A DNA stretch of 64,000 nt, from contig JABANP010000106.1 of NCBI GenBank assembly GCA_013115135.1, positions 62,001 to 126,000 on the forward strand, in the 5' to 3' direction. The stretch comes from Perkinsus olseni. Lineage: Eukaryota > Perkinsozoa > Perkinsida > Perkinsidae. Both the position numbers and the translations under genes were made by a program. Below, piece by piece: positions 1-64,000 of the stretch (the stretch's first letter is position 1; every line of letters begins with the position of its first letter). Below the pieces are notes generated by a model. That model worked only from the letters and a program-made list of their open reading frames with translations, did not search any database and had not been told where the DNA came from.

Positions 1-3000
1 CCTAACCTGGGCCCTCAGCCCTTGCAGCTTCTCCTCCATATTCCACTTGTCCTCTAACGCCTACAGCACGGGAGCAAATTACCATGGTGAACGACCAGCA
101 GTTGGCAATCACCTCATTGAGATGAGTCCACAGTTCATCATGCTGCCGTTGAAGCTTTCTTAGCTCTTCCCGAAGTCTCTCCACCTCACTGGTCACCTAA
201 CCGAATCCCCAGCACTGACGGTAACGAAGCGGCAGTCTGGTGATGAGCACACCGACGGTTGACGGAGCAACCGGCAAAGATGTGGCAAATAACAATACGC
301 AAACCACACTCATTCGGATTAAAAATGCAGAAAAGAACAGAGTGACCCCTATAGCACGTTTCTCTCTGTAAGACTCTGTTTTCTGCGCTAGAACGTTGGG
401 TGTTATACCACATTTCGATCAATTCTCCCTATTGAATACGCTACTAGTCGAACTAGGAAACCTGAGCCTCCCGTCTGCAACTCATAATACTAAGGGATTA
501 TAATAATATTCTCTAAGGAATCCATAACAGTAAAAGTCCATCCCGCGAAGAGAAATAAAGACTTCCATACCAACTACCCCACCTCAGCGCCAGCTTGTTC
601 TCCCTCCTTGCCCTCCTCATAATCCTTGAGATCGGCCCTGAGCCCAGATAGCTCCGCCTCTCTGACCATCATAACCACCAAAACATCAAACTCCCCCACC
701 ATTATCATAACCGCTCACATACCGACTTTTCAGCTGCTGCTTCAACTCCACATTCTCCTGCGCCAAGGCTTGGATGACTCCTGCAAGATACTACGACTGC
801 ATCCAGCCTGCCGTCACCCGCCCGTCCACGTACCGCGTGATCCCTCCGACGACCCATCGTCATCCACACCCCTCCTCTTTTGAAGCTCCTCTCTTAGGTC
901 AGCGTTTTGCCCCTCCAATCGCTTCGCCCTGGCCAGCAGCTCCTCAACACGTTGCTTATCCTCGTCAGGCTCTACACCACAACTAACTCCCAACAACCAT
1001 CGCCAATCGCACCTACTTGTGTCCTGCTCATCGCCATTACCGCCAGCAGCAACAGGAGTAGGTTGGCCATTGTGCCTTCGCAGAGTGTCCAGCTCTTCTT
1101 GCAGCTTCTCCACTTGTTGACACAGATCGTCTCTCTCCTGTTAAAACTCCCATACATCTGGAAACACGGGCGAAGCAAGCTCTCCGGTTTACGTCAATAA
1201 CAGCGTCCATTTCGTTCTGCATCTCCTCATTGGTGTTCAGCAGTGAGTCGTATACCTCGGCAGGGTCCTCGCCATACCTATTAATACAAACCCTGCAAGT
1301 TCGATAAAAAAGACAGTTTTTCTCCGGTTCTTAGCTAATTCTTCAAATATAGTACAACTCCAAATACCTCCTCCAGTTTCCTCAATTGCCATCGAGCTAG
1401 AGTCGCCTACGAGCCTTGTGTCTTAATTTTATCTCCACAAAATCATTTCTCAATTTTATCTTCATTTTGAAGCATTCCATACTACTGTCCCTCCTACCAA
1501 CCGCCGCCTACACTTTTTTCACGAGCTTCATCATCTCAGCCTCCTTTTGCTTCGACCCATTCCTCTCGGTCAACAGCTTCTTCTCCAGCGTTAATTTCTG
1601 GTCCAGGTCCTCCTGGAGGTACCTACGAGAACCAAATAGCTCAACCCGACCCATGCTGTTCATTGAGCATATCATGAGAGATGCCTGGACATGACTGACA
1701 ATGCTGAGCCAGCCGCCCATCAATCGCCAAGGCAGGTCCGGCACAGCCGTCCTACGCTATATCATTCCGCATGGCATCCATATCCGCGTTCGCAGACCGT
1801 ATTTCCTCCTTGGTATTCTGTAACTGAGGTGACACTCGCTCCCTTTCGCCGTCAAAGTCCTAAACTGGAGGTCGCCCGAGTGTTGATGAGTGGGACGATC
1901 TGTGATACTCGGATAGTCGGTGGTGGCCGTTTAGCGCCAACAGACTAGCCTAGTTCCCCGGTGCTAGAGCTTCGCGAGCCTACGTCTGTCTGTATCCTCG
2001 CCACCTTCTTAAGGTACCGCTGAACCTTCCGCAGCAGCCGCCGTATCGCCACTGGATCGGACACATCAGCCATGTCTATCGCGGACGCCAGGTCCGAGTT
2101 CTGAGTCAATACACAGTCCCATGCGCCCTCTACCGCGCCCTCTACCTCATTCGCACAGGGCATCGGCGGAGTACTGCCTTCATCACTATAAGCCAGCTGG
2201 TCATAGTACCGCTCCGTCTGCTGGCCTCCTGGCTGCTGTGCGTAAGCCTCCAGCGGTATGTACATCTGACGACTTTCAACCTCGCTGCTACTGGGCGGAG
2301 CAGGGTCGCCTTCACCAGCCTCTCCAGGCATCAGCTATAAAAATGACAAAACTGCAGCCCCCAGCCCATACCATAGCAAATCGCACTGAAACGCAACTCC
2401 GCTCCGCCCGACGGCTTCATGATAACCCCGGTAGGGATCCGCCGACGTGGTGATTCACCCTGCCAGACCGCCTTATGAGTACATGAGGCAACAGACTGTG
2501 GAACTTAGCCCGCTTGAAGGGCGTCATCTGACCACAAGGATATCCCCAGAAGTCAACCGTGGTGATGAACTTACCTGGTAAATTGAGGGGTGTGTATTGG
2601 TCGAGGGCCTCAGACACCCGGTCGAGCAATGCGCTGCCGTCGTATCTTGAGAGTAGAATTTCACATCAACGCCGAGTACCACAACTCTCACTCTTCCTGC
2701 TGCTGTTGCCGCCGCTGACGACACCGCAATCGCCTGACAGCTCCCTGCCTCACGCCAGCATCCCAGGACTCGAACCACTCATCAAGCCACCAGGTGCAGC
2801 CATCAACAGTATCCCTGAGAATAACGCTGACCCAGACCCCTCGCCGTACACTCCTCTGATGATCCCCCCACCCCCTGGACACCACTCCAAGGCGTCTCTA
2901 TTGCGTTACGCTACTCGCGACCGGACTAAGAGCCTTCTTTCGTCTTGGAGTTCAAAAGCAATGGCAATCCACTATGCGCTCGCCCCTCACTCCCTTTCAT

Positions 3001-4443
3001 CGTCCTTTCTTGTCTGTAGCAGCTGACTCCTCGCTCGCGGCAGGATACTAGGCAGTCTCCTTATGCCGGTGTTCAACTTCAACGGGCTACGACCCCATAG
3101 GCTTTCGTCCACCACAGCTCCGCTCTGAAAACCAGGACGCACTTAGCGCCTACGCAGTCGTTAACACGATGGAGATACCGAGAGCAGCAGACTCGACGAT
3201 GACCAACTACCGGCAGCCACCAGCAGCCCGCTAGGGACCTCCGTGAAAGGCCTGATGGCCCTTATCAGCAAACTCACCTGCTCTATAAACGTGGTATAAT
3301 CCGCCAAGGGATCATCTCGTTCCAGGTCCCAAGATCTCGAGCCCGCTTCGAAGACCGAGGAGCATGATCGCAGCCACCCCCTACAGTGCCACAATGGCTT
3401 CGGGAGGCGTCACCAACCGCTCACTTCTCAGCGCTCTTCGCCTTGTCCAAATTCGAGACTTCAAAGCTGCCGCTCGTTCGCTCCTCAGGCTTCACGTTCA
3501 AAAACCTAAAAGTCTCCTCACACTCTGCCTCTCACCAGCTGACTCACCCCGCCTTCACCAACAACGCTTGCGTCTCTCTCTTTCTTGACATTGTCGCCTC
3601 CTCCCGCTCACCGCAGCTCTGATATTTTCCGTACTTATACCCCGCCAGTTGCGGGCACTTCTCCCTCTTCAAGTGGTGCCACTTGTAATTCCTCCATCGC
3701 TCACCATCCTCCTCGACCTTGGTGGGCCTCTCAGGCGTTTGGCCTACCCTTGACGACTCCTACCGAGCACCGGAGTGTAGCTGCCACAGCGGTAACTACT
3801 CACCCTCGATGCCAGCTCCCATCGCGGCGACCTCGTCAGCTCAACAATAGCCTCGCGAGCCTCGGCCTTGTCCAACGCATCGGCCCGGATAGGTGGAGGT
3901 CGAGCGAGGGAGACCCCGAGAGTTCCAAATCCCTGGTCATGATTGCGTTGTCTGAGCGCAACGCCTCACCAACAGGGCCAAGATAAGCGTTCTCTTCACA
4001 GTGAAACACTCAGGCAATTCCGCGTACAACTCCCCCAGGAACGATGAAGTCTCTGGAGATCTGAGAACCTTTGCGAATCCCGTGAAGCCCAGAACCCCTC
4101 AGGCCTCAGGCGAAATGGTAGAATATGGGAAGCTGCGACAGAGAACACGGAGCGGGACTACGATTGAACTGCGGGTGCGTGAGGAACTGATGCTCCCGAG
4201 TTCATATTATTGAGAGCCGGCGTCCCTCCGGAATAACGAAGATTACCGGGCTTCATCCAGAGCGTTGGGCGCGTCCATCGAGCTCCACAGCAGTTTTCGG
4301 ATCTCCTTCAGACGTTCCTGTCGAACCACACACACCGGTGGCTGAATGCTCCTCCCCTTCAGCAGTCTCACCACATTCTCTTTCGACTGCCATGGAAACC
4401 TCATGGGGTGGTCCGTAGCCTCCCTCGAGGGCCCAAGCCTCAT
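1..4443 (-). CDS. multi-exon coiled-coil protein, partial at left edge
   Basis: Function not recognised. The first coding segment starts at an ATG at 4443 (4247-4443) and is followed by a 60-nt GT-AG intron. Other good coding segments on this strand lie near 3770-3930 (ending in ELTRSPRWELASR), 3430-3770 (a long charged stretch with YKWHHLKREKCPQLAG), 3295-3390, 1945-2331, 1508-1640, 814-1113 and 2-196. The later segments are rich in heptad-like Glu/Leu/Arg/Gln, as in a coiled coil. I could not join every exon, so this may be two genes. The last segment has no stop inside the window. The gene lies 566 nt downstream of the TBC gene on the same strand. I am confident of the strand and of a long coiled-coil protein, but not of the exact structure. 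Confidence 0.5.
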
Positions 4444-5009
4444 CGGCCACGCGCCATCAGGGGCTCAACAAGAAGGACACTAACAGCTATCAGTAGGGAG
4501 GACCAGAAGAACTCAACACTCGTCTTCCCACGGTGAGAGGAACTAGAATGATACGTTAAATGGTGCTGTTGGCTCTCACCGGTATGTACAGAATAATGAT
4601 AGGGCTATAGTAACACAAACTGCGTCAATCATACTATAAAATAGATCCCGTTAGCGACGATGACAATAATGAGCGGATGCCAAAACTAGCTGCTTCGCTC
4701 CGCTAAGAGGTTGAACTTTCAGAGCACTCAGTGGCTCAAAACGGATGTAATGAATAGTCAACTTGTTGCTGCAACTGCGAGTGAACGAGAGGAGGCGTTA
4801 ATTAGCGACCACCACCTTGGGGCTGCCTCGGGGCACTCTGGGAGTATGCAGAGGCTCGCAACATAACAAACGATCTCGGAAATCAGCGCAGACGCACGTC
4901 CGTTATTCCTCGGCACTTCGCCAGGCAAAACTTAGCGGAGCGAAGCCGTATCCAGCCGCAATCAGCCTACGATGAATCCGCGATTCTCTCATGATCAATG
5001 GCGTGCCCA
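4444..5009. other. intergenic region, no gene seen
   Basis: Spacer between the 3' end of the TBC gene (5010) and the start of the next minus-strand gene (4443). I see no convincing ORF, repeat or RNA gene. It should hold the 3' UTR of the former and the promoter of the latter. Confidence 0.4.
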
Positions 5010-7192
5010 CTACTTTCTCTCCGCCTCCACCCTATGCTGGGCCTCCTTAGCCTTCCGCCGAGCTTTATGACACGGTTGTATCCACTCCACCGTCTCCCTC
5101 GCCAACTGTTCCACATCCATGTCTCGCAAGGAGCCCTTGAAGGTGGTCACTACTCGCTCTTGGAGAACTTCTAGAGGCGGCGACTTCACCTGTCCGGCCA
5201 CAACTCACCCGCTCGACCATGACCCTTGACTGATACCCACCTGTTTGGGCCGGCCCTTCTCCGATGTCTCTACGGCATCGCCATCAGTAGGAGAGCTTTT
5301 ACCCCGCTGCTGGTCCTGTTGCCGTCCATCACGCCCGCCTCCCTGCTCTTCCTCACTAAGGCAGCTCTCTATCTTCGGATATGCCAGTGATATCGATGCA
5401 AGCATCGCCGCTAACACAGCATCAGTGCCTGCCATTCCACGACCATTCGAGGAGCGCTAGCGTAGCACGGCGGGCGTACCATCGAGGAGGAAGACGTCCC
5501 ATAATCGGGCTGGGTGCATCTGCAACGACTTGGACCAAAGACACAGCATCGGCTCCGCGCATAACTGAGGGCGCTCTCGCTCTCTCGTTCCCCACCAGCG
5601 ACGAAGAAGGGCTCACCCAAAGCCGGGAAATTTCCAGCCGATCAAGCATCTTCTTGACCTCCGGCATTTGCTCCCCCAAGATCTCGTCCAGCCTGGAGAT
5701 GTCCCTCAGAAACCTGACACGCTCGGTTACACCTCGGATACGCTGTGCGCGAGTGTGCACCCTCTGAGGTTCTTCTTGTCATAGTAATCCCGATTGATGC
5801 CTTCAACGAAGGCCGCCAGGACCAGGTAGGCTGTCTCGTCGTCCAACCCAGGCGGCGGTACAGAAAGCAGGGCGTTGACGACGAAGTTCATCCCTTGACA
5901 GTAGCCCACCGAGGGACTGAGCCCAAGTACACGTCCTCTCAAGCGATCCCCACCTGCCCGTATTACTTCCGTAAAGCATATGCCATCAGGATGTCCCTCA
6001 TCCGTGTTATGCGCTCCGTCGGTATCCCCCGTTGCCGTCCTGGGTAGGTCCATCTCTATTTGACGCACTACTCGAGAGTCGAGCGAGGCGGACTCATCAC
6101 CGCGGAGCGAGGCCAGTGCTTCCGAGTATCCCAGCTTGAGGGGAGAATCTGATAACGTGCTGACTTCCCAAGCATGCCAGTTGCGAAGCTTCCTACGATG
6201 CAACCGTTTAGTGGCCCATATTCTCCACAGCCTAGGCCTGTACTCCACCGGCACACCAAACGCGTGGACAAGCGGTCGAAGCTCTGACCGATGTACCTGG
6301 AACAACTCTAGCCGATAGCGCAGGATAAGGCGACTCCTATCGGTGAAGTATGATGCTGTGCGAGATTCTGTTCGCCGGCGATGGCGACGCGACATATTTC
6401 AAGACATGCCGAGAGAGCCTCGCTTCGAGAATACTCTGGCCACCGGAAACTGCGATGAGAGCCATACTGTCCAAGTAGTATTACTTCCTCTAAAGGTCGA
6501 TCCGCTACGACCTTCTCCCACTGTCGCAGACGATCCAGATCGTCCGCGCTGGGTAACAGCGACCATTGGCCGGGCGGTGGCTCGGCTGCTGGCTCCGGTA
6601 CCGCGGTGTCGTCCGTGGAGTCCTCGACACTCAGAGATTGATTCATTACCTGGCATAGGTACAGTTAGCACCATGGGACTAGGGCTGCCTTACTGCAAGG
6701 GGATGACGATCCACTATGAGCTTGAACAGGCTCTCGCCACTGAGGTCCACGAGGTTCCAATCCGAGGACACACTGGGGGACCGAGACGTGGACTCGACGG
6801 AGGAGTCCCGAGGATGCTCCGAGCTCTGTGTTTCGGCTGAGACAGAACCAACGACATGACCTCTGATTTGCTTTCGTGGTCTGATAACAGGAGACCCTAG
6901 TATACGGCTATTCCCTAGTAACAACGAACGAACGCGTTGAAGCCGCGGAAGTAGCATAAAAGAGATATACGGCTATTGCTTCTTGCGTGAGTTCGTGACC
7001 TAAGGATACCCTGAGGGTAGTACCACGCTCACGCCTCTCTTCAGTGTTGGCGTCTTCTTCTTCCTCGTCCTCCTCCTTAGCACCCGTCGAGGGGGTGCCC
7101 AGTTTGTTCTCGTTGACGTTTTGATCCAATGGATCCTCTGGTCCAAATAGAAAGTCCGGAATGGCCTTCAATGTATCTAGTAGAATGGCCAT
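5010..7192 (-). CDS. TBC-domain Rab GTPase-activating protein
   Basis: Nine exons (minus): 7024-7192, 6694-6836, 6406-6649, 5967-6355, 5761-5916, 5617-5713, 5480-5564, 5241-5428, 5010-5189. All introns are GT-AG; seven are 44-52 nt and the first is 187 nt. The chain sums to 1651 nt, so one surplus base must be removed to give about 549 residues. TBC motifs appear in order: the arginine-finger motif (IEMDLPRT), the glutamine-finger motif (SVGYCQGMNF), YYDKKNLRGFLRDI, and the helix RLWDVFLLDG. Both catalytic fingers are present, so the protein should stimulate GTP hydrolysis on a Rab in membrane traffic. The N-terminal 230 or so residues are acidic and poorly conserved. The surplus base lies between the Arg and Gln fingers, near a G5 run at 6026-6030. 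Family assignment is firm; the Rab target is unknown. Confidence 0.88.
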
Positions 7193-7361
7193 GGCCAAAA
7201 AACGCTGCGACGAGGCGTTTGGGCTGCCGAGCGTGGTTCTTGTGCGATTATGCTCGGGCAAGATACTCCAAAAACGTGACGTTTTTACACGTGTTACAAC
7301 TATGTACCCTCCGGTACATTCCGCGCAAGTAACAGTTGAGTTGATACTTTGCTACTTCTTC
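7193..7361. promoter_or_regulatory. divergent intergenic promoter region
   Basis: This 169-nt gap separates the start codons of the minus-strand TBC gene and the plus-strand U2AF-like gene. Both promoters or 5' UTRs must lie here. It holds a local palindrome around acgtgacgttttt...acgtgt. No canonical TATA box stands out. The regulatory role is inferred only from position. Confidence 0.35.
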
Positions 7362-8666
7362 ATGGCTCCGCCTGGCTGGGACCAACCAGAGCCCTTTCCT
7401 GCTACAACCGGAGCCCCTCCTCCAGACCGTGCGTACGATTCCACCGGGCGACCCCCGACTGAACCATCGAGTCGTGAAGGCGTTTCCAGGACGCGTGACC
7501 ACGGCCGGAGAGAGCACAGCAGACGACGTCGAGGAGGCTCTGACAGCAGCAGTAGCAGTAGAAGCCGTTCCCGTGGTAGACGCGACAAGAGGCGCTCAAG
7601 GAGGGACAGGTCAAGGAGTGAACGCCGAAGGCCTCGGAAGAGCGGCTGGGACGACTCCACCGAGCCCAGTGGGCATCAGAGCAACTTCAGCTCGCAGGCC
7701 TTGGGCAGCGCTGGTCTTGATGCTACTACTCTAATGATGCAGCAGCAGGTGTTGGCAGGCGGGGCTGGGCAGAATAAGAAGGCCAAGGAGTTGTACGTTG
7801 GGAATCTCGCCAAGGGTCAAGCTAACATGGCTAACATAAAGGAGTTCTTCAACGCAGCATTGACGGCCCTTCCCGAGTACCAGCAAAAGTACTCTAAGAT
7901 TCTCCCCGCTGGTTGCATCCGTGAGGTCAGATTGTCACCGTGCGGTCAGTACTGCTTCGTCGAGTTCGCCTCTGAGGAAATCTGTCTCACCGCCTTGGAG
8001 TTTGACAGAGTCGAGTTTCTTGGCCGCCAGCTCAGAATCGCCAGGCCCTCCGGTTATACCCCATTGGGCCCTCCCCCGCCCCCCATGGACGTTAGCGTCC
8101 TCAGGGTTCAGGGCTTCCTGCCACAGAAGGCTATGGCGGCCAACCCACAGCAAGACAAGAAGCAGAGAGAGGTCTACGTTGGGAATCTGGCTAGTGGCTT
8201 GGTGACACCACAGGTCTTGAAGGATCTCTTCGAGCCAGCCTGCAAAGTGCTCCCTGACTACAACGCAGCCTTGGGCCCACCGGTGCTGACTGCTGACGTT
8301 CGAGGTGAGGGAAGATTCGCCTTCGTGGAGTTCCAGAACGACAAGCTGTGTACTGCCGCCATTGACATATTCAACGGCATGGAGGTGCTGGGCCGTCGTC
8401 TAGTCGTCGGCCGTCCTCAGGGGTACGTTGAGCCTGTAGAAGGTCCAGCGATTCCCACTGGTCATCGGTCATCCCCCAACCCCATGTCCACTGCGGGAGG
8501 CTGGGATAGTGGTCAGAGCTGGGGTATGAATCAAGGCTGGGGTGCTGCTCCTGCTCAGGACTACCGAGGGTATTCTCAACGGCCTGGCTTTGACGGTGCT
8601 GGCTCTGCTGTCGCTGCTGGTGCCGAGGCCGCCCAGTCTCTGATACACGGCTATCCTTCTAGGTGA
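7362..8666 (+). CDS. U2AF65-like splicing factor (RS domain, two RRMs)
   Basis: Uninterrupted ORF of 434 residues from the ATG at 7362. An Arg/Ser-rich region covers about residues 40-95. RRM1 follows with RNP2 ELYVGNL (143-149) and RNP1 QYCFVEFA (196-203). RRM2 has RNP2 EVYVGNLA (270-277) and RNP1 RFAFVEFQ (318-325). The end of RRM1 (RPSGYTPLG) resembles the U2AF65 inter-RRM linker start. In the family, RRM1 and RRM2 bind the polypyrimidine tract at 3' splice sites in the nucleus. The usual third, UHM-type RRM is absent; the tail is Gly/Gln/Trp-rich instead. The open frame extends upstream, but this ATG begins the family-like N terminus. It is intronless in an intron-rich neighbourhood. Another RS-type RNA-binding protein is the main alternative. 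Confidence 0.82.
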   Translation: MAPPGWDQPEPFPATTGAPPPDRAYDSTGRPPTEPSSREGVSRTRDHGRREHSRRRRGGSDSSSSSRSRSRGRRDKRRSRRDRSRSERRRPRKSGWDDSTEPSGHQSNFSSQALGSAGLDATTLMMQQQVLAGGAGQNKKAKELYVGNLAKGQANMANIKEFFNAALTALPEYQQKYSKILPAGCIREVRLSPCGQYCFVEFASEEICLTALEFDRVEFLGRQLRIARPSGYTPLGPPPPPMDVSVLRVQGFLPQKAMAANPQQDKKQREVYVGNLASGLVTPQVLKDLFEPACKVLPDYNAALGPPVLTADVRGEGRFAFVEFQNDKLCTAAIDIFNGMEVLGRRLVVGRPQGYVEPVEGPAIPTGHRSSPNPMSTAGGWDSGQSWGMNQGWGAAPAQDYRGYSQRPGFDGAGSAVAAGAEAAQSLIHGYPSR

Positions 8667-8805
8667 CCGCCGCTCTTCCCTTCCCGTCGTAGTACTAGAT
8701 GTGATGATATCATTGACATTTCTAAGCGTTTGAGAGATTCTACTGTGCGCGTTGTGTCGGTACGCCAAGGGGGCTATCGTGTGCCTTATAGTTTTTGATG
8801 CAGCC

Positions 8806-10086
8806 ATGGAAGGATCCTCATGGCCCTCAGTATCTCAGCTCCCCAACGGCTCATATCCAGCACCAACGGCACCGGCCATGGCTTGGGCCTCCTATCAGCC
8901 CAATGCTGTAGCGAGCGTTGGGGGCCGAGCACAACCTAATGGTGTCACGGGAAGTGTGCCGAGTTTTGACGCCACTGCTGCTCCTGGCCAATATTCGCAG
9001 CCTAGCATGACCACGCCCGTGGCCCCACCGATGAGTGGTCAACCCTATAACACAACAGGATCTTTGGTTGACTCTAGTAGGATACAGCAGGTAAAGATAC
9101 GACCTAAGATTCCATTCTAACTATGTTCTGATCAGGACGTTCATCATTTACAGTCTACAGCACCAGTAAGGAGAAACCCGTTGGAGGAGCGACGGGAGGC
9201 CGCGTTGGTGAGTGCAGCCACTTCCAAGTCCTAGGCGTCATCATCTTCGTCAGATGTGCATCGGCAAGTGCTTCTCGGCGCCAGAGACTGAGCTCGGTAT
9301 GCCCCCTCCGGTCTACGGTTCCTGCGTCCGGCCCACCGGATTCGTAAGCGTAGCCTCATGAACTTGACCTCGCCGTGATAGTTTCTTTATCAGTCCCCTC
9401 TCATGGGAGACTTCGTAGCGGAGCCTTCCCCTAGAAGTCGGAAGCTCAGCTCTGTCTCGGCCACTACCCAACTACCACAACCCCAGCCTAGGGTAGGCGC
9501 GCCAGTGGGTCCTTCCCCTGGGATTTTACGCTCCCCTGTCAGGTTTCGAGTGGTCCCGCCCCTGCTGCTGAGGGCCCTAGTGCCCCTTCGACGGCCCCTT
9601 CGCAGGGTGGTGTCAGGCAGATGGCCCCACAGCTAGAGCAGATGCAGCATCAGTTGGATACCCTGACACGGCATATGCAGTCCATGCTGCAAGCTAAGGT
9701 TGGATCATGCCTCTCGTCCAGCGATGCAGTAGTATGGTGACCTCAGACTCAGCCCCAAATGCCGCGCCCCGTCGACACAGCAGCAGCAGCAGCAGTACCC
9801 GACTTACGCGAGTAGCCCTCGGTATCCCCCTGTGACGTCACGGACAGGCGCACATGACCATGGGTGGAACTCCGCGGCCACTCTGCCGCAGCAGCAGTCG
9901 CCCCTATCCAGCAACGGACCGGCCAGCGAAGGTGAGTTGTCTGCCTTGAAAGGTACGCCTAACTCTCGTTTGTGATGTCAGACCTCGATGCTCGATATTG
10001 AGGAGAATGAGCGGAAGATGAGGGCGCTCGACTTCAAGCTTAAACGGCTTCAGAAGGAAATTCACAACACCAGGCTGGGCCGATAA
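8806..10086 (+). CDS. Gln/Pro/Ser-rich protein with short C-terminal coiled coil
   Basis: Not recognised. Model exons: 8806-9090, 9136-9207, 9254-9343, 9394-9492, 9543-9728, 9781-9931, 9982-10086, with GT-AG introns of 45-52 nt. An AG two bases before the ATG could be a cis- or trans-splice acceptor. The product is about 328 residues, low-complexity (Gln, Pro, Ser, Met), with a polyQ run encoded at 9781-9795. It ends in a charged helical segment (EENERKMRALDFKLKRLQKE). The chain is one nucleotide too long to stay in frame between the polyQ exon and the last exon; the C-run at 9901-9904 is the likely site. If the frame is taken literally, the protein stops near 10001 without the coiled coil. 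It follows the U2AF-like gene by 139 nt. Confidence 0.55.
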
Positions 10087-10206
10087 GAAATCAGTTACTA
10101 TTACAGTTTCACCATCCGATACATTGCTCTTAATGGTCATCACTGTTGGAGTTGGCCAGCGAGTGGTATGTGTGTGGTTGCCAGGATTGTTGATTTGTTC
10201 CCTACG

Positions 10207-11003
10207 ATGCCGGCCCAGGTCCTCAGCAACGCTGTCGATAGATCCATCTCCTGGCTCGGAGGCTACCTGCCTGTTGAGGCCGCCCGAGAGAAGTTCCCTC
10301 TGGTTAATACTGGCATAAACTTGGCCGACACGTACGGCCGACCACTGGTGGTGAAGGTTGACTCCAAGCTGGATGGCGCAGTGGATCGAGGGAGTAAGCT
10401 GCTTGAGGTAAGACGTGGCCCAAGGGTGAGTGCGTTCAAGGTGGCTCTTCAGAGTATTCGAAGCAACTCTGATGCTCTTGTGGCGATGATGGGTCGCATG
10501 AGGGAGTCTCTTTCTGCGAACAAGCAGGCTGTGCAGTCGAAGATTACCGGCCTGGCGGAGGACGGTAAATACCAGCTTACTCACCTGCAGGAGCTCACTG
10601 TGCAGACGGCCACGGACACCTACAAGGTGGGGAGAGCCACTCCGCTTCTGTCGACTCGGGCAGTGGTTTTTTTTCTTAGGTTGCGTCGGCCAGAATCCAG
10701 AGTATTCCGCGCTCTCTTAACGTCGATGTCCATCTCGTCTTTGATACCAATAATCGCATCATCGGCGGTATCATCGGAGCCAAGGATCAGCTCATCACCA
10801 TCACCACCCGAGGTAGGTCGAGGCCTCCTGTGTGGTCTAGCAGTGCTTGTGTAGGTCTTGACATGACAGTTGGCGAAGATCGTCGTAAGATTGTCATCGA
10901 GCGCGGCACTGAAGCCTTCGATGTCATGATGGGTTATGCCAGGAAGTTGGTGCCTGCTGTTGTCGCGGCTCCCGCCGAAGCGCCTTCGTCCGAAGCTCAG
11001 TAG
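10207..11003 (+). CDS. perilipin-like (PAT family) protein, putative
   Basis: Four exons (10207-10407, 10453-10626, 10680-10812, 10855-11003) with introns of 45, 53 and 42 nt give a clean 218-residue frame. The first intron is a multiple of three with no stop, so retaining it would only insert 15 residues. The first 70 residues (VNTGINLADTYGRPLV, then VDSKLDGAVDRGSKLLE) resemble the N-terminal PAT domain of perilipins, which coat lipid droplets. The rest is amphipathic helix plus a Val/Ile-rich segment. Resemblance is by eye only; a rubber-elongation-factor-like or structural helical protein is also possible. No signal peptide or transmembrane segment is seen. Confidence 0.5.
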
Positions 11004-11386
11004 CCGATTGGATTATGATTTAAGCGTATTAGGGACTGATCTTAGCTAGCTCATGGCCGGCATTTTTTCATTCGTGATTTGTGCGTTCTGTGACCGAGGA
11101 CCATCTGCTGCGAGTCGGGTAGGTGGGAGAGTCTCCAGCTTCGACGTGGCCAGGCTTCGATTTGTAGTCCTTTCCATTTTTGAGGAGCTGCGGTTGTCGG
11201 TGTCGCTCCGCTAGGATGGGGATTATTATTTTTGAGAAGTTCGGCTGTTTCTGCTGCTGCCGCTGTGGATGGCTCTGAGGGTAGTTAGGAAGCATCAGGT
11301 AGAATGCCGGTATACAGTACTTAACGGGAAGTGTTGTGTTGCATAACGGAGAGGTAGTCACACCCAGGATTTGTTCCGAGGAGAGC

Positions 11387-12991
11387 ATGCTGACAGCTGC
11401 CGGGGCTGATGAGGCCGTTCGGCGAGTAGGAGACGCGTCTGATGATGATGTTCTCCCAGAGTGCGGCTCAGAAAATCACGTAGCGGCGAAGAGTTTGTCG
11501 ACGTTGACCGTGTGAGTGTTGCTGTCTCTGCAGGAGGATCGGCCCGACCCCTTGGAGGGTTCACGTGTGCGCTCGTCATCGGTTGTCTTCAAGGGGCACC
11601 TCACGGGAGAATTAGTAGTCCTTTTTTTCTGATCTCGCTACACTCGGTCTCTTGGTTCTACAACAGGCCAGACAAGAGCAGGAGAGGGCTGTGCTACAGG
11701 AGGACCTTAATCGTTTGGCGTGGCAGCTGAACCAGGCGGGGCTGGTTGGCGCCATAGATGAATCTGAGGAGGCGCCGAGGGAAAGTAGGGAATGGTGTGG
11801 TAGTAGCAACGGACGCGCTGTTGCAGGCCCTTCCCTCCCGGCCAAGCTCCGTCAGAGGACACCTCATTGCCCATGTCGTACACTGACTTGGCTTGGAATG
11901 CGTTCTTCCTGCCTGTAACGGCACCCCTGTGGGTGGGCCGATCGGCGGTGACGGCGACCAGAGCGGCGGCTTCTATGACGAAGAATAAGGTGCAGGTAGT
12001 AGTGAAGGGTGCGAGGTTTTTGGGGAGAGCTGTGGCTGAGCTTCATGCGTTCCCCGTCTCAGTCGACAGTGCATCGGATGGTCGGTCCAGTGCTGGCGAG
12101 GATTTCTCCGATCTACCCTTTGATAACGCCGCTCATCGCCGCTCTCAATCAGCTCGACCCCTCGTCGGGCTCAGCATGCTGGGAGGGTTGTATCGACGGT
12201 AGTGGCCTATGGATCGAAGGCGGTTACTAACGAGGAGTATGGCAAAGCGCAGAAGGCAACGCGAGTGTTGATCCGAGAGGGCGTGGGGGCAGCTAGTACG
12301 CCCGAGGCCCGGCAAATTTTGGTACTACTGGGTGAGCTGTGGATGCGAATCATGGATGTTATAGCATCACCCCAGTGCCGGGCGGCTGGACAGAGTGCTC
12401 ATCGGCTGGTGGTTGGCAGTCTTGCTGCCTTGCATTCGACCAATACTGACCGATTTGTGGCGGCCGTGTCGAGATACTTGTCTGCGGGCGTCGATTTCCT
12501 TGGCGAGCGAGGACGTCGCTGCGTTTATTGGAGCTACTCTTCGCGATCTGGAGATGTGGCTAGAGAGCGAGCATGAAGTTTGGCAAAAAGAGAAACGTTC
12601 TCGAGCGGAGCGAAGCAGGGCAACTGACTCGGCCGAGGACAGCAGCAGTCAGGATGTACTTGACCAGGATGTGGATAGCGCTTTGGACGTGTCGGGTGAC
12701 GGAGAGCTGGAGTGTGACGTAGCGGTAGCCGCGGGGGAGCTGGCTCGACAGCAGCCCGAGAATCGCGAACTGCGGAGGAGACGCCAGCGCGTCCTGCGTG
12801 GGTCGGTGAGGAGGATGCCTCCACCTGCTGACAGGCACTCAGTGAGGCGCCACAGCACTATTGATTTGGTTGGTAAAGGGCAGGCATTCCTCGGACGTAT
12901 CGAGAAGACCGTGAACGTCGGGGTTTTGCTTGTGGTGATATGGTCTATTCTGGGCATGTATGGCCTTATCAAATTAGTAGGACTAACTTGA
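11387..12991 (+). CDS. unknown protein with C-terminal membrane anchor
   Basis: Not recognised. Clear early exons are 11387-11479, 11534-11614, 11667-11799 and one starting at 11856, with introns of 54, 52 and 56 nt. They encode an acidic N terminus, a short coiled coil (RQEQERAVLQEDLNRLAWQ) and hydrophobic helices (NAFFLPVTAPLWVG). Joins between 12,000 and 12,240 are uncertain because two frames stay open. The last coding block (to 12991) has a charged linker (about 12,590-12,800) and ends in a hydrophobic stretch, VGVLLVVIWSILGMYGLI, just before the stop. This suggests a tail-anchored or single-pass protein. It sits between the perilipin-like gene and the RING gene, all on the plus strand. 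Confidence 0.5.
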
Positions 12992-13124
12992 CGCTTTTCA
13001 GTATCTCCCCTCCCGGTCGTTGTGTTTGGAGGGCGATTCAGGACGGCTCTTTATCAGTAGCGGGAGAGCGCTCTGGCTTCGGGTCTGTTGGTGCCCTTTT
13101 CTCTTCGTCGCAGCTTGTTTTCTC

Positions 13125-14069
13125 ATGTTTGCTGCCTCACCATTGGCGTCATCGTCATCAACGACTGCTGGCGGCGCTGCCGAGGACCCCGACGCTGCAG
13201 CTCAGAGCTGGGAGGCGACCGAGAGGGGAACCTATCTCAAAGGGTTGCCACGAGAGGTCCTCAGAGCACAGGCAGACGAGTTGGACGTCCCCGCTGATGC
13301 CACGGTACCCCAGATGGTCACGGCGATTCTACGAGCGCAGGAGATTGAGCGGGATAGGGTAGTAGCGATGAGGCTGGCAGCGGCCCTAGGGGAGCCGGAT
13401 CAGGAGTTTGCACGGCCAGCGCAAAGGCCGGCTTTTTTGAGTGTAGACAGTCAGAGTTCGGATTCGGAAGCCCGACCGAGGCTCGGCAGGAGCGATTCTG
13501 AAGCATCCTTCATGAGCGCTCGAGAGTTTCCTCTGCCAACTGACAGCAGTGGAGCTAGCGACGGGTCCAGCTCGGCGACGTCGCACGCTGAGGACGGTGG
13601 GAGCGAATCGAGTGGTGCTTCTCATTTGAGTGACAGTATACGTGCTGTGGTTGGTGCTGTTGGGCATACCTTGGTCCGCGGGGTCATGGCAACGCTGTCG
13701 GGAGCTGCTGCCGAGGAGGGTGACAATATGGACGACTCTCCGCTTGCCGCTATTGTGGCGGCTGAGGAAGGGCCGGTAGGAGCCACTGAAGGAGAGATTG
13801 CTGCCCTTACTATACAGTCTACATGCGAGGAGGCCAGGGGAAACTGTGCGGTGTGCATGGACAGTCTGAAGGTGGGCGAGGAGGTACGGACCCTGCCGTG
13901 CCTGCATCGGTATCATACGTCGTGTATCGACGAGTGGCTGAAGAGCAGCCCGACTTGCCCAGTATGTAAAACTTCGATCTTGATGGGCATTTATGAAGGC
14001 ACAATTCCGAATAGCAGCAGTAGCAGCGATAGCGACCGCGGCCATCGCCATCTATGGAGCAGGCGATAG
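13125..14069 (+). CDS. RING-H2 E3 ubiquitin ligase-like protein with SAP-like segment
   Basis: Single-exon ORF of 314 residues. The ATG at 13125 sits 12 nt after a strong acceptor-like AG (ctcttcgtcgcag), which favours it over upstream starts. Near residues 33-65 lies a SAP-like helix-turn-helix (GLPREVLRAQADELDV), a fold that binds nucleic acid in other proteins. The middle is Ser/Asp-rich and disordered. Near residues 240-285 is a complete C3H2C3 RING (CAVCM...CLHRYHTSCI...CPVCK), the E2-binding module of E3 ligases. The tail is Ser/Arg-rich. RING identity is firm; substrate and location are unknown. Confidence 0.85.
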   Translation: MFAASPLASSSSTTAGGAAEDPDAAAQSWEATERGTYLKGLPREVLRAQADELDVPADATVPQMVTAILRAQEIERDRVVAMRLAAALGEPDQEFARPAQRPAFLSVDSQSSDSEARPRLGRSDSEASFMSAREFPLPTDSSGASDGSSSATSHAEDGGSESSGASHLSDSIRAVVGAVGHTLVRGVMATLSGAAAEEGDNMDDSPLAAIVAAEEGPVGATEGEIAALTIQSTCEEARGNCAVCMDSLKVGEEVRTLPCLHRYHTSCIDEWLKSSPTCPVCKTSILMGIYEGTIPNSSSSSDSDRGHRHLWSRR

Positions 14070-14399
14070 GGGCGCCGTTGTGGATTGTGTGACCTGCTGC
14101 AATACAATTGCCTGTTTAATCATTTCTGTTCTGAATGCTTATTTTCTGAGTCGTCTCCAGATGAGTTGCGCAATCTTTGCACGTTCGGGTATCCCTACTC
14201 CCGCTCGGTGATGTGATGGTCGGAGGGAGTTTTGCAGCCAGCGCGACCGGGCAGCTCTGCCTGCCTGGAGCGGGGCGAAGCTGACAGGAGTTCCCACCTC
14301 TGTCGCAGATAATTCGTTCGTCGCGGGTGGGAAGGCCTTTCAGTTGGGCGGAAGAACCGCTTCCGATACTCTCGCCTAAGGTCTTTTTTCTGGTATCCT

Positions 14400-16205
14400 A
14401 TGGACACCTATGTAGCAGCTTCTGAGCTAGCCTCTATCCCCGTCACACCGAGGCGTCATCTAGGATGTGATGAGATAGTGGTCAGTGCGTTCCCTGGGAA
14501 CTACAAGACCAAGCGGATACAGCTCACAGCGGCGATGGCTGGCGTGTCGGTGGAATTTGTGGACGCTCGAGAGGTCCAGTTCGTCCCATGTGCAGTCCAG
14601 AAGTAGGGGAAGAAGCCGCTGGATACCGCGGGCCTGCTATCCTCCGTTTGCGGCAGGTACCCCATGGCTCGTGTGATTGAACATGGCGGCCCATCACGGA
14701 GGGAGTGGTTCATTTTCACAACCCCAGCGATATGCCGATACATTGCCCGTCTACGCCGAGACTGCAGCTTACTAGGCATTGGCTCCGAAGTGGAGGTGAC
14801 TGCCGCGCATGTGTGTCACATCACCACCGTCATCATTCCTCTCAGGCTGCTGTTGACTCGACCATGGACTTCATAACCCAAGAGCTGGAGGTGCCCATCG
14901 CCCTGCTCATCTACTGGTCCTCGGGTAGCGCTTTAGCCGCACTGCCGTCCTTCCCCGTCTCGCCAGGTGCCATCTCTCCGAGCAAAATGGTGGCTAAAAG
15001 AGCTTCGTGGGAGATCGAGGGAGCATTGAAGCAGATGAACCATCTACTTAGGGAGGAAGGCAGCCACGGGTTCCTCGTGCCAGGCACGACGTCTATTTCC
15101 CTAGCGGATATATTCGCCATTACGGTAGGGTAATGCTGGCTCCCAACCTTTTAGTACCATTCTTTGGCCGCTTCGTCAGGTCCTGTCCGAGGGCATCTCG
15201 CATGATTTGGTCACTATCGGTGAGCCGGGGAACGAAATTCGCCGAGGTAACGTGCATGTTGGTCAGATGAGACCGATTGCCCTCAAGTCACGCTCTGGCT
15301 GGACAGGATGGCTCAGTCGCCGCTGGTTCAAAAATTCGTCTTCGGCCAGTTCGATAGTTTTCGGACAGCTCCGGGCCTTGCAGTTGACGCCTCAGCGCTA
15401 TCATCGGCGTCCGAGAGAGAAGGGCAGAAGGCGGGAGACACCCCACGCAGGAGTACGGCCCGAACCGTCCCCCCTGTTGATATTCCGAGGGTCGCTTTCG
15501 GTGGAAGGAACGATGATGCGATTAAGCTCTCCGGGCGGCAAGATGATCCTGGTGTGGTAGCGTCCAAAGTCCGTAGGTGGGAGGGAAAAGTTAGCGGGTC
15601 AAGCACCGCCGCACCAGCGTGCCCAGTCGCGAAGAAAGCGCCTCCGTTCCCTTCCGAGGGCGGGGCTCAGAGGCCGGCTAGCTCTCCCGTAGCAAGCGGT
15701 GGCAGTGGGAACAGGATGTCCACTTCGAGGGACCTGGATGACAGCAAGAGTCGACCCCTTGCTGGTAGTGGGCGAGCTGAGAGGGGCGCCGACCGTTCAT
15801 GCGGGATCTTCGCCTGTACTATGGTCTGTTGAAACACCAATAGGAGCGAAGACGAATGGTGCGTCGTCAAACAGTAGGGCCTCCGAACAGAAGAACCCCG
15901 CTTCAAGCATTCTCATGAAGCTGTTGCCCTCGCCTAGATCCAACCGTACCTCCCAGTTGCGGGAAGCAAGAGGGGCTGCATTGCGCCACGGCAGACCTGG
16001 GAAGGACGGCCCTGGCAGGACAGCTCGTCCGAAGGCAATGAGGTTGCCCAGTGGTAACTCGAAGTTGCCGGCTAATAGCGGAGGACGGGTAACTCGGAGG
16101 CGGCTCCCTGGCCGGTTGGCAGGGTACAGAGGCGAGCCCATCTGGAAGCTTAGGTGGGAGTGGCGCTGCTGTAGAGGAGTCCTTGAAAGTGACCAAGAGC
16201 GCTAG
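14400..16205 (+). CDS. GST-fold protein with long disordered C-terminal tail
   Basis: Seven exons (14400-14602, 14657-14795, 14846-14924, 14967-15124, 15180-15219, 15267-15698, 15745-16205) with GT-AG introns of 54, 50, 42, 55, 47 and 46 nt close into a clean frame of 503 residues. Residues about 25-110 look like a thioredoxin-like GST N domain, with a PAICRYIARL helix. Residues about 115-225 look like a GST C-terminal helical domain, with TSISLADIFAIT and a final LWLDRMAQSPLVQKF helix. Such domains also occur in eEF1B-gamma and in tRNA-synthetase complexes, where they mediate assembly; I see no EF1G or synthetase domain. The remaining 260 residues are basic, Ser/Pro/Gly-rich and probably disordered. 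The fold is well supported; enzymatic activity is not. Confidence 0.68.
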
Positions 16206-16241
16206 AGGTCGCTTGGAAGGGGGACAGAGGTCTCTGAGGGA

Positions 16242-17326
16242 ATGGCTCCGGCTGCGGCTTTCATATCCTTGCCGATCAGGCGAAGGTCCGAAGGGAGCGT
16301 TAAATTTTCTGCTACTGATGAGCATCTACAAGACGTTGATGAGTCGTCACATCATTTCTCCCACAGAGTTATGGCCGCAAGGGGACGACCAAACCGTAGT
16401 CGCCGAGCTCCGAGGGGAAGACCAGGAGACAGCCGTTATGGGAGAGGCTTATAGCAACCCCAACTCAGATTTCGTCGAGGAAAAATCGAGTGGAAGAGAT
16501 CTCCCGGATTCTAATGCATCACAAGGACCATCCGAAGCTGCCGAGCATCCGGTAGGCAAGCTCCAAGAACACGAGGAGTGCGATCGTGGTCACCTCGAAC
16601 CTGAGGGGAGGACGGGTGAAGAGCAAGATGCGGCGAGCTTCATTGATCAGCGCTTGATTAAGATGATGACGGAGGGGCAGCACTTCGGGCGGAATAGCGA
16701 CAGACGCCGGTTGCCGACAGCGGGCCGATTTGGCACTTTGTCCTTGAAGATGGAAGCCGACAGCCCCACTGTAGCGGAGAGAGCTATGTGGTCGGCTCCT
16801 GTTCCGCCACCGGAAGCCGAACGAGGCACCGCTGCCAGCCATGGACAGAGCCGCGAGCAGGGCGGCGTCGAATCTTCAGCGGGAAGCTACTCATCAGGAG
16901 CGGGACCAAGCGATTGCTCTACGCTTCTATGATGGAGCTCGAGAAGGTCCTGTAGAGCAGCGCCCTATGAACAGCAGGGGGTTCGCTGCCGCTGGTGAAG
17001 ATCGGACCCTCTTCGGCTCCGAGTACACTGCCCCATGCAGCTTTATTCGATACCTCTTGGCGTCCAACTTTGGCTGCTTATTCCTCATTTGCGAGCATTC
17101 CGGGTTTTCTCGGAGACACTCCGGAGCGACAGGCCTCTCTGGGCATGACGACGGCCACGAGGCAGAGCATACCCTCAACGCTCGTCCAGCGACGAACGAG
17201 TATTCCCTCCAGTGGAGCCTACAAGCATGTGCTGAGTCCGAAGCTGACGGTTCTGCCTCCTGCAACGCAGCTGGTCGTCGGAGGGCGGGAGGATCCGCGT
17301 GGGGGAGTGCCTGGGAGGACAGGTGA
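16242..17326 (+). CDS. unknown disordered protein
   Basis: Not recognised. The start ATG at 16242 is 37 nt after the stop of the GST-fold gene. The first intron (16396-16444, 49 nt) gives a good join. The second block, to about 16,800, is acidic and Ser/Glu/Gly-rich. A charged helical stretch (NLQREATHQERDQAIALRFY) and a Ser/Thr/Pro-rich tail follow in other frames, so at least two more introns are needed that I could not fix. The last frame stops at about 17326. Low-complexity composition prevents family assignment, and fusion with an adjacent gene is possible. Confidence 0.4.
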
Positions 17327-17503
17327 GGACTTTTGAGGTCTCGCAGGACTACATTCGCATGGTACCTCTCAGAGTGGTAGCAAGAGTGAAGTCACGCGCG
17401 CTTCGGACCCTGGCGGTATTTTCAGGTGACCAAAATCCCGGGCGCCATGTGAACCACCATCTCGTTCATCACCACAAGCGACCACCTGGTCACACGGAGC
17501 ACC

Positions 17504-19015
17504 ATGCGACTCGTCATGGAGGACAACACCATTATGCAGGTACTCTTGTTGGCTAGGTCTTCAGCCGATAAGCCAATCGCCGGTACCCGCCAGGTCACGG
17601 CAGGCAAGGTCCCCGACACCACGATCCCCACTAGAGATAACCAGCACCGCTGACGGCAGTCCATGTTGCACACTATCTTGTTGTCGCTAGCATCATCATC
17701 GGTGTCGAGTTTTCGGGCCTTCTGAAGCGGTGCTCAGCCTTCCCACTTTGAAATGGAAGTCCAGAAAGACTGTCCCGTGGGAGAACTATCATTTGATAGT
17801 ACCCCCGGGGAGGTGCGGGTGCTGCCGAGCAGGATACGGACGTGCGGGGACAATTCTACCACTCCGGTCGATGGGGAGACCCCATGCCACCTCACACGTC
17901 GTGGCCTGCTGTCATGGAGCTCCTCATCTTCGTGCCGTAGGGGAAGGGGCTCTCCTCTCGGCCTTTCTGAGATCTGCTTCTCTTGCAGGGATGCTATAGT
18001 CTATTCATTGAGTGCTGCAGAGGATGACGACGACTTGGAGTGGACGCAGTTGGATGTCGATGGCGGCTTTACGGTTACACGCTCCGTTGGGGCAGCAGAC
18101 GAGGAGCACCTGTGTGCTGCGGTTGTGAGCTTGGACGGCACTTCTTTTGTGTGGAGTGCGAAGGTCGACATGCGAGTCTCTCCCGAGTGCCACGGCCACA
18201 CTTTCCACTTCCGGTGAGAATACTGTGCTCCCTCATCTGTACCTCATGTAGCGTCTTCAGGTCGACGGACGGCTCTGTGCTGGCCGTCTGGTGCAGCCAA
18301 CCGAATACAGCTGATCGGGTCGGTGGAGCCCAGTGGATCATTTTCGCCACGCACACTGTTCAGATAATGGCCCGCGTGATGAGTGCATTCCGTGAGGAGC
18401 CGCTACCCCGCAGGGAGGCTGGTGACGACTCAGGAATGAGCGAGCTGCTGGAGATCTTGAAGAAGCCCATCTCCGCCAGTGCGTCGGCCGCGCTGTTGCG
18501 GGGCTACGGAAAGTTGAAGCAGTCACGTGGAGGAGGGGCTGTTACGAACGGCAATACGCTAGCTCGCAGTGCTCTGCCTGCGCGCAGTGGACAAGAGGTA
18601 GTCGAGGGAAGGTTCGTACCTCGCTTTGGATCTCTTGTGGAGCGCGGTGTCGTCTCATAGGCATTCACAGAGAGCGTTATCTCATCTTGACGCTTGCCCT
18701 ACTGTGCGGGTTGAATTCCCAATCCCCTGCCCTCCTCAGAAAGTGCCCCAGCTGTCGTTCGATGGGTCCCACCCAAGCTGGTCCCCGACCGTGTACGAGA
18801 GATCAGTTGATCGTCATTATGGAACATACAGTTACAGAACCGAGCCGACCAACGGCGATAATCTGTCCCAGTGGCTGTCGCCTCGTGAAGGATATGTCGC
18901 TGTTGATGCTGAGAGACTTCGCTCCGCTCTCCGGGCCACTCTCAGCTCCGACGACTTCGTCGAAAACGTTCTCGGCCAGCTTAGGCTACCAATACAAGAT
19001 GCACTGTTCTCCTAG
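17504..19015 (+). CDS. unknown multi-exon protein
   Basis: Not recognised. Good coding segments run from about 17,753 to 18,208, then through a 47-nt GT-AG intron (frame continues FHF-RSTDGSVLAVW) to about 18,610, then through a probable 55-nt intron to a stop at 19015. An upstream exon with the ATG at 17504 and a 54-nt intron is likely but less certain. The middle contains beta-rich stretches (VVSLDGTSFVWSAKV, DGSVLAVWCSQP) that could belong to a beta-sandwich or propeller-like domain. The last 110 residues are Ser/Pro-rich. No targeting signal is evident. Confidence 0.42.
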
Positions 19016-19812
19016 TATCCCCTTGGCAAGGGGCTCATGCCGAGCGACTGGTATCTGTTACGGATCGCTTGGTCGTGATTAACCCGTGTTGATGCTCGTT
19101 GAGCTCTCGTCATTATTAACTATTCGTACTTCCATGTACAGGGCTTGGCCTGACTGGATATGAAATCAGTACCGTCCTCGCCCTCACCCAGTACGTCCAG
19201 GGGGATCTCCTCAGGAAACGGAGAACTCACCTCTTCTGTTGAGATGAGACTCATGAGCGTTTAACCCGTTGTTTTCTTCCCCCTAGTGTTTGTCTCTGTC
19301 CTTCGCTGCCGTTGTTGTCTGTATGAGCATACACCTGCCCGTGCGGTGCCGACGGCTTCTCTGTGATTCTTTGTAGTTGTGAGCCCATCGTGAGCCGTAG
19401 TGGGTACTGTCCCCCAGGGTCACATGGCATCTGTTGAAGGAAAAAATCGCGGGCTCACTCCGAGGCGTTCATCTTACGACCATCAGAAAGTTCAACTTCG
19501 CTATGTCTGACAGCCGGGCCGATCTTTTTGATTTGATCCGATTGGTGCTGAAGGCCCGACTAAACAGGCTTTGGCCAATAGATGTTGTCGAGACTGTTAA
19601 GATTGTTCGTATTGCCACTCCACGCTGCTGTTGCCACTACCACTTCTGGTACACGCTGCTGAGTACTCCTGAGACTCGAGTTCCGCAGTGTCCTCAATCA
19701 CCGGTCTATGGTCGCTGGGACGAGCGAGTTACGCGTGTTCTCGCTACAGATCGCCTCCTGGCTGTTAGCGTTGTTTGAGGCTTTGCAGCCCGTTTGCTCC
19801 TTATCCTCACGC
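19016..19812. other. intergenic region with one doubtful short ORF
   Basis: About 800 nt between the unknown gene and L-asparaginase. A plus-strand frame from an ATG at about 19,503 to 19778 is open for about 90 codons (MSDSRADLFDLIRLVLKARL), but it has no family resemblance and overlaps the likely 5' region of the asparaginase gene. I see no repeats or RNA genes. Confidence 0.3.
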
Positions 19813-22028
19813 ATGCCTTCTGATGCTTCTGCTACAGCGAGCAGCGCTACTCATGTAGTCGAGAGACCGGAGGACCAGCTCATAGATTCTCGTCGAGGCA
19901 ACAGCTCGCAGTCTCTGATGAGTACGCAGATTGAAGGCTGCGTCGCCGAGGGCACCACCAAGGTACGTCCGCGCAGGCCAGATCGAACTACTCGCGCGTA
20001 TCGAAGTGTCCGGTCCGTCAGGTCTTGGTCATATACACTGGGGGGACGGTTGGGATGCAGCCCGGGCCGGATGGAGCGCTAAGGCCGGTCAAGGGCTTCC
20101 TCAATAAGAAGATCAGCGGCCTTGAGGAGCTCAAAAAAACCGGAATGCCCTCGTTGACGGTACGGCTATATCCCTCAGTGAAGAGGCGATATCGTAGTGC
20201 TGCTCTAGTAGGTGATAGAGTTCGATGAGTTGATCGACAGCTCCGATGTTACTCCGAACTGCTGGAAGAAGATGGCGAAAGTAGGTAGAGGGTGCGTCTC
20301 CCGTGGGACTCGAACGCGAGACTGTCTGTGGTCATCGCAGTGTTCGATGGGTCGCTTCTAATCTCCGTGGGCTCAAGGGCCGCTCTGGACAGTTGTGCTC
20401 GACTTCGTGGGGCACTACGGATGTAAATTGAATCGCTAGAATCGGCATTCTTGATGGGCCGTAGTGCTGGAGATGGCGGTCTTTCTCGTAACCGTGCGGC
20501 TGACGCTGCTTCAGGCGATTGAAGACAATTACTACGACTATGACGGCTTCGTCGTGATCCACGGTACGGACACGATGGCCTACAGTGCGAGTGCACTCTC
20601 GTTTATGCTTGCCAACCTTGGGAAGCCCGTTGTGTTTACGGGTTCTATCCTACCCTTTTGGGGAGCCTCATAGTGATGCTAGGAGGAATCTTATCATATC
20701 TATCCTGCTTGCCGGTGAGAGCGTCAGAAGATACGACGATTAAAAATCTTCGCTGTGCGCGATTTTGTGTAGGTCTCTGTAGCATACCAGAGGTTTGTAT
20801 CTTCTTCAATGAACGGCTGCTGCGAGGCTGCCGATCTGTTAAGGTGAGACGCCATTAGATGTCGCCGCCTCGGATCGAACCCGGGTCTGTTTGATAGGTG
20901 GACAGCGGATCCATAGCAGCCTTCGACTCTCCCAACTATCCTCCCCTGGCTACACTCGGTGTGGACATACACTTCAACGAGCATCTTCTATTGCCGCCGC
21001 CCAAAGGACGCTTCCATACACACACTCAGATGGAGAGCGCGATCCTCGTTGTTAGACTGGTAAGCTCACTGTGCCTTGGGAGGCAGTTCCCTCTACGAGG
21101 GGCAGTGTAGCCGCCTTCTGCGTCGGTCGCGGTCGTGGTGTGCTGGTCGGACCTGGTTTGGGCTCCTCTCAGCGTGTCTCGACTAGGTCCCTGGCTTCGC
21201 CGATTTAGAGACTCTGGCCGACAGTGCTGTCCGTGGCGTTGTGCTGCTCCTCTATGGCACAGGGAATGCTCCTGCTCGCAAGAAGAACTTCGTGTCTTGG
21301 TTGGAGAGGTAGCGGATTGGCCCTTCGCCAGTCGTGAACACCAATTTCCGCTAGGCGTGATTGCGATTGTTCAAAATAGCCAAGCGATATATCTATGCTA
21401 GTCGCTAGCGCCACATCCTACTGGAGAGGCGCTCTGTCCATCTATCGCGCTTCTCTCTTCTTCTCCATTGGGGAATCCCCAGTCCGGCCATATCTATAAA
21501 GTACGATAGAATGCTGAAAGTGTGGTATTCTCGCTGGAAACGCTCAATTAGTACCCCGAGCTTCGAACTAATCCCTCGGCCTGAGAAGGCTGGTGACGCT
21601 ATCGCTATTGTATTGAGAATTTTCTCTTGGAATTCTCGTTCGGGCAGTTCGGCGCTGGTTGAGGGTTCTGTCATGTATCAGGTTGATCGACCGTGGAGTG
21701 GCAGTGATCGCATGCTCCCAATGTGTGCGAGGGACGGTGGAGCTGAACGCTTATGCAGTTGGGTCCCAGCTGTCGTCCATCGGAGTGATTTCCGGCGGCG
21801 ATATGACTTGCGAGGCTGCCGTTACCAAGCTCAGCTACCTTCTGGGACGGGGACTCTCGCCTAGTCAGATCAGGAGCGCCTTCAACATGTCTATCCGCGG
21901 AGAGATCTCTCTGGTAGTAGGGGAAGTCTCTGGGCTCATCATAGTGGTGTTGAATACTTGATTGCTTTCAGAACGGTCGTCACGACGACCTCTTCAAGGG
22001 TTTTGGGGGTGTTGTATCCAAGTTGTGA
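19813..22028 (+). CDS. type I-like L-asparaginase
   Basis: Nine exons: 19813-19962, 20022-20159, 20212-20280, 20515-20714, 20773-20843, 20898-21059, 21187-21308, 21682-21913, 21972-22028. They encode about 399 residues once one surplus base is removed. The enzyme hydrolyses L-asparagine to aspartate and ammonia. Family motifs appear in order: [10 protein letters not shown] (catalytic Thr), [20 protein letters not shown] (catalytic Thr-Asp), [34 protein letters not shown] and [13 protein letters not shown]. No signal peptide is seen, so a cytosolic form is likely. Introns 3, 6 and 7 are long (234, 127, 373 nt); the others are 52-59 nt. The frame breaks by one base at 20655-20663 (ttttgggg), inside the conserved [12 protein letters not shown] segment. 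Confidence 0.88.
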
Positions 22029-22312
22029 ATAGTAATAGCATGTAGACTCGAGCAAGTGGACGGAAGTAGACTGGTGAAAAATTCTAAATTCACTCGCAAG
22101 GCGGCCCTGCAAAAAGATGACAGGGTTTGTCTCCGACAGACTGTCGGCCCTCAATCACTATTACTACTATTATCTCCCGTTCCTTGGCCGCAATGCGCAA
22201 CAGGCCTTTCGCTGCACTGTCTTCGTGTTGCGTTTTCTGCTGGTCTCTTGAAAGTGGTTAAAGAACCTGATAGTCTGTATACACGGCTTTCCGTCCGGAA
22301 GACTCCATCGCA

Positions 22313-23069
22313 GTGGCATTTTTAATGATTTTGCGGCGATCTCGAGGTCTTCTGGCGGAGCTAGTTGGTGACCACATACACCCCTTCCGCGTCAACGTCA
22401 CTGGCTTGCACTACGGCACGACGGTGGCGGATGTACGGGCTCTCTTCAGAGGTAGTCAGGCTCGGCTCCCTGGCCTGCACGGCCTCGCTACTCGTTGAAG
22501 GACAGCTAGTGGTGTCAGATTACAAGTCGATCCCCCAAGTTGGCGGGGTGCAGTTGGCGGCGCCGACATCGCGAGACAAGGGGACTCCGTTCTTCACTGG
22601 TCGAGCTTGGGTCACGTTCGAGAATCCTGAGGAGGTGGACGGGGGCAGCACTCATCGGCTGACCTGCTGTACCTGTGTTGCAGGCCGTCCATGCGTCGGA
22701 GGCTATGAATGGGCGGTTTCGTCCACAGCGTCGATGGGGGATGGCGGAGAGTGGCGGTGTTTTGCAACTTCTCTGGACCGAAGATCGTCAGGTAGGATCG
22801 ATGGAGTCTCGAGTGCGGTCTTGTGCATGGTAGTGGCGGACGGAGTTGGTCCAGCGCTCTGGGGTGGTCGGTTCGGCGTAGTGCCGTTCGTTTGTGTCAG
22901 GGAGGAGAAGTGGCCGCCAGTGCCTGATGAATATCGTTTGCGGAAGGTGACAGCGTTGAAGGCGGTGGGCGGACGGAAGTTCAATCACTTCCCGATCATG
23001 ACGTTGAACGAGCAGAAGCATCGCCGCCGATGGAAGATCGGCAATTGGCCGAGGGCCCACAAGGCATGA
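22313..23069 (+). CDS. RRM-containing RNA-binding protein
   Basis: Exons 22313-22451 (start at 22313 or 22325), 22510-22634, 22684-22791 and 22901-23069, with introns of 58, 49 and 109 nt, give 175-179 residues after removing one base. An RRM is visible: RVNVTGLHYGTTVADVRALF is strand 1 and helix 1, GRAWVTFENPEE contains RNP1, and AVHASEAMNGRFV is the helix 2-strand 4 part. The tail is basic (NEQKHRRRWKIGNW). The frame slips at 22711-22724, where gggcggtttcgtcc has one base too many. The N terminus (MILRRSRGLL) is basic and could be a mitochondrial presequence, but that is a guess. Confidence 0.6.
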
Positions 23070-23354
23070 TGTGGGGCTCCTCTGGTGGAGGCAGTTTCTG
23101 AACTGCTATGCGTTGAGTTCGAGTCTGCCGAGGAGGTTTTCGGCAGTACAGTGATAGCCACTGCAATTCGTTGACCGGATCTAGTCTATTGTCTGTACAT
23201 GCTCGACATTATGAAGAGTGAGGTAATCTCGGTATTGGTCGATTCCAGAAAGCTAAGGTCATTGCGTTAAGCTGAATTCTTATTCAGCCGCAGAGGAGTT
23301 GGGTGACGGCGGTAGTTTGCTTTGATTATTGTCTCTCTTGCAAGTGCTCGTCTC

Positions 23355-24318
23355 ATGACGGTGGAGAGTCGGCGACGAAGCTCATGGAAGATCGAAGATT
23401 ATGAGAACTGTAGTGCTGAGGCTGATGGGCGCCGGAGCTCTGGGGCCTTAGATACCACGCGGTTACGGAAGGACCATGAACAACTCGTGAAGGAGTATGC
23501 TCAGTTAAAGTAGTACTGTGAAGCTCTTTTTGGCGTTGATTTGATGTCGTAGACAGCCACGCTGGGCAGGGGCAGATCCCCTGCAGGCTACTGCCCGTCT
23601 CAGATCACTATTCTTTGCGAACCTTCGTACCACACTCGCGTCTGGGCGGCCGCCTTCGATGAGTTTCCGAAGGGGCTCTTCCATTAGCAGACCACGCTCA
23701 CCATTGGAAACGGTCTACGAAGAGGCCGATGATATCACCACTACTCCTGTCGTGGAAAATATCAGCAGGACTCCTGTCGTTGAGGAGATTGACAGAACTC
23801 CCGTCGCGGAGGAGATTGACAGGAGCCCCGTCGTTGAGGAGATTAACATAACCCCCGTCGTTGAGGAAATTAATAGGGCCCCTGTGACGAAGAATGCACT
23901 ATCGCCGCCACAATGCGACGCACTCGATGCCTACAGTGTCGTGGACGCTTATGAGGCGGACCAGCCTTTCTCCAGGGAGAATAATCGACTGGACAGGGAG
24001 CCTGGTGAATTGGCAGCAGTTGGGACTTCGGATAGATATTCACCTTTGCTGCACAGCTCGGTGGTAGTACAGGATTCGGGATTCTCCGGTACAGCTCCTA
24101 TTGCATTGTAGGGCGCTAGCGGAACCAGCTCGAGTCTATCTTATGCAAACCTCTGCTCCCTCGAGGAGGACGAGGAACCTGAAGTGGCTTTGGCCAGGCG
24201 TTCGCTCGCCACGTGTAGCGACTTGACGTCCTACCGATCGGATGGTGACACAGGAAGCAGCCCTTCGAGTGTAGGAGCGGCATCCTCCCACGCCAATGAG
24301 GACGTTAGCGAGGAGTAA
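23355..24318 (+). CDS. 9-residue repeat protein with internal TAG
   Basis: Not recognised. Exons 23355-23509 and 23553 onward are joined by a 43-nt intron. The first exon ends in a coiled coil (DHEQLVKEYAQL). From about 23,730 to 23,900 there are five 9-residue (27-bp) repeats of the form TPVVEEIDR. The frame reaches TAG at 24109-24111, yet continues in the same frame with similar acidic Ser-rich composition to TAA at 24316-24318. Either the protein ends at the first stop or the TAG is a mutation, readthrough site or assembly error. A nearby short ORF (24364-24582) ends in a similar acidic Ser-rich tail. Confidence 0.5.
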
Positions 24319-25096
24319 TGTGACTGGCCCGGCTTGCTATGGTAGCTAGGAGGAACCCAAGCAGTGCAGCCTCCGATCTACAGGTGTGCTCCTGAGCCCG
24401 CTCGCGCGGTCGGACTAGGCCAGGGTCCTGGTTCCCATACTGATCGAGTTGGACACCCGGTCGTAGAGAAGGGGGAATATCCGACGTCTCCAGAGTGTCA
24501 ATCAACGGAAGCCTCTTCTCGCCGCGACTCGACTACAACGTGCAGCAGCCTCGAGTCGTATGTTTCTTCCGAAGATGAATGAAGAACGGAGAAGGCTTGC
24601 TCCACTTGATGGCCGCAACCGTCACGCATGTATCATTATCAACTCAGCCGGCAATGTTGTTCACCGCCGTGTGTTGTGCTCAGTGATCGCCGAGGACCAT
24701 TCGGCGTCCACGGAATGGTCGTTGGTTTCACGAGGATCTGAGTAGACTTTCTGAGGAGTCGCGGGGTTTTTTTCGGCTGGTCAGTGTATGAACGACTTGT
24801 CTGGGGATACTCGGAAAAAGGAACCCCTGCTCACGAACATCGTATTCTCGCACCCTCGGATACTTCGTGGGTGGCAAATGGTTCGACGGGATCAACCCGG
24901 CTGAGGCGTATCCAGCAAAGGCTTACTACTGGACTAGATTGGTCTTGAGTTGACAAGAATGTTGCTATGCATGTGATATGCTCTGGCAGGAGTTACCCGC
25001 TGTTCTTCCGAGTTGTATTGAGTATTGGGGTGATACCGGTTGGGGGTTGCAGGAGTGAATGGCTTGATCAATCGATAAGCAGTTGAATTCCACTAC
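24319..25096. other. intergenic region with a possible related gene fragment
   Basis: An ORF at 24364-24582 ends SLESYVSSEDE, much like the acidic Ser-rich C terminus of the preceding repeat protein, and may be a partial paralogue or alternative last exon. The rest, including an AT-rich stretch near 24,940-25,090, shows no coding signal I trust. Confidence 0.3.
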
Positions 25097-25925
25097 ATGG
25101 CACGACGCTCCGGCGCAGGAGGGGCTGCAGCAGGGGCGGAGCCGGTTCGAGCGCTGACGTACTACGAGAGTCCACACAAGAAGGGCGCTATGGTCACGGT
25201 TCTTGTACCGGGGTATATGGCGAAGGTCGAGAAGACCGTGCCGCTGGTAGGCCGAGACGGTTGTTCAGCTCGCTTCACGCACGGTCATTTTTCGAAGCAG
25301 GTGAACAAGGGGGATGTCCTTCAAGCGTACCGAGGACTTCCTACCAATGCCAAGCAGGAGCTCCTCACCATCGTCGATGCAGATTTGGTGTCTCGGATAA
25401 ACGAGATCGATATGGTAGGCCTGACGCTGAGTGTGGCCGGGGTGGAATCTTCTCTTTCAGAATGCAAAGAAGGAGGACCTCCGCGTGATACGGCAGCATC
25501 CCAAGCCCAAGAGGCTTGTGGGCCTGTCAGCCTTCTATGCGTTCAACAGCACCAAACTCATGCAAGGAATTCTCGATTCTTCGGGAGTGCAAGGTGAGGG
25601 CGAAGCCCATTAGATGTCCCCGTGTCACCGTAGCCCGGTCTCAGCCCTCGCTCACGATCGTAGCGTCAAGCCCGATGTGATGCAGCCCAAGTATCACACG
25701 GTGCTCGGCGATACCTTGCTGCCGGTAAGCATCTGTATCAGTATGCCCGTCTTGCGAACTCCATTCTATCAGTTCATCCAAGAACGATGCGAAGATTTTC
25801 TCTCCAATACTAAGAGAATGCGCTCGAGGATTGTACGGCGAACAGAGGTAGGACTCCCGTGCTTCCAACTCCAAGCCACAGAAGAAACGAGCGGTTCGCA
25901 GAAGATCATGACTGATAGTCGTTGA
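25097..25925 (+). CDS. unknown 5-exon protein
   Basis: Exons 25097-25414, 25461-25593, 25645-25724, 25773-25847 and 25902-25925, with introns of 46, 51, 48 and 54 nt, close exactly into 209 residues. No family is recognised. The N terminus is Ala/Gly-rich. A beta-rich core follows (MVTVLVPGYMAKVEKTVPLV), then a basic patch (RQHPKPKRLVGLSAF), then a C-terminal helix rich in Arg. It has no signal peptide or transmembrane segment. The exact reading-frame closure over four introns makes the gene itself very likely. Confidence 0.7.
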
Positions 25926-26033
25926 CCATCCAAAACAGCCGGCGTCGCTTGATCATTTCGGTCGTAGACTGCGGTTCTTTCTTCCCTCAGCTGTGGTATC
26001 GACTGACGGACTTCGCCACGAGCGACCCAAGGC

Positions 26034-27073
26034 ATGTGGTGGTCGGATGGTATTGTTGCCCAGGCTGTCGAATTCGTAAGGAGAAATGGCCCCCGGTCGT
26101 AGCAATGATGCGTTCTGTTGTTTTTCAGCGTATCCTGAGCGAGTACTATAAAGACAAGTTTGCGTCCCTTCGGAGCAAATACGAGGAGGCGTCCCCCACA
26201 CCCGGCAAGGAACCCCAGAGGAAGTCTAACGGTTCGGTATCCACTGACTTCGAGGATCAGCAGCAACAGCGGTCTCGAACAGCCCAGTCCAAGAAGAAAC
26301 CGAAGCCGAAGACCGCCCCGGCTAAGCGACCACCAACTACTATTCTTGAACCGAAAAATGGAGCTACTCTCCCGTCGGTTGGTGCGAAATCAGAACCATC
26401 GGCTGCTCGCAGGGCCCGCTCGAAATCACGGACGTCTTCCTCCTCTTCCACCTCTCGTTCGTCCTCATCAAGTAGCAGCTCATCATCCTCCTCCTCAAGT
26501 TCGTCTTCGATTGCCTCATTCTTGTTCAACGTGATGATGACCTCGGATGACTCCTCATCGGAGACGTCGTTGTCTTCGATGTTATCCGATCTTGAGTCGG
26601 GTGCCCGCTATGCGGGCGGGGGGCCGACGCTTCCGCTGCGACCGCAGACTCGGCGGCCTTCTATGACGACCAGTGAACACCGAGATGTTGCCCACAGTGG
26701 CGAATGGCATACAGTCAGAAAATCAAGGGCGAAGAAAGGCTCGGCATCGAATGCCTCTGAAGGCCCTAAAGTGTCCGCGTTGATGTCTCCAAGGCGCGCG
26801 GCTCGTCGTCAGGCTGCAGCAAAGGCGGCGGCAACAGAAGCAGCAGCAGTAGCAGCAGCAGCGGCACCACCACCGCCGTCGCAAGTTACGAGGCCCGAGA
26901 AGGCTGCTGCGGTACCACAGTCCGGGAAGTCCCCTGAACCACATCACGCGAAGCCTGGTTACCCTGAAGAAATGTTGACAGTGAAACGTACTTTCATCCA
27001 CATTGATGAGGAGCCTGCCGATGAGTGTCTCCGTTACCATCCAAACATGCTATCAAAGGAGGCCCCTTTTTGA
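26034..27073 (+). CDS. Ser-rich low-complexity protein
   Basis: Exon 1 (26034-26075) and exon 2 (26129-27073) are joined by a 53-nt intron ending in a T-rich acceptor; the product is 328 residues. The first 30 residues (GIVAQAVEFRILSEYYKDKF) are helical. A Lys/Pro/Arg region, a polyserine run (about 26,430-26,515), a Ser/Asp region, an Ala-rich run and a short conserved-looking C terminus (KRTFIHIDEEPADECLRYH) follow. The composition suggests a disordered, probably phosphorylated protein. Family unknown. Confidence 0.65.
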
Positions 27074-27087
27074 GGTGTCGACCAATG

Positions 27088-27446
27088 GTTGTTATGCGTC
27101 TTGTATATCTATGTATTCTTGTCTACGCTTTGTTATGCTCCTCTCGACGCTCAGCGTCTTTTGAACAGATGAACGACATGACAGGCTCCCGACTGGGAGC
27201 ATTATCATCATCACCATTACTATACCCTTTCGAGCACACTAGTACTTCCCCCATAAGATTGAGAAGCTCGACCCAGGAGCTGCAGTTACTTCCTGTTTAC
27301 CCGCCATTGCTGCCTCCGTCATGTTGAAGATTGGAGGTAGAAGAGCCAGTAGATGCAGCACCTACTTTGTGAAAATTGATCTCGCTAGTCAGTGTGGTTG
27401 GGTTGTCAATGAGAATGCTTTTGGAGAGCGACTGTTAGACCTGTAG
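27088..27446 (+). CDS. small putative secreted protein
   Basis: The ATG at 27088 (or 27097) opens a typical signal peptide (MRLVYLCILVYALLCSS). A second coding block, entered after the TAG acceptor near 27,240, encodes about 67 residues (to the stop at 27444-27446) with three Cys. The donor of the intervening intron is not certain. It starts just after the Ser-rich gene. Function unknown; secretion is inferred from the leader. Confidence 0.42.
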
Positions 27447-27845
27447 CTGCTTTACAATCTTCAACTGAACTACTTCTTTGTATTGAGGAGAACTCGTTCC
27501 GCTCACAACACAGTAACTGTCCCGAAGCATGAGGGCCAGGCGGCCGGACATTCCTGTACTGTGCAGGCCTCTAGGAGTCGCTCCTAGAGAGCACTTTCCG
27601 TGTGCAAAGAGGAATATGATCTTTCCTCTTTCCACAGCGAGCCTGCACTGCCCTGGATGACGCAGACAGTGCGTCACGCAAGACAGAGTACACAAATTCA
27701 CGCTAGGATATCTGATAGCTAGGGTTTGGGGTCACTCAATGCTAGTAGTACTAGTGAGTCACGGGATCAATGTGATCGCATTTCCAAAGGCCTTGTGCAT
27801 ATGTTTTGAGCAGTTGAAATTTTTGACACCTCCAGTCACTTGAAA
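27447..27845. other. intergenic region upstream of secreted Cys-rich pair
   Basis: No gene seen. A minus-strand frame (27435-27701) is open but has no leader or family resemblance. The last 45 nt contain ttgaaatttttgacacctcca, closely matched upstream of the second copy at about 29,590-29,609, and so probably belong to the promoter or 5' UTR of this gene pair. Confidence 0.35.
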
Positions 27846-28305
27846 ATGATGCGCCTCCTCTCTTCGTTGTTCGTGCTCGGCTCAGTCACGGCTGATTGGA
27901 GCTACTGCCAGGACCTGTGTGATGCTACGCCCTGGTTGCAAGAGCTATGGTTGGGGTTCCTATTGCAAGGGTAACGGCGTCTGCTTCGGCCTGCTCGATA
28001 TGGGTGATGGCGGCTATTGTTTCGAGCCGACTGATGGTTTCAACGGTGGTTACTGCAGCGACAAGGTCTACAGCCCCGTCTCATGTCCGGTCGTTGATAA
28101 GACCTGTGAGGATCTTTGCGCTGAGACCCCCAAGTGCAAGAATTCCAAGTGGGGTTCCTATTGCAAGAATTATGTCGGCCAGCCCGGCCCCTACAAGTGC
28201 TTCGGATTGTATCATTCCGACAAGCCTCATCTTTGCTATGAACCTGTTGAGGGTGATAAGTGTGACGAGAGTTCACCCGTCTATTGTCCGACAGAGATGG
28301 ACTAA
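27846..28305 (+). pseudogene. two-module secreted Cys-rich protein, frameshifted copy
   Basis: About 95% like the copy at 29610-30068 by eye. It has a signal peptide (MMRLLSSLFVLGSVTA) and two homologous Cys-rich modules of about 60 residues. Compared with its partner it carries one extra base (G at about 27929, acgccctgg against acccctgg), which shifts the frame 28 codons in. One Cys codon is also Ser (gcaagagc against gcaagtgc). After the shift the frame is intact to the stop. It may be a recent pseudogene, or expressed through frameshifting, or an assembly error. Confidence 0.7.
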
Positions 28306-28574
28306 ATTGCTACTTACTATTGATTTTTGATTTCCAGGTGGTGTAGTTAGCTATAATAGTGTATTTTAAGGCCCTCGATTCATTGTGAGTTGTGATATCC
28401 ACCTGTTATGTGATTTGCGGCGTTGTGTTGCTGTTAATATCAGGTATGTCTTGGTCATCTGGTTCGGTCTGATGCACGTAAAAGTCTGAGCCCCAACCAT
28501 CTCGCGTGTACAGCGCTGTACGAAGAAGCTTATGTATAGAGCTGCACGCCTCTTAGTCTACATGAGTTTAGTCG
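28306..28574. other. 3' flank, no gene seen
   Basis: AT-rich 3' flank of the frameshifted secreted gene; no ORF or repeat recognised. Confidence 0.3.
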
Positions 28575-29081
28575 CTAGTGTTGCTCGATGCCGTTGAGTC
28601 CACTCTGGCCGCTAGCATGTTTTACCCTGCCGGTGTTCGTTGGTTGGCTGGTCTCAGTCACAGTAACAACTAGGTATGTGGAAGGTTCGAGTCGTAGAGA
28701 TTCTCCGGCTTGCATGACGAGATAGGCCTGACAATCATCTGAGCTTTCATCAACATTCACTGGCTTCTCGTTCAAATCACTAGAATCTCGCGAGGTGGCG
28801 AGGAAAACGCGAGCTAGATGATAGTTCTGAATACCAAACATTCCACAATTCTCAGCCATTGTATTGCACCTTGGAGTGGGGATCAATGGTGGTTCGTCTA
28901 CCGACGATGTGGTGTATCGAGGCTCATAACTCACAGGTCTTGACCATGTTTCCGCTCTAGCTCGCTTGGTGGGGGCATATTTGGTGATATTCGAAACGAG
29001 CTGCGTGTAGTGCTGGCAAACAGGAAATGCACGCCGCGTCCCGCTCGACGAGTAGGTATAATTTGCGGTCAGATCAGTCAC
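28575..29081 (-). CDS. hypothetical protein, uncertain
   Basis: Open frame of up to 168 residues between the two secreted-protein copies. The frame lacks an ATG near its 5' end, so it would need an upstream exon or be spurious. It contains a Ser/Thr-rich middle and a Val/Thr-rich C-terminal segment (STYLVVTVTETSQP). No family recognised. Its length and lack of a competing frame give modest support. Confidence 0.3.
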   Translation of the reverse strand: MTDLTANYTYSSSGTRRAFPVCQHYTQLVSNITKYAPTKRARAETWSRPVSYEPRYTTSSVDEPPLIPTPRCNTMAENCGMFGIQNYHLARVFLATSRDSSDLNEKPVNVDESSDDCQAYLVMQAGESLRLEPSTYLVVTVTETSQPTNTGRVKHASGQSGLNGIEQH

Positions 29082-29609
29082 TAGTCAGATTGACCACATC
29101 AGGCGTCCTCATCGTCACAAAGCGGATGCGCTCCTGAAAAACAAAGCCAAAAGTGAGCGCTAATCTACCGATCTCCTTCAGTGTTCACTCAACAGAGTTC
29201 AGGCTTCGCAAATGATCTGCCAATCACTGACTGTTCGTGTATTCCTCTGGTAGAAATTGTTATTTCGGCTTGTAGGTACTCACTTAGCCATATATGAAAT
29301 CTTTTCGACGTGGTCTTGGCCGAGAGAGAAGAGGTTTTACCTTGCTCGACAGCAGCTATCAGGTCCAAGACTCCTTGGTTACAATCAGGTTCGGAGTGAA
29401 ACGCCGAGCGACCGCACTATGAGCCAGCTGCGCTACCGAGCTTCTAGAAGACAGCACACAGGCGTAGTCGATGCGCACAAGCGCTATGCTAGCAGTCTAT
29501 CGGTCCTGCTATGGACGAGAAAGTCACTTGTCGGTTTGTCCTCGGTCAATCGATTGGGAGTTTGCTATATCAGAAATTTGTCAGGTTTTTTTGAAATTTT
29601 GACTCTCCA
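29082..29609. other. intergenic region, promoter of second secreted copy
   Basis: No gene seen. The last 30 nt before the ATG (ttgaaattttgactctcca) match the upstream region of the first copy, so they are probable promoter or 5' UTR. Confidence 0.35.
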
Positions 29610-30068
29610 ATGATGCGCCTCCTCGCCTCGTTGCTCGTGCTAGGCTCAGTCACGGCTGATTGGAGCTACTGCCAGGACCTGTGTGATGCTACCCCTGGTT
29701 GCAAGTGCTATGGTTGGGGTTCCTATTGCAAGGGTAACGGTGTCTGCTTCGGCCTTCTCGATATGGGTGATGGCGGCTATTGTTTCGAGCCGACTGATGG
29801 TTTCAACGGTGGTTACTGCAGCGACAAGGTCTACAGCCCGGTCTCATGTCCGGTCGTTGATAAGACTTGCGAGGATCTTTGCGCTGAGACCCCCAAGTGC
29901 AAGAATTCCAAGTGGGGATCCTATTGCAAGAAGTATGTTGACCAGCCCGGCCCCTATGTGTGCTTCGGATTGTATCATTCCGACAAGCCTCATCTTTGCT
30001 ATGAACCTGCTGAGGGTGATAAGTGTGATGACAGTTCACCCGTTTATTGTCCTTCCGAAATGGATTAG
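29610..30068 (+). CDS. two-module secreted Cys-rich protein
   Basis: Intronless ORF of 152 residues. It has a signal peptide (MMRLLASLLVLGSVTA) with likely cleavage before DWSYC. Two repeated modules follow, about residues 20-80 and 85-150, each built as C-x3-C...WGSYCK...CFGL...CYEP/CFEP...C...P(V)xC, with seven or so Cys that could form internal disulfides. No catalytic residues are evident. This looks like a lineage-specific secreted or surface protein. The intact frame contrasts with the frameshifted sister at 27846-28305. Confidence 0.75.
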   Translation: MMRLLASLLVLGSVTADWSYCQDLCDATPGCKCYGWGSYCKGNGVCFGLLDMGDGGYCFEPTDGFNGGYCSDKVYSPVSCPVVDKTCEDLCAETPKCKNSKWGSYCKKYVDQPGPYVCFGLYHSDKPHLCYEPAEGDKCDDSSPVYCPSEMD

Positions 30069-30589
30069 GCTCTTCCTCTATTGATATGAGTAGCTTTAAG
30101 AGGGCTTTCGTAGTTCAAGAGTGGGCTCTCATAAGTTGTGTTTTCAAGACTCTGAGGCGCAGTGTTGGCGATTAGGATGTGGGTTAGAGAGGCGGGACTG
30201 GAGTTTGCAATCTGGGAGAGTAAACGAGTTTAGGTAGTTGTGAATCAACTCGCATGATTTTTTCATGTAGATCGAATGACATCTGAACGGAGTTTCAACC
30301 TTATGCTTGTTCGCTGTACTGAAACTAGTAAATAGAGACTCTATTATAGAGTGAGTGAGGAGGTTATGGTTGAACTCGATTGAAAACACGTCGGATGATG
30401 GAGGTGGGGCAGGGCAAGAATGATGGTTGCGGATTGCTACTGCAGTGTGTGGGTTGCCATGAACTTGGGTAAGAGGAGGAAAGGTCGCCCCCCGCCGATC
30501 GACACTGATTTGTATTCGCCCGCCCGGTCTACAGGCAGTGAAGATCTGAGGTAGCCGAGATTGCCTTGGGACGAAGAGTGGAGTCTTGT

Positions 30590-32502
30590 CCGTCAGATTT
30601 GTAAGTGGGTCCTTAGAGAGGTTACTAGACGAAAACGCAGACATTCGGTGCCGAGTCCACGACATGATCGATGCTTTCGAGGACGCCTTTGTGTGCTGTG
30701 AGAGGCGGGCGCTGATGACGCGGCAGAGAACTACCTCTCGGGGAAAGAAGAGCATCCAGCATGTGAGGCTTGGCAGCACTTCAGGCTGCTCCCGCTGAAC
30801 GACGTGTGTGTTTGGTAGACGCGAAACACGAAGCAAGGCTTTCGAAGGCGATCGAAGAATGAGCCGGGACCTCGCGGGCCGGTTCAACCTCGCGGGAACC
30901 GGGTGAATATTGTCATCGACAAGCGCAGAGAGGCCGCCGCATTGAGAGAAGAGGTGAGTGCGAGCGCGGCACGCTGACGCCAATCTGCCAGGAGCTCGGG
31001 GAGTGAGATACTCGACTCGCTGGCTCAGCCTAACAGGCATTTCCTGAGGGCTACAGCACGACGAAGTCTGTTCTGTGGCAGTCGATGCTGATGGTACCAC
31101 TGTATTCAGTTACGGGCCCTCGAGCTGCAGGCTGCGCGACAGCGTCGGGCTCTGGCGGAGATAGGGGTAAACACAGAGGCAGACAGCTCGCATGAACGAC
31201 CAGTTGAAGCAGTACATAAGGAAACAGCGGACAGAGTGAGTGTTCGGAGCACTCACCCAACCTATAAAGCAACAGCCTGGCTTGTGTTCGTGCTACATAC
31301 AGGGTGGTGCAACATAAAGCACGCAATTTTAAGCTGTTGAGCAACCGCGGCCGAGACTTTGGGGGTTTAGAGGTTTTAGATGGTGCTTACTCCAATTCCG
31401 AAGTCCGTTTGGGTTGACCTTTTTTCTGCAAGCCCTCTCGCGAGCAGCTTTAAATTGTGTGATTTATGTTGCACCACCCTGTACAACCACTTCCGAGCCC
31501 AACGGAGCCGAGCTCGGCATTGACTGGTGACTGTACAGCTTTTCGATTCGACTATTCCTCTCGAGCGCGTCGACTCAGTCACCTGTGATCAGAACCTCGG
31601 ATTGTTGAAATTTCGAGATCGTCGAACTTCGAGAGCAGATACCGTCATGCTCAAGCCGCTCTTACTGTCAACATCAACCGAATGCGAGCCCTGAGAGAAG
31701 GCATCATGGACCTGGACTACCAGTGATGACTCAATTCTCGTCTCCGATGGCCTGCCGAGGTCATCGTACCGGTCCGTCCCAGTTGACGCCAGGTACCGCG
31801 CTCTGCTTAGTGGTCGCGGCGACAGTAGGGCGAAGAGGCTGAATCGAGAAGTAGAAGAGCTCGAAGCGTACAGATCCGATCTGGCGGCCAAGCGACAGGC
31901 AGTAGAGTCCCGTGACCGAAGCGACATGAAGACGCGGGTTGAGATACTTGACGTGAGTGTGGGCATCGACACGTATGAGTAGCTCAACTCCAGTAGTCTA
32001 CGGCTATAGGATAGAAGGCTGGCATTTTGCTGCCGATCGGAGTGTGAGGACGGGTTCTGACTCCCTCTACCAGGATTGGTAGTCGTTGTGAGGTCAGTGG
32101 TGGCATCATATCTGCTCTGAGACCCTCCTGGAGGTGCCCGCGCAGCGCTATTCAGGGGAGAACTATCCGACTACAGTATATCAACTACGCAACTGTTGCT
32201 GAGTACTACCTGATTTTTTTGCTGCCGTTCGTGGTGCCTGCGCTAGCTCGTACTGTGCTCGATAACCGATCTCGGTGGTCACTGTTCAGGACCTCCAATG
32301 CAGAATCTCGGAGCTCTCGGGCTCAGTCAAGCATGCCGAGAGGGCGGCAAGAGTGGCGAATTCCAGGCTTCGAGAGATTAAAAGGCTGCACCGCTCCGCC
32401 GAGAAGGAAGGGAATATCGAGCCGTTGCGAGGTACCCGAAGAGCCCTAATCTGTGCCCTCCTCATGGCACCTCTTCACCAGGTCTTGCTCTGGCTGGGTA
32501 AC
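30590..32502 (+). CDS. coiled-coil protein, MITE in an intron
   Basis: Not recognised. Coding blocks: about 30,600-30,762, then a 56-nt intron, then to 30,952; about 31,108-31,235 (QAARQRRALAEIGVNTEADS); about 31,538-31,690; about 31,722-31,950; and about 32,293-32,432. A 50-nt intron then joins to a stop at about 32,502. All blocks are rich in Glu/Arg/Leu heptads (RLNREVEELEAYRSDLAAKR). Start and some joins are unsolved. The donor after KETADR and an acceptor near 31,535 enclose a 182-bp MITE, so that intron grew by insertion. A 318-residue frame on the opposite strand overlaps the first blocks and is rejected. Confidence 0.5.
31300..31481. mobile_element. Tc1/mariner-type MITE, 182 bp
   Basis: Terminal inverted repeats of about 37 bp: the left end starts cagggtggtgcaacataaag, and the right end is its near-perfect reverse complement, ending ttatgttgcaccaccctg. 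It is flanked by TA on both sides (31298-31299 and 31482-31483), the target duplication of Tc1/mariner transposons. The interior has no ORF, so it is non-autonomous. It lies in an intron of the coiled-coil gene. Confidence 0.85.
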
Positions 32503-34044
32503 GGTAGAACTGTCCCAGATTGTTTCGTCTGTGGCACGCCTCTATTGCAGTACTTCTTGAACTGATGTTGACTGATACCCTCGAGATTGTGGCGTTGTCG
32601 TAAAGTTGGGGTTCTCTGATGTGAGCTGACGCTCTAGCGCGCGAAGGGAACTGAGCGAGTACTGTCCCGGACTCGCTACGGCCTTAGTATGGCCTCATCA
32701 ATGTTCCGGCGCACTTCTCGAACGAGGTTCTCCACCTGACCAAGCATCGACCACGGCCTCCCCAGGCGACCTTCCCTGCGACAATTTCCCGGATGAAGCG
32801 CGCCGAGGCTGATTGTAGAAGAACAACTCGATACACTGGCACCTGGCTCCTCCAGGGCCAAACTACGCCCTCGGAGCTCTTGCGTCGTATCTGTGTTGTC
32901 ATTGTGTATCGTCTGATGTGTGTATTGATAAGCCACGCTCTTCTGCTGTCTCTTGTTTCTTTGGCAGTGCAGTAACCTATCGATCCTCGCTGGATTATGG
33001 ACCACCGAGATCTAGAGTGAAGGCGTCGGACGGCGAACACGGGAATGAGGGACCAGGGCTTCACTTTCGGTGACGACTTCCTCGTGATTTCTGTCGATAT
33101 TTGGGGTGATTTCGGGTACATCGCGATTGTAGGAACGAGGGCGTGAGTGCCGTCCTTGGGTAATCTCAGACTCCCTCGCCGAGTCCTACCTGGCCTACTA
33201 CCTGCCAGTCCAAACTGGATGTCAGTCTTCGCTGCAACTGAAGCCAGGGTCAAGGGAGGTCAAATATATCGGACATACTGGAACTGACGCCTCCAGCCGT
33301 CAGTTAACATTGTTGCGGGATATAGAAATCCAGATCGGCCAACCTTCTAATGCAAGCGGAGGAGTTTTCCCTGGCGAGTTTTTCCTAGATTAACAGGTTG
33401 TGTGTGATTCTTGCAGATGTGGGTTGACGGAGTGAAGAACCGACAGAGACTGCTTCGATGAGTTCCCTTCCCGTGGCCTCGCCCGAGCCCTACGCCAGAC
33501 TCTCAAGAACGCAAGAACCGGAATTCACGGCCCTACGGAGGGTCACGATAACGATCCATCTGAACTACTTCCGGGATAATGATTGAAAATGAAACTGCGA
33601 AAAAGTTCACTCGAGACCAGCACGGGTCTCCTGCCACCCGACCAGTGAGTGAAATAAGACTGACGGCCATAGCTCGGCCCGAGCAAAATGTGCGTGCCTG
33701 TGGCAGCGTTCAAACATGGGAGCGACTGAGAAGCTCCTTGTGAAAGAGGTAGATGAATACTGACAATCGTCCCTAGATCTCGTAGACGATGCCTTCAGGC
33801 GGTCATCCGAGAAGTGTTCATCACTGAACGGGGCCAACGGATGATAGACGAAGAAGCGAGAAAATACTGAGCAGATGAAGGTGGACTACTCGACGCTTCA
33901 TCACCGGCCAGAAATTAGCTTTTGAGCTTCCAAGAAAGAGCTGTACGCAGACCGTCATGCGAACCAAAAGCTCTAGTCCTTGACGATGACCACACGAAAC
34001 CAACCACTAGAGCGTAGTCAGGGTACAGGTATACAACACCTCGC
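32503..34044. other. gene-poor stretch with uncertain minus-strand frames
   Basis: Minus-strand frames at 32676-33253 stay open for up to 189 codons but show no leader, motif or convincing splice chain. The stretch 33,250-33,600 shows nothing. The 51-nt conserved element (copy 1) is at 33661-33713. The rest is probably 3' flank of the Cys-rich gene at 34045. Confidence 0.3.
33661..33713. repeat. conserved ~51-nt element, copy 1
   Basis: Begins tgacggccatagctcggccc and ends gtggcagcgttc. Six copies occur in the window. This one lies about 330 nt beyond the stop of the minus-strand Cys-rich gene at 34045, so it is in its 3' flank. Confidence 0.7.
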
Positions 34045-34423
34045 TTAGAGACACTTATCACCGAGTTTTGTAGCAGGAGCGAGGGGCTCGGTCGTGCCTG
34101 TGCAACTGAAGTAAGCGTCTTGGCAGTTCTTGGTGACACAATCCTCGCATGCAGGAGCCAGGTTATTGAAGAAGCACTTGGCGAAGCAGTGTATGCCGCC
34201 GCACTGCGCCACGTCTCCGAAACAGGATGCGCATCCGGCACTGAGGCCACAACCGGTCGTGAGGCACAATGGGATCCTCCCGAGGGAGAGGCGGTTGTCG
34301 GCGCCACACTTGTGAAAAAAGTTGGAGAACGAAACGGTTTTGATCTTCTGCTTGTCAGTGTCGGTACAAGCGTTGTCGGCGGACACAAGGGCGAAGACCA
34401 CGAAGAGGGACGAGGGAGCGCAT
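34045..34423 (-). CDS. secreted Cys-rich protein (family 2, member 1), leader frameshifted
   Basis: About 125 residues with a leader (MRSLV...LFVVFALVSA) and 14 Cys in the mature part. The pattern matches the other members: early C, a KC/HC after a Phe-rich segment, PLCLTTGC, CASCF, C-x2-C before the end, CTGTTEPL, and a final Cys just before the stop. The ATG at 34423 is out of frame with the mature region by one base inside the leader (gtccctcttc), so it is a pseudogene, an assembly error or needs another start. Function unknown; the family seems specific to this lineage. Confidence 0.6.
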
Positions 34424-36510
34424 TCTCAGATTGAAGGGTTCAAAGTGACTGGGCCTGAGGACGGAAGTTCAGCGTCAGCTTCTGAGCCATGCGCTACTGC
34501 TCAGAGTCCAGTTGAGACAGGTCTTCAGAGCAGCCTAACTGGACTCGACGCGGTAGAGAAGAAAGAATCTACAACGCGTTCTATAGCGTGATCTTGAACG
34601 TATGCACAAACCACGCGAGTTCGGAGGCGCAGAGGAGGGTTCAATAAGGGTTGCTCAAGTCTAGTTGTATGCCATGGCAGTGAGAGTGGGTGTAGCGATG
34701 CCCTGCAGGCCGGTGGCTGTACCAGTAGGGAGTGTTTGGCAGTACTGCATAGTGCCGACGCCCACACTGGAATTCCCGCCGGACGTCCCCAACTGAAAGA
34801 AGGGACACTGTCCCAGGGACAGCGCCTCCACGCGCGCCTACGGAGGAGCATGATTGGGAGGTTCTGATGAGCTATGCTATCACACACTTGGTATCACACA
34901 CAGAAACGAGTGGTATGCGTGCTCGTGCGCGAATAACCTCACCGCAGCAACTGTTTACTCGGGATTTGCAGTATCATCTGCGCGAAAGAGTAACAATAAT
35001 GCACACGCGTTCGACGTAGACACTTAAGGCACGTCAGACAGTCGACAGCAAAGACAAGTATTATCCAGTCTCGTCATAGGCTAGACCCAATCAGAATGTC
35101 TGGGCACTCCATAAGAAGACCTGGAGGGCCTTCAAGGGGTGCATGACAGCCGCTCATCGGAAGCTCCCTCTTGTCCACCATCCCGCCGTACCTGCGTGAC
35201 GTGACAGTCGATGCGTATGCGGATGTGATTGCTCCGGTTCGAACTGTATGCTTGTCAGTTGAATCAGTCTTGCCTCAAATGAAGCATCGTGTGTAACCGC
35301 GTAGCAATTTCTGGTCGGCGGGTGATTGTCAGAGTGATCATCTCTGTGGCGCCGCTCAGTAGCCACCAACCACCCTAACTAGATCCTGCGGGCGTGGCGT
35401 GCGGTGGCGTTCATGGCCCGCGGAGCCCTTCCCCGGTAAGGACAAACTCCAACCCTCCTGGGGTTACCCTTCAGCTCGGGCAGCCAGCATGAGCTGTGGT
35501 TGCGTGGTTGTGAAACTACGTCGCTGTGCTAGTTTTATCTAACGCTTTTGCACCCAGGGATGCCGATGGGCGCCCCATTAAAATGTCACGATGGTCTGTC
35601 CCATCGCGGGTTTAGATGGGAGCGAACTACACGGAATCCCCCGTGACGGGACACTGACTATCAATCTCGCCTTCGTGTGACTGATCTCCAAGATTGACGT
35701 CCTTTTCGGCGAAATGGTTCTCCTTGTTTGAAATGGAGACCATCACCAGAGATTTAACTCCCTACTCGAAGCCCGCGGCTGGACTGACCACCCTTCTCGC
35801 GGATTTAGTACACCTATCTCGACCCCAGCACCAACCTCATGTTCACGATGGGCAAGTGACGCACCGAATGGTCTTCTAAATGGTATGGAGGCTTCATCGT
35901 GAAGAGTACTATACTCTGCTCTGTATTAGAATGCGGGGATGACGGTGCAGGAAGAGATCTGAGTTAACCTCGGCTTTGCGGGATCAATGAGTCAAATACT
36001 TGTAACGCCGGACTACAGAAACACAACAGCTGAGACGCACGGCTCGAGGAAGACCGCTGTCGTAATGACAACTTCTCCAGAGTGAGCATCGAAAACTTGC
36101 GGTGTCGAAAAACGCCACTCCTGCACGAGTCTCCTGCAAGTTCAACTTGCAGGCTGCAACTCGATCTCCGACTGAAATAAGACTGACGGCCACAGCTCGG
36201 CCCGAGCAAAACGCGTATGCCTGTGGCAGCGTTCGAGCACCAATGTGCTGAGAAGCTCCTTACGTAGGAGGCAGAGGAATAGCGATAATCGTTAGTTGAT
36301 CTCGCAGACGACGCCTTCAAGCGATCATCCGGAATAGAGCCAATAATGAAGTGCCGACAGATAGGTGACCCGTCATGGGTCTTCAACAAAGAAAAGCATG
36401 GAGAGAACATAGTCGCTCTACTCGCGCACTCCTCTTCAGATGATGTAGTCCTTAACCTCGGTTATGCGGTACCAACCAGTGGGGCGAAGGCGTGGTACAG
36501 TTGCAGCCTC
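34424..36510. other. gene-poor stretch
   Basis: No gene I trust. A 40-codon plus frame (about 34,674-34,796) with a Val/Pro-rich product and several short minus frames exist. The segment 35,390-35,880 is GC-rich, has no long ORF and could be a decayed element tail, but I see no terminal repeats. Copy 2 of the conserved 51-nt element is at 36184-36234. Confidence 0.3.
36184..36234. repeat. conserved ~51-nt element, copy 2
   Basis: Same element as at 33661. It lies about 280 nt beyond the stop of the Cys-rich gene at 36511, again in the 3' flank. Confidence 0.7.
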
Positions 36511-36897
36511 TCACTCTAAACACTTATCACCCTCTCCAGTAGGAGCAGATAGAGGCTTGGTCAAGCCTGTACACTTCGAAAGTGGAGCATTGCAGGCGTT
36601 AGCCACACAATCCTTGCATGTTGAACTCAAAGTTCCATGCCAGAAGCAAAGCCAACCGCAATTCTTGGAAGCGCACGCTCCAAAGTTATTGAAACAGTTG
36701 GCACACCCAGAGGAGATCTGACACGGCCCCTCGAGGCATGGCGCGATGGCGGAAGTGTCCAACTTGGCCGCGAGGCTACATTTGTAGAGAAAGTTTGGGA
36801 ACAACCTGCCGGTGATCTTCTCCTTCTCGGCCTCGCTACAAGTACCATCAACAACCACGAGGAGGGTCATCAAGAAGTAGTTGGCGAAGAAGCGCAT
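36511..36897 (-). CDS. secreted Cys-rich protein (family 2, member 2)
   Basis: Intact 128-residue ORF from the ATG at 36897 (MRFFANYFLMTLLVVVDGTC...). The codons before this ATG resemble the 5' flank of other members. The signal peptide covers about residues 1-17. The mature part keeps the family pattern FPNFLYKC, PC...C, GCANCF, C-x2-C, CTGLTKPL and a C-terminal GDKCLE. No catalytic motif. Most divergent from the members at 48 and 55 kb, so an old duplicate. Confidence 0.7.
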   Translation of the reverse strand: MRFFANYFLMTLLVVVDGTCSEAEKEKITGRLFPNFLYKCSLAAKLDTSAIAPCLEGPCQISSGCANCFNNFGACASKNCGWLCFWHGTLSSTCKDCVANACNAPLSKCTGLTKPLSAPTGEGDKCLE

Positions 36898-37676
36898 TTG
36901 CAGGTCGAGGGATGCGAAAGGGGTGGATCGAGAACTTAAAAGTGAGATTCTCAAACACTCGTGTTGGAGGTCCTATCGGAGCTCCCAGTTCACTAGACTG
37001 CGTGAGGCCAGAACGAAACAGCGCAGGCTAGACATGAAAGAGTATGTAAAAGTCGGCTATGGGGAGCTGCCCTTCACCCGCTACCGCAACGAGAAACATT
37101 TGGCGATGAGATGTGATTATGGTGTGATCTCTAGCGTAAATTACGCTGTGTAATTTAGAACGCATACCCATGAACGCGGGTACAAGGCGGCGAATGATGA
37201 GAGACACAAGCGGATGGCGAAACGGGGACTGATAGACTACCTATCATCTCTATCAGTGATAGTGATGCTCCTGTGGTAGGAATCTTTGCCTTACAGGCAG
37301 CGATGATGGGAGTTGCCGCGGGGGAAGGCGGTTGATATGGTGTACGACCGTCTGTCAGCGCGCTCCGAACCACACAGCTCGCTGAGCTGAGGTAAACTGA
37401 AATCAGCCTGCGACTTGATGAGGTTGAAGTAGGCCGTGAACGGATCGAACTCTCTCTTTCGAAAGGATTCCCGATAATGGCGGTGTCTCTGAGCCATTGT
37501 AGAAGAAGCTCCAACGAGGGTAGCCCCAACTCGGAGAACACTACATGACGGTTCATTCGGTGACACCTAGTGTGTCCCCCGCGGGCTGTCTATTAGTTTC
37601 CGAGGGCTTTAGAAGGGGTTGTTGTTCATAAACTGTCTATGGTGTTGGGTTCGTATCTCCGTCCTCAGCATGACTC
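36898..37676. other. intergenic region
   Basis: Contains the 5' flank of the Cys-rich gene and a minus-strand frame (37155-37556, up to 133 codons) with no recognisable features. Nothing else seen. Confidence 0.3.
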
Positions 37677-38186
37677 ATGACCTCGAGCTGTGCTCTGTCT
37701 CATGCTTCACGAGACAGGACACAGCCCAAGATCCCGGACAGTTACGTTAGTATGTTTGACGAGAGAGCCGTTCGTTTAAACAGGCGGAGGAATGACAAAT
37801 TCCTCAGCAATTCACAAGCCACTGTTGAAATGTCCCCTGGCCGGGTGTGCTCCACAGACGACCCGTTGTGGGATATCATCCGAGCGAAGTGCCTTGGAGC
37901 GAGGAAAGCATCAGGCAAATCCTCCTGTGTTATTCGCGATAATCGCGTCAGTTCAGATGAGCACAATACGAGCAGATCGACTACTGACGGCAATCAGAGC
38001 CGAAACTCCCAACCCGAGGGCCCAGATCTCTTGGATAGGTCTCGAAAAGATGATTTCTCCCCTAGATCCGAGGCTGAAGTATCGATGCTGGCCAAGAGTG
38101 AGAATGTCACATTTTATTATAGCGGTTGGCCTCCCCATTTGCTGTCGGGCTGCGGCATTGGTGCTCCGGGACGAATGAATCTTTAA
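37677..38186 (+). CDS. hypothetical protein, 169 residues
   Basis: Open frame from an ATG at 37677. The product is hydrophilic and Ser/Arg/Asp-rich, with a short aromatic C-terminal part (NVTFYYSGWPPHLLSGCG). No leader, no family. A second frame of 128 codons overlaps it, which weakens the case. Could be an exon of a longer gene. Confidence 0.3.
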   Translation: MTSSCALSHASRDRTQPKIPDSYVSMFDERAVRLNRRRNDKFLSNSQATVEMSPGRVCSTDDPLWDIIRAKCLGARKASGKSSCVIRDNRVSSDEHNTSRSTTDGNQSRNSQPEGPDLLDRSRKDDFSPRSEAEVSMLAKSENVTFYYSGWPPHLLSGCGIGAPGRMNL

Positions 38187-38655
38187 AGAAATTGAGCCAT
38201 CATCCTTACTCAGCTTGGGCGACGAAAGTCCATCCGAGAGCTCGTGACTTCTTCCAGAGCCATGAGAGGATGATTAAAGTAGGTGACCCTTCTCCCCGGT
38301 TCGGTTATCTTGATAATTCATTCTCGTCATTCAGGTCCTCCGGTCGATTGCTCTCAGCATTGACAAAGAGAGCGATCCTATCCTAGGGTAGGACTTCCAC
38401 GATCCCACGTCGTATTACCGTTTCCATTCACCTCCGCTCAGAGGTGACAAGTGCGTTCGGTGGCATGGCGAATTGTCGCAAGACGAGCATGATCAGGGAA
38501 TAAGGCACGCTCAGATTCGGGTATAATCTACCCTTGTTCGGTGAAGCTGCCCGGCGTCGGAAAGTTGTGTTGTTCAGCTCGTCAAGCCGAACGAGAACGA
38601 GGAGAGCGAAGCATTCGTCAGTCGTGTACTGGTTTTCTTCTTCGCCACTAACGAG

Positions 38656-39025
38656 TCATTCGAATTGCTCATGCAGTTGCCCAAGCAGCCCTTCAGGTGA
38701 GAGCTCCTCGAAAAGCAACACGGGCTTCCGATTGGCATTACGGACATACGCATCGATCGAAGAAATGCTTGGCAGTGAAGAACTCAGTCTTTCGCCCTCA
38801 TCTGTCCTGATCGTACCTGGAAGTTCTTACTCTCTCAGGATGCTATGTGGCGATCAGCTGTGCATTAACCTCCACCACATCGCTGGGGAACTGGAATGAT
38901 GCTCCTGTGTGACAGGCCTCAGCATCATGTATGCACTGCCTATAGACTATTTGCATGCTGCTATCATTTCCAACTCGAAGTTTCCGAGTTTCCTGGTGAC
39001 GGCGAGACTTCCTGGTAACCTCCAA
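38656..39025 (-). CDS. possible exon(s) of an unknown protein
   Basis: On the minus strand a well-formed segment (AYVRNANRKPVLLFEELSPE, then GLLGQLHEQFE and a stop at 38656) looks coding. An upstream block reaches about 39,020. The joins and start are unclear and no family is recognised. It could be a remnant next to the truncated Cys-rich copy at 39066. Confidence 0.3.
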
Positions 39026-39065
39026 CCGTACTTGATGCTAACAGCTTTCACCTCCGGAGGATCTT

Positions 39066-39270
39066 CTATCTTGAGCGATGCATACACCGTCCATAGTCGG
39101 CACAACCCGTCTCGAGACACGGCGTGGCGTTGGATGGATCGTCTAAGGCCTGCTGGCTACAGTGGTAGAGAAAGCCGGGGAAGGAGTCACCCATGAGCGT
39201 CTGTTTTCCAACATTGCTGCAGACATCGACATTGGCAACCGCAAGGGCAAACAAGTAACTGTGCGAGCTG
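39066..39270 (-). pseudogene. truncated copy of secreted Cys-rich gene (family 2, member 3)
   Basis: Contains CSNVGKQTLMGDSFPGFLYH and the following SQQALDDPSNATPCLETGC nearly as in the 48- and 55-kb members. It then skips the DLSPDCADCF segment and runs into unrelated sequence after ADYGRC. The leader is also broken. Clearly a dead fragment, and close in sequence to the intact members, so a recent duplicate. Confidence 0.75.
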
Positions 39271-39477
39271 CGGACTCGACCCATCGTCGATTCGGCGTTA
39301 TCCATGCGTGTACCACGGCTCAGGATGATAGGCCAAGGCAAGGTTTCCTTTACTGTGGTTGGAAATTCAAACTTGATACCTGTTCGGGTGCATGACGGCA
39401 CAAAAAACGCCTCCGATCGCACGCGTCCGAACTTCTCCCGAGAACCAGAGTTTTATCTCTCTGCACCAGCGCACCGA

Positions 39478-39634
39478 CCAACAGTGAGGCATGAGCGTAC
39501 GCAGGTTATATAATACAAGTGCGCCAATTTTGGTTTTGTTCTGAGCTGCGACGGGCCAACAGTGAGGCATAAGCGTACGCAGGTTAAATGAATACAAGTG
39601 CGCCAATTTTGGTTTCGCTCTGAGCTGAGACGGG
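39478..39634. repeat. tandem duplication of ~78 bp
   Basis: Two direct copies (39478-39555 and 39556-39634) starting ccaacagtgaggcat and sharing gcgtacgcaggtta and caagtgcgccaattttggtt. They differ at a few positions. Non-coding, 275 nt upstream of the subtilisin ATG. Confidence 0.75.
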
Positions 39635-39908
39635 ATATCCTTCAACCATCAATCGTCGTTGTGGTCACCGGAGGGAGCGTAGATGACGCCACCTACGCGC
39701 GAGACGGTCACACCGGAGGACGAGACTGCGCTGCCTTTGCCGTCTCACCGGCGTGCCTGTCTCAAGCTTGCTTGCCGAAATCACGCGTTATCTCGAGTGA
39801 CTCACGAATGGTCCAATGAATGGGGCCATCGTCCTTCCCGGGCCGCCAGAGATACCGGTAAAACTGTAGTTTCTCGTGATCTCCTATCAGCGGCTGGTGA
39901 ACAGCCCA

Positions 39909-41267
39909 ATGCGCATCCTTCATGCAACCTCTCTCACCGCTCTAATCGCCTCTACGGTTTCTACAAGCGACACCATCGTTTCCATCAAGTCTGGCGTTGA
40001 AGATGTTAACATACTTCGTCTGCCTCGTATGCTGAGGGATGCTGCTTACATGCCCGACCAGAAGATCGTCTCTTTCCTGGACACCGCTAAAATTACCACG
40101 CTCGGTTACGTCCACTCGCAAGTGGTTCAGACTTCAGCCGTCACCGTCGACAGCGAGACTCTCTGCAGCTTCGTCGCTATGGCTAGCAACCAGCTCTCAT
40201 TGCAATCGGAATGCGGTGAAGATGTCGATGGCGATGCTTTTGGTCTGACCGATAGTACCCTGCAAGTGAACGATGCTGATGCCCGCTATCAGAAGCATCT
40301 CGAATGGATGAAGATGGGTGAGGTTTGGCGTCTCTCTTCACCTCATGTAACCCGAACTGTGAAGGTGGCCGTTACGGACTCCGGTATCGACTGGACTGAC
40401 CCCGACTTCGCTCCCTTGAAAGGGACGCTGAAGAAGAAGAGCGGCGGCTACTTGGAAGGAGGTTGGAACTTTTTCACCAACTCTTCCATTTTGACGTACA
40501 AAGACCCTCACGGAACTGAAGTTTGTAAAGTCCTCGCAGCCAAGAGTAACAACTCGGTTGGCATAGCTGGCGTCGCCCCCAATGTTCGATTGGTGCCGCT
40601 GCAGATGGTTGATGACAACAAGAAGATGCCTCTGTCTAAGTTCTTAGCTGCTCTCAATATGGCCATCGATCTAGAAGTGGATATCATATCAATGTCTGTG
40701 GGATACTATTTCGTCAACTATCGATCTAACACAACTGCGCAGTTTCGGCGGCTGTGGGAAGCCCTCCGAGTTGCGCAGGAGAGCGGAATTTTACTCGTTT
40801 CCGCCTCCGGCTATTACACCAGTAGGCGTGAATTCGATTTCCCTTGTTGGTACGGCGGTCCACTCGGTATGTGTGTAGCTTATATGCAGGATAATAAAAC
40901 TCGGAATGTGCTCGACACCTTTTCAGGCTACGGTGAGCGGGTTGACGTCGCAGCTTACGGTAAGAATATCTTCACTGGCTTCGACAAGAACGGTAATCCG
41001 AAGTACTTCAACGGTTCATCAGCCGCCACTCCGATCGTCGCCGGTCTTGCCGCTATCCTATTATCAATGGATGTTGAGCCGTCGATGGTTAAGCGGCTGA
41101 TACTGGCGAACGTGGATCCTGTCGAGTGTGAGATGCCCGTTTTGATGCCCCAAACTATAAGAGGCGGAGCAATTAATGCACTAAGAACTGTGCAGCACGC
41201 CATCAGTTGGCTGTCATCGAGACCAAGGGCCCTCCGTGGCAATGATGCCTTCGATGTGGACAAGTAA
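39909..41267 (+). CDS. secreted subtilisin-like serine protease (S8)
   Basis: Intronless ORF of 452 residues; ATG at 39909 opens a signal peptide (MRILHATSLTALIASTVSTS). A propeptide-like region reaches about residue 130. The catalytic triad is visible: Asp157 in VTDSGIDW, His201 in DPHGTEV, and Ser371 in NGSSAATPIVAG. Where active subtilisins have the oxyanion-hole Asn (SAAGN), this protein has SASGY, so the position reads Tyr302. It may therefore be a weak or altered enzyme. No transmembrane segment. Secreted subtilisins are a known expanded family in Perkinsus; that link is knowledge of the group, not seen here. Confidence 0.88.
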   Translation: MRILHATSLTALIASTVSTSDTIVSIKSGVEDVNILRLPRMLRDAAYMPDQKIVSFLDTAKITTLGYVHSQVVQTSAVTVDSETLCSFVAMASNQLSLQSECGEDVDGDAFGLTDSTLQVNDADARYQKHLEWMKMGEVWRLSSPHVTRTVKVAVTDSGIDWTDPDFAPLKGTLKKKSGGYLEGGWNFFTNSSILTYKDPHGTEVCKVLAAKSNNSVGIAGVAPNVRLVPLQMVDDNKKMPLSKFLAALNMAIDLEVDIISMSVGYYFVNYRSNTTAQFRRLWEALRVAQESGILLVSASGYYTSRREFDFPCWYGGPLGMCVAYMQDNKTRNVLDTFSGYGERVDVAAYGKNIFTGFDKNGNPKYFNGSSAATPIVAGLAAILLSMDVEPSMVKRLILANVDPVECEMPVLMPQTIRGGAINALRTVQHAISWLSSRPRALRGNDAFDVDK

Positions 41268-41879
41268 TCGGAAATCAAGTTCACCGGTTCAACAGTATAT
41301 CATTTCTCTCTTACTCGACGTAAGTTAGTCTACCGCTTTGGCTAACGACGATTTTCTTGGTTCTTACGAATATCCCACTTCGTATGGAGCTAGGAGTACC
41401 GACGCTCTGGTGCTTGCATTCGAAGTGACGCTTTCCGTGGTCTCTGCCTAGTACTGGCGATCTCTCATTCTGATGCCGTAGTATCGTGCAGTCAACTACT
41501 GCCAGCCTCTCTTTCTTGAGTCTGGGCGTCGGGTAAACCCTCCTCATTTCGTAGCTTCTCAGATCAGTTGCATTTCTAAAGCGACAACGTCGCGGAATCA
41601 TAAAGCAAGAGACCCTCTACGGAGATGCTTAACGAGTTTGCGTTGATTGAGTTGGAATCGTATGCCCGGGAGGATAGCCTTTTCAGCGCTTGCGACTCAC
41701 AATCAAACGATCGAGGAGCATCGATTAGTCTAAGTTCTCGTCAAACTCCAATTGTGGGGTTTTCGTCGAAAGCCCCAAATTTAGTGTCTAACAGTCACAC
41801 TATGACAGTAATAGTTCCCCACTTAGTAGACTCAACAACGGATACTTTCAACAGATACGGAAGGATCATTATTTGCACC
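41268..41879. other. 3' flank of protease gene, no gene seen
   Basis: Short open frames on both strands without leader or motif. Nothing recognised. Confidence 0.3.
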
Positions 41880-42582
41880 ATCATGGACTGACCATGACCT
41901 CCCTCAAGAGCATGGTCGCGAATGAGCCGGCTGGCAGATGGAGGTACCAACTGGAGCTTTCCTCAACTGGGCGGGAAAAAGTAGGTCGTACAACAAGCGG
42001 TCGAAGGTAACTGTCCATTCTGACTTACAATCCAAAGCCCCGAGAAAGGTCGCAGCTCTCAGGGTGCTTGAGGACCGCCTCGGTTATTTCTCCTTTCTAT
42101 CGAGAATTATCGAGAATGCAGCGATACCTATTGTTCTAGCTCGGAGCTAGAGGTAGTCAAAGCAGTGATCATACATGTCATGCGATGCAAGACCGAAGCT
42201 CGTCAAGGCCGATGACTTGCCCTCCATCAAGTATCCCAAAGTGAGTAGAATGACGTCTCGCAACGTGAAACTGAGACGTCAGCCAGAGATACCGGTCAGT
42301 TGCATAGCGACCAGCCCGCGAACTAGGAGATGCGGAAACTTCAACTACGAGTCTCAAAAAGATCGAAGCGCTTCCACGCACACAGTCTCGCTGCCATTTG
42401 TCCCAACCTTCTGCGGCTCATTCGAGTCATCCCGCAAGACAAGGTCGCCCGGCATAACCCTGAGACCACCTCGGCGAGTACTGCTGAGAAATCAACATGA
42501 CGGACCGTCTATTTCACCTGTGTCACTCCGAAGCTAGCTGGTTCCATAAGTACGATGCGTACGCACTCAAGTAGAGCAGCAG

Positions 42583-44636
42583 TCAGTAAGAGCACGTCAG
42601 TAATGACATAGTCCTTGATACGCTCGAGGTGCTAAAGGACAGCTGGTCCGTCCAGCTTATTGCAGCCCTCGAAGCTGGTGTATTCCCCCAAGAGTGGAAA
42701 CACTCGAAGGGGGTGTTTATCCATAAAAGTGGCCGATCCCAGCTCGCCCCAATGGCTGGCGTCCCATCTGTTTGGTCACTACTGGTAGCAAGCTGTTCGA
42801 GCGAGTGATCCTCGAACGGCTTGCCTCGTGCCCGCAGATCCGTGACCGCTTGGAGTCTCCAGTGGTCCACGGTTTCTGCAAGGGCAAATCGGTCGACACT
42901 GCCGCCCTGCGCATCATTAACGCGTTCAGGGCTGGCAGGAAGAGAAGTAAACGCGCACCAGTAGCTCTCATCCAGCTCGATGTGCAAAATGCCGCATTTT
43001 AAATGCGTTTCCCTCGGTCAAGCACAGCCACATTCTGGCAACCCTGGCTCGATACGACGTGCCACGATATCTTACCGACATCGTCGAGAGCTATCTCGAG
43101 GGACAGAGTGTGGCTGCTACCTACGGTAGCGATGAGGCCACGGTAGGTTTGGAAAGAGGGGTGCCTCAAAGCAGTGCCTTAGGCGGCCTAAGTTAGGCCC
43201 CTTCCTGTTTTTGCTGAGCACCCTACCACTAGTCGACGTGTTTTCGGGTATGGAGGAAAAAGGCGTAAGCCTCACCCTCTACGCGGACGACACGTCGGTG
43301 GGGGTGTCCGCCGGTACTGGCCCGTCGTTGGTTAAAAGGTGGCGGTCAGCAGAGGCTCTGCTGCTGGCCTGGGCTGCCGATGCTGGAGTGTCCTACGAGC
43401 CGGCCAAGAGCCAGGCGCTCCTGCCTAGGACCATCGGGGACGATGTTTTGTCCCTCGATGGAACACCCGTTGACATCGTCAAGGTTGTCCGGGTGCTTGG
43501 TGTTTTCATCGATCGGCGCTTATCGTTCCAACACCACATCAAGGTTAAATGTGCCGAAGCCAAAGCCAAGTTAGGCAGAGGTCTACTCCATTGGAGTAAC
43601 TGGAGAGCTTCCAGAAATTGGAGTAACTCCAATTTCTGGAAGCTCTCCCCCTACGCTACTATTACGGATTGCGAATTCCTAGGAATTCTGGAAGCAGTCC
43701 GCTGGATTGTGTCGACAGCGGGTGACGAGGCCTGGGAGATCTTCACGGACTCTCAGGCAGTACTCAAGATCCTGTCGTCCCGTGCATCCACGGCCCGGTG
43801 GGATAAGGCGAGACAGATCTATCTGTCCTTGTCCGAAATCCCTGGTAGGGTATCCCTTCGATGGGTACCGGGGCACAGTTCCATCAGTGCCAACGAACGG
43901 GCCGATGAGCTGGCAGCCAAGGGTGCCTCCATGAGGGAAGTCTCTGCGGAGACGGAAATCAGTGTGAGGACTCTTCGGCGGTATCAAGGAGAAGCTGGCC
44001 GTCTGTCACTGCGCAAGTGGTGGTCAGACAAGAGAGCCAGCCTGGGCACTTCTGTCAACGACTTCTTTTACTGCGCTTCACACGCTCGTTTGTGGATCCG
44101 CGGGGAAGTCACGACAGCTAGCAGTGCCGTTGTATTAGGAAGGGCCCCAACCCCAGCCCATCTCTATAGATGCGGGGTGGTCAACTCGCCAGAGTGCGAC
44201 TGTGGGGCGCCGGTGCGGAACACGCGGCACTACCTCCTCTCCTGTCCGCTCCTGCAGCAGGCTAGGAATAGGGTCAAAGGTGGTGTCCCCTACCATTTAT
44301 ATAAACTAATTGTTGATTTGAAGCGACGCAATTGATTTCCTTCAATCAACTTTGTTCGGCTCTCATGCAGTATCTCGATGCTCGCAGGGGCTTATTGTAG
44401 TGCCGGGCAGGCACAACTTTTTTCGCCTCTGTTTTGTACGAGGCCCACCATTGAATACTTGCTATCATAAAAAAATAGATAGCAGCAGCGGGAGCAAGCG
44501 TCAGAGGACTGGCGACTGGGACGTTGACCGCGAGGATGGAGGAAGATGCAGAAGAAGTCGGTCGAAGCCTTAGAGCAGGAAGACGTGATGACTAATTCAT
44601 GTATCGCTCGTTATTAAGGAACGTTTTAATCTGTTT
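42583..44636 (+). mobile_element. 5'-truncated non-LTR retrotransposon (LINE, RT + RNase H)
   Basis: About 2.05 kb flanked by a 14-bp target duplication aagtagagcagcag (42569-42582 and 44637-44650). The paralogous unit B has the same site once (50726-50739), uninterrupted. The element starts inside the reverse transcriptase and lacks the endonuclease region. RT pieces occupy 42,640-43,190 in shifting frames; the YADD box and RNase H domain lie in the 43211-44335 frame. No poly-A tail is seen; the 3' end is AT-rich. Domain order RT, RNase H, Cys/His motif is typical of I- or Jockey-type LINEs. Confidence 0.85.
43211..44335 (+). pseudogene. LINE ORF2 remnant: RT palm, RNase H, Cys/His motif
   Basis: Open frame of about 374 codons. 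It contains the RT catalytic box LYADDTSVG, an RNase H domain (EIFTDSQAVLKIL, then RWVPGHSSISANERADELAA) and a C-terminal Cys/His motif (ECDCGAPVRNTRHYLLSC). Upstream parts of the RT are in other frames, with a stop near 43,195, so the protein is not complete. A 47-nt palindrome (43602-43648) sits between RT and RNase H and probably marks a rearrangement. Confidence 0.8.
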
Positions 44637-44774
44637 AAGTAGAGCAGCAGACCATTTCGTGGAATACCGCCTCTCAGTGCCATTCGGTAGCGGTCAGATC
44701 GACGATGCTTAGCAAGTTGTAATAAAGTACTCGCACACCTGAGATAAGAAAGGGAAATTTGAGACCGTACTTAA

Positions 44775-44846
44775 GGGTGTGTAGCTCAGTGGTAGAGCGG
44801 CTGACTGCAGATCAGCAGGTCCTCGGTTCAAATCAGGGCGCGCCCT
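44775..44846 (+). tRNA. tRNA-Cys(GCA), copy A, T-stem mismatch
   Basis: 72-nt cloverleaf: acceptor GGGTGTG/CGCGCCC, D arm GCTCAGTGGTAGAGC, anticodon arm GCTGA-CTGCAGA-TCAGC with anticodon GCA, and T arm CTCGG-TTCAAAT-CAGGG. The T stem has a G-A mismatch that copy B (CCGGG) lacks, so this copy may be impaired. No run of four T follows closely. Confidence 0.85.
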
Positions 44847-45104
44847 TATACTCCACGAATTGTTTGGCTGCATTCGTGAGTTAGAGTCGTCGCGATCCTG
44901 ATTCCATTATCGCACAACCTGAGTATTCCAAAACCGGTATCATGGAGAGCAGCAAGGAAGCCGTGGCCGCCGAAGGTTCCTCCAGCTTGCTTTGGGAACA
45001 TACGGTATGTTCAACGAGCTGGGTATGTTACATATCGACTTTAGTAACTTCTCTGCCAGCTTACCTCGGCTGCGGCTGTGCGATCACCGCTCACTGGAGA
45101 CATG

Positions 45105-47060
45105 ATCAGCCGTAAGGCTTTTTCATACTGGCCCTATACGATAGTGCCGTCAATGTCGATCTGAGATACGTCGACTCTGCGAACGGTGTGGCCCCACAGC
45201 TGATGTCACCCGAAACAGCGCTGAAGTGACTTACATTACAACGCCTTGTCACCCCCGGGCTTCGGGTTGATGCCGAAGCGCTGTAGTCCGTAGTAGTTGA
45301 CTGAAGCGAACTCACAATCACAAGCAGTGGCACACTCACATCTTGCGGTCCTACCGGAGAGAGAGGCCCTGGCGTAGTTTCCAGGGATCCGTGTTTAGGA
45401 CAAAATTATCGACTTCGAACTTAATCATCGGCCCGGCGATCATGTCATCGAACGCCTCGCGTATTTGTTGCAGCAACAACGTTGCTCGTCATGGGTTGCC
45501 GGTAGTGTCATATACGTGACGAAGAACCAGCATACGTACTAGGCCTTCGTGACGAAGTGGCGGGGCTCGCTCAGCGATGGCGTTTGGTTTAAGGAGTTAG
45601 GTTGCGCGTCGTTGAAGCTAGAACGAAAGAATAATAGCAGTAAAATGCATCACATCAGAATCCATACTAAATCATGCAAAAGTCGTTCGTGGTCTCTCGG
45701 GTTCCAACATGTCCCAGCATTAGTTCGGACCTTTTCCTTTGCTCAGCATTCTCGTCACGGCCAGTTTTCTGCCATCGACTTAGCCGTAAATCGGCGCAGT
45801 CAACTGCAAGACTCGACAACTTCTTGGCTCTGGACAGTGCCACGTATGTTGATCCATTTCCAAATTCTCTCCCTCCTATTTCAACCCGAAACTTGTCCAG
45901 ACTCGACCGGCAGAGTCAGAGAAACTTGAGTTCTCGACATAATTAGCTACCTGATTGACATGTTCTTGCGACAGCTCCCAAGGGAACTACTCAGAATAGT
46001 CTACTCTGGGCATTCGAGAACAGGAGGGAGGCTCTGTATGAGTGGGGAAATCCACGAACATCAGTGGAGTGTCGCCAGTCTCTCGAGCGAGGAACCCAAC
46101 GACGGAGAAGAGGAGATAGCGCTTACGCACCCCTACTAGTGGGTCGCCCCGAAACGATCTTTTGTCCCTCCATAATGGAGCCTCCATTATGGAGGCTGTT
46201 ATTTGATAGCTGCAGTTTTTGCTCTATGGCAAGCTGAAGGACGTTCGTGTCCCAACCGGTCTCCTTTGGCAGTGCCGAATTGGCACACATTGCCAACGCT
46301 GGGAGCTGAAGAGCCCAACAGGGAATTGTTCCCTCCTCCAGCTCAGCAGCACCTGCACCGGTCGCTCGGCGATTTGATCTTCATTCACCAACGGAGTGCA
46401 GCCCAAGTCTCCTTCACCGTGGCCATCTCGAGGTTCTCGAAATACTTCTTTAATTCTCGACAGAATGCCTCAGCATTGCTTCCACGGTTGAAGCGAGTCG
46501 TCATACCACCGTCATTGAATCTGAATCGAAATCATCGCAGGTGGCTCGAGCGACAGCTGCTGCCCTCCAAGTACGAACCGCATGAGCTCTATCGCCTTCC
46601 CCCGCGGCATAGTGTCGAGGAGACACTTGTTCCTACTGGCCTCTGCGGCTGCATAGAACAGCACTGCATGAGGCAAGATCTTCACTGGTATGACAGCGAG
46701 GGTCTGCGGTCGGAACAAGGGCTCTATTGCGTAGCCGACAGCTACTAGCCGTGAGCGGCGGCTCGTCACCCTCCGGATCACCCAGGTTAGCACTCCTCGG
46801 ATCTTACACAGTACACTGTCTCGAGGTCGTCGTCACCATCCACTCGCGGGAAGCGGCACAGCGATCCCCGAGCGTTGCGAGTGGAGTTCTTCGACTGAAA
46901 TTGAGTGACTGGACGAAACACCGACCAGACCCTGAAGTCCATTACGGCTGTGCGGTCGAGGAATTTTTGGACCTCTGAAACGGCTTGTGCACCACAGTGC
47001 CGCTCCACGAAAAGTGTCGCACTTATATCACCAAGCTCGTATCTGCACGTCACCATCGGC
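45105..47060 (-). pseudogene. TruD/PUS7-like fragment, copy A (degenerate)
   Basis: Minus-strand pieces align by eye with the gene at 60.3-63.8 kb. VNYYGLQRFGINP (about 45,250-45,300) matches the conserved NYFGLQRFG motif. A GQYEKALRLIM piece near 45,110-45,140 follows an in-frame TAG. The catalytic-region exon (46,140-46,400) is shifted out of frame, and a small palindrome (ccataatggagcctccattatgg) replaces part of it near 46,175. An inserted about 560 bp (45,545-46,105) separates the halves. Dead copy. Confidence 0.65.
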
Positions 47061-47483
47061 GAGGAAATGCACTGAGTTGGCCTTCAAAAGGCCTCTGACT
47101 TCTCGGACCCGAGTTGTGGATTCAATCCAGTGGATTGTATCAGCCTGGATTTTCCTTCAGTTACAGACTTGCAGGGACGGTCGTTCGAGTTGAGTACAGC
47201 TCAATCGAGTACGTTGCTTACTGCAATGCAGTAACTGCATTGAGTAAATATGCCCACTCCACAATTGAGGAACAAGACAGGCCGACAGCTGGAAAAGTGG
47301 GGACTGCGAGGACAGCCAACCTGCAGATATCGACCGCACTCGTTTACGCATACGAATAGCGCCCCGAACCCTGACGGCTCTACCAACCTCCACCACTGAC
47401 AACAAGTATCTAGTTGGGGAGAGTAGGAGCCGACCGCAGTTAACTCTAGGCCTCTTGGGACCTACGCGCCCAGTAGAGAAGAA

Positions 47484-47534
47484 TGACGGCCATAGCTCGG
47501 CCCGAGCAGAATACGCATGCCTATTGCAGCGTTC
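47484..47534. repeat. conserved ~51-nt element, copy 3
   Basis: tgacggccatagctcggccc...ttgcagcgttc. About 340 nt beyond the stop of the Cys-rich gene at 47874. Nearly identical to copy 5. Confidence 0.75.
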
Positions 47535-47873
47535 TATCACAGCAAATGCTGAAGGCCCTTTTGAAAGGAGACTGACCGAGACTGTTGACGACGACGGACC
47601 CAGGCGGAGGATGCCTGCAGAGGACAATCCGAGGTAGCGCTTACCGCTGGTTGAATCCTATTGATATACAACCGACGAGTAGAGACCGACAAAGAAGCGA
47701 GATATGCAGAAGACAACTTGTGAACGAACACCTTCAACAATCTTCATGTGCCAGAAAGAAGCATCTGGCTCTCTAGGTAAACCGTCACAATGTCTATCCT
47801 TAATGATGGTCATACAGTACGCCTTGTATCAGCCACTTGAGAGAATGCATGATGCAGGCGCACAACTTCTTAC

Positions 47874-48254
47874 TTAAAAACACGTATCACTCTCTTGGGT
47901 GGGGTGAAGGGGGAATCTAGTCAAGCCTGTGCAGGTCAGGAGCTCGCGGTTGCAACCCGAGAAGCGCGAGCAGAGTACACATTGTAGACTTCCAGGAGTA
48001 GAACCACATTCGACCGAACAGTTGCGCTGGACGCACCGGCCATAGTCGGCGAAGCAGTCAGCACAATCAGGGCTTAGATCACAACCCGTCTCGAGACACG
48101 GCGTGGCGTTGGATGGATCGTCTAAGGCCTGCTGGCTACAGTGGTAGAGAAAGCCGGGGAAGGAGTCACCCATGAGCGTCTGTTTCTCAACATTGCTGCA
48201 GACATCACTAGCAACGGCAAGGGCAATAACCACGGCGTTGACGAGGAGGCGCAT
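47874..48254 (-). CDS. secreted Cys-rich protein (family 2, member 4)
   Basis: Intact 126-residue ORF from the ATG at 48254. Signal peptide MRLLVNAVVIALAVAS, then a mature part with 14 Cys: CSNVEKQ, GDSFPGFLYHC, PCLETGC, DCADCF, GRC, NCSVEC, C-x2-C, GC, LLTCTGLT and a terminal SDTCF. The regular Cys spacing suggests a compact disulfide-bonded fold. No enzyme motif. Almost identical to the member at 54926, so both come from a recent duplication of the surrounding unit. Confidence 0.8.
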   Translation of the reverse strand: MRLLVNAVVIALAVASDVCSNVEKQTLMGDSFPGFLYHCSQQALDDPSNATPCLETGCDLSPDCADCFADYGRCVQRNCSVECGSTPGSLQCVLCSRFSGCNRELLTCTGLTRFPLHPTQESDTCF

Positions 48255-49700
48255 TTGTAGATAGATGGGTGCGAAATCAACAGCGAACCTGCGAGAATCA
48301 GATTCTACGACTGACCGAGGAGCGGGGTTCCAAACGTCCGATATGCCTCTGATCGACGGTGGTTGACGAAGGAGAAACGAATAATCTCTTCGATTCGGGC
48401 TGCTTTTCGGCTATGTTACAATCGATTGGCTACAGAGACACGGGGCCAGGTAACACGCATGAACTTTGCGCCACTAGTCGTAGCGATGGAGCCATATTTC
48501 GACCTTCTCCTCGGCCCATCGACAAGGAGGACCATGATAGATTGTTAGACCACAAGGCATTGAGTGTGTGCCCCCTCAGCGGGCAACATATGCTATGCGG
48601 ACACTATGATAAAAGACTCCTCTGGAATGGGCTCCGAGAGACAGGAACGGAGGGAGTGGCTGCGACGTCAGGAATGACGCTAGCACCAGCATGGATCAAG
48701 CTGCATATTTGAGAGTCTCCATTGAGAATGCGATCGTCGTGTGAGACGGCATTCCATCATGAATGGCATTGCATGCTTTGCATCCCCATGAGATCCGGAC
48801 CTTTCAAGAAGAGGTGTGGATGCCGCTTCATCCACGTAGAGGGGTAATAGTGCGCGCGTGCGCGAGGTAGACAGCGACGAGCTACCCGGGTTCTAGTCGC
48901 AACCACTATCAGTGTCCATTCCAGCCGTGTATTCGTGAACTAGAACATAATGGCTTTACCTTGGCGTTCCGCAAAACCTCAGTGAGATCACTAGAGAGTT
49001 TGGAATCTCCGTTAATAATCAGCTTTCCCTTACCCGCCATCGCAACGGATCTCCGTGACGTGGCACCCGCCGTTCCCATGATGAGGGTGTGTTTCAGGCT
49101 GTAGTTTAGCATAGCGCGTACGTAGCCTAAGCCAATCCGATGGCCCTGGTCTCAGCCTGTTGGATTCGTTCTCTTCATTTGCAACGTAGTACGAGGGCAT
49201 GAGGTTGGATATGCTAGATTGTATAGAGCCTTCCTTAATGAATGGCTCCTTTAAGAAGGGTTCTTGAACCTCAAGAAGCTGAAGGTTTAAAGAATCCTTC
49301 TTAAGGTTCTTAAAGGAGGATTTTGGAAGCCGTTAAGGCGAAATTTGGCGGTTTCACGCGTAAGAAGCTCGAGAATGCTTCTTTAAAGAAAATTTTGAAA
49401 TAGGCCCCAGATCAACTTGCGCTGTCGAAGTGACATCTTGAATCTGTATTAGCCCCTCGAATTGCGTCACCAGAGTTGCTGTCATCGACTACATCCAGTA
49501 TCAAACGACAGTACATCGGGTCACGCTCACATCTGTCCCTTCAAGGGACAGATGGCTGACCGATAACGGTGAGCATTTTCAGTGGGTTTGTGTCTCTCTA
49601 ACCTCTCAGAACTTGTGGATCACCACAATTGTTGACTACCGATACCAAGCGCTAATATCCCGTCCTCGTCTGAGTAAGCTGAGAGTAAGTCTGGAATCGA
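48255..49700. other. 5' flank of Cys-rich gene and unit tail; no gene seen
   Basis: Conserved with 55,307-56,930 but without a consistent ORF between copies, so I treat it as non-coding. It contains a gcgcgcgtgcgcg stretch near 48,850 and a foldback region at 49,236-49,330. Confidence 0.4.
49236..49330. repeat. foldback (imperfect inverted repeat)
   Basis: tcctttaagaagggttcttg near the left end and ttcttaaaggagga near the right end can pair; internal ccttcttaagg is itself palindromic. Absent from the matching place in unit B, where other sequence lies. Confidence 0.5.
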
Positions 49701-50863
49701 CCGCTCCGACGTTCGCAGGACAGCGTTCGGATTTTAATTTCGGAAGAGGCTCTGAGGACGACAACACCTTCATGTTCATCGAACACGATGGTGTTATCGC
49801 TGTTGCCATTCGAGCTAGGCGTAACATCCAGGCGATTCCGCGACAGCAAGGTGAGGACACGAAAGACATAACGCAGCTTCCACTGCGGGTGAAACGAACG
49901 ATGACGGACACTAAACTGTTTTTGAATAATACTTGCACTATCAAGGACCGTCCATGACCTCTCTCAAGAGCATAGTACCAAATGAAGCGGCTGGCAGATA
50001 GAACTACCGAAAAGCGCGGGATGGCTTCCGCCGCCAAAATTCCGTTCAAGACAAGCTAATCTTCTTTGCCTTGTATATTGCATTGCATTGTTTGTATTGG
50101 TTCCATTGCTTTCCTCAACTGCGCGGGAAAAAGTAGGTCGTACAACGAGTGGTCTTAGATAACTGTCAATTCTTGCTCTGAACCCCGACGTCCGAGAAAA
50201 GGTCGCAGCTTTCAGGGTTCTTGAGGACCGATTCGGTTATTTCTCCTCTCTGTAAAGAATTTTCGAGAATGCAGCGATACCTGTTGTTCTAGTTAGGAGC
50301 GAGAGGTAGTCATCGCAGCGACCATACGTTTCATACGGTGCGGGACCGAGGTTCGCTAAGGTTGACGAGTTGCCCTCTATCAAGTGCCCCCAAGTAGGTA
50401 GGATGACGTCGTGTAATGTGTAACTGAGACGTCAATCATAGCTACTGGTCAGCTGCATAGCGACCAGCCGGCGAACCAGGACATCACGTGCAGAAGCTTC
50501 TACTCGGAGTCCCGGGAAATCGAAGCCCTCCCACACACCCAGCTTCGCTGTCATTCGTCCCAACCTGCTGCGGCTCATTGGAGCCGTCGCGCAAGACAAG
50601 GTCGCCCGGCATAACGCTGAGACCACCTCGGCGAATACGACTGAGGAATCAACATGACGGACCCTCTATTTCACCTGTCTCACTCTGGAGCTAGCTGGTT
50701 CCATAAGTACGATTGGTACGCACTCAAGTAGAGCAGCAGAAAATTCCGTGGGATACCGCCTCTCAGTGCCATTCGGTAGCGGTCCGACCCACGATTCTTA
50801 GCAAGTTGCAATAAAATATTCGCCCAACTGAGACAAGTAAGGGAAATTAAAAGACAATTCCAC

Positions 50864-50935
50864 GGGTGTGTAGCTCAGTGGTAGAGCGGCTGACTGCAGA
50901 TCAGCAGGTCCTCGGTTCAAATCCGGGCGCGCCCT
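50864..50935 (+). tRNA. tRNA-Cys(GCA), copy B
   Basis: Same 72-nt cloverleaf as copy A but with a fully paired T stem (CTCGG/CCGGG). Anticodon GCA. No CCA encoded, as expected for a eukaryote. No T4 terminator within about 40 nt, so transcription termination is unclear. Confidence 0.9.
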
Positions 50936-51244
50936 TGTACTCGACGCATCGATTGATTACATTCGTGCGTTAGAGTCCTTCTGGTGGACTTCTTCAAGAC
51001 TATCAAGTGCTCTGGAGTCGTCGCGATCCTGACTCCACTGTCGCACAACCTGAGTATTTTAAGACCGGTACCATGGAGAGTAGAAAGGAACCCATGGCCG
51101 CCGACCGCCTCTCCAGGGCAGGGCTTGCTTTGGGAACATACGGTATATTCAACGAGCTGGGCATGTCACATATCGAGCTTGGTCGCTTCTCTGCCGGCTT
51201 ACCTCGGCTGCGGGTGTGCGATCACTGCTCACTGGAGACATGAT

Positions 51245-52690
51245 TAGCCGTAAGGCTTTTTCATACTGGCCCGATATGATAGCGCCGCCAATGTCGACCT
51301 GACATAAGTCGATTCTGCGAACGGTGTAGCCCCACGGCTAATGGCGCCCGAAGCAGCCTTGAAAGTGACTAACGTTACAATGCCTTGTCACCTCATGGTT
51401 CGGATTGATGCCGAAGCGCTGTAGTCTATAGTAGTTGATGAAATCACTGCTATCAATGGAGGACAGCGCTTCCACGACACCGCGTTTCGCACCTCTAATC
51501 CGTACTCGAAAACAATTACTGAAGCGAACTCACAATCACAAGCAGAGGCACACTCACATCGTGCACTCCTACCCGAGAGACCTACCCGAGGCCCTGGCGT
51601 AGTTTCGTTGGACCCGTGTTAACGACAAAATTATCGACTTCACACTTTTTCATCGGCCCGGCGCTGATGTCATCGAACGCCTCGCGTATTTGTTGCTCGT
51701 CATGGGTTGCCGGTAGTGTCATATACGTGACGAAAGATCCAGCATACGTATTGTAGCCTCGGATGAGGAGGAGGTAGCGCTCACGCGCTCTTACTGGTAG
51801 GTCACTCCGAAACGATCTTTTGTCCCTCCATAATGGAGACTCTTATTGGGTGGCTGCAGTTTTTGCTCTATGGCACGCTGCAAGGCGCTGGTGTCCCAAC
51901 CGGTCTTTTTCAGCACAAATTTCCAACGACGGGAGTTGAAGAGCCCAGCGGGAGAGTGTTTCCTTTTCCAGCTCAGCAGCACCTGTACCGGTTGCTGAGC
52001 GATTTTATGTTCATTCACCAACTGAGCGCAGCGCAAGCCACTTACAGTAGTCCTCTTCGCAGTGGCCATCTCGAGGTTCTCGAAATGCGTTTTCAATTTT
52101 TGACAAAACACCTCTCCATTGCTTCCACGGTTGAGTCGAATCGTCATACCACCGTCGTTGAATCTGAATCGAAATCATCGCCGGTGGCTCAAGCGACAGC
52201 TGCTACCCTCTTAGGACGAACCGCATGAGTTCTATCGCCTTCTCCCGTGGCATAGTGTCGAGGAGACACTTGTTCCTACTGCCCTCTGCAGCTGCATAAA
52301 ACAGCACTTCATGAGACAAGATCTTCATTGGTATCACAGCGAGGGTATTCGGAACAAGGGTCGGGACAAGGGCTCTATTGCGTAGCCGTGAGCGGCGGCG
52401 CGTCACCTTCCGGATCATCCAGGCTATCGTTCCTCGGATCTTGTACACTATCTCGAGATCGTCGTCACCATCAACCCGCGGGAAGCGGCACACCAGCCCC
52501 CGAGCATTGCGAGTGTAGTTCTTCGACTGACATTGAGAGACTGGACGGAACACGGGCCTGACCCTAAAGTCCATTACGGCTGTGCGGTGGAGGAACTTTT
52601 GGACCTCTGAAACAGCATGTGCACCACAATGCCGCTCCAAGAAGGGTGCCGCACCCATATCACCAAGCTCGTACCTGCATGACACTAGCG
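51245..52690 (-). pseudogene. TruD/PUS7-like fragment, copy B
   Basis: Better preserved than copy A. In transcription order: a block at 52,203-52,685 (LSHEVLFYAAAEGSRNKCLL, matching EHRVFYVAENRG of the 60-kb gene); the catalytic exon 51,791-52,010 with GGTKDRFGVTYQ, which keeps the catalytic Asp; then FINYYRLQRFGINP near 51,400; then GGAIISGQYEKALRLIM near 51,260. The N-terminal GITQF exon and the C-terminal IPR...WN part are missing, and frames are interrupted. Probably dead, though the catalytic exon is intact. Confidence 0.65.
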
Positions 52691-52744
52691 GTGAGGAAAT
52701 GCACAGCGTTGGCTTTTAGAAGGGTTCTGAAATCTTGGACCCGA

Positions 52745-54051
52745 GTCCCTCAGCGTCCGAGGCCCCAGCCTTAGATCTTGAAACAGTCGAGTTTTCCTAC
52801 CCTTCCTCGAATGCCATGAGTAGACCGTGCGTCCTATCAACTGCCTTGAATGTCGTTCGTGAATCAATTGCAGGAGCCGAGCTGACGCGAAGGTGCACAG
52901 CTATCGGTGGGATCACGCTTCAGTTCCTTCTACCTACCTCAAATGGTCGGCACACCGTCTCTCTACCGCCGTCCAAGACTCAGAAACCGGTTCAACGCGT
53001 AGGCGTACCACTTTACCATCCATCCCTACTTTTCTCACCTCCCAATCAGTCATCTACACAAAACCCTTCACATGCTGCTTGAGGCTACGACACCCATTCA
53101 GTCACCCGGCCTCTGAGAAATCCTCCGCTCCCTTTTGGACTGATGTATTCCTGTATGCCAACTCGGTCACTGAACCTTCGGAATTCCTCACGATTCGTCT
53201 CCTCTGCAGTGAGCCGCCGATGTATGCCCAAGGCCCGTACGAATTCTCCTCCGAGCCCATCCTGAAATACCCATCACCGAGTTTATGCGCAACCACATTG
53301 CCTCACTGCTACTCCCAACGAAGGGCGTTCCCACCTTTTCTCCTATTGGTCTCGGAGCCTTTTCCATGCGAGATAGGGTGTCGAGCGACCGTTTTCCCCG
53401 AGAGGCTAGAGAGGGGGTTAGCGCCGTCCACATTTCTTTCGCTGATGGCTTGAGCCCCACAACAAGCATCCTTCTGCAAATGAGTTTCGTGAGGGCTACT
53501 TGTGAGTTTGTGAGTTTTGTGTGTAACTTGACAACCAGTCCTACGATGAGGTCAGCCACCTGGCGTCGCTGATTCCTTCTCAACTAAAACGCAACAACTG
53601 AGATCGGCGACCTGATTAGATTGATCTGACAATGATATCTCAATCGGATGATCATGGGGGAGATAATCTGAAGCATCGACAAGTGCTGAGGGCCATAGCT
53701 TGGCCCGAGCAAAATACGCATGCCTATGGCAGCATTCGGTCTTGACCATCAAATCTCATACACACGATTCGTGCGGCACGAACAAGAGAACAGTGGAGGC
53801 GCCTCACAGGCAGAGAAGAGGCGGAGCGGAACGTATTTCTACTCGAGCTGGATCATCAGCCCCTCCATGCATGGTGCTATGGAAAGATAGACGCAATATA
53901 GCAACACTCCTGCTCGAACTGAACATAATAGCTAACATACAGCAATTCCGTTTAGTCGTTCAAATATCCTACAAAACGTGCCAGGGACCCTTGCCGACGT
54001 CTACTGGTGGTTCGCTCTTGGCCGCTGGAAGAAGAATAAAGGCGAAAGAAG
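52745..54051. other. sequence present in unit B only
   Basis: About 1.3 kb with no counterpart in unit A, where gacccgagt joins almost directly to tggattcaatccag. It has overlapping open frames on both strands (52893-53453 plus, 53188-53583 minus) but no motif, and ends near a lone copy of the 51-nt element (53687). No terminal repeats recognised. It may be an insertion here or a deletion in A. Confidence 0.45.
53687..53737. repeat. conserved ~51-nt element, copy 4 (orphan)
   Basis: tgagggccatagcttggccc...atggcagcattc. Most divergent copy and the only one without a Cys-rich gene just upstream on the minus strand; it suggests a lost gene copy. Confidence 0.65.
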
Positions 54052-54535
54052 GATGGATTCAGTCCAGTGAATTGTATCAGATAGTCAAGAAAGAGAATTA
54101 GAGGGCGAAACCACGAAAGGCCTCAGTCACGGCAGCGCACAAGGAGCACTTGGAAGTGCTCCAATAGCGAACTAACTATTGGAAGCAATTTTCAACTGCG
54201 ATTTTTCGAAGTTTCCTTCAATTACAGATCGGCAGGAATGGTCGTTCGGATTGAGTCCTGCTCAATTGAGTATATTACTCACTGCGTTGAGGGATATCTG
54301 CCCACTCCACAATTGAGGAACAAGACAGGCTGATGAATGGAAAAGTGAGGACTGCAAGAACAGCCAACTTGCAGATATCGACCACACTCGTGTACGCATA
54401 CGAATAGCGTCTCGAAAACTGGCGGCTCTACCAACCTCCACCACTGATAACAAATATCTAGTTGGGGTGAGGAAGTAGAAACCGATCGCAGTCAACTCTA
54501 GGCCTCTTGGGACCTACGCGCCCAGTAAAAAAGAA

Positions 54536-54586
54536 TGACGGCCATAGCTCGGCCCGAGCAGAATACGCATGCCTGTTGCAGCGTTC
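54536..54586. repeat. conserved ~51-nt element, copy 5
   Basis: Almost identical to copy 3, about 340 nt beyond the stop of the Cys-rich gene at 54926. Confidence 0.75.
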
Positions 54587-54925
54587 TATCACAGCAAATG
54601 CTGAAGGCCCTTTTGAAAGGAGACTGACCGAGACTGTTGACGACGACGGACCCAGGCGGAGGATGCCCGCAGAGGACAATCCGAGGTAGCGCTTACCGCT
54701 GGTTGAACCCTATAGATGTACAACCGACGAGTAGAGACCGACAAAGAAGCGAGATATGCAGAAGACAACTTGTGAACGAACACCTTCAACAATCTTTATG
54801 TGCCAGAAAGAAGCATCTGGCTCTCTAGGTAAACCGTCACAGTGTCTATCCTTTATGATGGTCGTACAGTACGCCTTGTATCAGCCACTTAAGAGAATGC
54901 ATGATGCAGGCGCACAACTTCTCAC

Positions 54926-55306
54926 TTAAAAACACGTATCACTCTCTTGGGTGGGGTGAAGGGGGAATCTTGTCAAGCCTGTGCAGGTCAGGAGCTCGCG
55001 GTTGCAACCCGAGAAGCGCGAGCAGAGTACACATTGTAGACTACCAGGAGTAGAGCCACATTCGACCGAACAGTTGCGCTGGATGCACCGGCCGTAGTCG
55101 GCGAAGCAGTCGGCACAATCGGGGCTCAGATCACAACCCGTCTCGAGACACGGCGTGGCGTTGGATGGATCGTCTAAGGCCTGCTGGCTACAGTGGTAGA
55201 GAAAGCCGGGGAAGAAGTCACCCATGAGCGTCTGTTTCTCAACATTGCTGCAGACATCACTAGCAACGGCAAGGGCAATAACCACGGCGTTGACGAGGAG
55301 GCGCAT
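54926..55306 (-). CDS. secreted Cys-rich protein (family 2, member 5)
   Basis: 126-residue ORF from the ATG at 55306, nearly identical to member 4 (47874-48254); visible differences include GDFFPGFL for GDSFPGFL and CIQRNC for CVQRNC. The same leader and Cys pattern are kept, and the frame is intact, so selection or very recent origin keeps it coding. Flanks match unit A on both sides. Confidence 0.8.
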   Translation of the reverse strand: MRLLVNAVVIALAVASDVCSNVEKQTLMGDFFPGFLYHCSQQALDDPSNATPCLETGCDLSPDCADCFADYGRCIQRNCSVECGSTPGSLQCVLCSRFSGCNRELLTCTGLTRFPLHPTQESDTCF

Positions 55307-56930
55307 TTGTAGATAGATGGGTGCGAAATCAACAGCGGACCTACGAGAATCAGATTCTACGACTGACCGAGCAGTGAGAATTCTACGACTTTGGGGTTTC
55401 AAACGTCCGATATGCCTCAGATTGACGGTGGTAGAAGATGTTAGAACGAATAATCTCTTCGATTTGGGCTGCTTTTCAGCTATGTTACAATCGATTGGCT
55501 ACGGAGACACGGGGCCAGGTAACACGCATGAACTTTGCGCCACCAGTCGTAGGGATTGAGCCACATTTCGACTTTTTGCCCGGCCCATCGACAAGGAGGA
55601 CCACAATAGATTGTTAGACCACAAGGCATTGAGTGTGTGCCCCCTCAGCGGGCAACATATGCTATGCTGACACTATGATAAAAGACGCCTCTAGAGCGGA
55701 CACCGATAGACAGCAACGGAGGGAGTGGCTGCGACGTCAGGAATGACGCTAGCACAAGCATGGACCAAGCTGCATATTTGAGAGTCCCCATTGAGAATGC
55801 GATCGTCGTGTGAGAAGGCATTGCACCGTGAATGGCATTGCTGCACGCTGGAAGTACATACTTTGCATGCCTATGAGATCCAGACCTTTCAAGAAGAGGT
55901 GTGAACTAGAGGGATGCCGTTTCATCTACGTACAGGAGTGATAATGCGCGCGTGCGCGAGGTAGACAGCGAAGAGCTACCTGGGTTCCAGTCGCTACCAC
56001 TATCAGTGTCCATTTCAATCGTGTATTCGTGAACTGGATCATGATGGCTTTATTTGAACATTCCGCGAGACTTCAGTGAGAAAATGAGAGAGTTTGAAAT
56101 CTTCGTTGATAAACTGCTTTCGCTTGCCCGCCATCGCAAGGGATCTCCGTGACGAGGGAGCGTTTCAGGCTGTATTTTAGCGAAGCGCGTACGTAGCCTA
56201 AACCAATCCAATGCCCCTGGTCTCAGCCTGTTGGATTCGTTCTCTTCACTTGCAACGTAGTACGAGGGCATGAGGTTGGATATGCTAGATCGTATATCCG
56301 TAGAGCCATTGGTTTTAGTTGCGCTGTTCTTATATGCCAGCTTGATGATACCAAGTTGCCGTTCCTTGTGTCTACGCTGATAGACATTGGGCTAGCGGCG
56401 ATGAGTTGGGCTTAGCTCGTATGTTACAGGTGTGTGTACGCGTTTAACGACCTATTGAGAAAGTGTCTCCCGAGAGCGGTTTTGATGATCTCTACAAACT
56501 TCATCGACTACAGGTCAACTTGCGCTGTCGAAGTGCCATCCTAGATCTGTATTCGGCTCTCGAATTGCGTCACCAGAGTTGCTGTCATCGACTACTCCCA
56601 GTATCGAACGACAGTACATCTGTTCACGCTCACATAATTACACATTCAAAGGTTTTTGCTTGAGGCTCAATCATGGTGCAGGGCGAAGGGACAGATGGCT
56701 GACCGATAACGGTAAGCATGTTCAGTGAGTTTGTGTCTCTCTAACCTCTCAGAACTTGTGAATCACCACATTTGTTGGCTATTGACACCGGGCGCTAATA
56801 TCTTGTCCTCGTCTGAGTTGGCGAGGCGCGCCCTCTCCGCCCGGGATAGAGGAGAACCCGTGCCCCGCGTGAGGCGATGGAGAAGGTGACCGTCATCCGC
56901 ATGTCTGGCATCGACCGCTCTGACCTTCGC
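55307..56930. other. 5' flank of Cys-rich gene and unit tail; no gene seen
   Basis: Matches 48,255-49,700 in pieces. Short open frames differ between copies, so I regard it as non-coding. Confidence 0.4.
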
Positions 56931-57268
56931 AGGACAGCGTTCGGATCGTAATTTCGGAAGAGGCTCTGAGGACGACAACACCTTCATGCTCATCGAACAC
57001 GATGGTGTTATCGCTGCTGCCATTCGAGCTAGGCGTAACATCCAGGCGATTCCGCGACAGCGAGAACGCGTACAGGCGTACACGAAAGACATAACGCAGC
57101 TTCCACTGTGGGTGAAACGAACGATGACGGACGCTATAATGTTTTCGAACAGTACTTGCTCTATCAAGGACAGTCCATGACCTCTCTCAAGAGCATAGTA
57201 CCGAATGAAACTGTCGGCAGATAGAACTACCAAAAAGCGCGGGATGGCTTCCGCCTCCAAAATTCCGT

Positions 57269-57556
57269 TCAAGACAAGCTAACCCACTTTGCTTCGTATT
57301 GCATTGTTTGTATTGATTCCATTGCTTTCCTCAACTGCGCGGGAAAAAGTAGGTCGTACAACGAGTGGTCGAAGGTAACTGTCAATTCTGGCTTTGAATC
57401 CCGACGTCCGAAAAAGGTCGCAGCTTTCTCGGTAACCAAATCCGACAGATGGGGCTGTGCGACGCCCCCGGATAGGTCCGCAGAGCGTTCGCACTCTTCT
57501 AGCTCGCTGAACAGGGTGGTGATAGCTTTGTCGGTGAGCCCACAAAGCGTTCTCAT
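57269..57556 (-). CDS. hypothetical protein, 95 residues
   Basis: ATG at 57556 (MRTLCGLTDKAITTLFSELE). The C-terminal half (FDHSLYDLLFPAQLRKAMES) is read from the block that recurs at about 41,950, 50,110 and 60,150, but only here is the frame open throughout. No leader or family. It may be the last exon of a gene lost from the other units. Confidence 0.4.
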   Translation of the reverse strand: MRTLCGLTDKAITTLFSELEECERSADLSGGVAQPHLSDLVTEKAATFFGRRDSKPELTVTFDHSLYDLLFPAQLRKAMESIQTMQYEAKWVSLS

Positions 57557-58544
57557 GGGGGGCGAGTGATGTTGTCTAACCGCCCCACACACCGTAGTCG
57601 CCAGAGAGCCATCGTCGATCATCTGAAACTCAACCTACTGCAGAGATGGGTCGCTGTCGGACGGGACCGGGGATGCAATATAAGATGAGGAGAGGTAGGG
57701 CCGGAGCGCAAAGCGTAACTCAGACGACTTGACAATAAACGTAAGCCTGAGCAAGGAATCTGTTGACGACCACGCGAGAACAGCTGAAGATAGTCGCCAT
57801 GGTCGGTCTAGGAAGGCCAATCTCGCTCTAAGAGGAGGACTGGACGTCGACGAGGGGTGGCGGATCTCTACGAGGGGAGCTGGGGCGCCTTCTGGGCTGA
57901 TCCCGGAAGAATTGGAGAAGCTGGGACGCTGCTCGTCCCTAATGAAGCCAGTCATTGGACCTGCTTTACAAGATCAAGTTCACTCCTGGCGCCCTCGAAT
58001 GAGGAAGAGAGCACTAACGATAGGGCCATAGTGGTCGGAAAGTGACTCCGCGATTGACGAACGAAACAGGCCGGCACGAGGCGATACACCGAATAATGGG
58101 AACGGCAAGAAAACTCTAACTCGCAGAGATCGACCGAACTCATGTGCATGCATGTACACAGGCCCGGCGAAGCCCGACGGTCTTACTCGCCTCCACCATC
58201 GTTAACAATCATCTTGTTGGCTCAACTAAGTTAAGAGAAAGTACAACGATGTTCGGTTGGGCTACCCAACTTGGGTACGATGCACGCTCCCCGACTGCCG
58301 AACACGATACCATATTAAGCTCAAAAGCGTTGAAAAAATCTGAATCTTAGTACCCCCTCAGTATACCAGCTACTATTCTTGGCGAAATAATAGACTATAA
58401 ATAGGGATGCCCGCATAGACGAATGGGGTAAAGGCAGGGCGTGCGGACCACGTACGGGCTTAAGAGCATCCTCCATCTCCTACGGAGGCGACCGTGCTCA
58501 ACTCTAGTTCCGGCCTTGAGTGACCCATGTACCGCGCAAAAAAG
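57557..58544. other. stretch unique to unit C, no gene seen
   Basis: Open frames on both strands (57,635-57,955 minus; 57,729-58,031 plus) without motifs. Nothing recognised. Confidence 0.3.
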
Positions 58545-58597
58545 GAGACGGCCATAGCTCTGCCCGAGCAGAAGACGCATGCCTGTTGCAGCGTTGG
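58545..58597. repeat. conserved ~51-nt element, copy 6
   Basis: gacggccatagctctgcccg...ttgcagcgttgg, about 190 nt beyond the stop of the Cys-rich gene at 58766. Confidence 0.7.
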
Positions 58598-58765
58598 ATC
58601 AGATGAAATGCTGGATGTTCTTGTGAAAGAGGACTGACTGAGACCGATTGCCGTAACTGACCCAGGTGGACGAGAACTAAAGTCGACCATCCCTAGTAGC
58701 GCTTACCGCTGGTCATCGCCGACACATAGCCGCCGACCATAAGCGAAAGCCCTCCTGTGAGCTTA

Positions 58766-59164
58766 TCACCCTTGATAATGGGCGTACGATTCACACGTGT
58801 CACTCTCTTGCGTAGCGGGAGGGGGCAGTTTAGTCAGGCCTGTGCAGCTCAGGACCCCGGAGTTGCACTCATAGAGTTGCAAGCAGTCTACACAGGTTTT
58901 ATTTTCAGGAAGAGACCCACACTGAATCGAGCAACAAAGCGTGAAGCACTCGGCATATTTGTTGAAGCAGGCGGCACAATCCAAGTCTATGTCACAACCA
59001 TCTATGAGACACACTCCGACGTCCCACGGATCCTCCTTAATACAGTGGTAGAGGAAGCCGGGGAATGAGTCACCCGCGAGTTTGAGCCTGTCAGCTTCGG
59101 TGCAGGGACCTGGCTTCGGGGTAACTGCAGAAGCAATAAGGACGACGTTGACGAGGAGGCGCAT
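58766..59164 (-). CDS. secreted Cys-rich protein (family 2, member 6)
   Basis: 132-residue ORF from the ATG at 59164: leader MRLLVNVVLIASAV, then GDSFPGFLYHC, CLIDGCDIDLDCAACF, C-x2-C, LSCTGLTKL and SDTCE. The C terminus is eight residues longer than members 4 and 5 because the stop is displaced. Clearly homologous but diverged, so older than the 4/5 duplication. The leader is more conserved than much of the mature part. Confidence 0.78.
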   Translation of the reverse strand: MRLLVNVVLIASAVTPKPGPCTEADRLKLAGDSFPGFLYHCIKEDPWDVGVCLIDGCDIDLDCAACFNKYAECFTLCCSIQCGSLPENKTCVDCLQLYECNSGVLSCTGLTKLPPPATQESDTCESYAHYQG

Positions 59165-60299
59165 TTTCAGATTGAACGGTTTAGATCCAAGGAACGAGCC
59201 TGCTAGAATCGGATTCTGCAATGAATGAAGAGTGGGGATACTGAGGTCCGATTTGTCCAACTCGCCGCTTGCAGCGGAGGGGAGGCGAAAAGAAGATCTC
59301 CCATTCGGCCTGCTTTCAGCTCTAAAATCATCAATCGCGTCTCACTGTGCCTGTGGAGTCGCACGCATGAACTTTGCGCCACTGGGTATTGCAAGGGAGC
59401 GACATTCTGGCCTTTTCCTGGGCTCATCAACGAGAAGGCGAATGATAGATGGTCAGGGTACAGGACACAGATCCCGTGGCACCTCAAAAGAACAGCATCT
59501 ACTACAAATGGTAAGACGTCCATAGAAAGGGTACCACCCAGAAACACCCGCGGTAAAGGTGGCACACCGCCTTTCACAACTGGTAGAGGGAAGCATGGGC
59601 CATGCTGCATTGTTGAGGGTCTTTAATGAGACAGTCAGGCACTCGCTTGAATTGAAGTCAATGTGACTAGAGAGGTGTCCGTTCATCTTCGTATAGGAGT
59701 CATGCGCGCGCGTTCGAGGGAGACAGCGAAGAGCTATCAGGGTCCCAGAAGCAGAGAGAAACAGCACCGAGCCCAGCCCTCTATTTGTTTAGTTAAACAG
59801 CGCTCGGATCATCTCCGCGTTGATTGAATACGAGGTTGTCCGGGTTGCTGTGATTCGAGGTAGGCGTACCGCCAAGGCGCCTTCTGGGAGACAATATGGG
59901 TGTGCCCACTAACGCCCACTAAAAAGTCAACACCATCCCCAACTCAGTGTGAAACGAGCGTTGACAGAAACTGTGATGGTGAAACATGCAATTGTCAATT
60001 TCCTCCCTCCACAATTTCTCTGAGCAGCATTGTAGCGTACGATCCCCGTGGGAGATGGAACTGAGGATGAGAGAACATACAACTGATGCCAGGTCCTTCA
60101 CTTACGTCAAGCAAGAGATTGTTTTTATCTGGCAGCCGATCACCGTTCGATTCCTCCGCTGCCAAAAGCACTGTAGGGCGCACTATGAGACGTCTCGGGA
60201 TCGTAGTGAGTTTTTGGTTGAATCCTAGGTCAGAGAAACTATATCTCGCATCCAGCCATGAGCCTGGACGAATCTCCCCACGCTCTTCGGAATCCTTTA
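59165..60299. other. flank of Cys-rich gene and start of unit D
   Basis: 59,200-59,750 matches the 5' flanks of members 4 and 5 (cgcatgaactttgcgccact block). 59,840-60,000 resembles the block at 49,790-49,940 (gattcgaggtaggcgta against cattcgagctaggcgta). 60,000-60,299 is the 3' flank of the PUS7-type gene, with the LRKAMES-like remnant. No intact gene seen. Confidence 0.4.
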
Positions 60300-63200
60300 T
60301 CAAATCCGAGTATCTGTCATGAACCGTCCGTCATACCGAGCTGCCACAGCACCCCTGCCTAGGGCGTACAGCTCCTCAACGTTCAGTCCCGCATTCAAAA
60401 TCCTGCATTCGCCTTCCACCTGCTCTCCGAGCTGCGGCAGCCGAACATCGTGGATGGTGTACCTTTCCCAATACAAGCAGTACCAACAGGAAGACGGTTG
60501 GAATGGAGAGGCCTCACCTCTTTGCGGCCTCTTCGGACCGAATCAGACGTAGCTCCCGACTTCTCGGCTCTTTCACCAGATCGCCGATCACAACACGGAG
60601 GCCACCTTCCCGAATACGACTGAGACGTGATCTCTGCAGAGACGGCCCTGCGCAGATACGGTACCGGCTGGCCAATCGATTCCACAGACAAGACACATAG
60701 GCCGCTGCTAAAAGGTGCCACAGCGTCCTCGGTATCAGCATCATCGCCCGGCGGCCTCTATCACGGCATGTGGCCAACTCTGACAGCATAGTCTGGTACC
60801 TGCAGTGTATAGTCCGCTACGGAATATCCCTTTCGAAGTCCTACAGCGTGATGTCACGGTTGTCACGAGTGCTTGCTTTACTCAAGGCTTTCGTCGCTCT
60901 CTCCGCATCACCAGTCTCGAGCCATTCTCGGCGTATCTACGGCCACCGATAACCTATCTGGATACTAAAAACCCCACCCCTCTCGCTTACTTCAGCGTCC
61001 TCGGAGACGTCATCTGCCAAGGGCCGCAAATAAGATCGGACTGCTCCGCGAAAATCTCGAGTAATGATAGCACCACCAGTGCGGACCTAAGCACTGCCGC
61101 AGTTGCTCCGGATACGTGTATGCTAGAGCTAGAGTGGAAGGCACGAGTTCTCGTACTGCGGAACGACGTCACGCTTCTGGAATTGAGGAAATGGCAGCCC
61201 AGATTCCGAATAACCGGGGGGCGGCTGGTCCTACATGGCTGGACTGCCCGTCACCCTTATCCCAACCGAATCTCTGTAGTCCAAAGTAGTTGATAAAACC
61301 GGTGTCTCGCAAGGACCCAACTTCCGAGCTCGACCCTGGTTCAATTCCGCGCAGGCGGATTCGGAAGCAATTACTGAGCCGGAGAAGACACTCTGGGAAT
61401 CCCGCAGTGAGGGCGTCATCACCCGTAGAGTGTTCCGCATTTGAACTTCTTCTCAGGTGACTGATGGAGCTGGAAGTTGTCGAGAGATGCCCATCCACGA
61501 GATGCATCTCCACAGGCCTCCTTCAAAGCTGACCTTATCTCCTCCGGACTATGTGTTGCTGGTATGGTCACATACCTGCTAGGCGTAAGTGGAGCAGTAG
61601 GATTCGAAAACCGGCAATTCTGCGATTTTAAACGAGAGAAGCGATAATCGCTCCGCGGCGCTGAGCCAGAGGCGCAAAGGACCGTCAGTCGGCATTTAGA
61701 TGAGCTCTCGTCTCACTCTTTGCTTGCTAAGGAGAAGTTGTATGATCAGATTCGCAGAATTCGCAAGCTGTATCCAATTATTCGTAGAGAAGAGCGTCGA
61801 GACTGGCTCATCCATACGAGCAGGACCCTCGTTACTGGTAGGTTAGTCCCCGTTTATCCTTAAGCCCTGCATAATGTATGGATTCCCGAGGCAAACGCAG
61901 CTTCTTCTCCAGCAGGGCAAGGACTCTGGGTGTATCGAGATTCGCCTTATGAAGCACGCATCTCCACCGCTTCCCTCCGTGAAGTCCCCTCTGGGAGTAC
62001 ACTCGCGACCAGGACACCCGAACTGGTGTCCCATCTCTCTGCAACAACAGGCAGCCCTCCACAATTGAAAGCGGCCCGGCATCAAGCCAACCTCAACTGC
62101 GTCGGCGCTGACTATCTCAAATGTCAAGTCGCGCCAGTACTTGGCGACCTCCTCAGAGAAGCTGGCGAGGTTCGCCACGACGTCGTGGCCAGATGATCGG
62201 AAGGTGAACTCAACCTCCCTGTGACCATACCTACCGATTCATCGGATGCAGAAAAGGTGATTCACCACGACACTCCACACAGTAATATCAATACCCAGCA
62301 CGAGACTGGATCGAGGGCAGCTCAGCGGTGACTTCCAAATCATTCGAGATTCACGTTTTGAGGTGGCATCCAACGCATCCGAAATCCATTAGCGCCTTGT
62401 AGATGATAAGCTATGTCTTACCCGCAGGTGATGAGGCCGATGAGGCGTTGAGCGTCGCTCAGGTTCATATGCTGCAGCAGTAGTTTCTTGAACCCTCGAT
62501 TCTCGGCAACGTAGAAGACTCGGTGCTCTCTTCCTTCGAACTTGCACGGTATGTTCACTAGCATCTGAACAACAGGAAACACAGTAAAAGACCATAGAAG
62601 GCCCAAAGACGCCCAAGCAGGAGGGCACAACATCCGACCGGAGAGCCACGGGTCACTTTTCCCGCGAACCGCTGGTCAGGATTCGTCTACGCGGAATGGG
62701 CCTCCGATGTACACCTCTAGTGAGCCTCTTCCATCGATACTTACATGCTTAGTCGCCGCGACGATAGCCCCACGGAGACGATAGGCATCTTCATCGCCCA
62801 TTATGCCTTCGCCTAGTTTGGCCCGCACAACACCGGCCTCATGTGACCTAGACTGAGCCAACAGCAGGGAGGAACAATTAGCATGATTATCGTTGTAACC
62901 CTCCCGACTCTCACTGCAGCCTTGTGAAGGAAGGCATCCAGTCGCGTGATTGCGGCATCACCCAATCTATCCCTTATTAGCTCACGAGCGTCTGCTGCAT
63001 TCAATGCAAAACTAAAAACGCTGAGCTTGATCGATGCAAGAGAAGGAAACCAACAGCGGCGTGCCTACCCTTCCCAATGTGCATTCTCCACGGCTTTCGT
63101 TTTATCCGAGTCCTCCAGCGCTGGAAATGACAACTCCTCTGAGGGGTCGATGTCCAACCTGGCAAGATTCAAAAGAGGTCGAAGCTCGAAAGATACGCCA

Positions 63201-63766
63201 ATCACCCGACATAAACCCTACTCATTCTTAGCCTCCGCAGAGATGCTTCTCTCCACTTCGGCCCACCAAGCCAGCAAGGGCTCGTCTGCCAAGCGGGCCA
63301 CAGAGAAGTCTGTGCCCACTTCTCGTACTTCCCAGTCCTTTATCTGCAGGCCCACGAGGTAGACAAAAACTCGGAATCGTGACCGGGCGGAACCACCCAC
63401 GAAGAGAGAGACCGAGGTACGCGGCGGTTCAGTCGAAAATGTCCTCACCTTGACTCGGAGTTCACCGCCAAGCGATAGGGGATTGACGAACTGGGTGATC
63501 CCTACTGCCTCCGGGGGCGGCTGCTTCACCGTGTACTCCGCCACAGGGTCGTATCGACTGCGATTCGCCTGACAACAGCGTAGGATTGAACGGAAATGTC
63601 TTTGGTGACCGATTTGTGGAACTGGAAGAGAGAACCGTTGCCCTGTGAGCTCTGATACGGAACGATTACGCGTTACGCGCGTAGAATCTAGGGAGTTTGG
63701 GGAAGGTGCAGAAGATCCGCCAGCTGAAATTCCCAAGAGTCTGAAGTCCCAGGTCAATACTTTCAT
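60300..63766 (-). CDS. TruD/PUS7-type tRNA pseudouridine synthase
   Basis: Multi-exon gene with PUS7 landmarks in order: AVGITQFV, then GELRVKIKDWEVREVG across an about 105-nt intron; inserted helical exons about 63,140-62,780; FEGREHRVFYVAENRG (about 62,500); the catalytic exon at about 61,850-62,000 with IHYAGLKDKRGLTYQ (catalytic Asp in KD); KKFKCGTLYG-NCFRIRLRG across a 49-nt intron; GFINYFGLQRFG (about 61,290); LIPRTLWHLLAAAY, a likely SCLWNRLAS helix and VIGDLV (60,540-60,740); and a stop at 60300 after a 55-nt intron. The family isomerises uridine to pseudouridine in tRNA and other RNAs. Most introns are 49-63 nt. The start (63766 or nearby) and exons around 60,800-61,170 are provisional. 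It is the only complete copy in the window. Confidence 0.8.
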
Positions 63767-64000
63767 CCCCACCCTATGGGGTTGCCTTTCAGTGCTGCTA
63801 ACCACCACTAAACGTAACCCACCCGCAATTCAGCCCGAGTATGAGAGCGACCAATGCAACGTCCCTTCTGTACGCAGACGCGCGTTGGCCCGACGGAAGT
63901 GTGAACAATAGCCCGTTTTTATCAGGCTTCTTATCGCATCATGGCAACGAGCTTTTCATAGCATCAAGCTTTCAACAACGGCGAACAGAAATGATTGTAT
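63767..64000. other. right end of window, nothing recognised
   Basis: Should hold the promoter of the PUS7-type gene; no motif or other feature seen. Confidence 0.3.

What the first reader, a model, noticed from the sequence alone, without database searches (positions are those of the whole stretch)
41880..63770. Degenerate tandem array linking tRNA-Cys, a PUS7-type gene and a secreted Cys-rich gene
Landmarks recur in the same order at about 42-49.7, 49.7-56.9, 56.9-59.8 and 59.8-63.8 kb: a shared leading block, tRNA-Cys (two units), a TruD/PUS7-like gene or fragment, a 51-nt element, and a secreted Cys-rich gene. Across units the Cys-rich ORF stays intact in three of three cases, while the PUS7 part is intact only once. 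This suggests the unit is amplified for the secreted protein and the other parts decay as passengers.
Basis: partly seen in the sequence, partly recalled or inferred. Interest (0 to 1): 0.75.

Follow-up and report, generated by a model that had tools for sequence, protein, structure and literature searches.

The report
Shared downstream motif of secreted genes

Summary
Observation: mostly real. The window lies in a 61.5-Mb, probably Perkinsus genome. Self-comparison shows collinear diagonals for two units and a truncated third; the fourth resembles them only as protein. 'Leading block' and PUS7 part are one minus-strand, multi-exon PUS7/TruD-like gene, with tRNA-Cys antisense between exons of copy B. 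A secreted Cys-rich gene follows three copies. PUS7-A is a pseudogene, split by a retrotransposon.
Interpretation: partly supported. dN/dS between A and B is 0.08 (Cys-rich) and 0.46 (PUS7). But Cys-rich matches (38 places, 11 contigs) share only two contigs with PUS7-like matches, so the unit is local.
New: the 51-nt element holds TTTTGCTCGGGCCGAGCNATGGCCGT, 74 sites genome-wide against 0 for the reversed control (relaxed: 152 against 8). Of 102 sites compared, 30 lie within 1 kb downstream, same strand, of matches to four unrelated families (Cys-rich, subtilase, an unnamed secreted family, aspartic protease); none lies upstream, one (a broken locus) on the opposite strand. Sixty-six sites remain unexamined. 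Best reading: a 3'-UTR cis element shared by secreted-protein genes; transcription was not testable here.

The parts
47484..47534 (-). 51-nt element A with the core motif, ~340 nt downstream of the Cys-rich stop
54536..54586 (-). 51-nt element B
58547..58595 (-). 51-nt element C
53687..53737 (-). orphan 51-nt element; no Cys-rich match directly in front of it
36183..36235 (-). 51-nt element behind the Cys-rich gene at 36.5-36.9 kb
33660..33711 (-). 51-nt element behind the Cys-rich copy at 34.05-34.4 kb
47874..48254 (-). Cys-rich gene A (126 aa, 14 Cys; hydrophobic leader read by eye)
54926..55306 (-). Cys-rich gene B (98% identical to A)
58766..59164 (-). Cys-rich gene C (132 aa, 51-52% identical to A)
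36511..36897 (-). further Cys-rich gene outside the stated interval (128 aa)
34051..34401 (-). Cys-rich copy whose frame has no ATG
39072..39257 (-). truncated Cys-rich copy
59998..63766 (-). PUS7/TruD-like gene D, multi-exon, catalytic-type stretch GLKDKRGLTYQ ending at 61835
   Evidence: splice sites not verified
49947..53053 (-). PUS7-like gene B; the matched exon pieces have no in-frame stop
41892..46361 (-). PUS7-like pseudogene A: first exon not found, stops and indels, split by the retrotransposon-type insertion
57173..57413 (-). PUS7-like remnant C: only the last exons found
42583..44636 (+). retrotransposon-type insertion with RNase H domain; TSD AAGTAGAGCAGCAG at 42569-42582 and 44637-44650
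44774..44847 (+). tRNA-Cys copy A (60.3 Rfam bits against 68 for copy B); one inner base differs, in the T stem by my reading
50864..50935 (+). tRNA-Cys copy B, antisense between two exon pieces of PUS7-B

Best explanation
Shown: a local segmental duplication placed [PUS7-like gene -> Cys-rich secreted gene] side by side on one strand; PUS7 copies A and C decayed while the Cys-rich copies A and B stayed under purifying selection. Shown: behind 11 Cys-rich genes, 221-375 nt past the match end and on the same strand, stands a ~26-nt motif (TTTTGCTCGGGCCGAGCNATGGCCGT) that recurs genome-wide behind other, unrelated, mostly secreted-type gene families. Inferred: the motif lies in the 3' UTR of these mRNAs and is bound by an RNA-binding factor (or acts in 3'-end formation), so that secreted-protein genes of different origin are regulated together, for instance in stability or stage of expression. 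The step from position to RNA-level function is not shown.
For: Motif with up to 3 mismatches: 74 sites, 0 for the reversed pattern; relaxed form 152 against 8, 74 of the 100 listed being perfect. Of 102 sites compared (the 100 listed plus 2), 30 lie 213-860 nt downstream on the same strand of family matches: 11 of 38 Cys-rich places, 5 of 120 subtilase matches, 12 of 62 matches of an unnamed secreted family, 2 of 125 aspartic-protease matches; about 0.3 expected in all; none upstream; one opposite-strand site, at a broken Cys-rich locus. Seven sites fetched from the list before their neighbours were known (L090-L096; L090 and L091 nearly alike) each have, by my reading of the frames, an ORF or exon ending about 180-500 nt before the core. 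With one copy per family (n=8) the flanks are only 36% and 29% identical, the core 89%, so no longer repeat is shared. Between units A and B, stop-to-element noncoding DNA differs at 10 of 338 sites, DNA upstream of the ATG at 33 of 445 and DNA past the element at 38 of 287: the conserved zone ends with the element.
Against: 72 of the 102 sites are near no match of these families; 6 of the 72 were looked at (4 with an ORF in front, 1 orphan, 1 broken locus) and 66 were not. Core identity across families is partly by construction, since most sites were found with the motif. No transcript data: the motif may lie outside the mRNA. The C290/C47/C892 members of the same Cys-rich family and C334:54860 and 79890 lack it, as do 115 of 120 subtilase and 123 of 125 aspartic-protease matches, so it is not needed for secretion. 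L094-L096 were cut only ~50-70 nt past the core, so their downstream side was not seen. Low A/B divergence of the 3' region could partly be gene conversion; against synonymous sites (7 of ~89) the difference is only p = 0.06. 'Secreted' rests on leaders read by eye and on family type, not on a predictor; for the aspartic protease and L094 the N-terminus was not seen. Clustered paralogs are not independent.
Confidence: 0.55

Rival explanations
1. The motif works as DNA: the 13-bp odd-centred dyad GCTCGG-G-CCGAGC is a protein-binding site (transcription terminator, insulator or 3' enhancer) behind these genes.
For: Dyad symmetry; in the 26 imperfect listed sites positions C7, G10, C11, G15, C16, G20, G21 and C23 of the 23-nt pattern never change; one site (C4:132882) changes T6 and A14 together, keeping the dyad, though it may be a chance site.
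Against: The T run and ATGGCC give the motif a direction, and 30 family-linked sites follow the gene's strand against 1 opposite, at a broken locus. As RNA the core can also fold (GGCC-GAGCNAU-GGCC at -7.1, or GCUC/GAGC at -6.1 to -8.2 kcal/mol depending on the variant), so symmetry does not decide.
Confidence: 0.25
2. One reading: a composite unit is amplified because of the Cys-rich gene, and PUS7, tRNA and element are passengers.
For: Cys-rich dN/dS 0.08 against 0.46 for PUS7 between A and B.
Against: Cys-rich and PUS7-like matches share only 2 contigs; the element stands also behind unrelated genes, so it is not a mere passenger.
Confidence: 0.1
3. The conserved downstream stretch is a recombination or gene-conversion anchor that keeps clustered family members alike.
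For: Sharp-edged ~800-nt tract of 95-99% identity between A and B running from the ATG to just past the element; dS 0.086 in its CDS against 0.209 in PUS7.
Against: Unrelated families on many contigs share only the ~26-nt core, with near-random flanks; conversion does not explain that.
Confidence: 0.07
4. The element is an independent small noncoding RNA gene scattered among secreted genes.
For: Size and conservation fit; the window holds an orphan copy at 53687-53737.
Against: Constant strand and similar distance to the preceding gene; no Rfam match at E 0.5 in window 30000-64000 besides tRNA and a palindrome.
Confidence: 0.05

Closest known systems
16-mer in the 3' UTR of Trypanosoma brucei VSG mRNAs (PMC9778586, passages seen)
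   Same: A short conserved sequence behind genes for surface or secreted proteins of a parasite, while the coding regions diverge
   Different: The VSG motif serves one gene family and has a reported role (needed for m6A in the poly(A) tail); here unrelated families share the motif, its position in the mRNA and its role are not shown, and the sequence is different
PUS7/TruD pseudouridine synthases (Pfam PF01142)
   Same: Exon order, Pfam match and GxKD-type stretch (GLKDKRGLTYQ, GGTKDRFGVTYQ; that this is the catalytic motif is recalled)
   Different: A multi-exon subfamily with several partial copies, beside a 503-aa single-frame form on C45 and C665
[quoted passage not shown]
   Same: Very many tRNA genes in a Perkinsus genome
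   Different: Here tRNA-Cys with at least 194 matches, many in tandem arrays of ~150-360 bp period; 'tRNA-Cys' occurs 0 times in that paper's main text
Birth-and-death evolution of tandem gene families (recalled)
   Same: Local duplication, decay of some copies, purifying selection on others
   Different: Nothing essential

Membership tests
PUS7/TruD (PF01142) | Match above the Pfam cut-off | tested here: met
   Two places in the window, 34.0 and 30.1 bits against 27, each read with one stop inside the six-frame match, which runs past an exon end; an open piece of PUS7-B alone 28.1 bits
PUS7/TruD (PF01142) | Complete catalytic domain in one transcript | tested here: inconclusive
   Exon pieces of D and B follow the domain in order; splicing not verifiable; A and C are broken
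tRNA-Cys | Cloverleaf with GCA anticodon | tested here: met
   ARAGORN and Rfam
Retrotransposon-type insertion | Target-site duplication and element-encoded domain | tested here: met
   14-bp TSD, RNase H domain, absent from unit B; a reverse-transcriptase domain was not searched for
3'-UTR regulatory element | Same strand and similar distance behind unrelated genes | tested here: met
   30 of 102 compared sites, 4 families; flanks differ between families; 66 sites unexamined
3'-UTR regulatory element | Lies inside the transcript and changes mRNA fate | not testable with these tools
   No transcript data
Known RNA families (Rfam 15) | Covariance-model match of the 51-nt element | tested here: not met
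   No match at E 0.5 in window 30000-64000 other than tRNA and a palindrome
Known protein family for the Cys-rich gene | Pfam, database or fold match | tested here: not met
   0 Pfam families, 3 candidates but no homolog at 1e-3, no PDB fold match at 1e-3 from a weak model, pLDDT 61

The most novel reading that the evidence does not exclude
Perkinsus tags a set of unrelated secreted-protein genes (Cys-rich proteins, some subtilases and aspartic proteases, an unnamed secreted family and others) with one common 3' motif: a post-transcriptional regulon for part of its secretome.
Probability: 0.4. Interest if true: 0.8.

Novelty: new variant of a known kind. Interest (0 to 1): 0.58.

Why it matters
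The duplication itself is ordinary. The motif, if it marks mRNAs, would give a sequence handle to list coordinately expressed secreted proteins of a shellfish parasite, and would show one cis signal carried by unrelated gene families. It makes a directly testable prediction for RNA-seq.

Tried and rejected
Second coding exon: the 51-nt element looked at first like a second exon of the Cys-rich gene; dropped because its variable positions show no triplet pattern by eye, copy A has a stop in the frame that is open in copy B, and an in-element ATG is lost in the 33-kb copy. Known RNA: no Rfam match. Spliced leader: no convincing likeness to the dinoflagellate spliced leader (recalled, compared by eye). 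Common hairpin 20-30 nt after the core: seen in some copies, not in others, not claimed. Variant element in the C290/C47 clade: none found. Motif in prokaryote genomes: 0 exact matches, of little weight. Structure of the Cys-rich protein: helical model with pLDDT 61 from 4 sequences, 12 fold matches up to E 10, none at 1e-3, not used. Literature: the listings (titles and abstract starts of an open-licence library) show no paper on such a motif in Perkinsus; passages seen in PMC3706591 and PMC9778586; no paper was read whole.

Control caveats: the kinase control (0 sites near 143 matches) is weak, since many kinase matches are single exons, perhaps far from the stop codon. In one search only the matches on contigs with a listed site were typed for subtilases (14 of 120), aspartic proteases (23 of 125) and kinases (6 of 143); the others cannot lie near a listed site. 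52 of the 152 relaxed sites are not listed; 2 of these were taken, the rest were not compared.

Full report
Where the window lies. The window is contig C9:62001-126000 of a 61.48-Mb, 968-contig genome. Two cytochrome c1 exon pieces match PDB chains 9fq7/9fzl at 48 of 49 and 68 of 70 residues. That these chains come from Perkinsus marinus is recalled; no call named the organism, and one search found no paper for the entry. I read the genome as a Perkinsus species.

The duplication. Unit A carries a 2054-nt insertion with an RNase H domain, flanked by a 14-bp target-site duplication. Its tRNA-Cys differs from copy B by one inner base, in the T stem by my reading.

Selection. Cys-rich A/B: 9 changes in 378 nt, dN 0.007, dS 0.086. 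PUS7 A/B: dN 0.096, dS 0.209 over 256 codons; copy A has two in-register stops and frame-breaking gaps. But Cys-rich matches (38 places on 11 contigs) and TruD matches (22 on 15 contigs) share only C9 and C334, so the composite unit is local. A truncated and an ATG-less Cys-rich copy stand at 39.1 and 34.05 kb.

Sliding identity. Between A and B an ~800-nt tract, from the ATG to just past the 51-nt element, is 95-99% identical in 100-column bins; the bins around it are mostly 76-93%. The noncoding stretch from stop to element differs at 10 of 338 positions, the DNA before the ATG at 33 of 445 (p = 0.007), the DNA past the element at 38 of 287 (p = 1e-6), synonymous sites at 7 of about 89 (p = 0.06). 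Constraint on the 3' region, gene conversion, or both can give this.

The element. A DNA search with 96 nt found 16 copies: 11 behind a Cys-rich gene on the same strand, 1 at a broken Cys-rich locus in the opposite orientation, 1 orphan in the window, 2 about 310 nt behind a subtilase stop (L083, L084), and 1 about 360 nt behind a 212-aa ORF that overlaps an ORF with a hydrophobic leader (L081; which of the two is the gene is unclear). The core motif TTYTGCTCGGGCNRAGCTRTGGCCSTC has 74 sites with up to 3 mismatches and none for the reversed pattern; TTTGCTCGGGCCGAGCNNTGGCC has 152 against 8, and 74 of the 100 listed are perfect.

Which genes. With 102 sites (the 100 listed of 152, plus 2), matches of four families have a site within 1 kb downstream on the same strand: Cys-rich 11 of 38 places, subtilase 5 of 120, the L093-type secreted family 12 of 62, aspartic protease 2 of 125; 0 of 143 kinase matches and 0 of 22 TruD matches; no site lies within 1 kb upstream of a match, and one lies on the opposite strand, at a broken Cys-rich locus. 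Expected by chance: 0.03, 0.10, 0.05, 0.10; clustered paralogs are not independent, so the number of unrelated families matters more. Seven sites were fetched from the list before their neighbours were known: two nearly alike subtilase pieces (L090, L091), the L093 gene itself (leader MAKPVATWFILATLALMTTSAQ), a small Cys-rich ORF that needs an assumed intron (L092), an aspartic protease (L096; Pfam 47.3 bits), and two multi-exon genes that I read as GH18-like and GNAT-like but that gave no Pfam match (L094, L095). Choosing the gene among several open frames was done by eye.

Conservation. Taking one copy per family (8), the core from -4 to +24 is 89% identical, the flanks 36% and 29%. The core figure is partly by construction, since most sites were found with the motif; the flanks show that no longer repeat is shared. 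As RNA the core can form GGCC-GAGCNAU-GGCC (-7.1 kcal/mol) or GCUC/GAGC hairpins (-6.1 to -8.2, by variant); as DNA it is a 13-bp dyad. The data do not choose.

Who lacks it. Members of the same Cys-rich family on C290, C47 and C892, and two on C334, have no copy, and no other common downstream element was found in them. The intact subtilase in the window has none either.

Mechanism. Shown: position, strand, distance and recurrence. Inferred: that the motif lies in the 3' UTR and acts through RNA. The nearest parallel is the VSG 16-mer of T. brucei (PMC9778586, passages), which it resembles in kind, not in sequence or shown role.

Verdict. The part it treated as a passenger, the 51-nt element, is the noteworthy one.

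Noticed in passing
G000 contigs C296, C928, C142, C112, C938, C108, C892 (L089:5013-6096): At least 194 matches to the tRNA-Cys region in this genome, many in head-to-tail arrays of about 150-360 bp period; ARAGORN on one stretch called 4 tRNA-Cys(GCA), one ACA and one tRNA-Tyr-like copy. Other tRNA matches, isotype not determined, are arrayed too (C778, C823, C607).
   Followed up: partly
window 29610-30068 and 27845-28304: Another Cys-rich ORF with leader (152 aa; PAN-like match below the Pfam cut-off) and a 94% identical stretch of DNA beside it, whose frame was not checked.
   Followed up: no
window 39909-41267: Intact subtilase gene with a leader on the plus strand; no copy of the motif behind it.
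   Followed up: partly
window 43602-43648: Near-perfect 47-nt palindrome inside the retrotransposon-type insertion, which gives mir-3202 matches below that family's gathering score.
   Followed up: no
L032 (C645:112832-113188 and neighbours): The same Cys-rich domain occurs twice in a 515-aa ORF with Thr-rich linkers; neighbouring open frames reach 762 codons.
   Followed up: no
G000: Large protease families: 120 subtilase and 125 aspartic-protease matches (some are pieces of one gene); 5 and 2 have a listed motif site behind them.
   Followed up: partly
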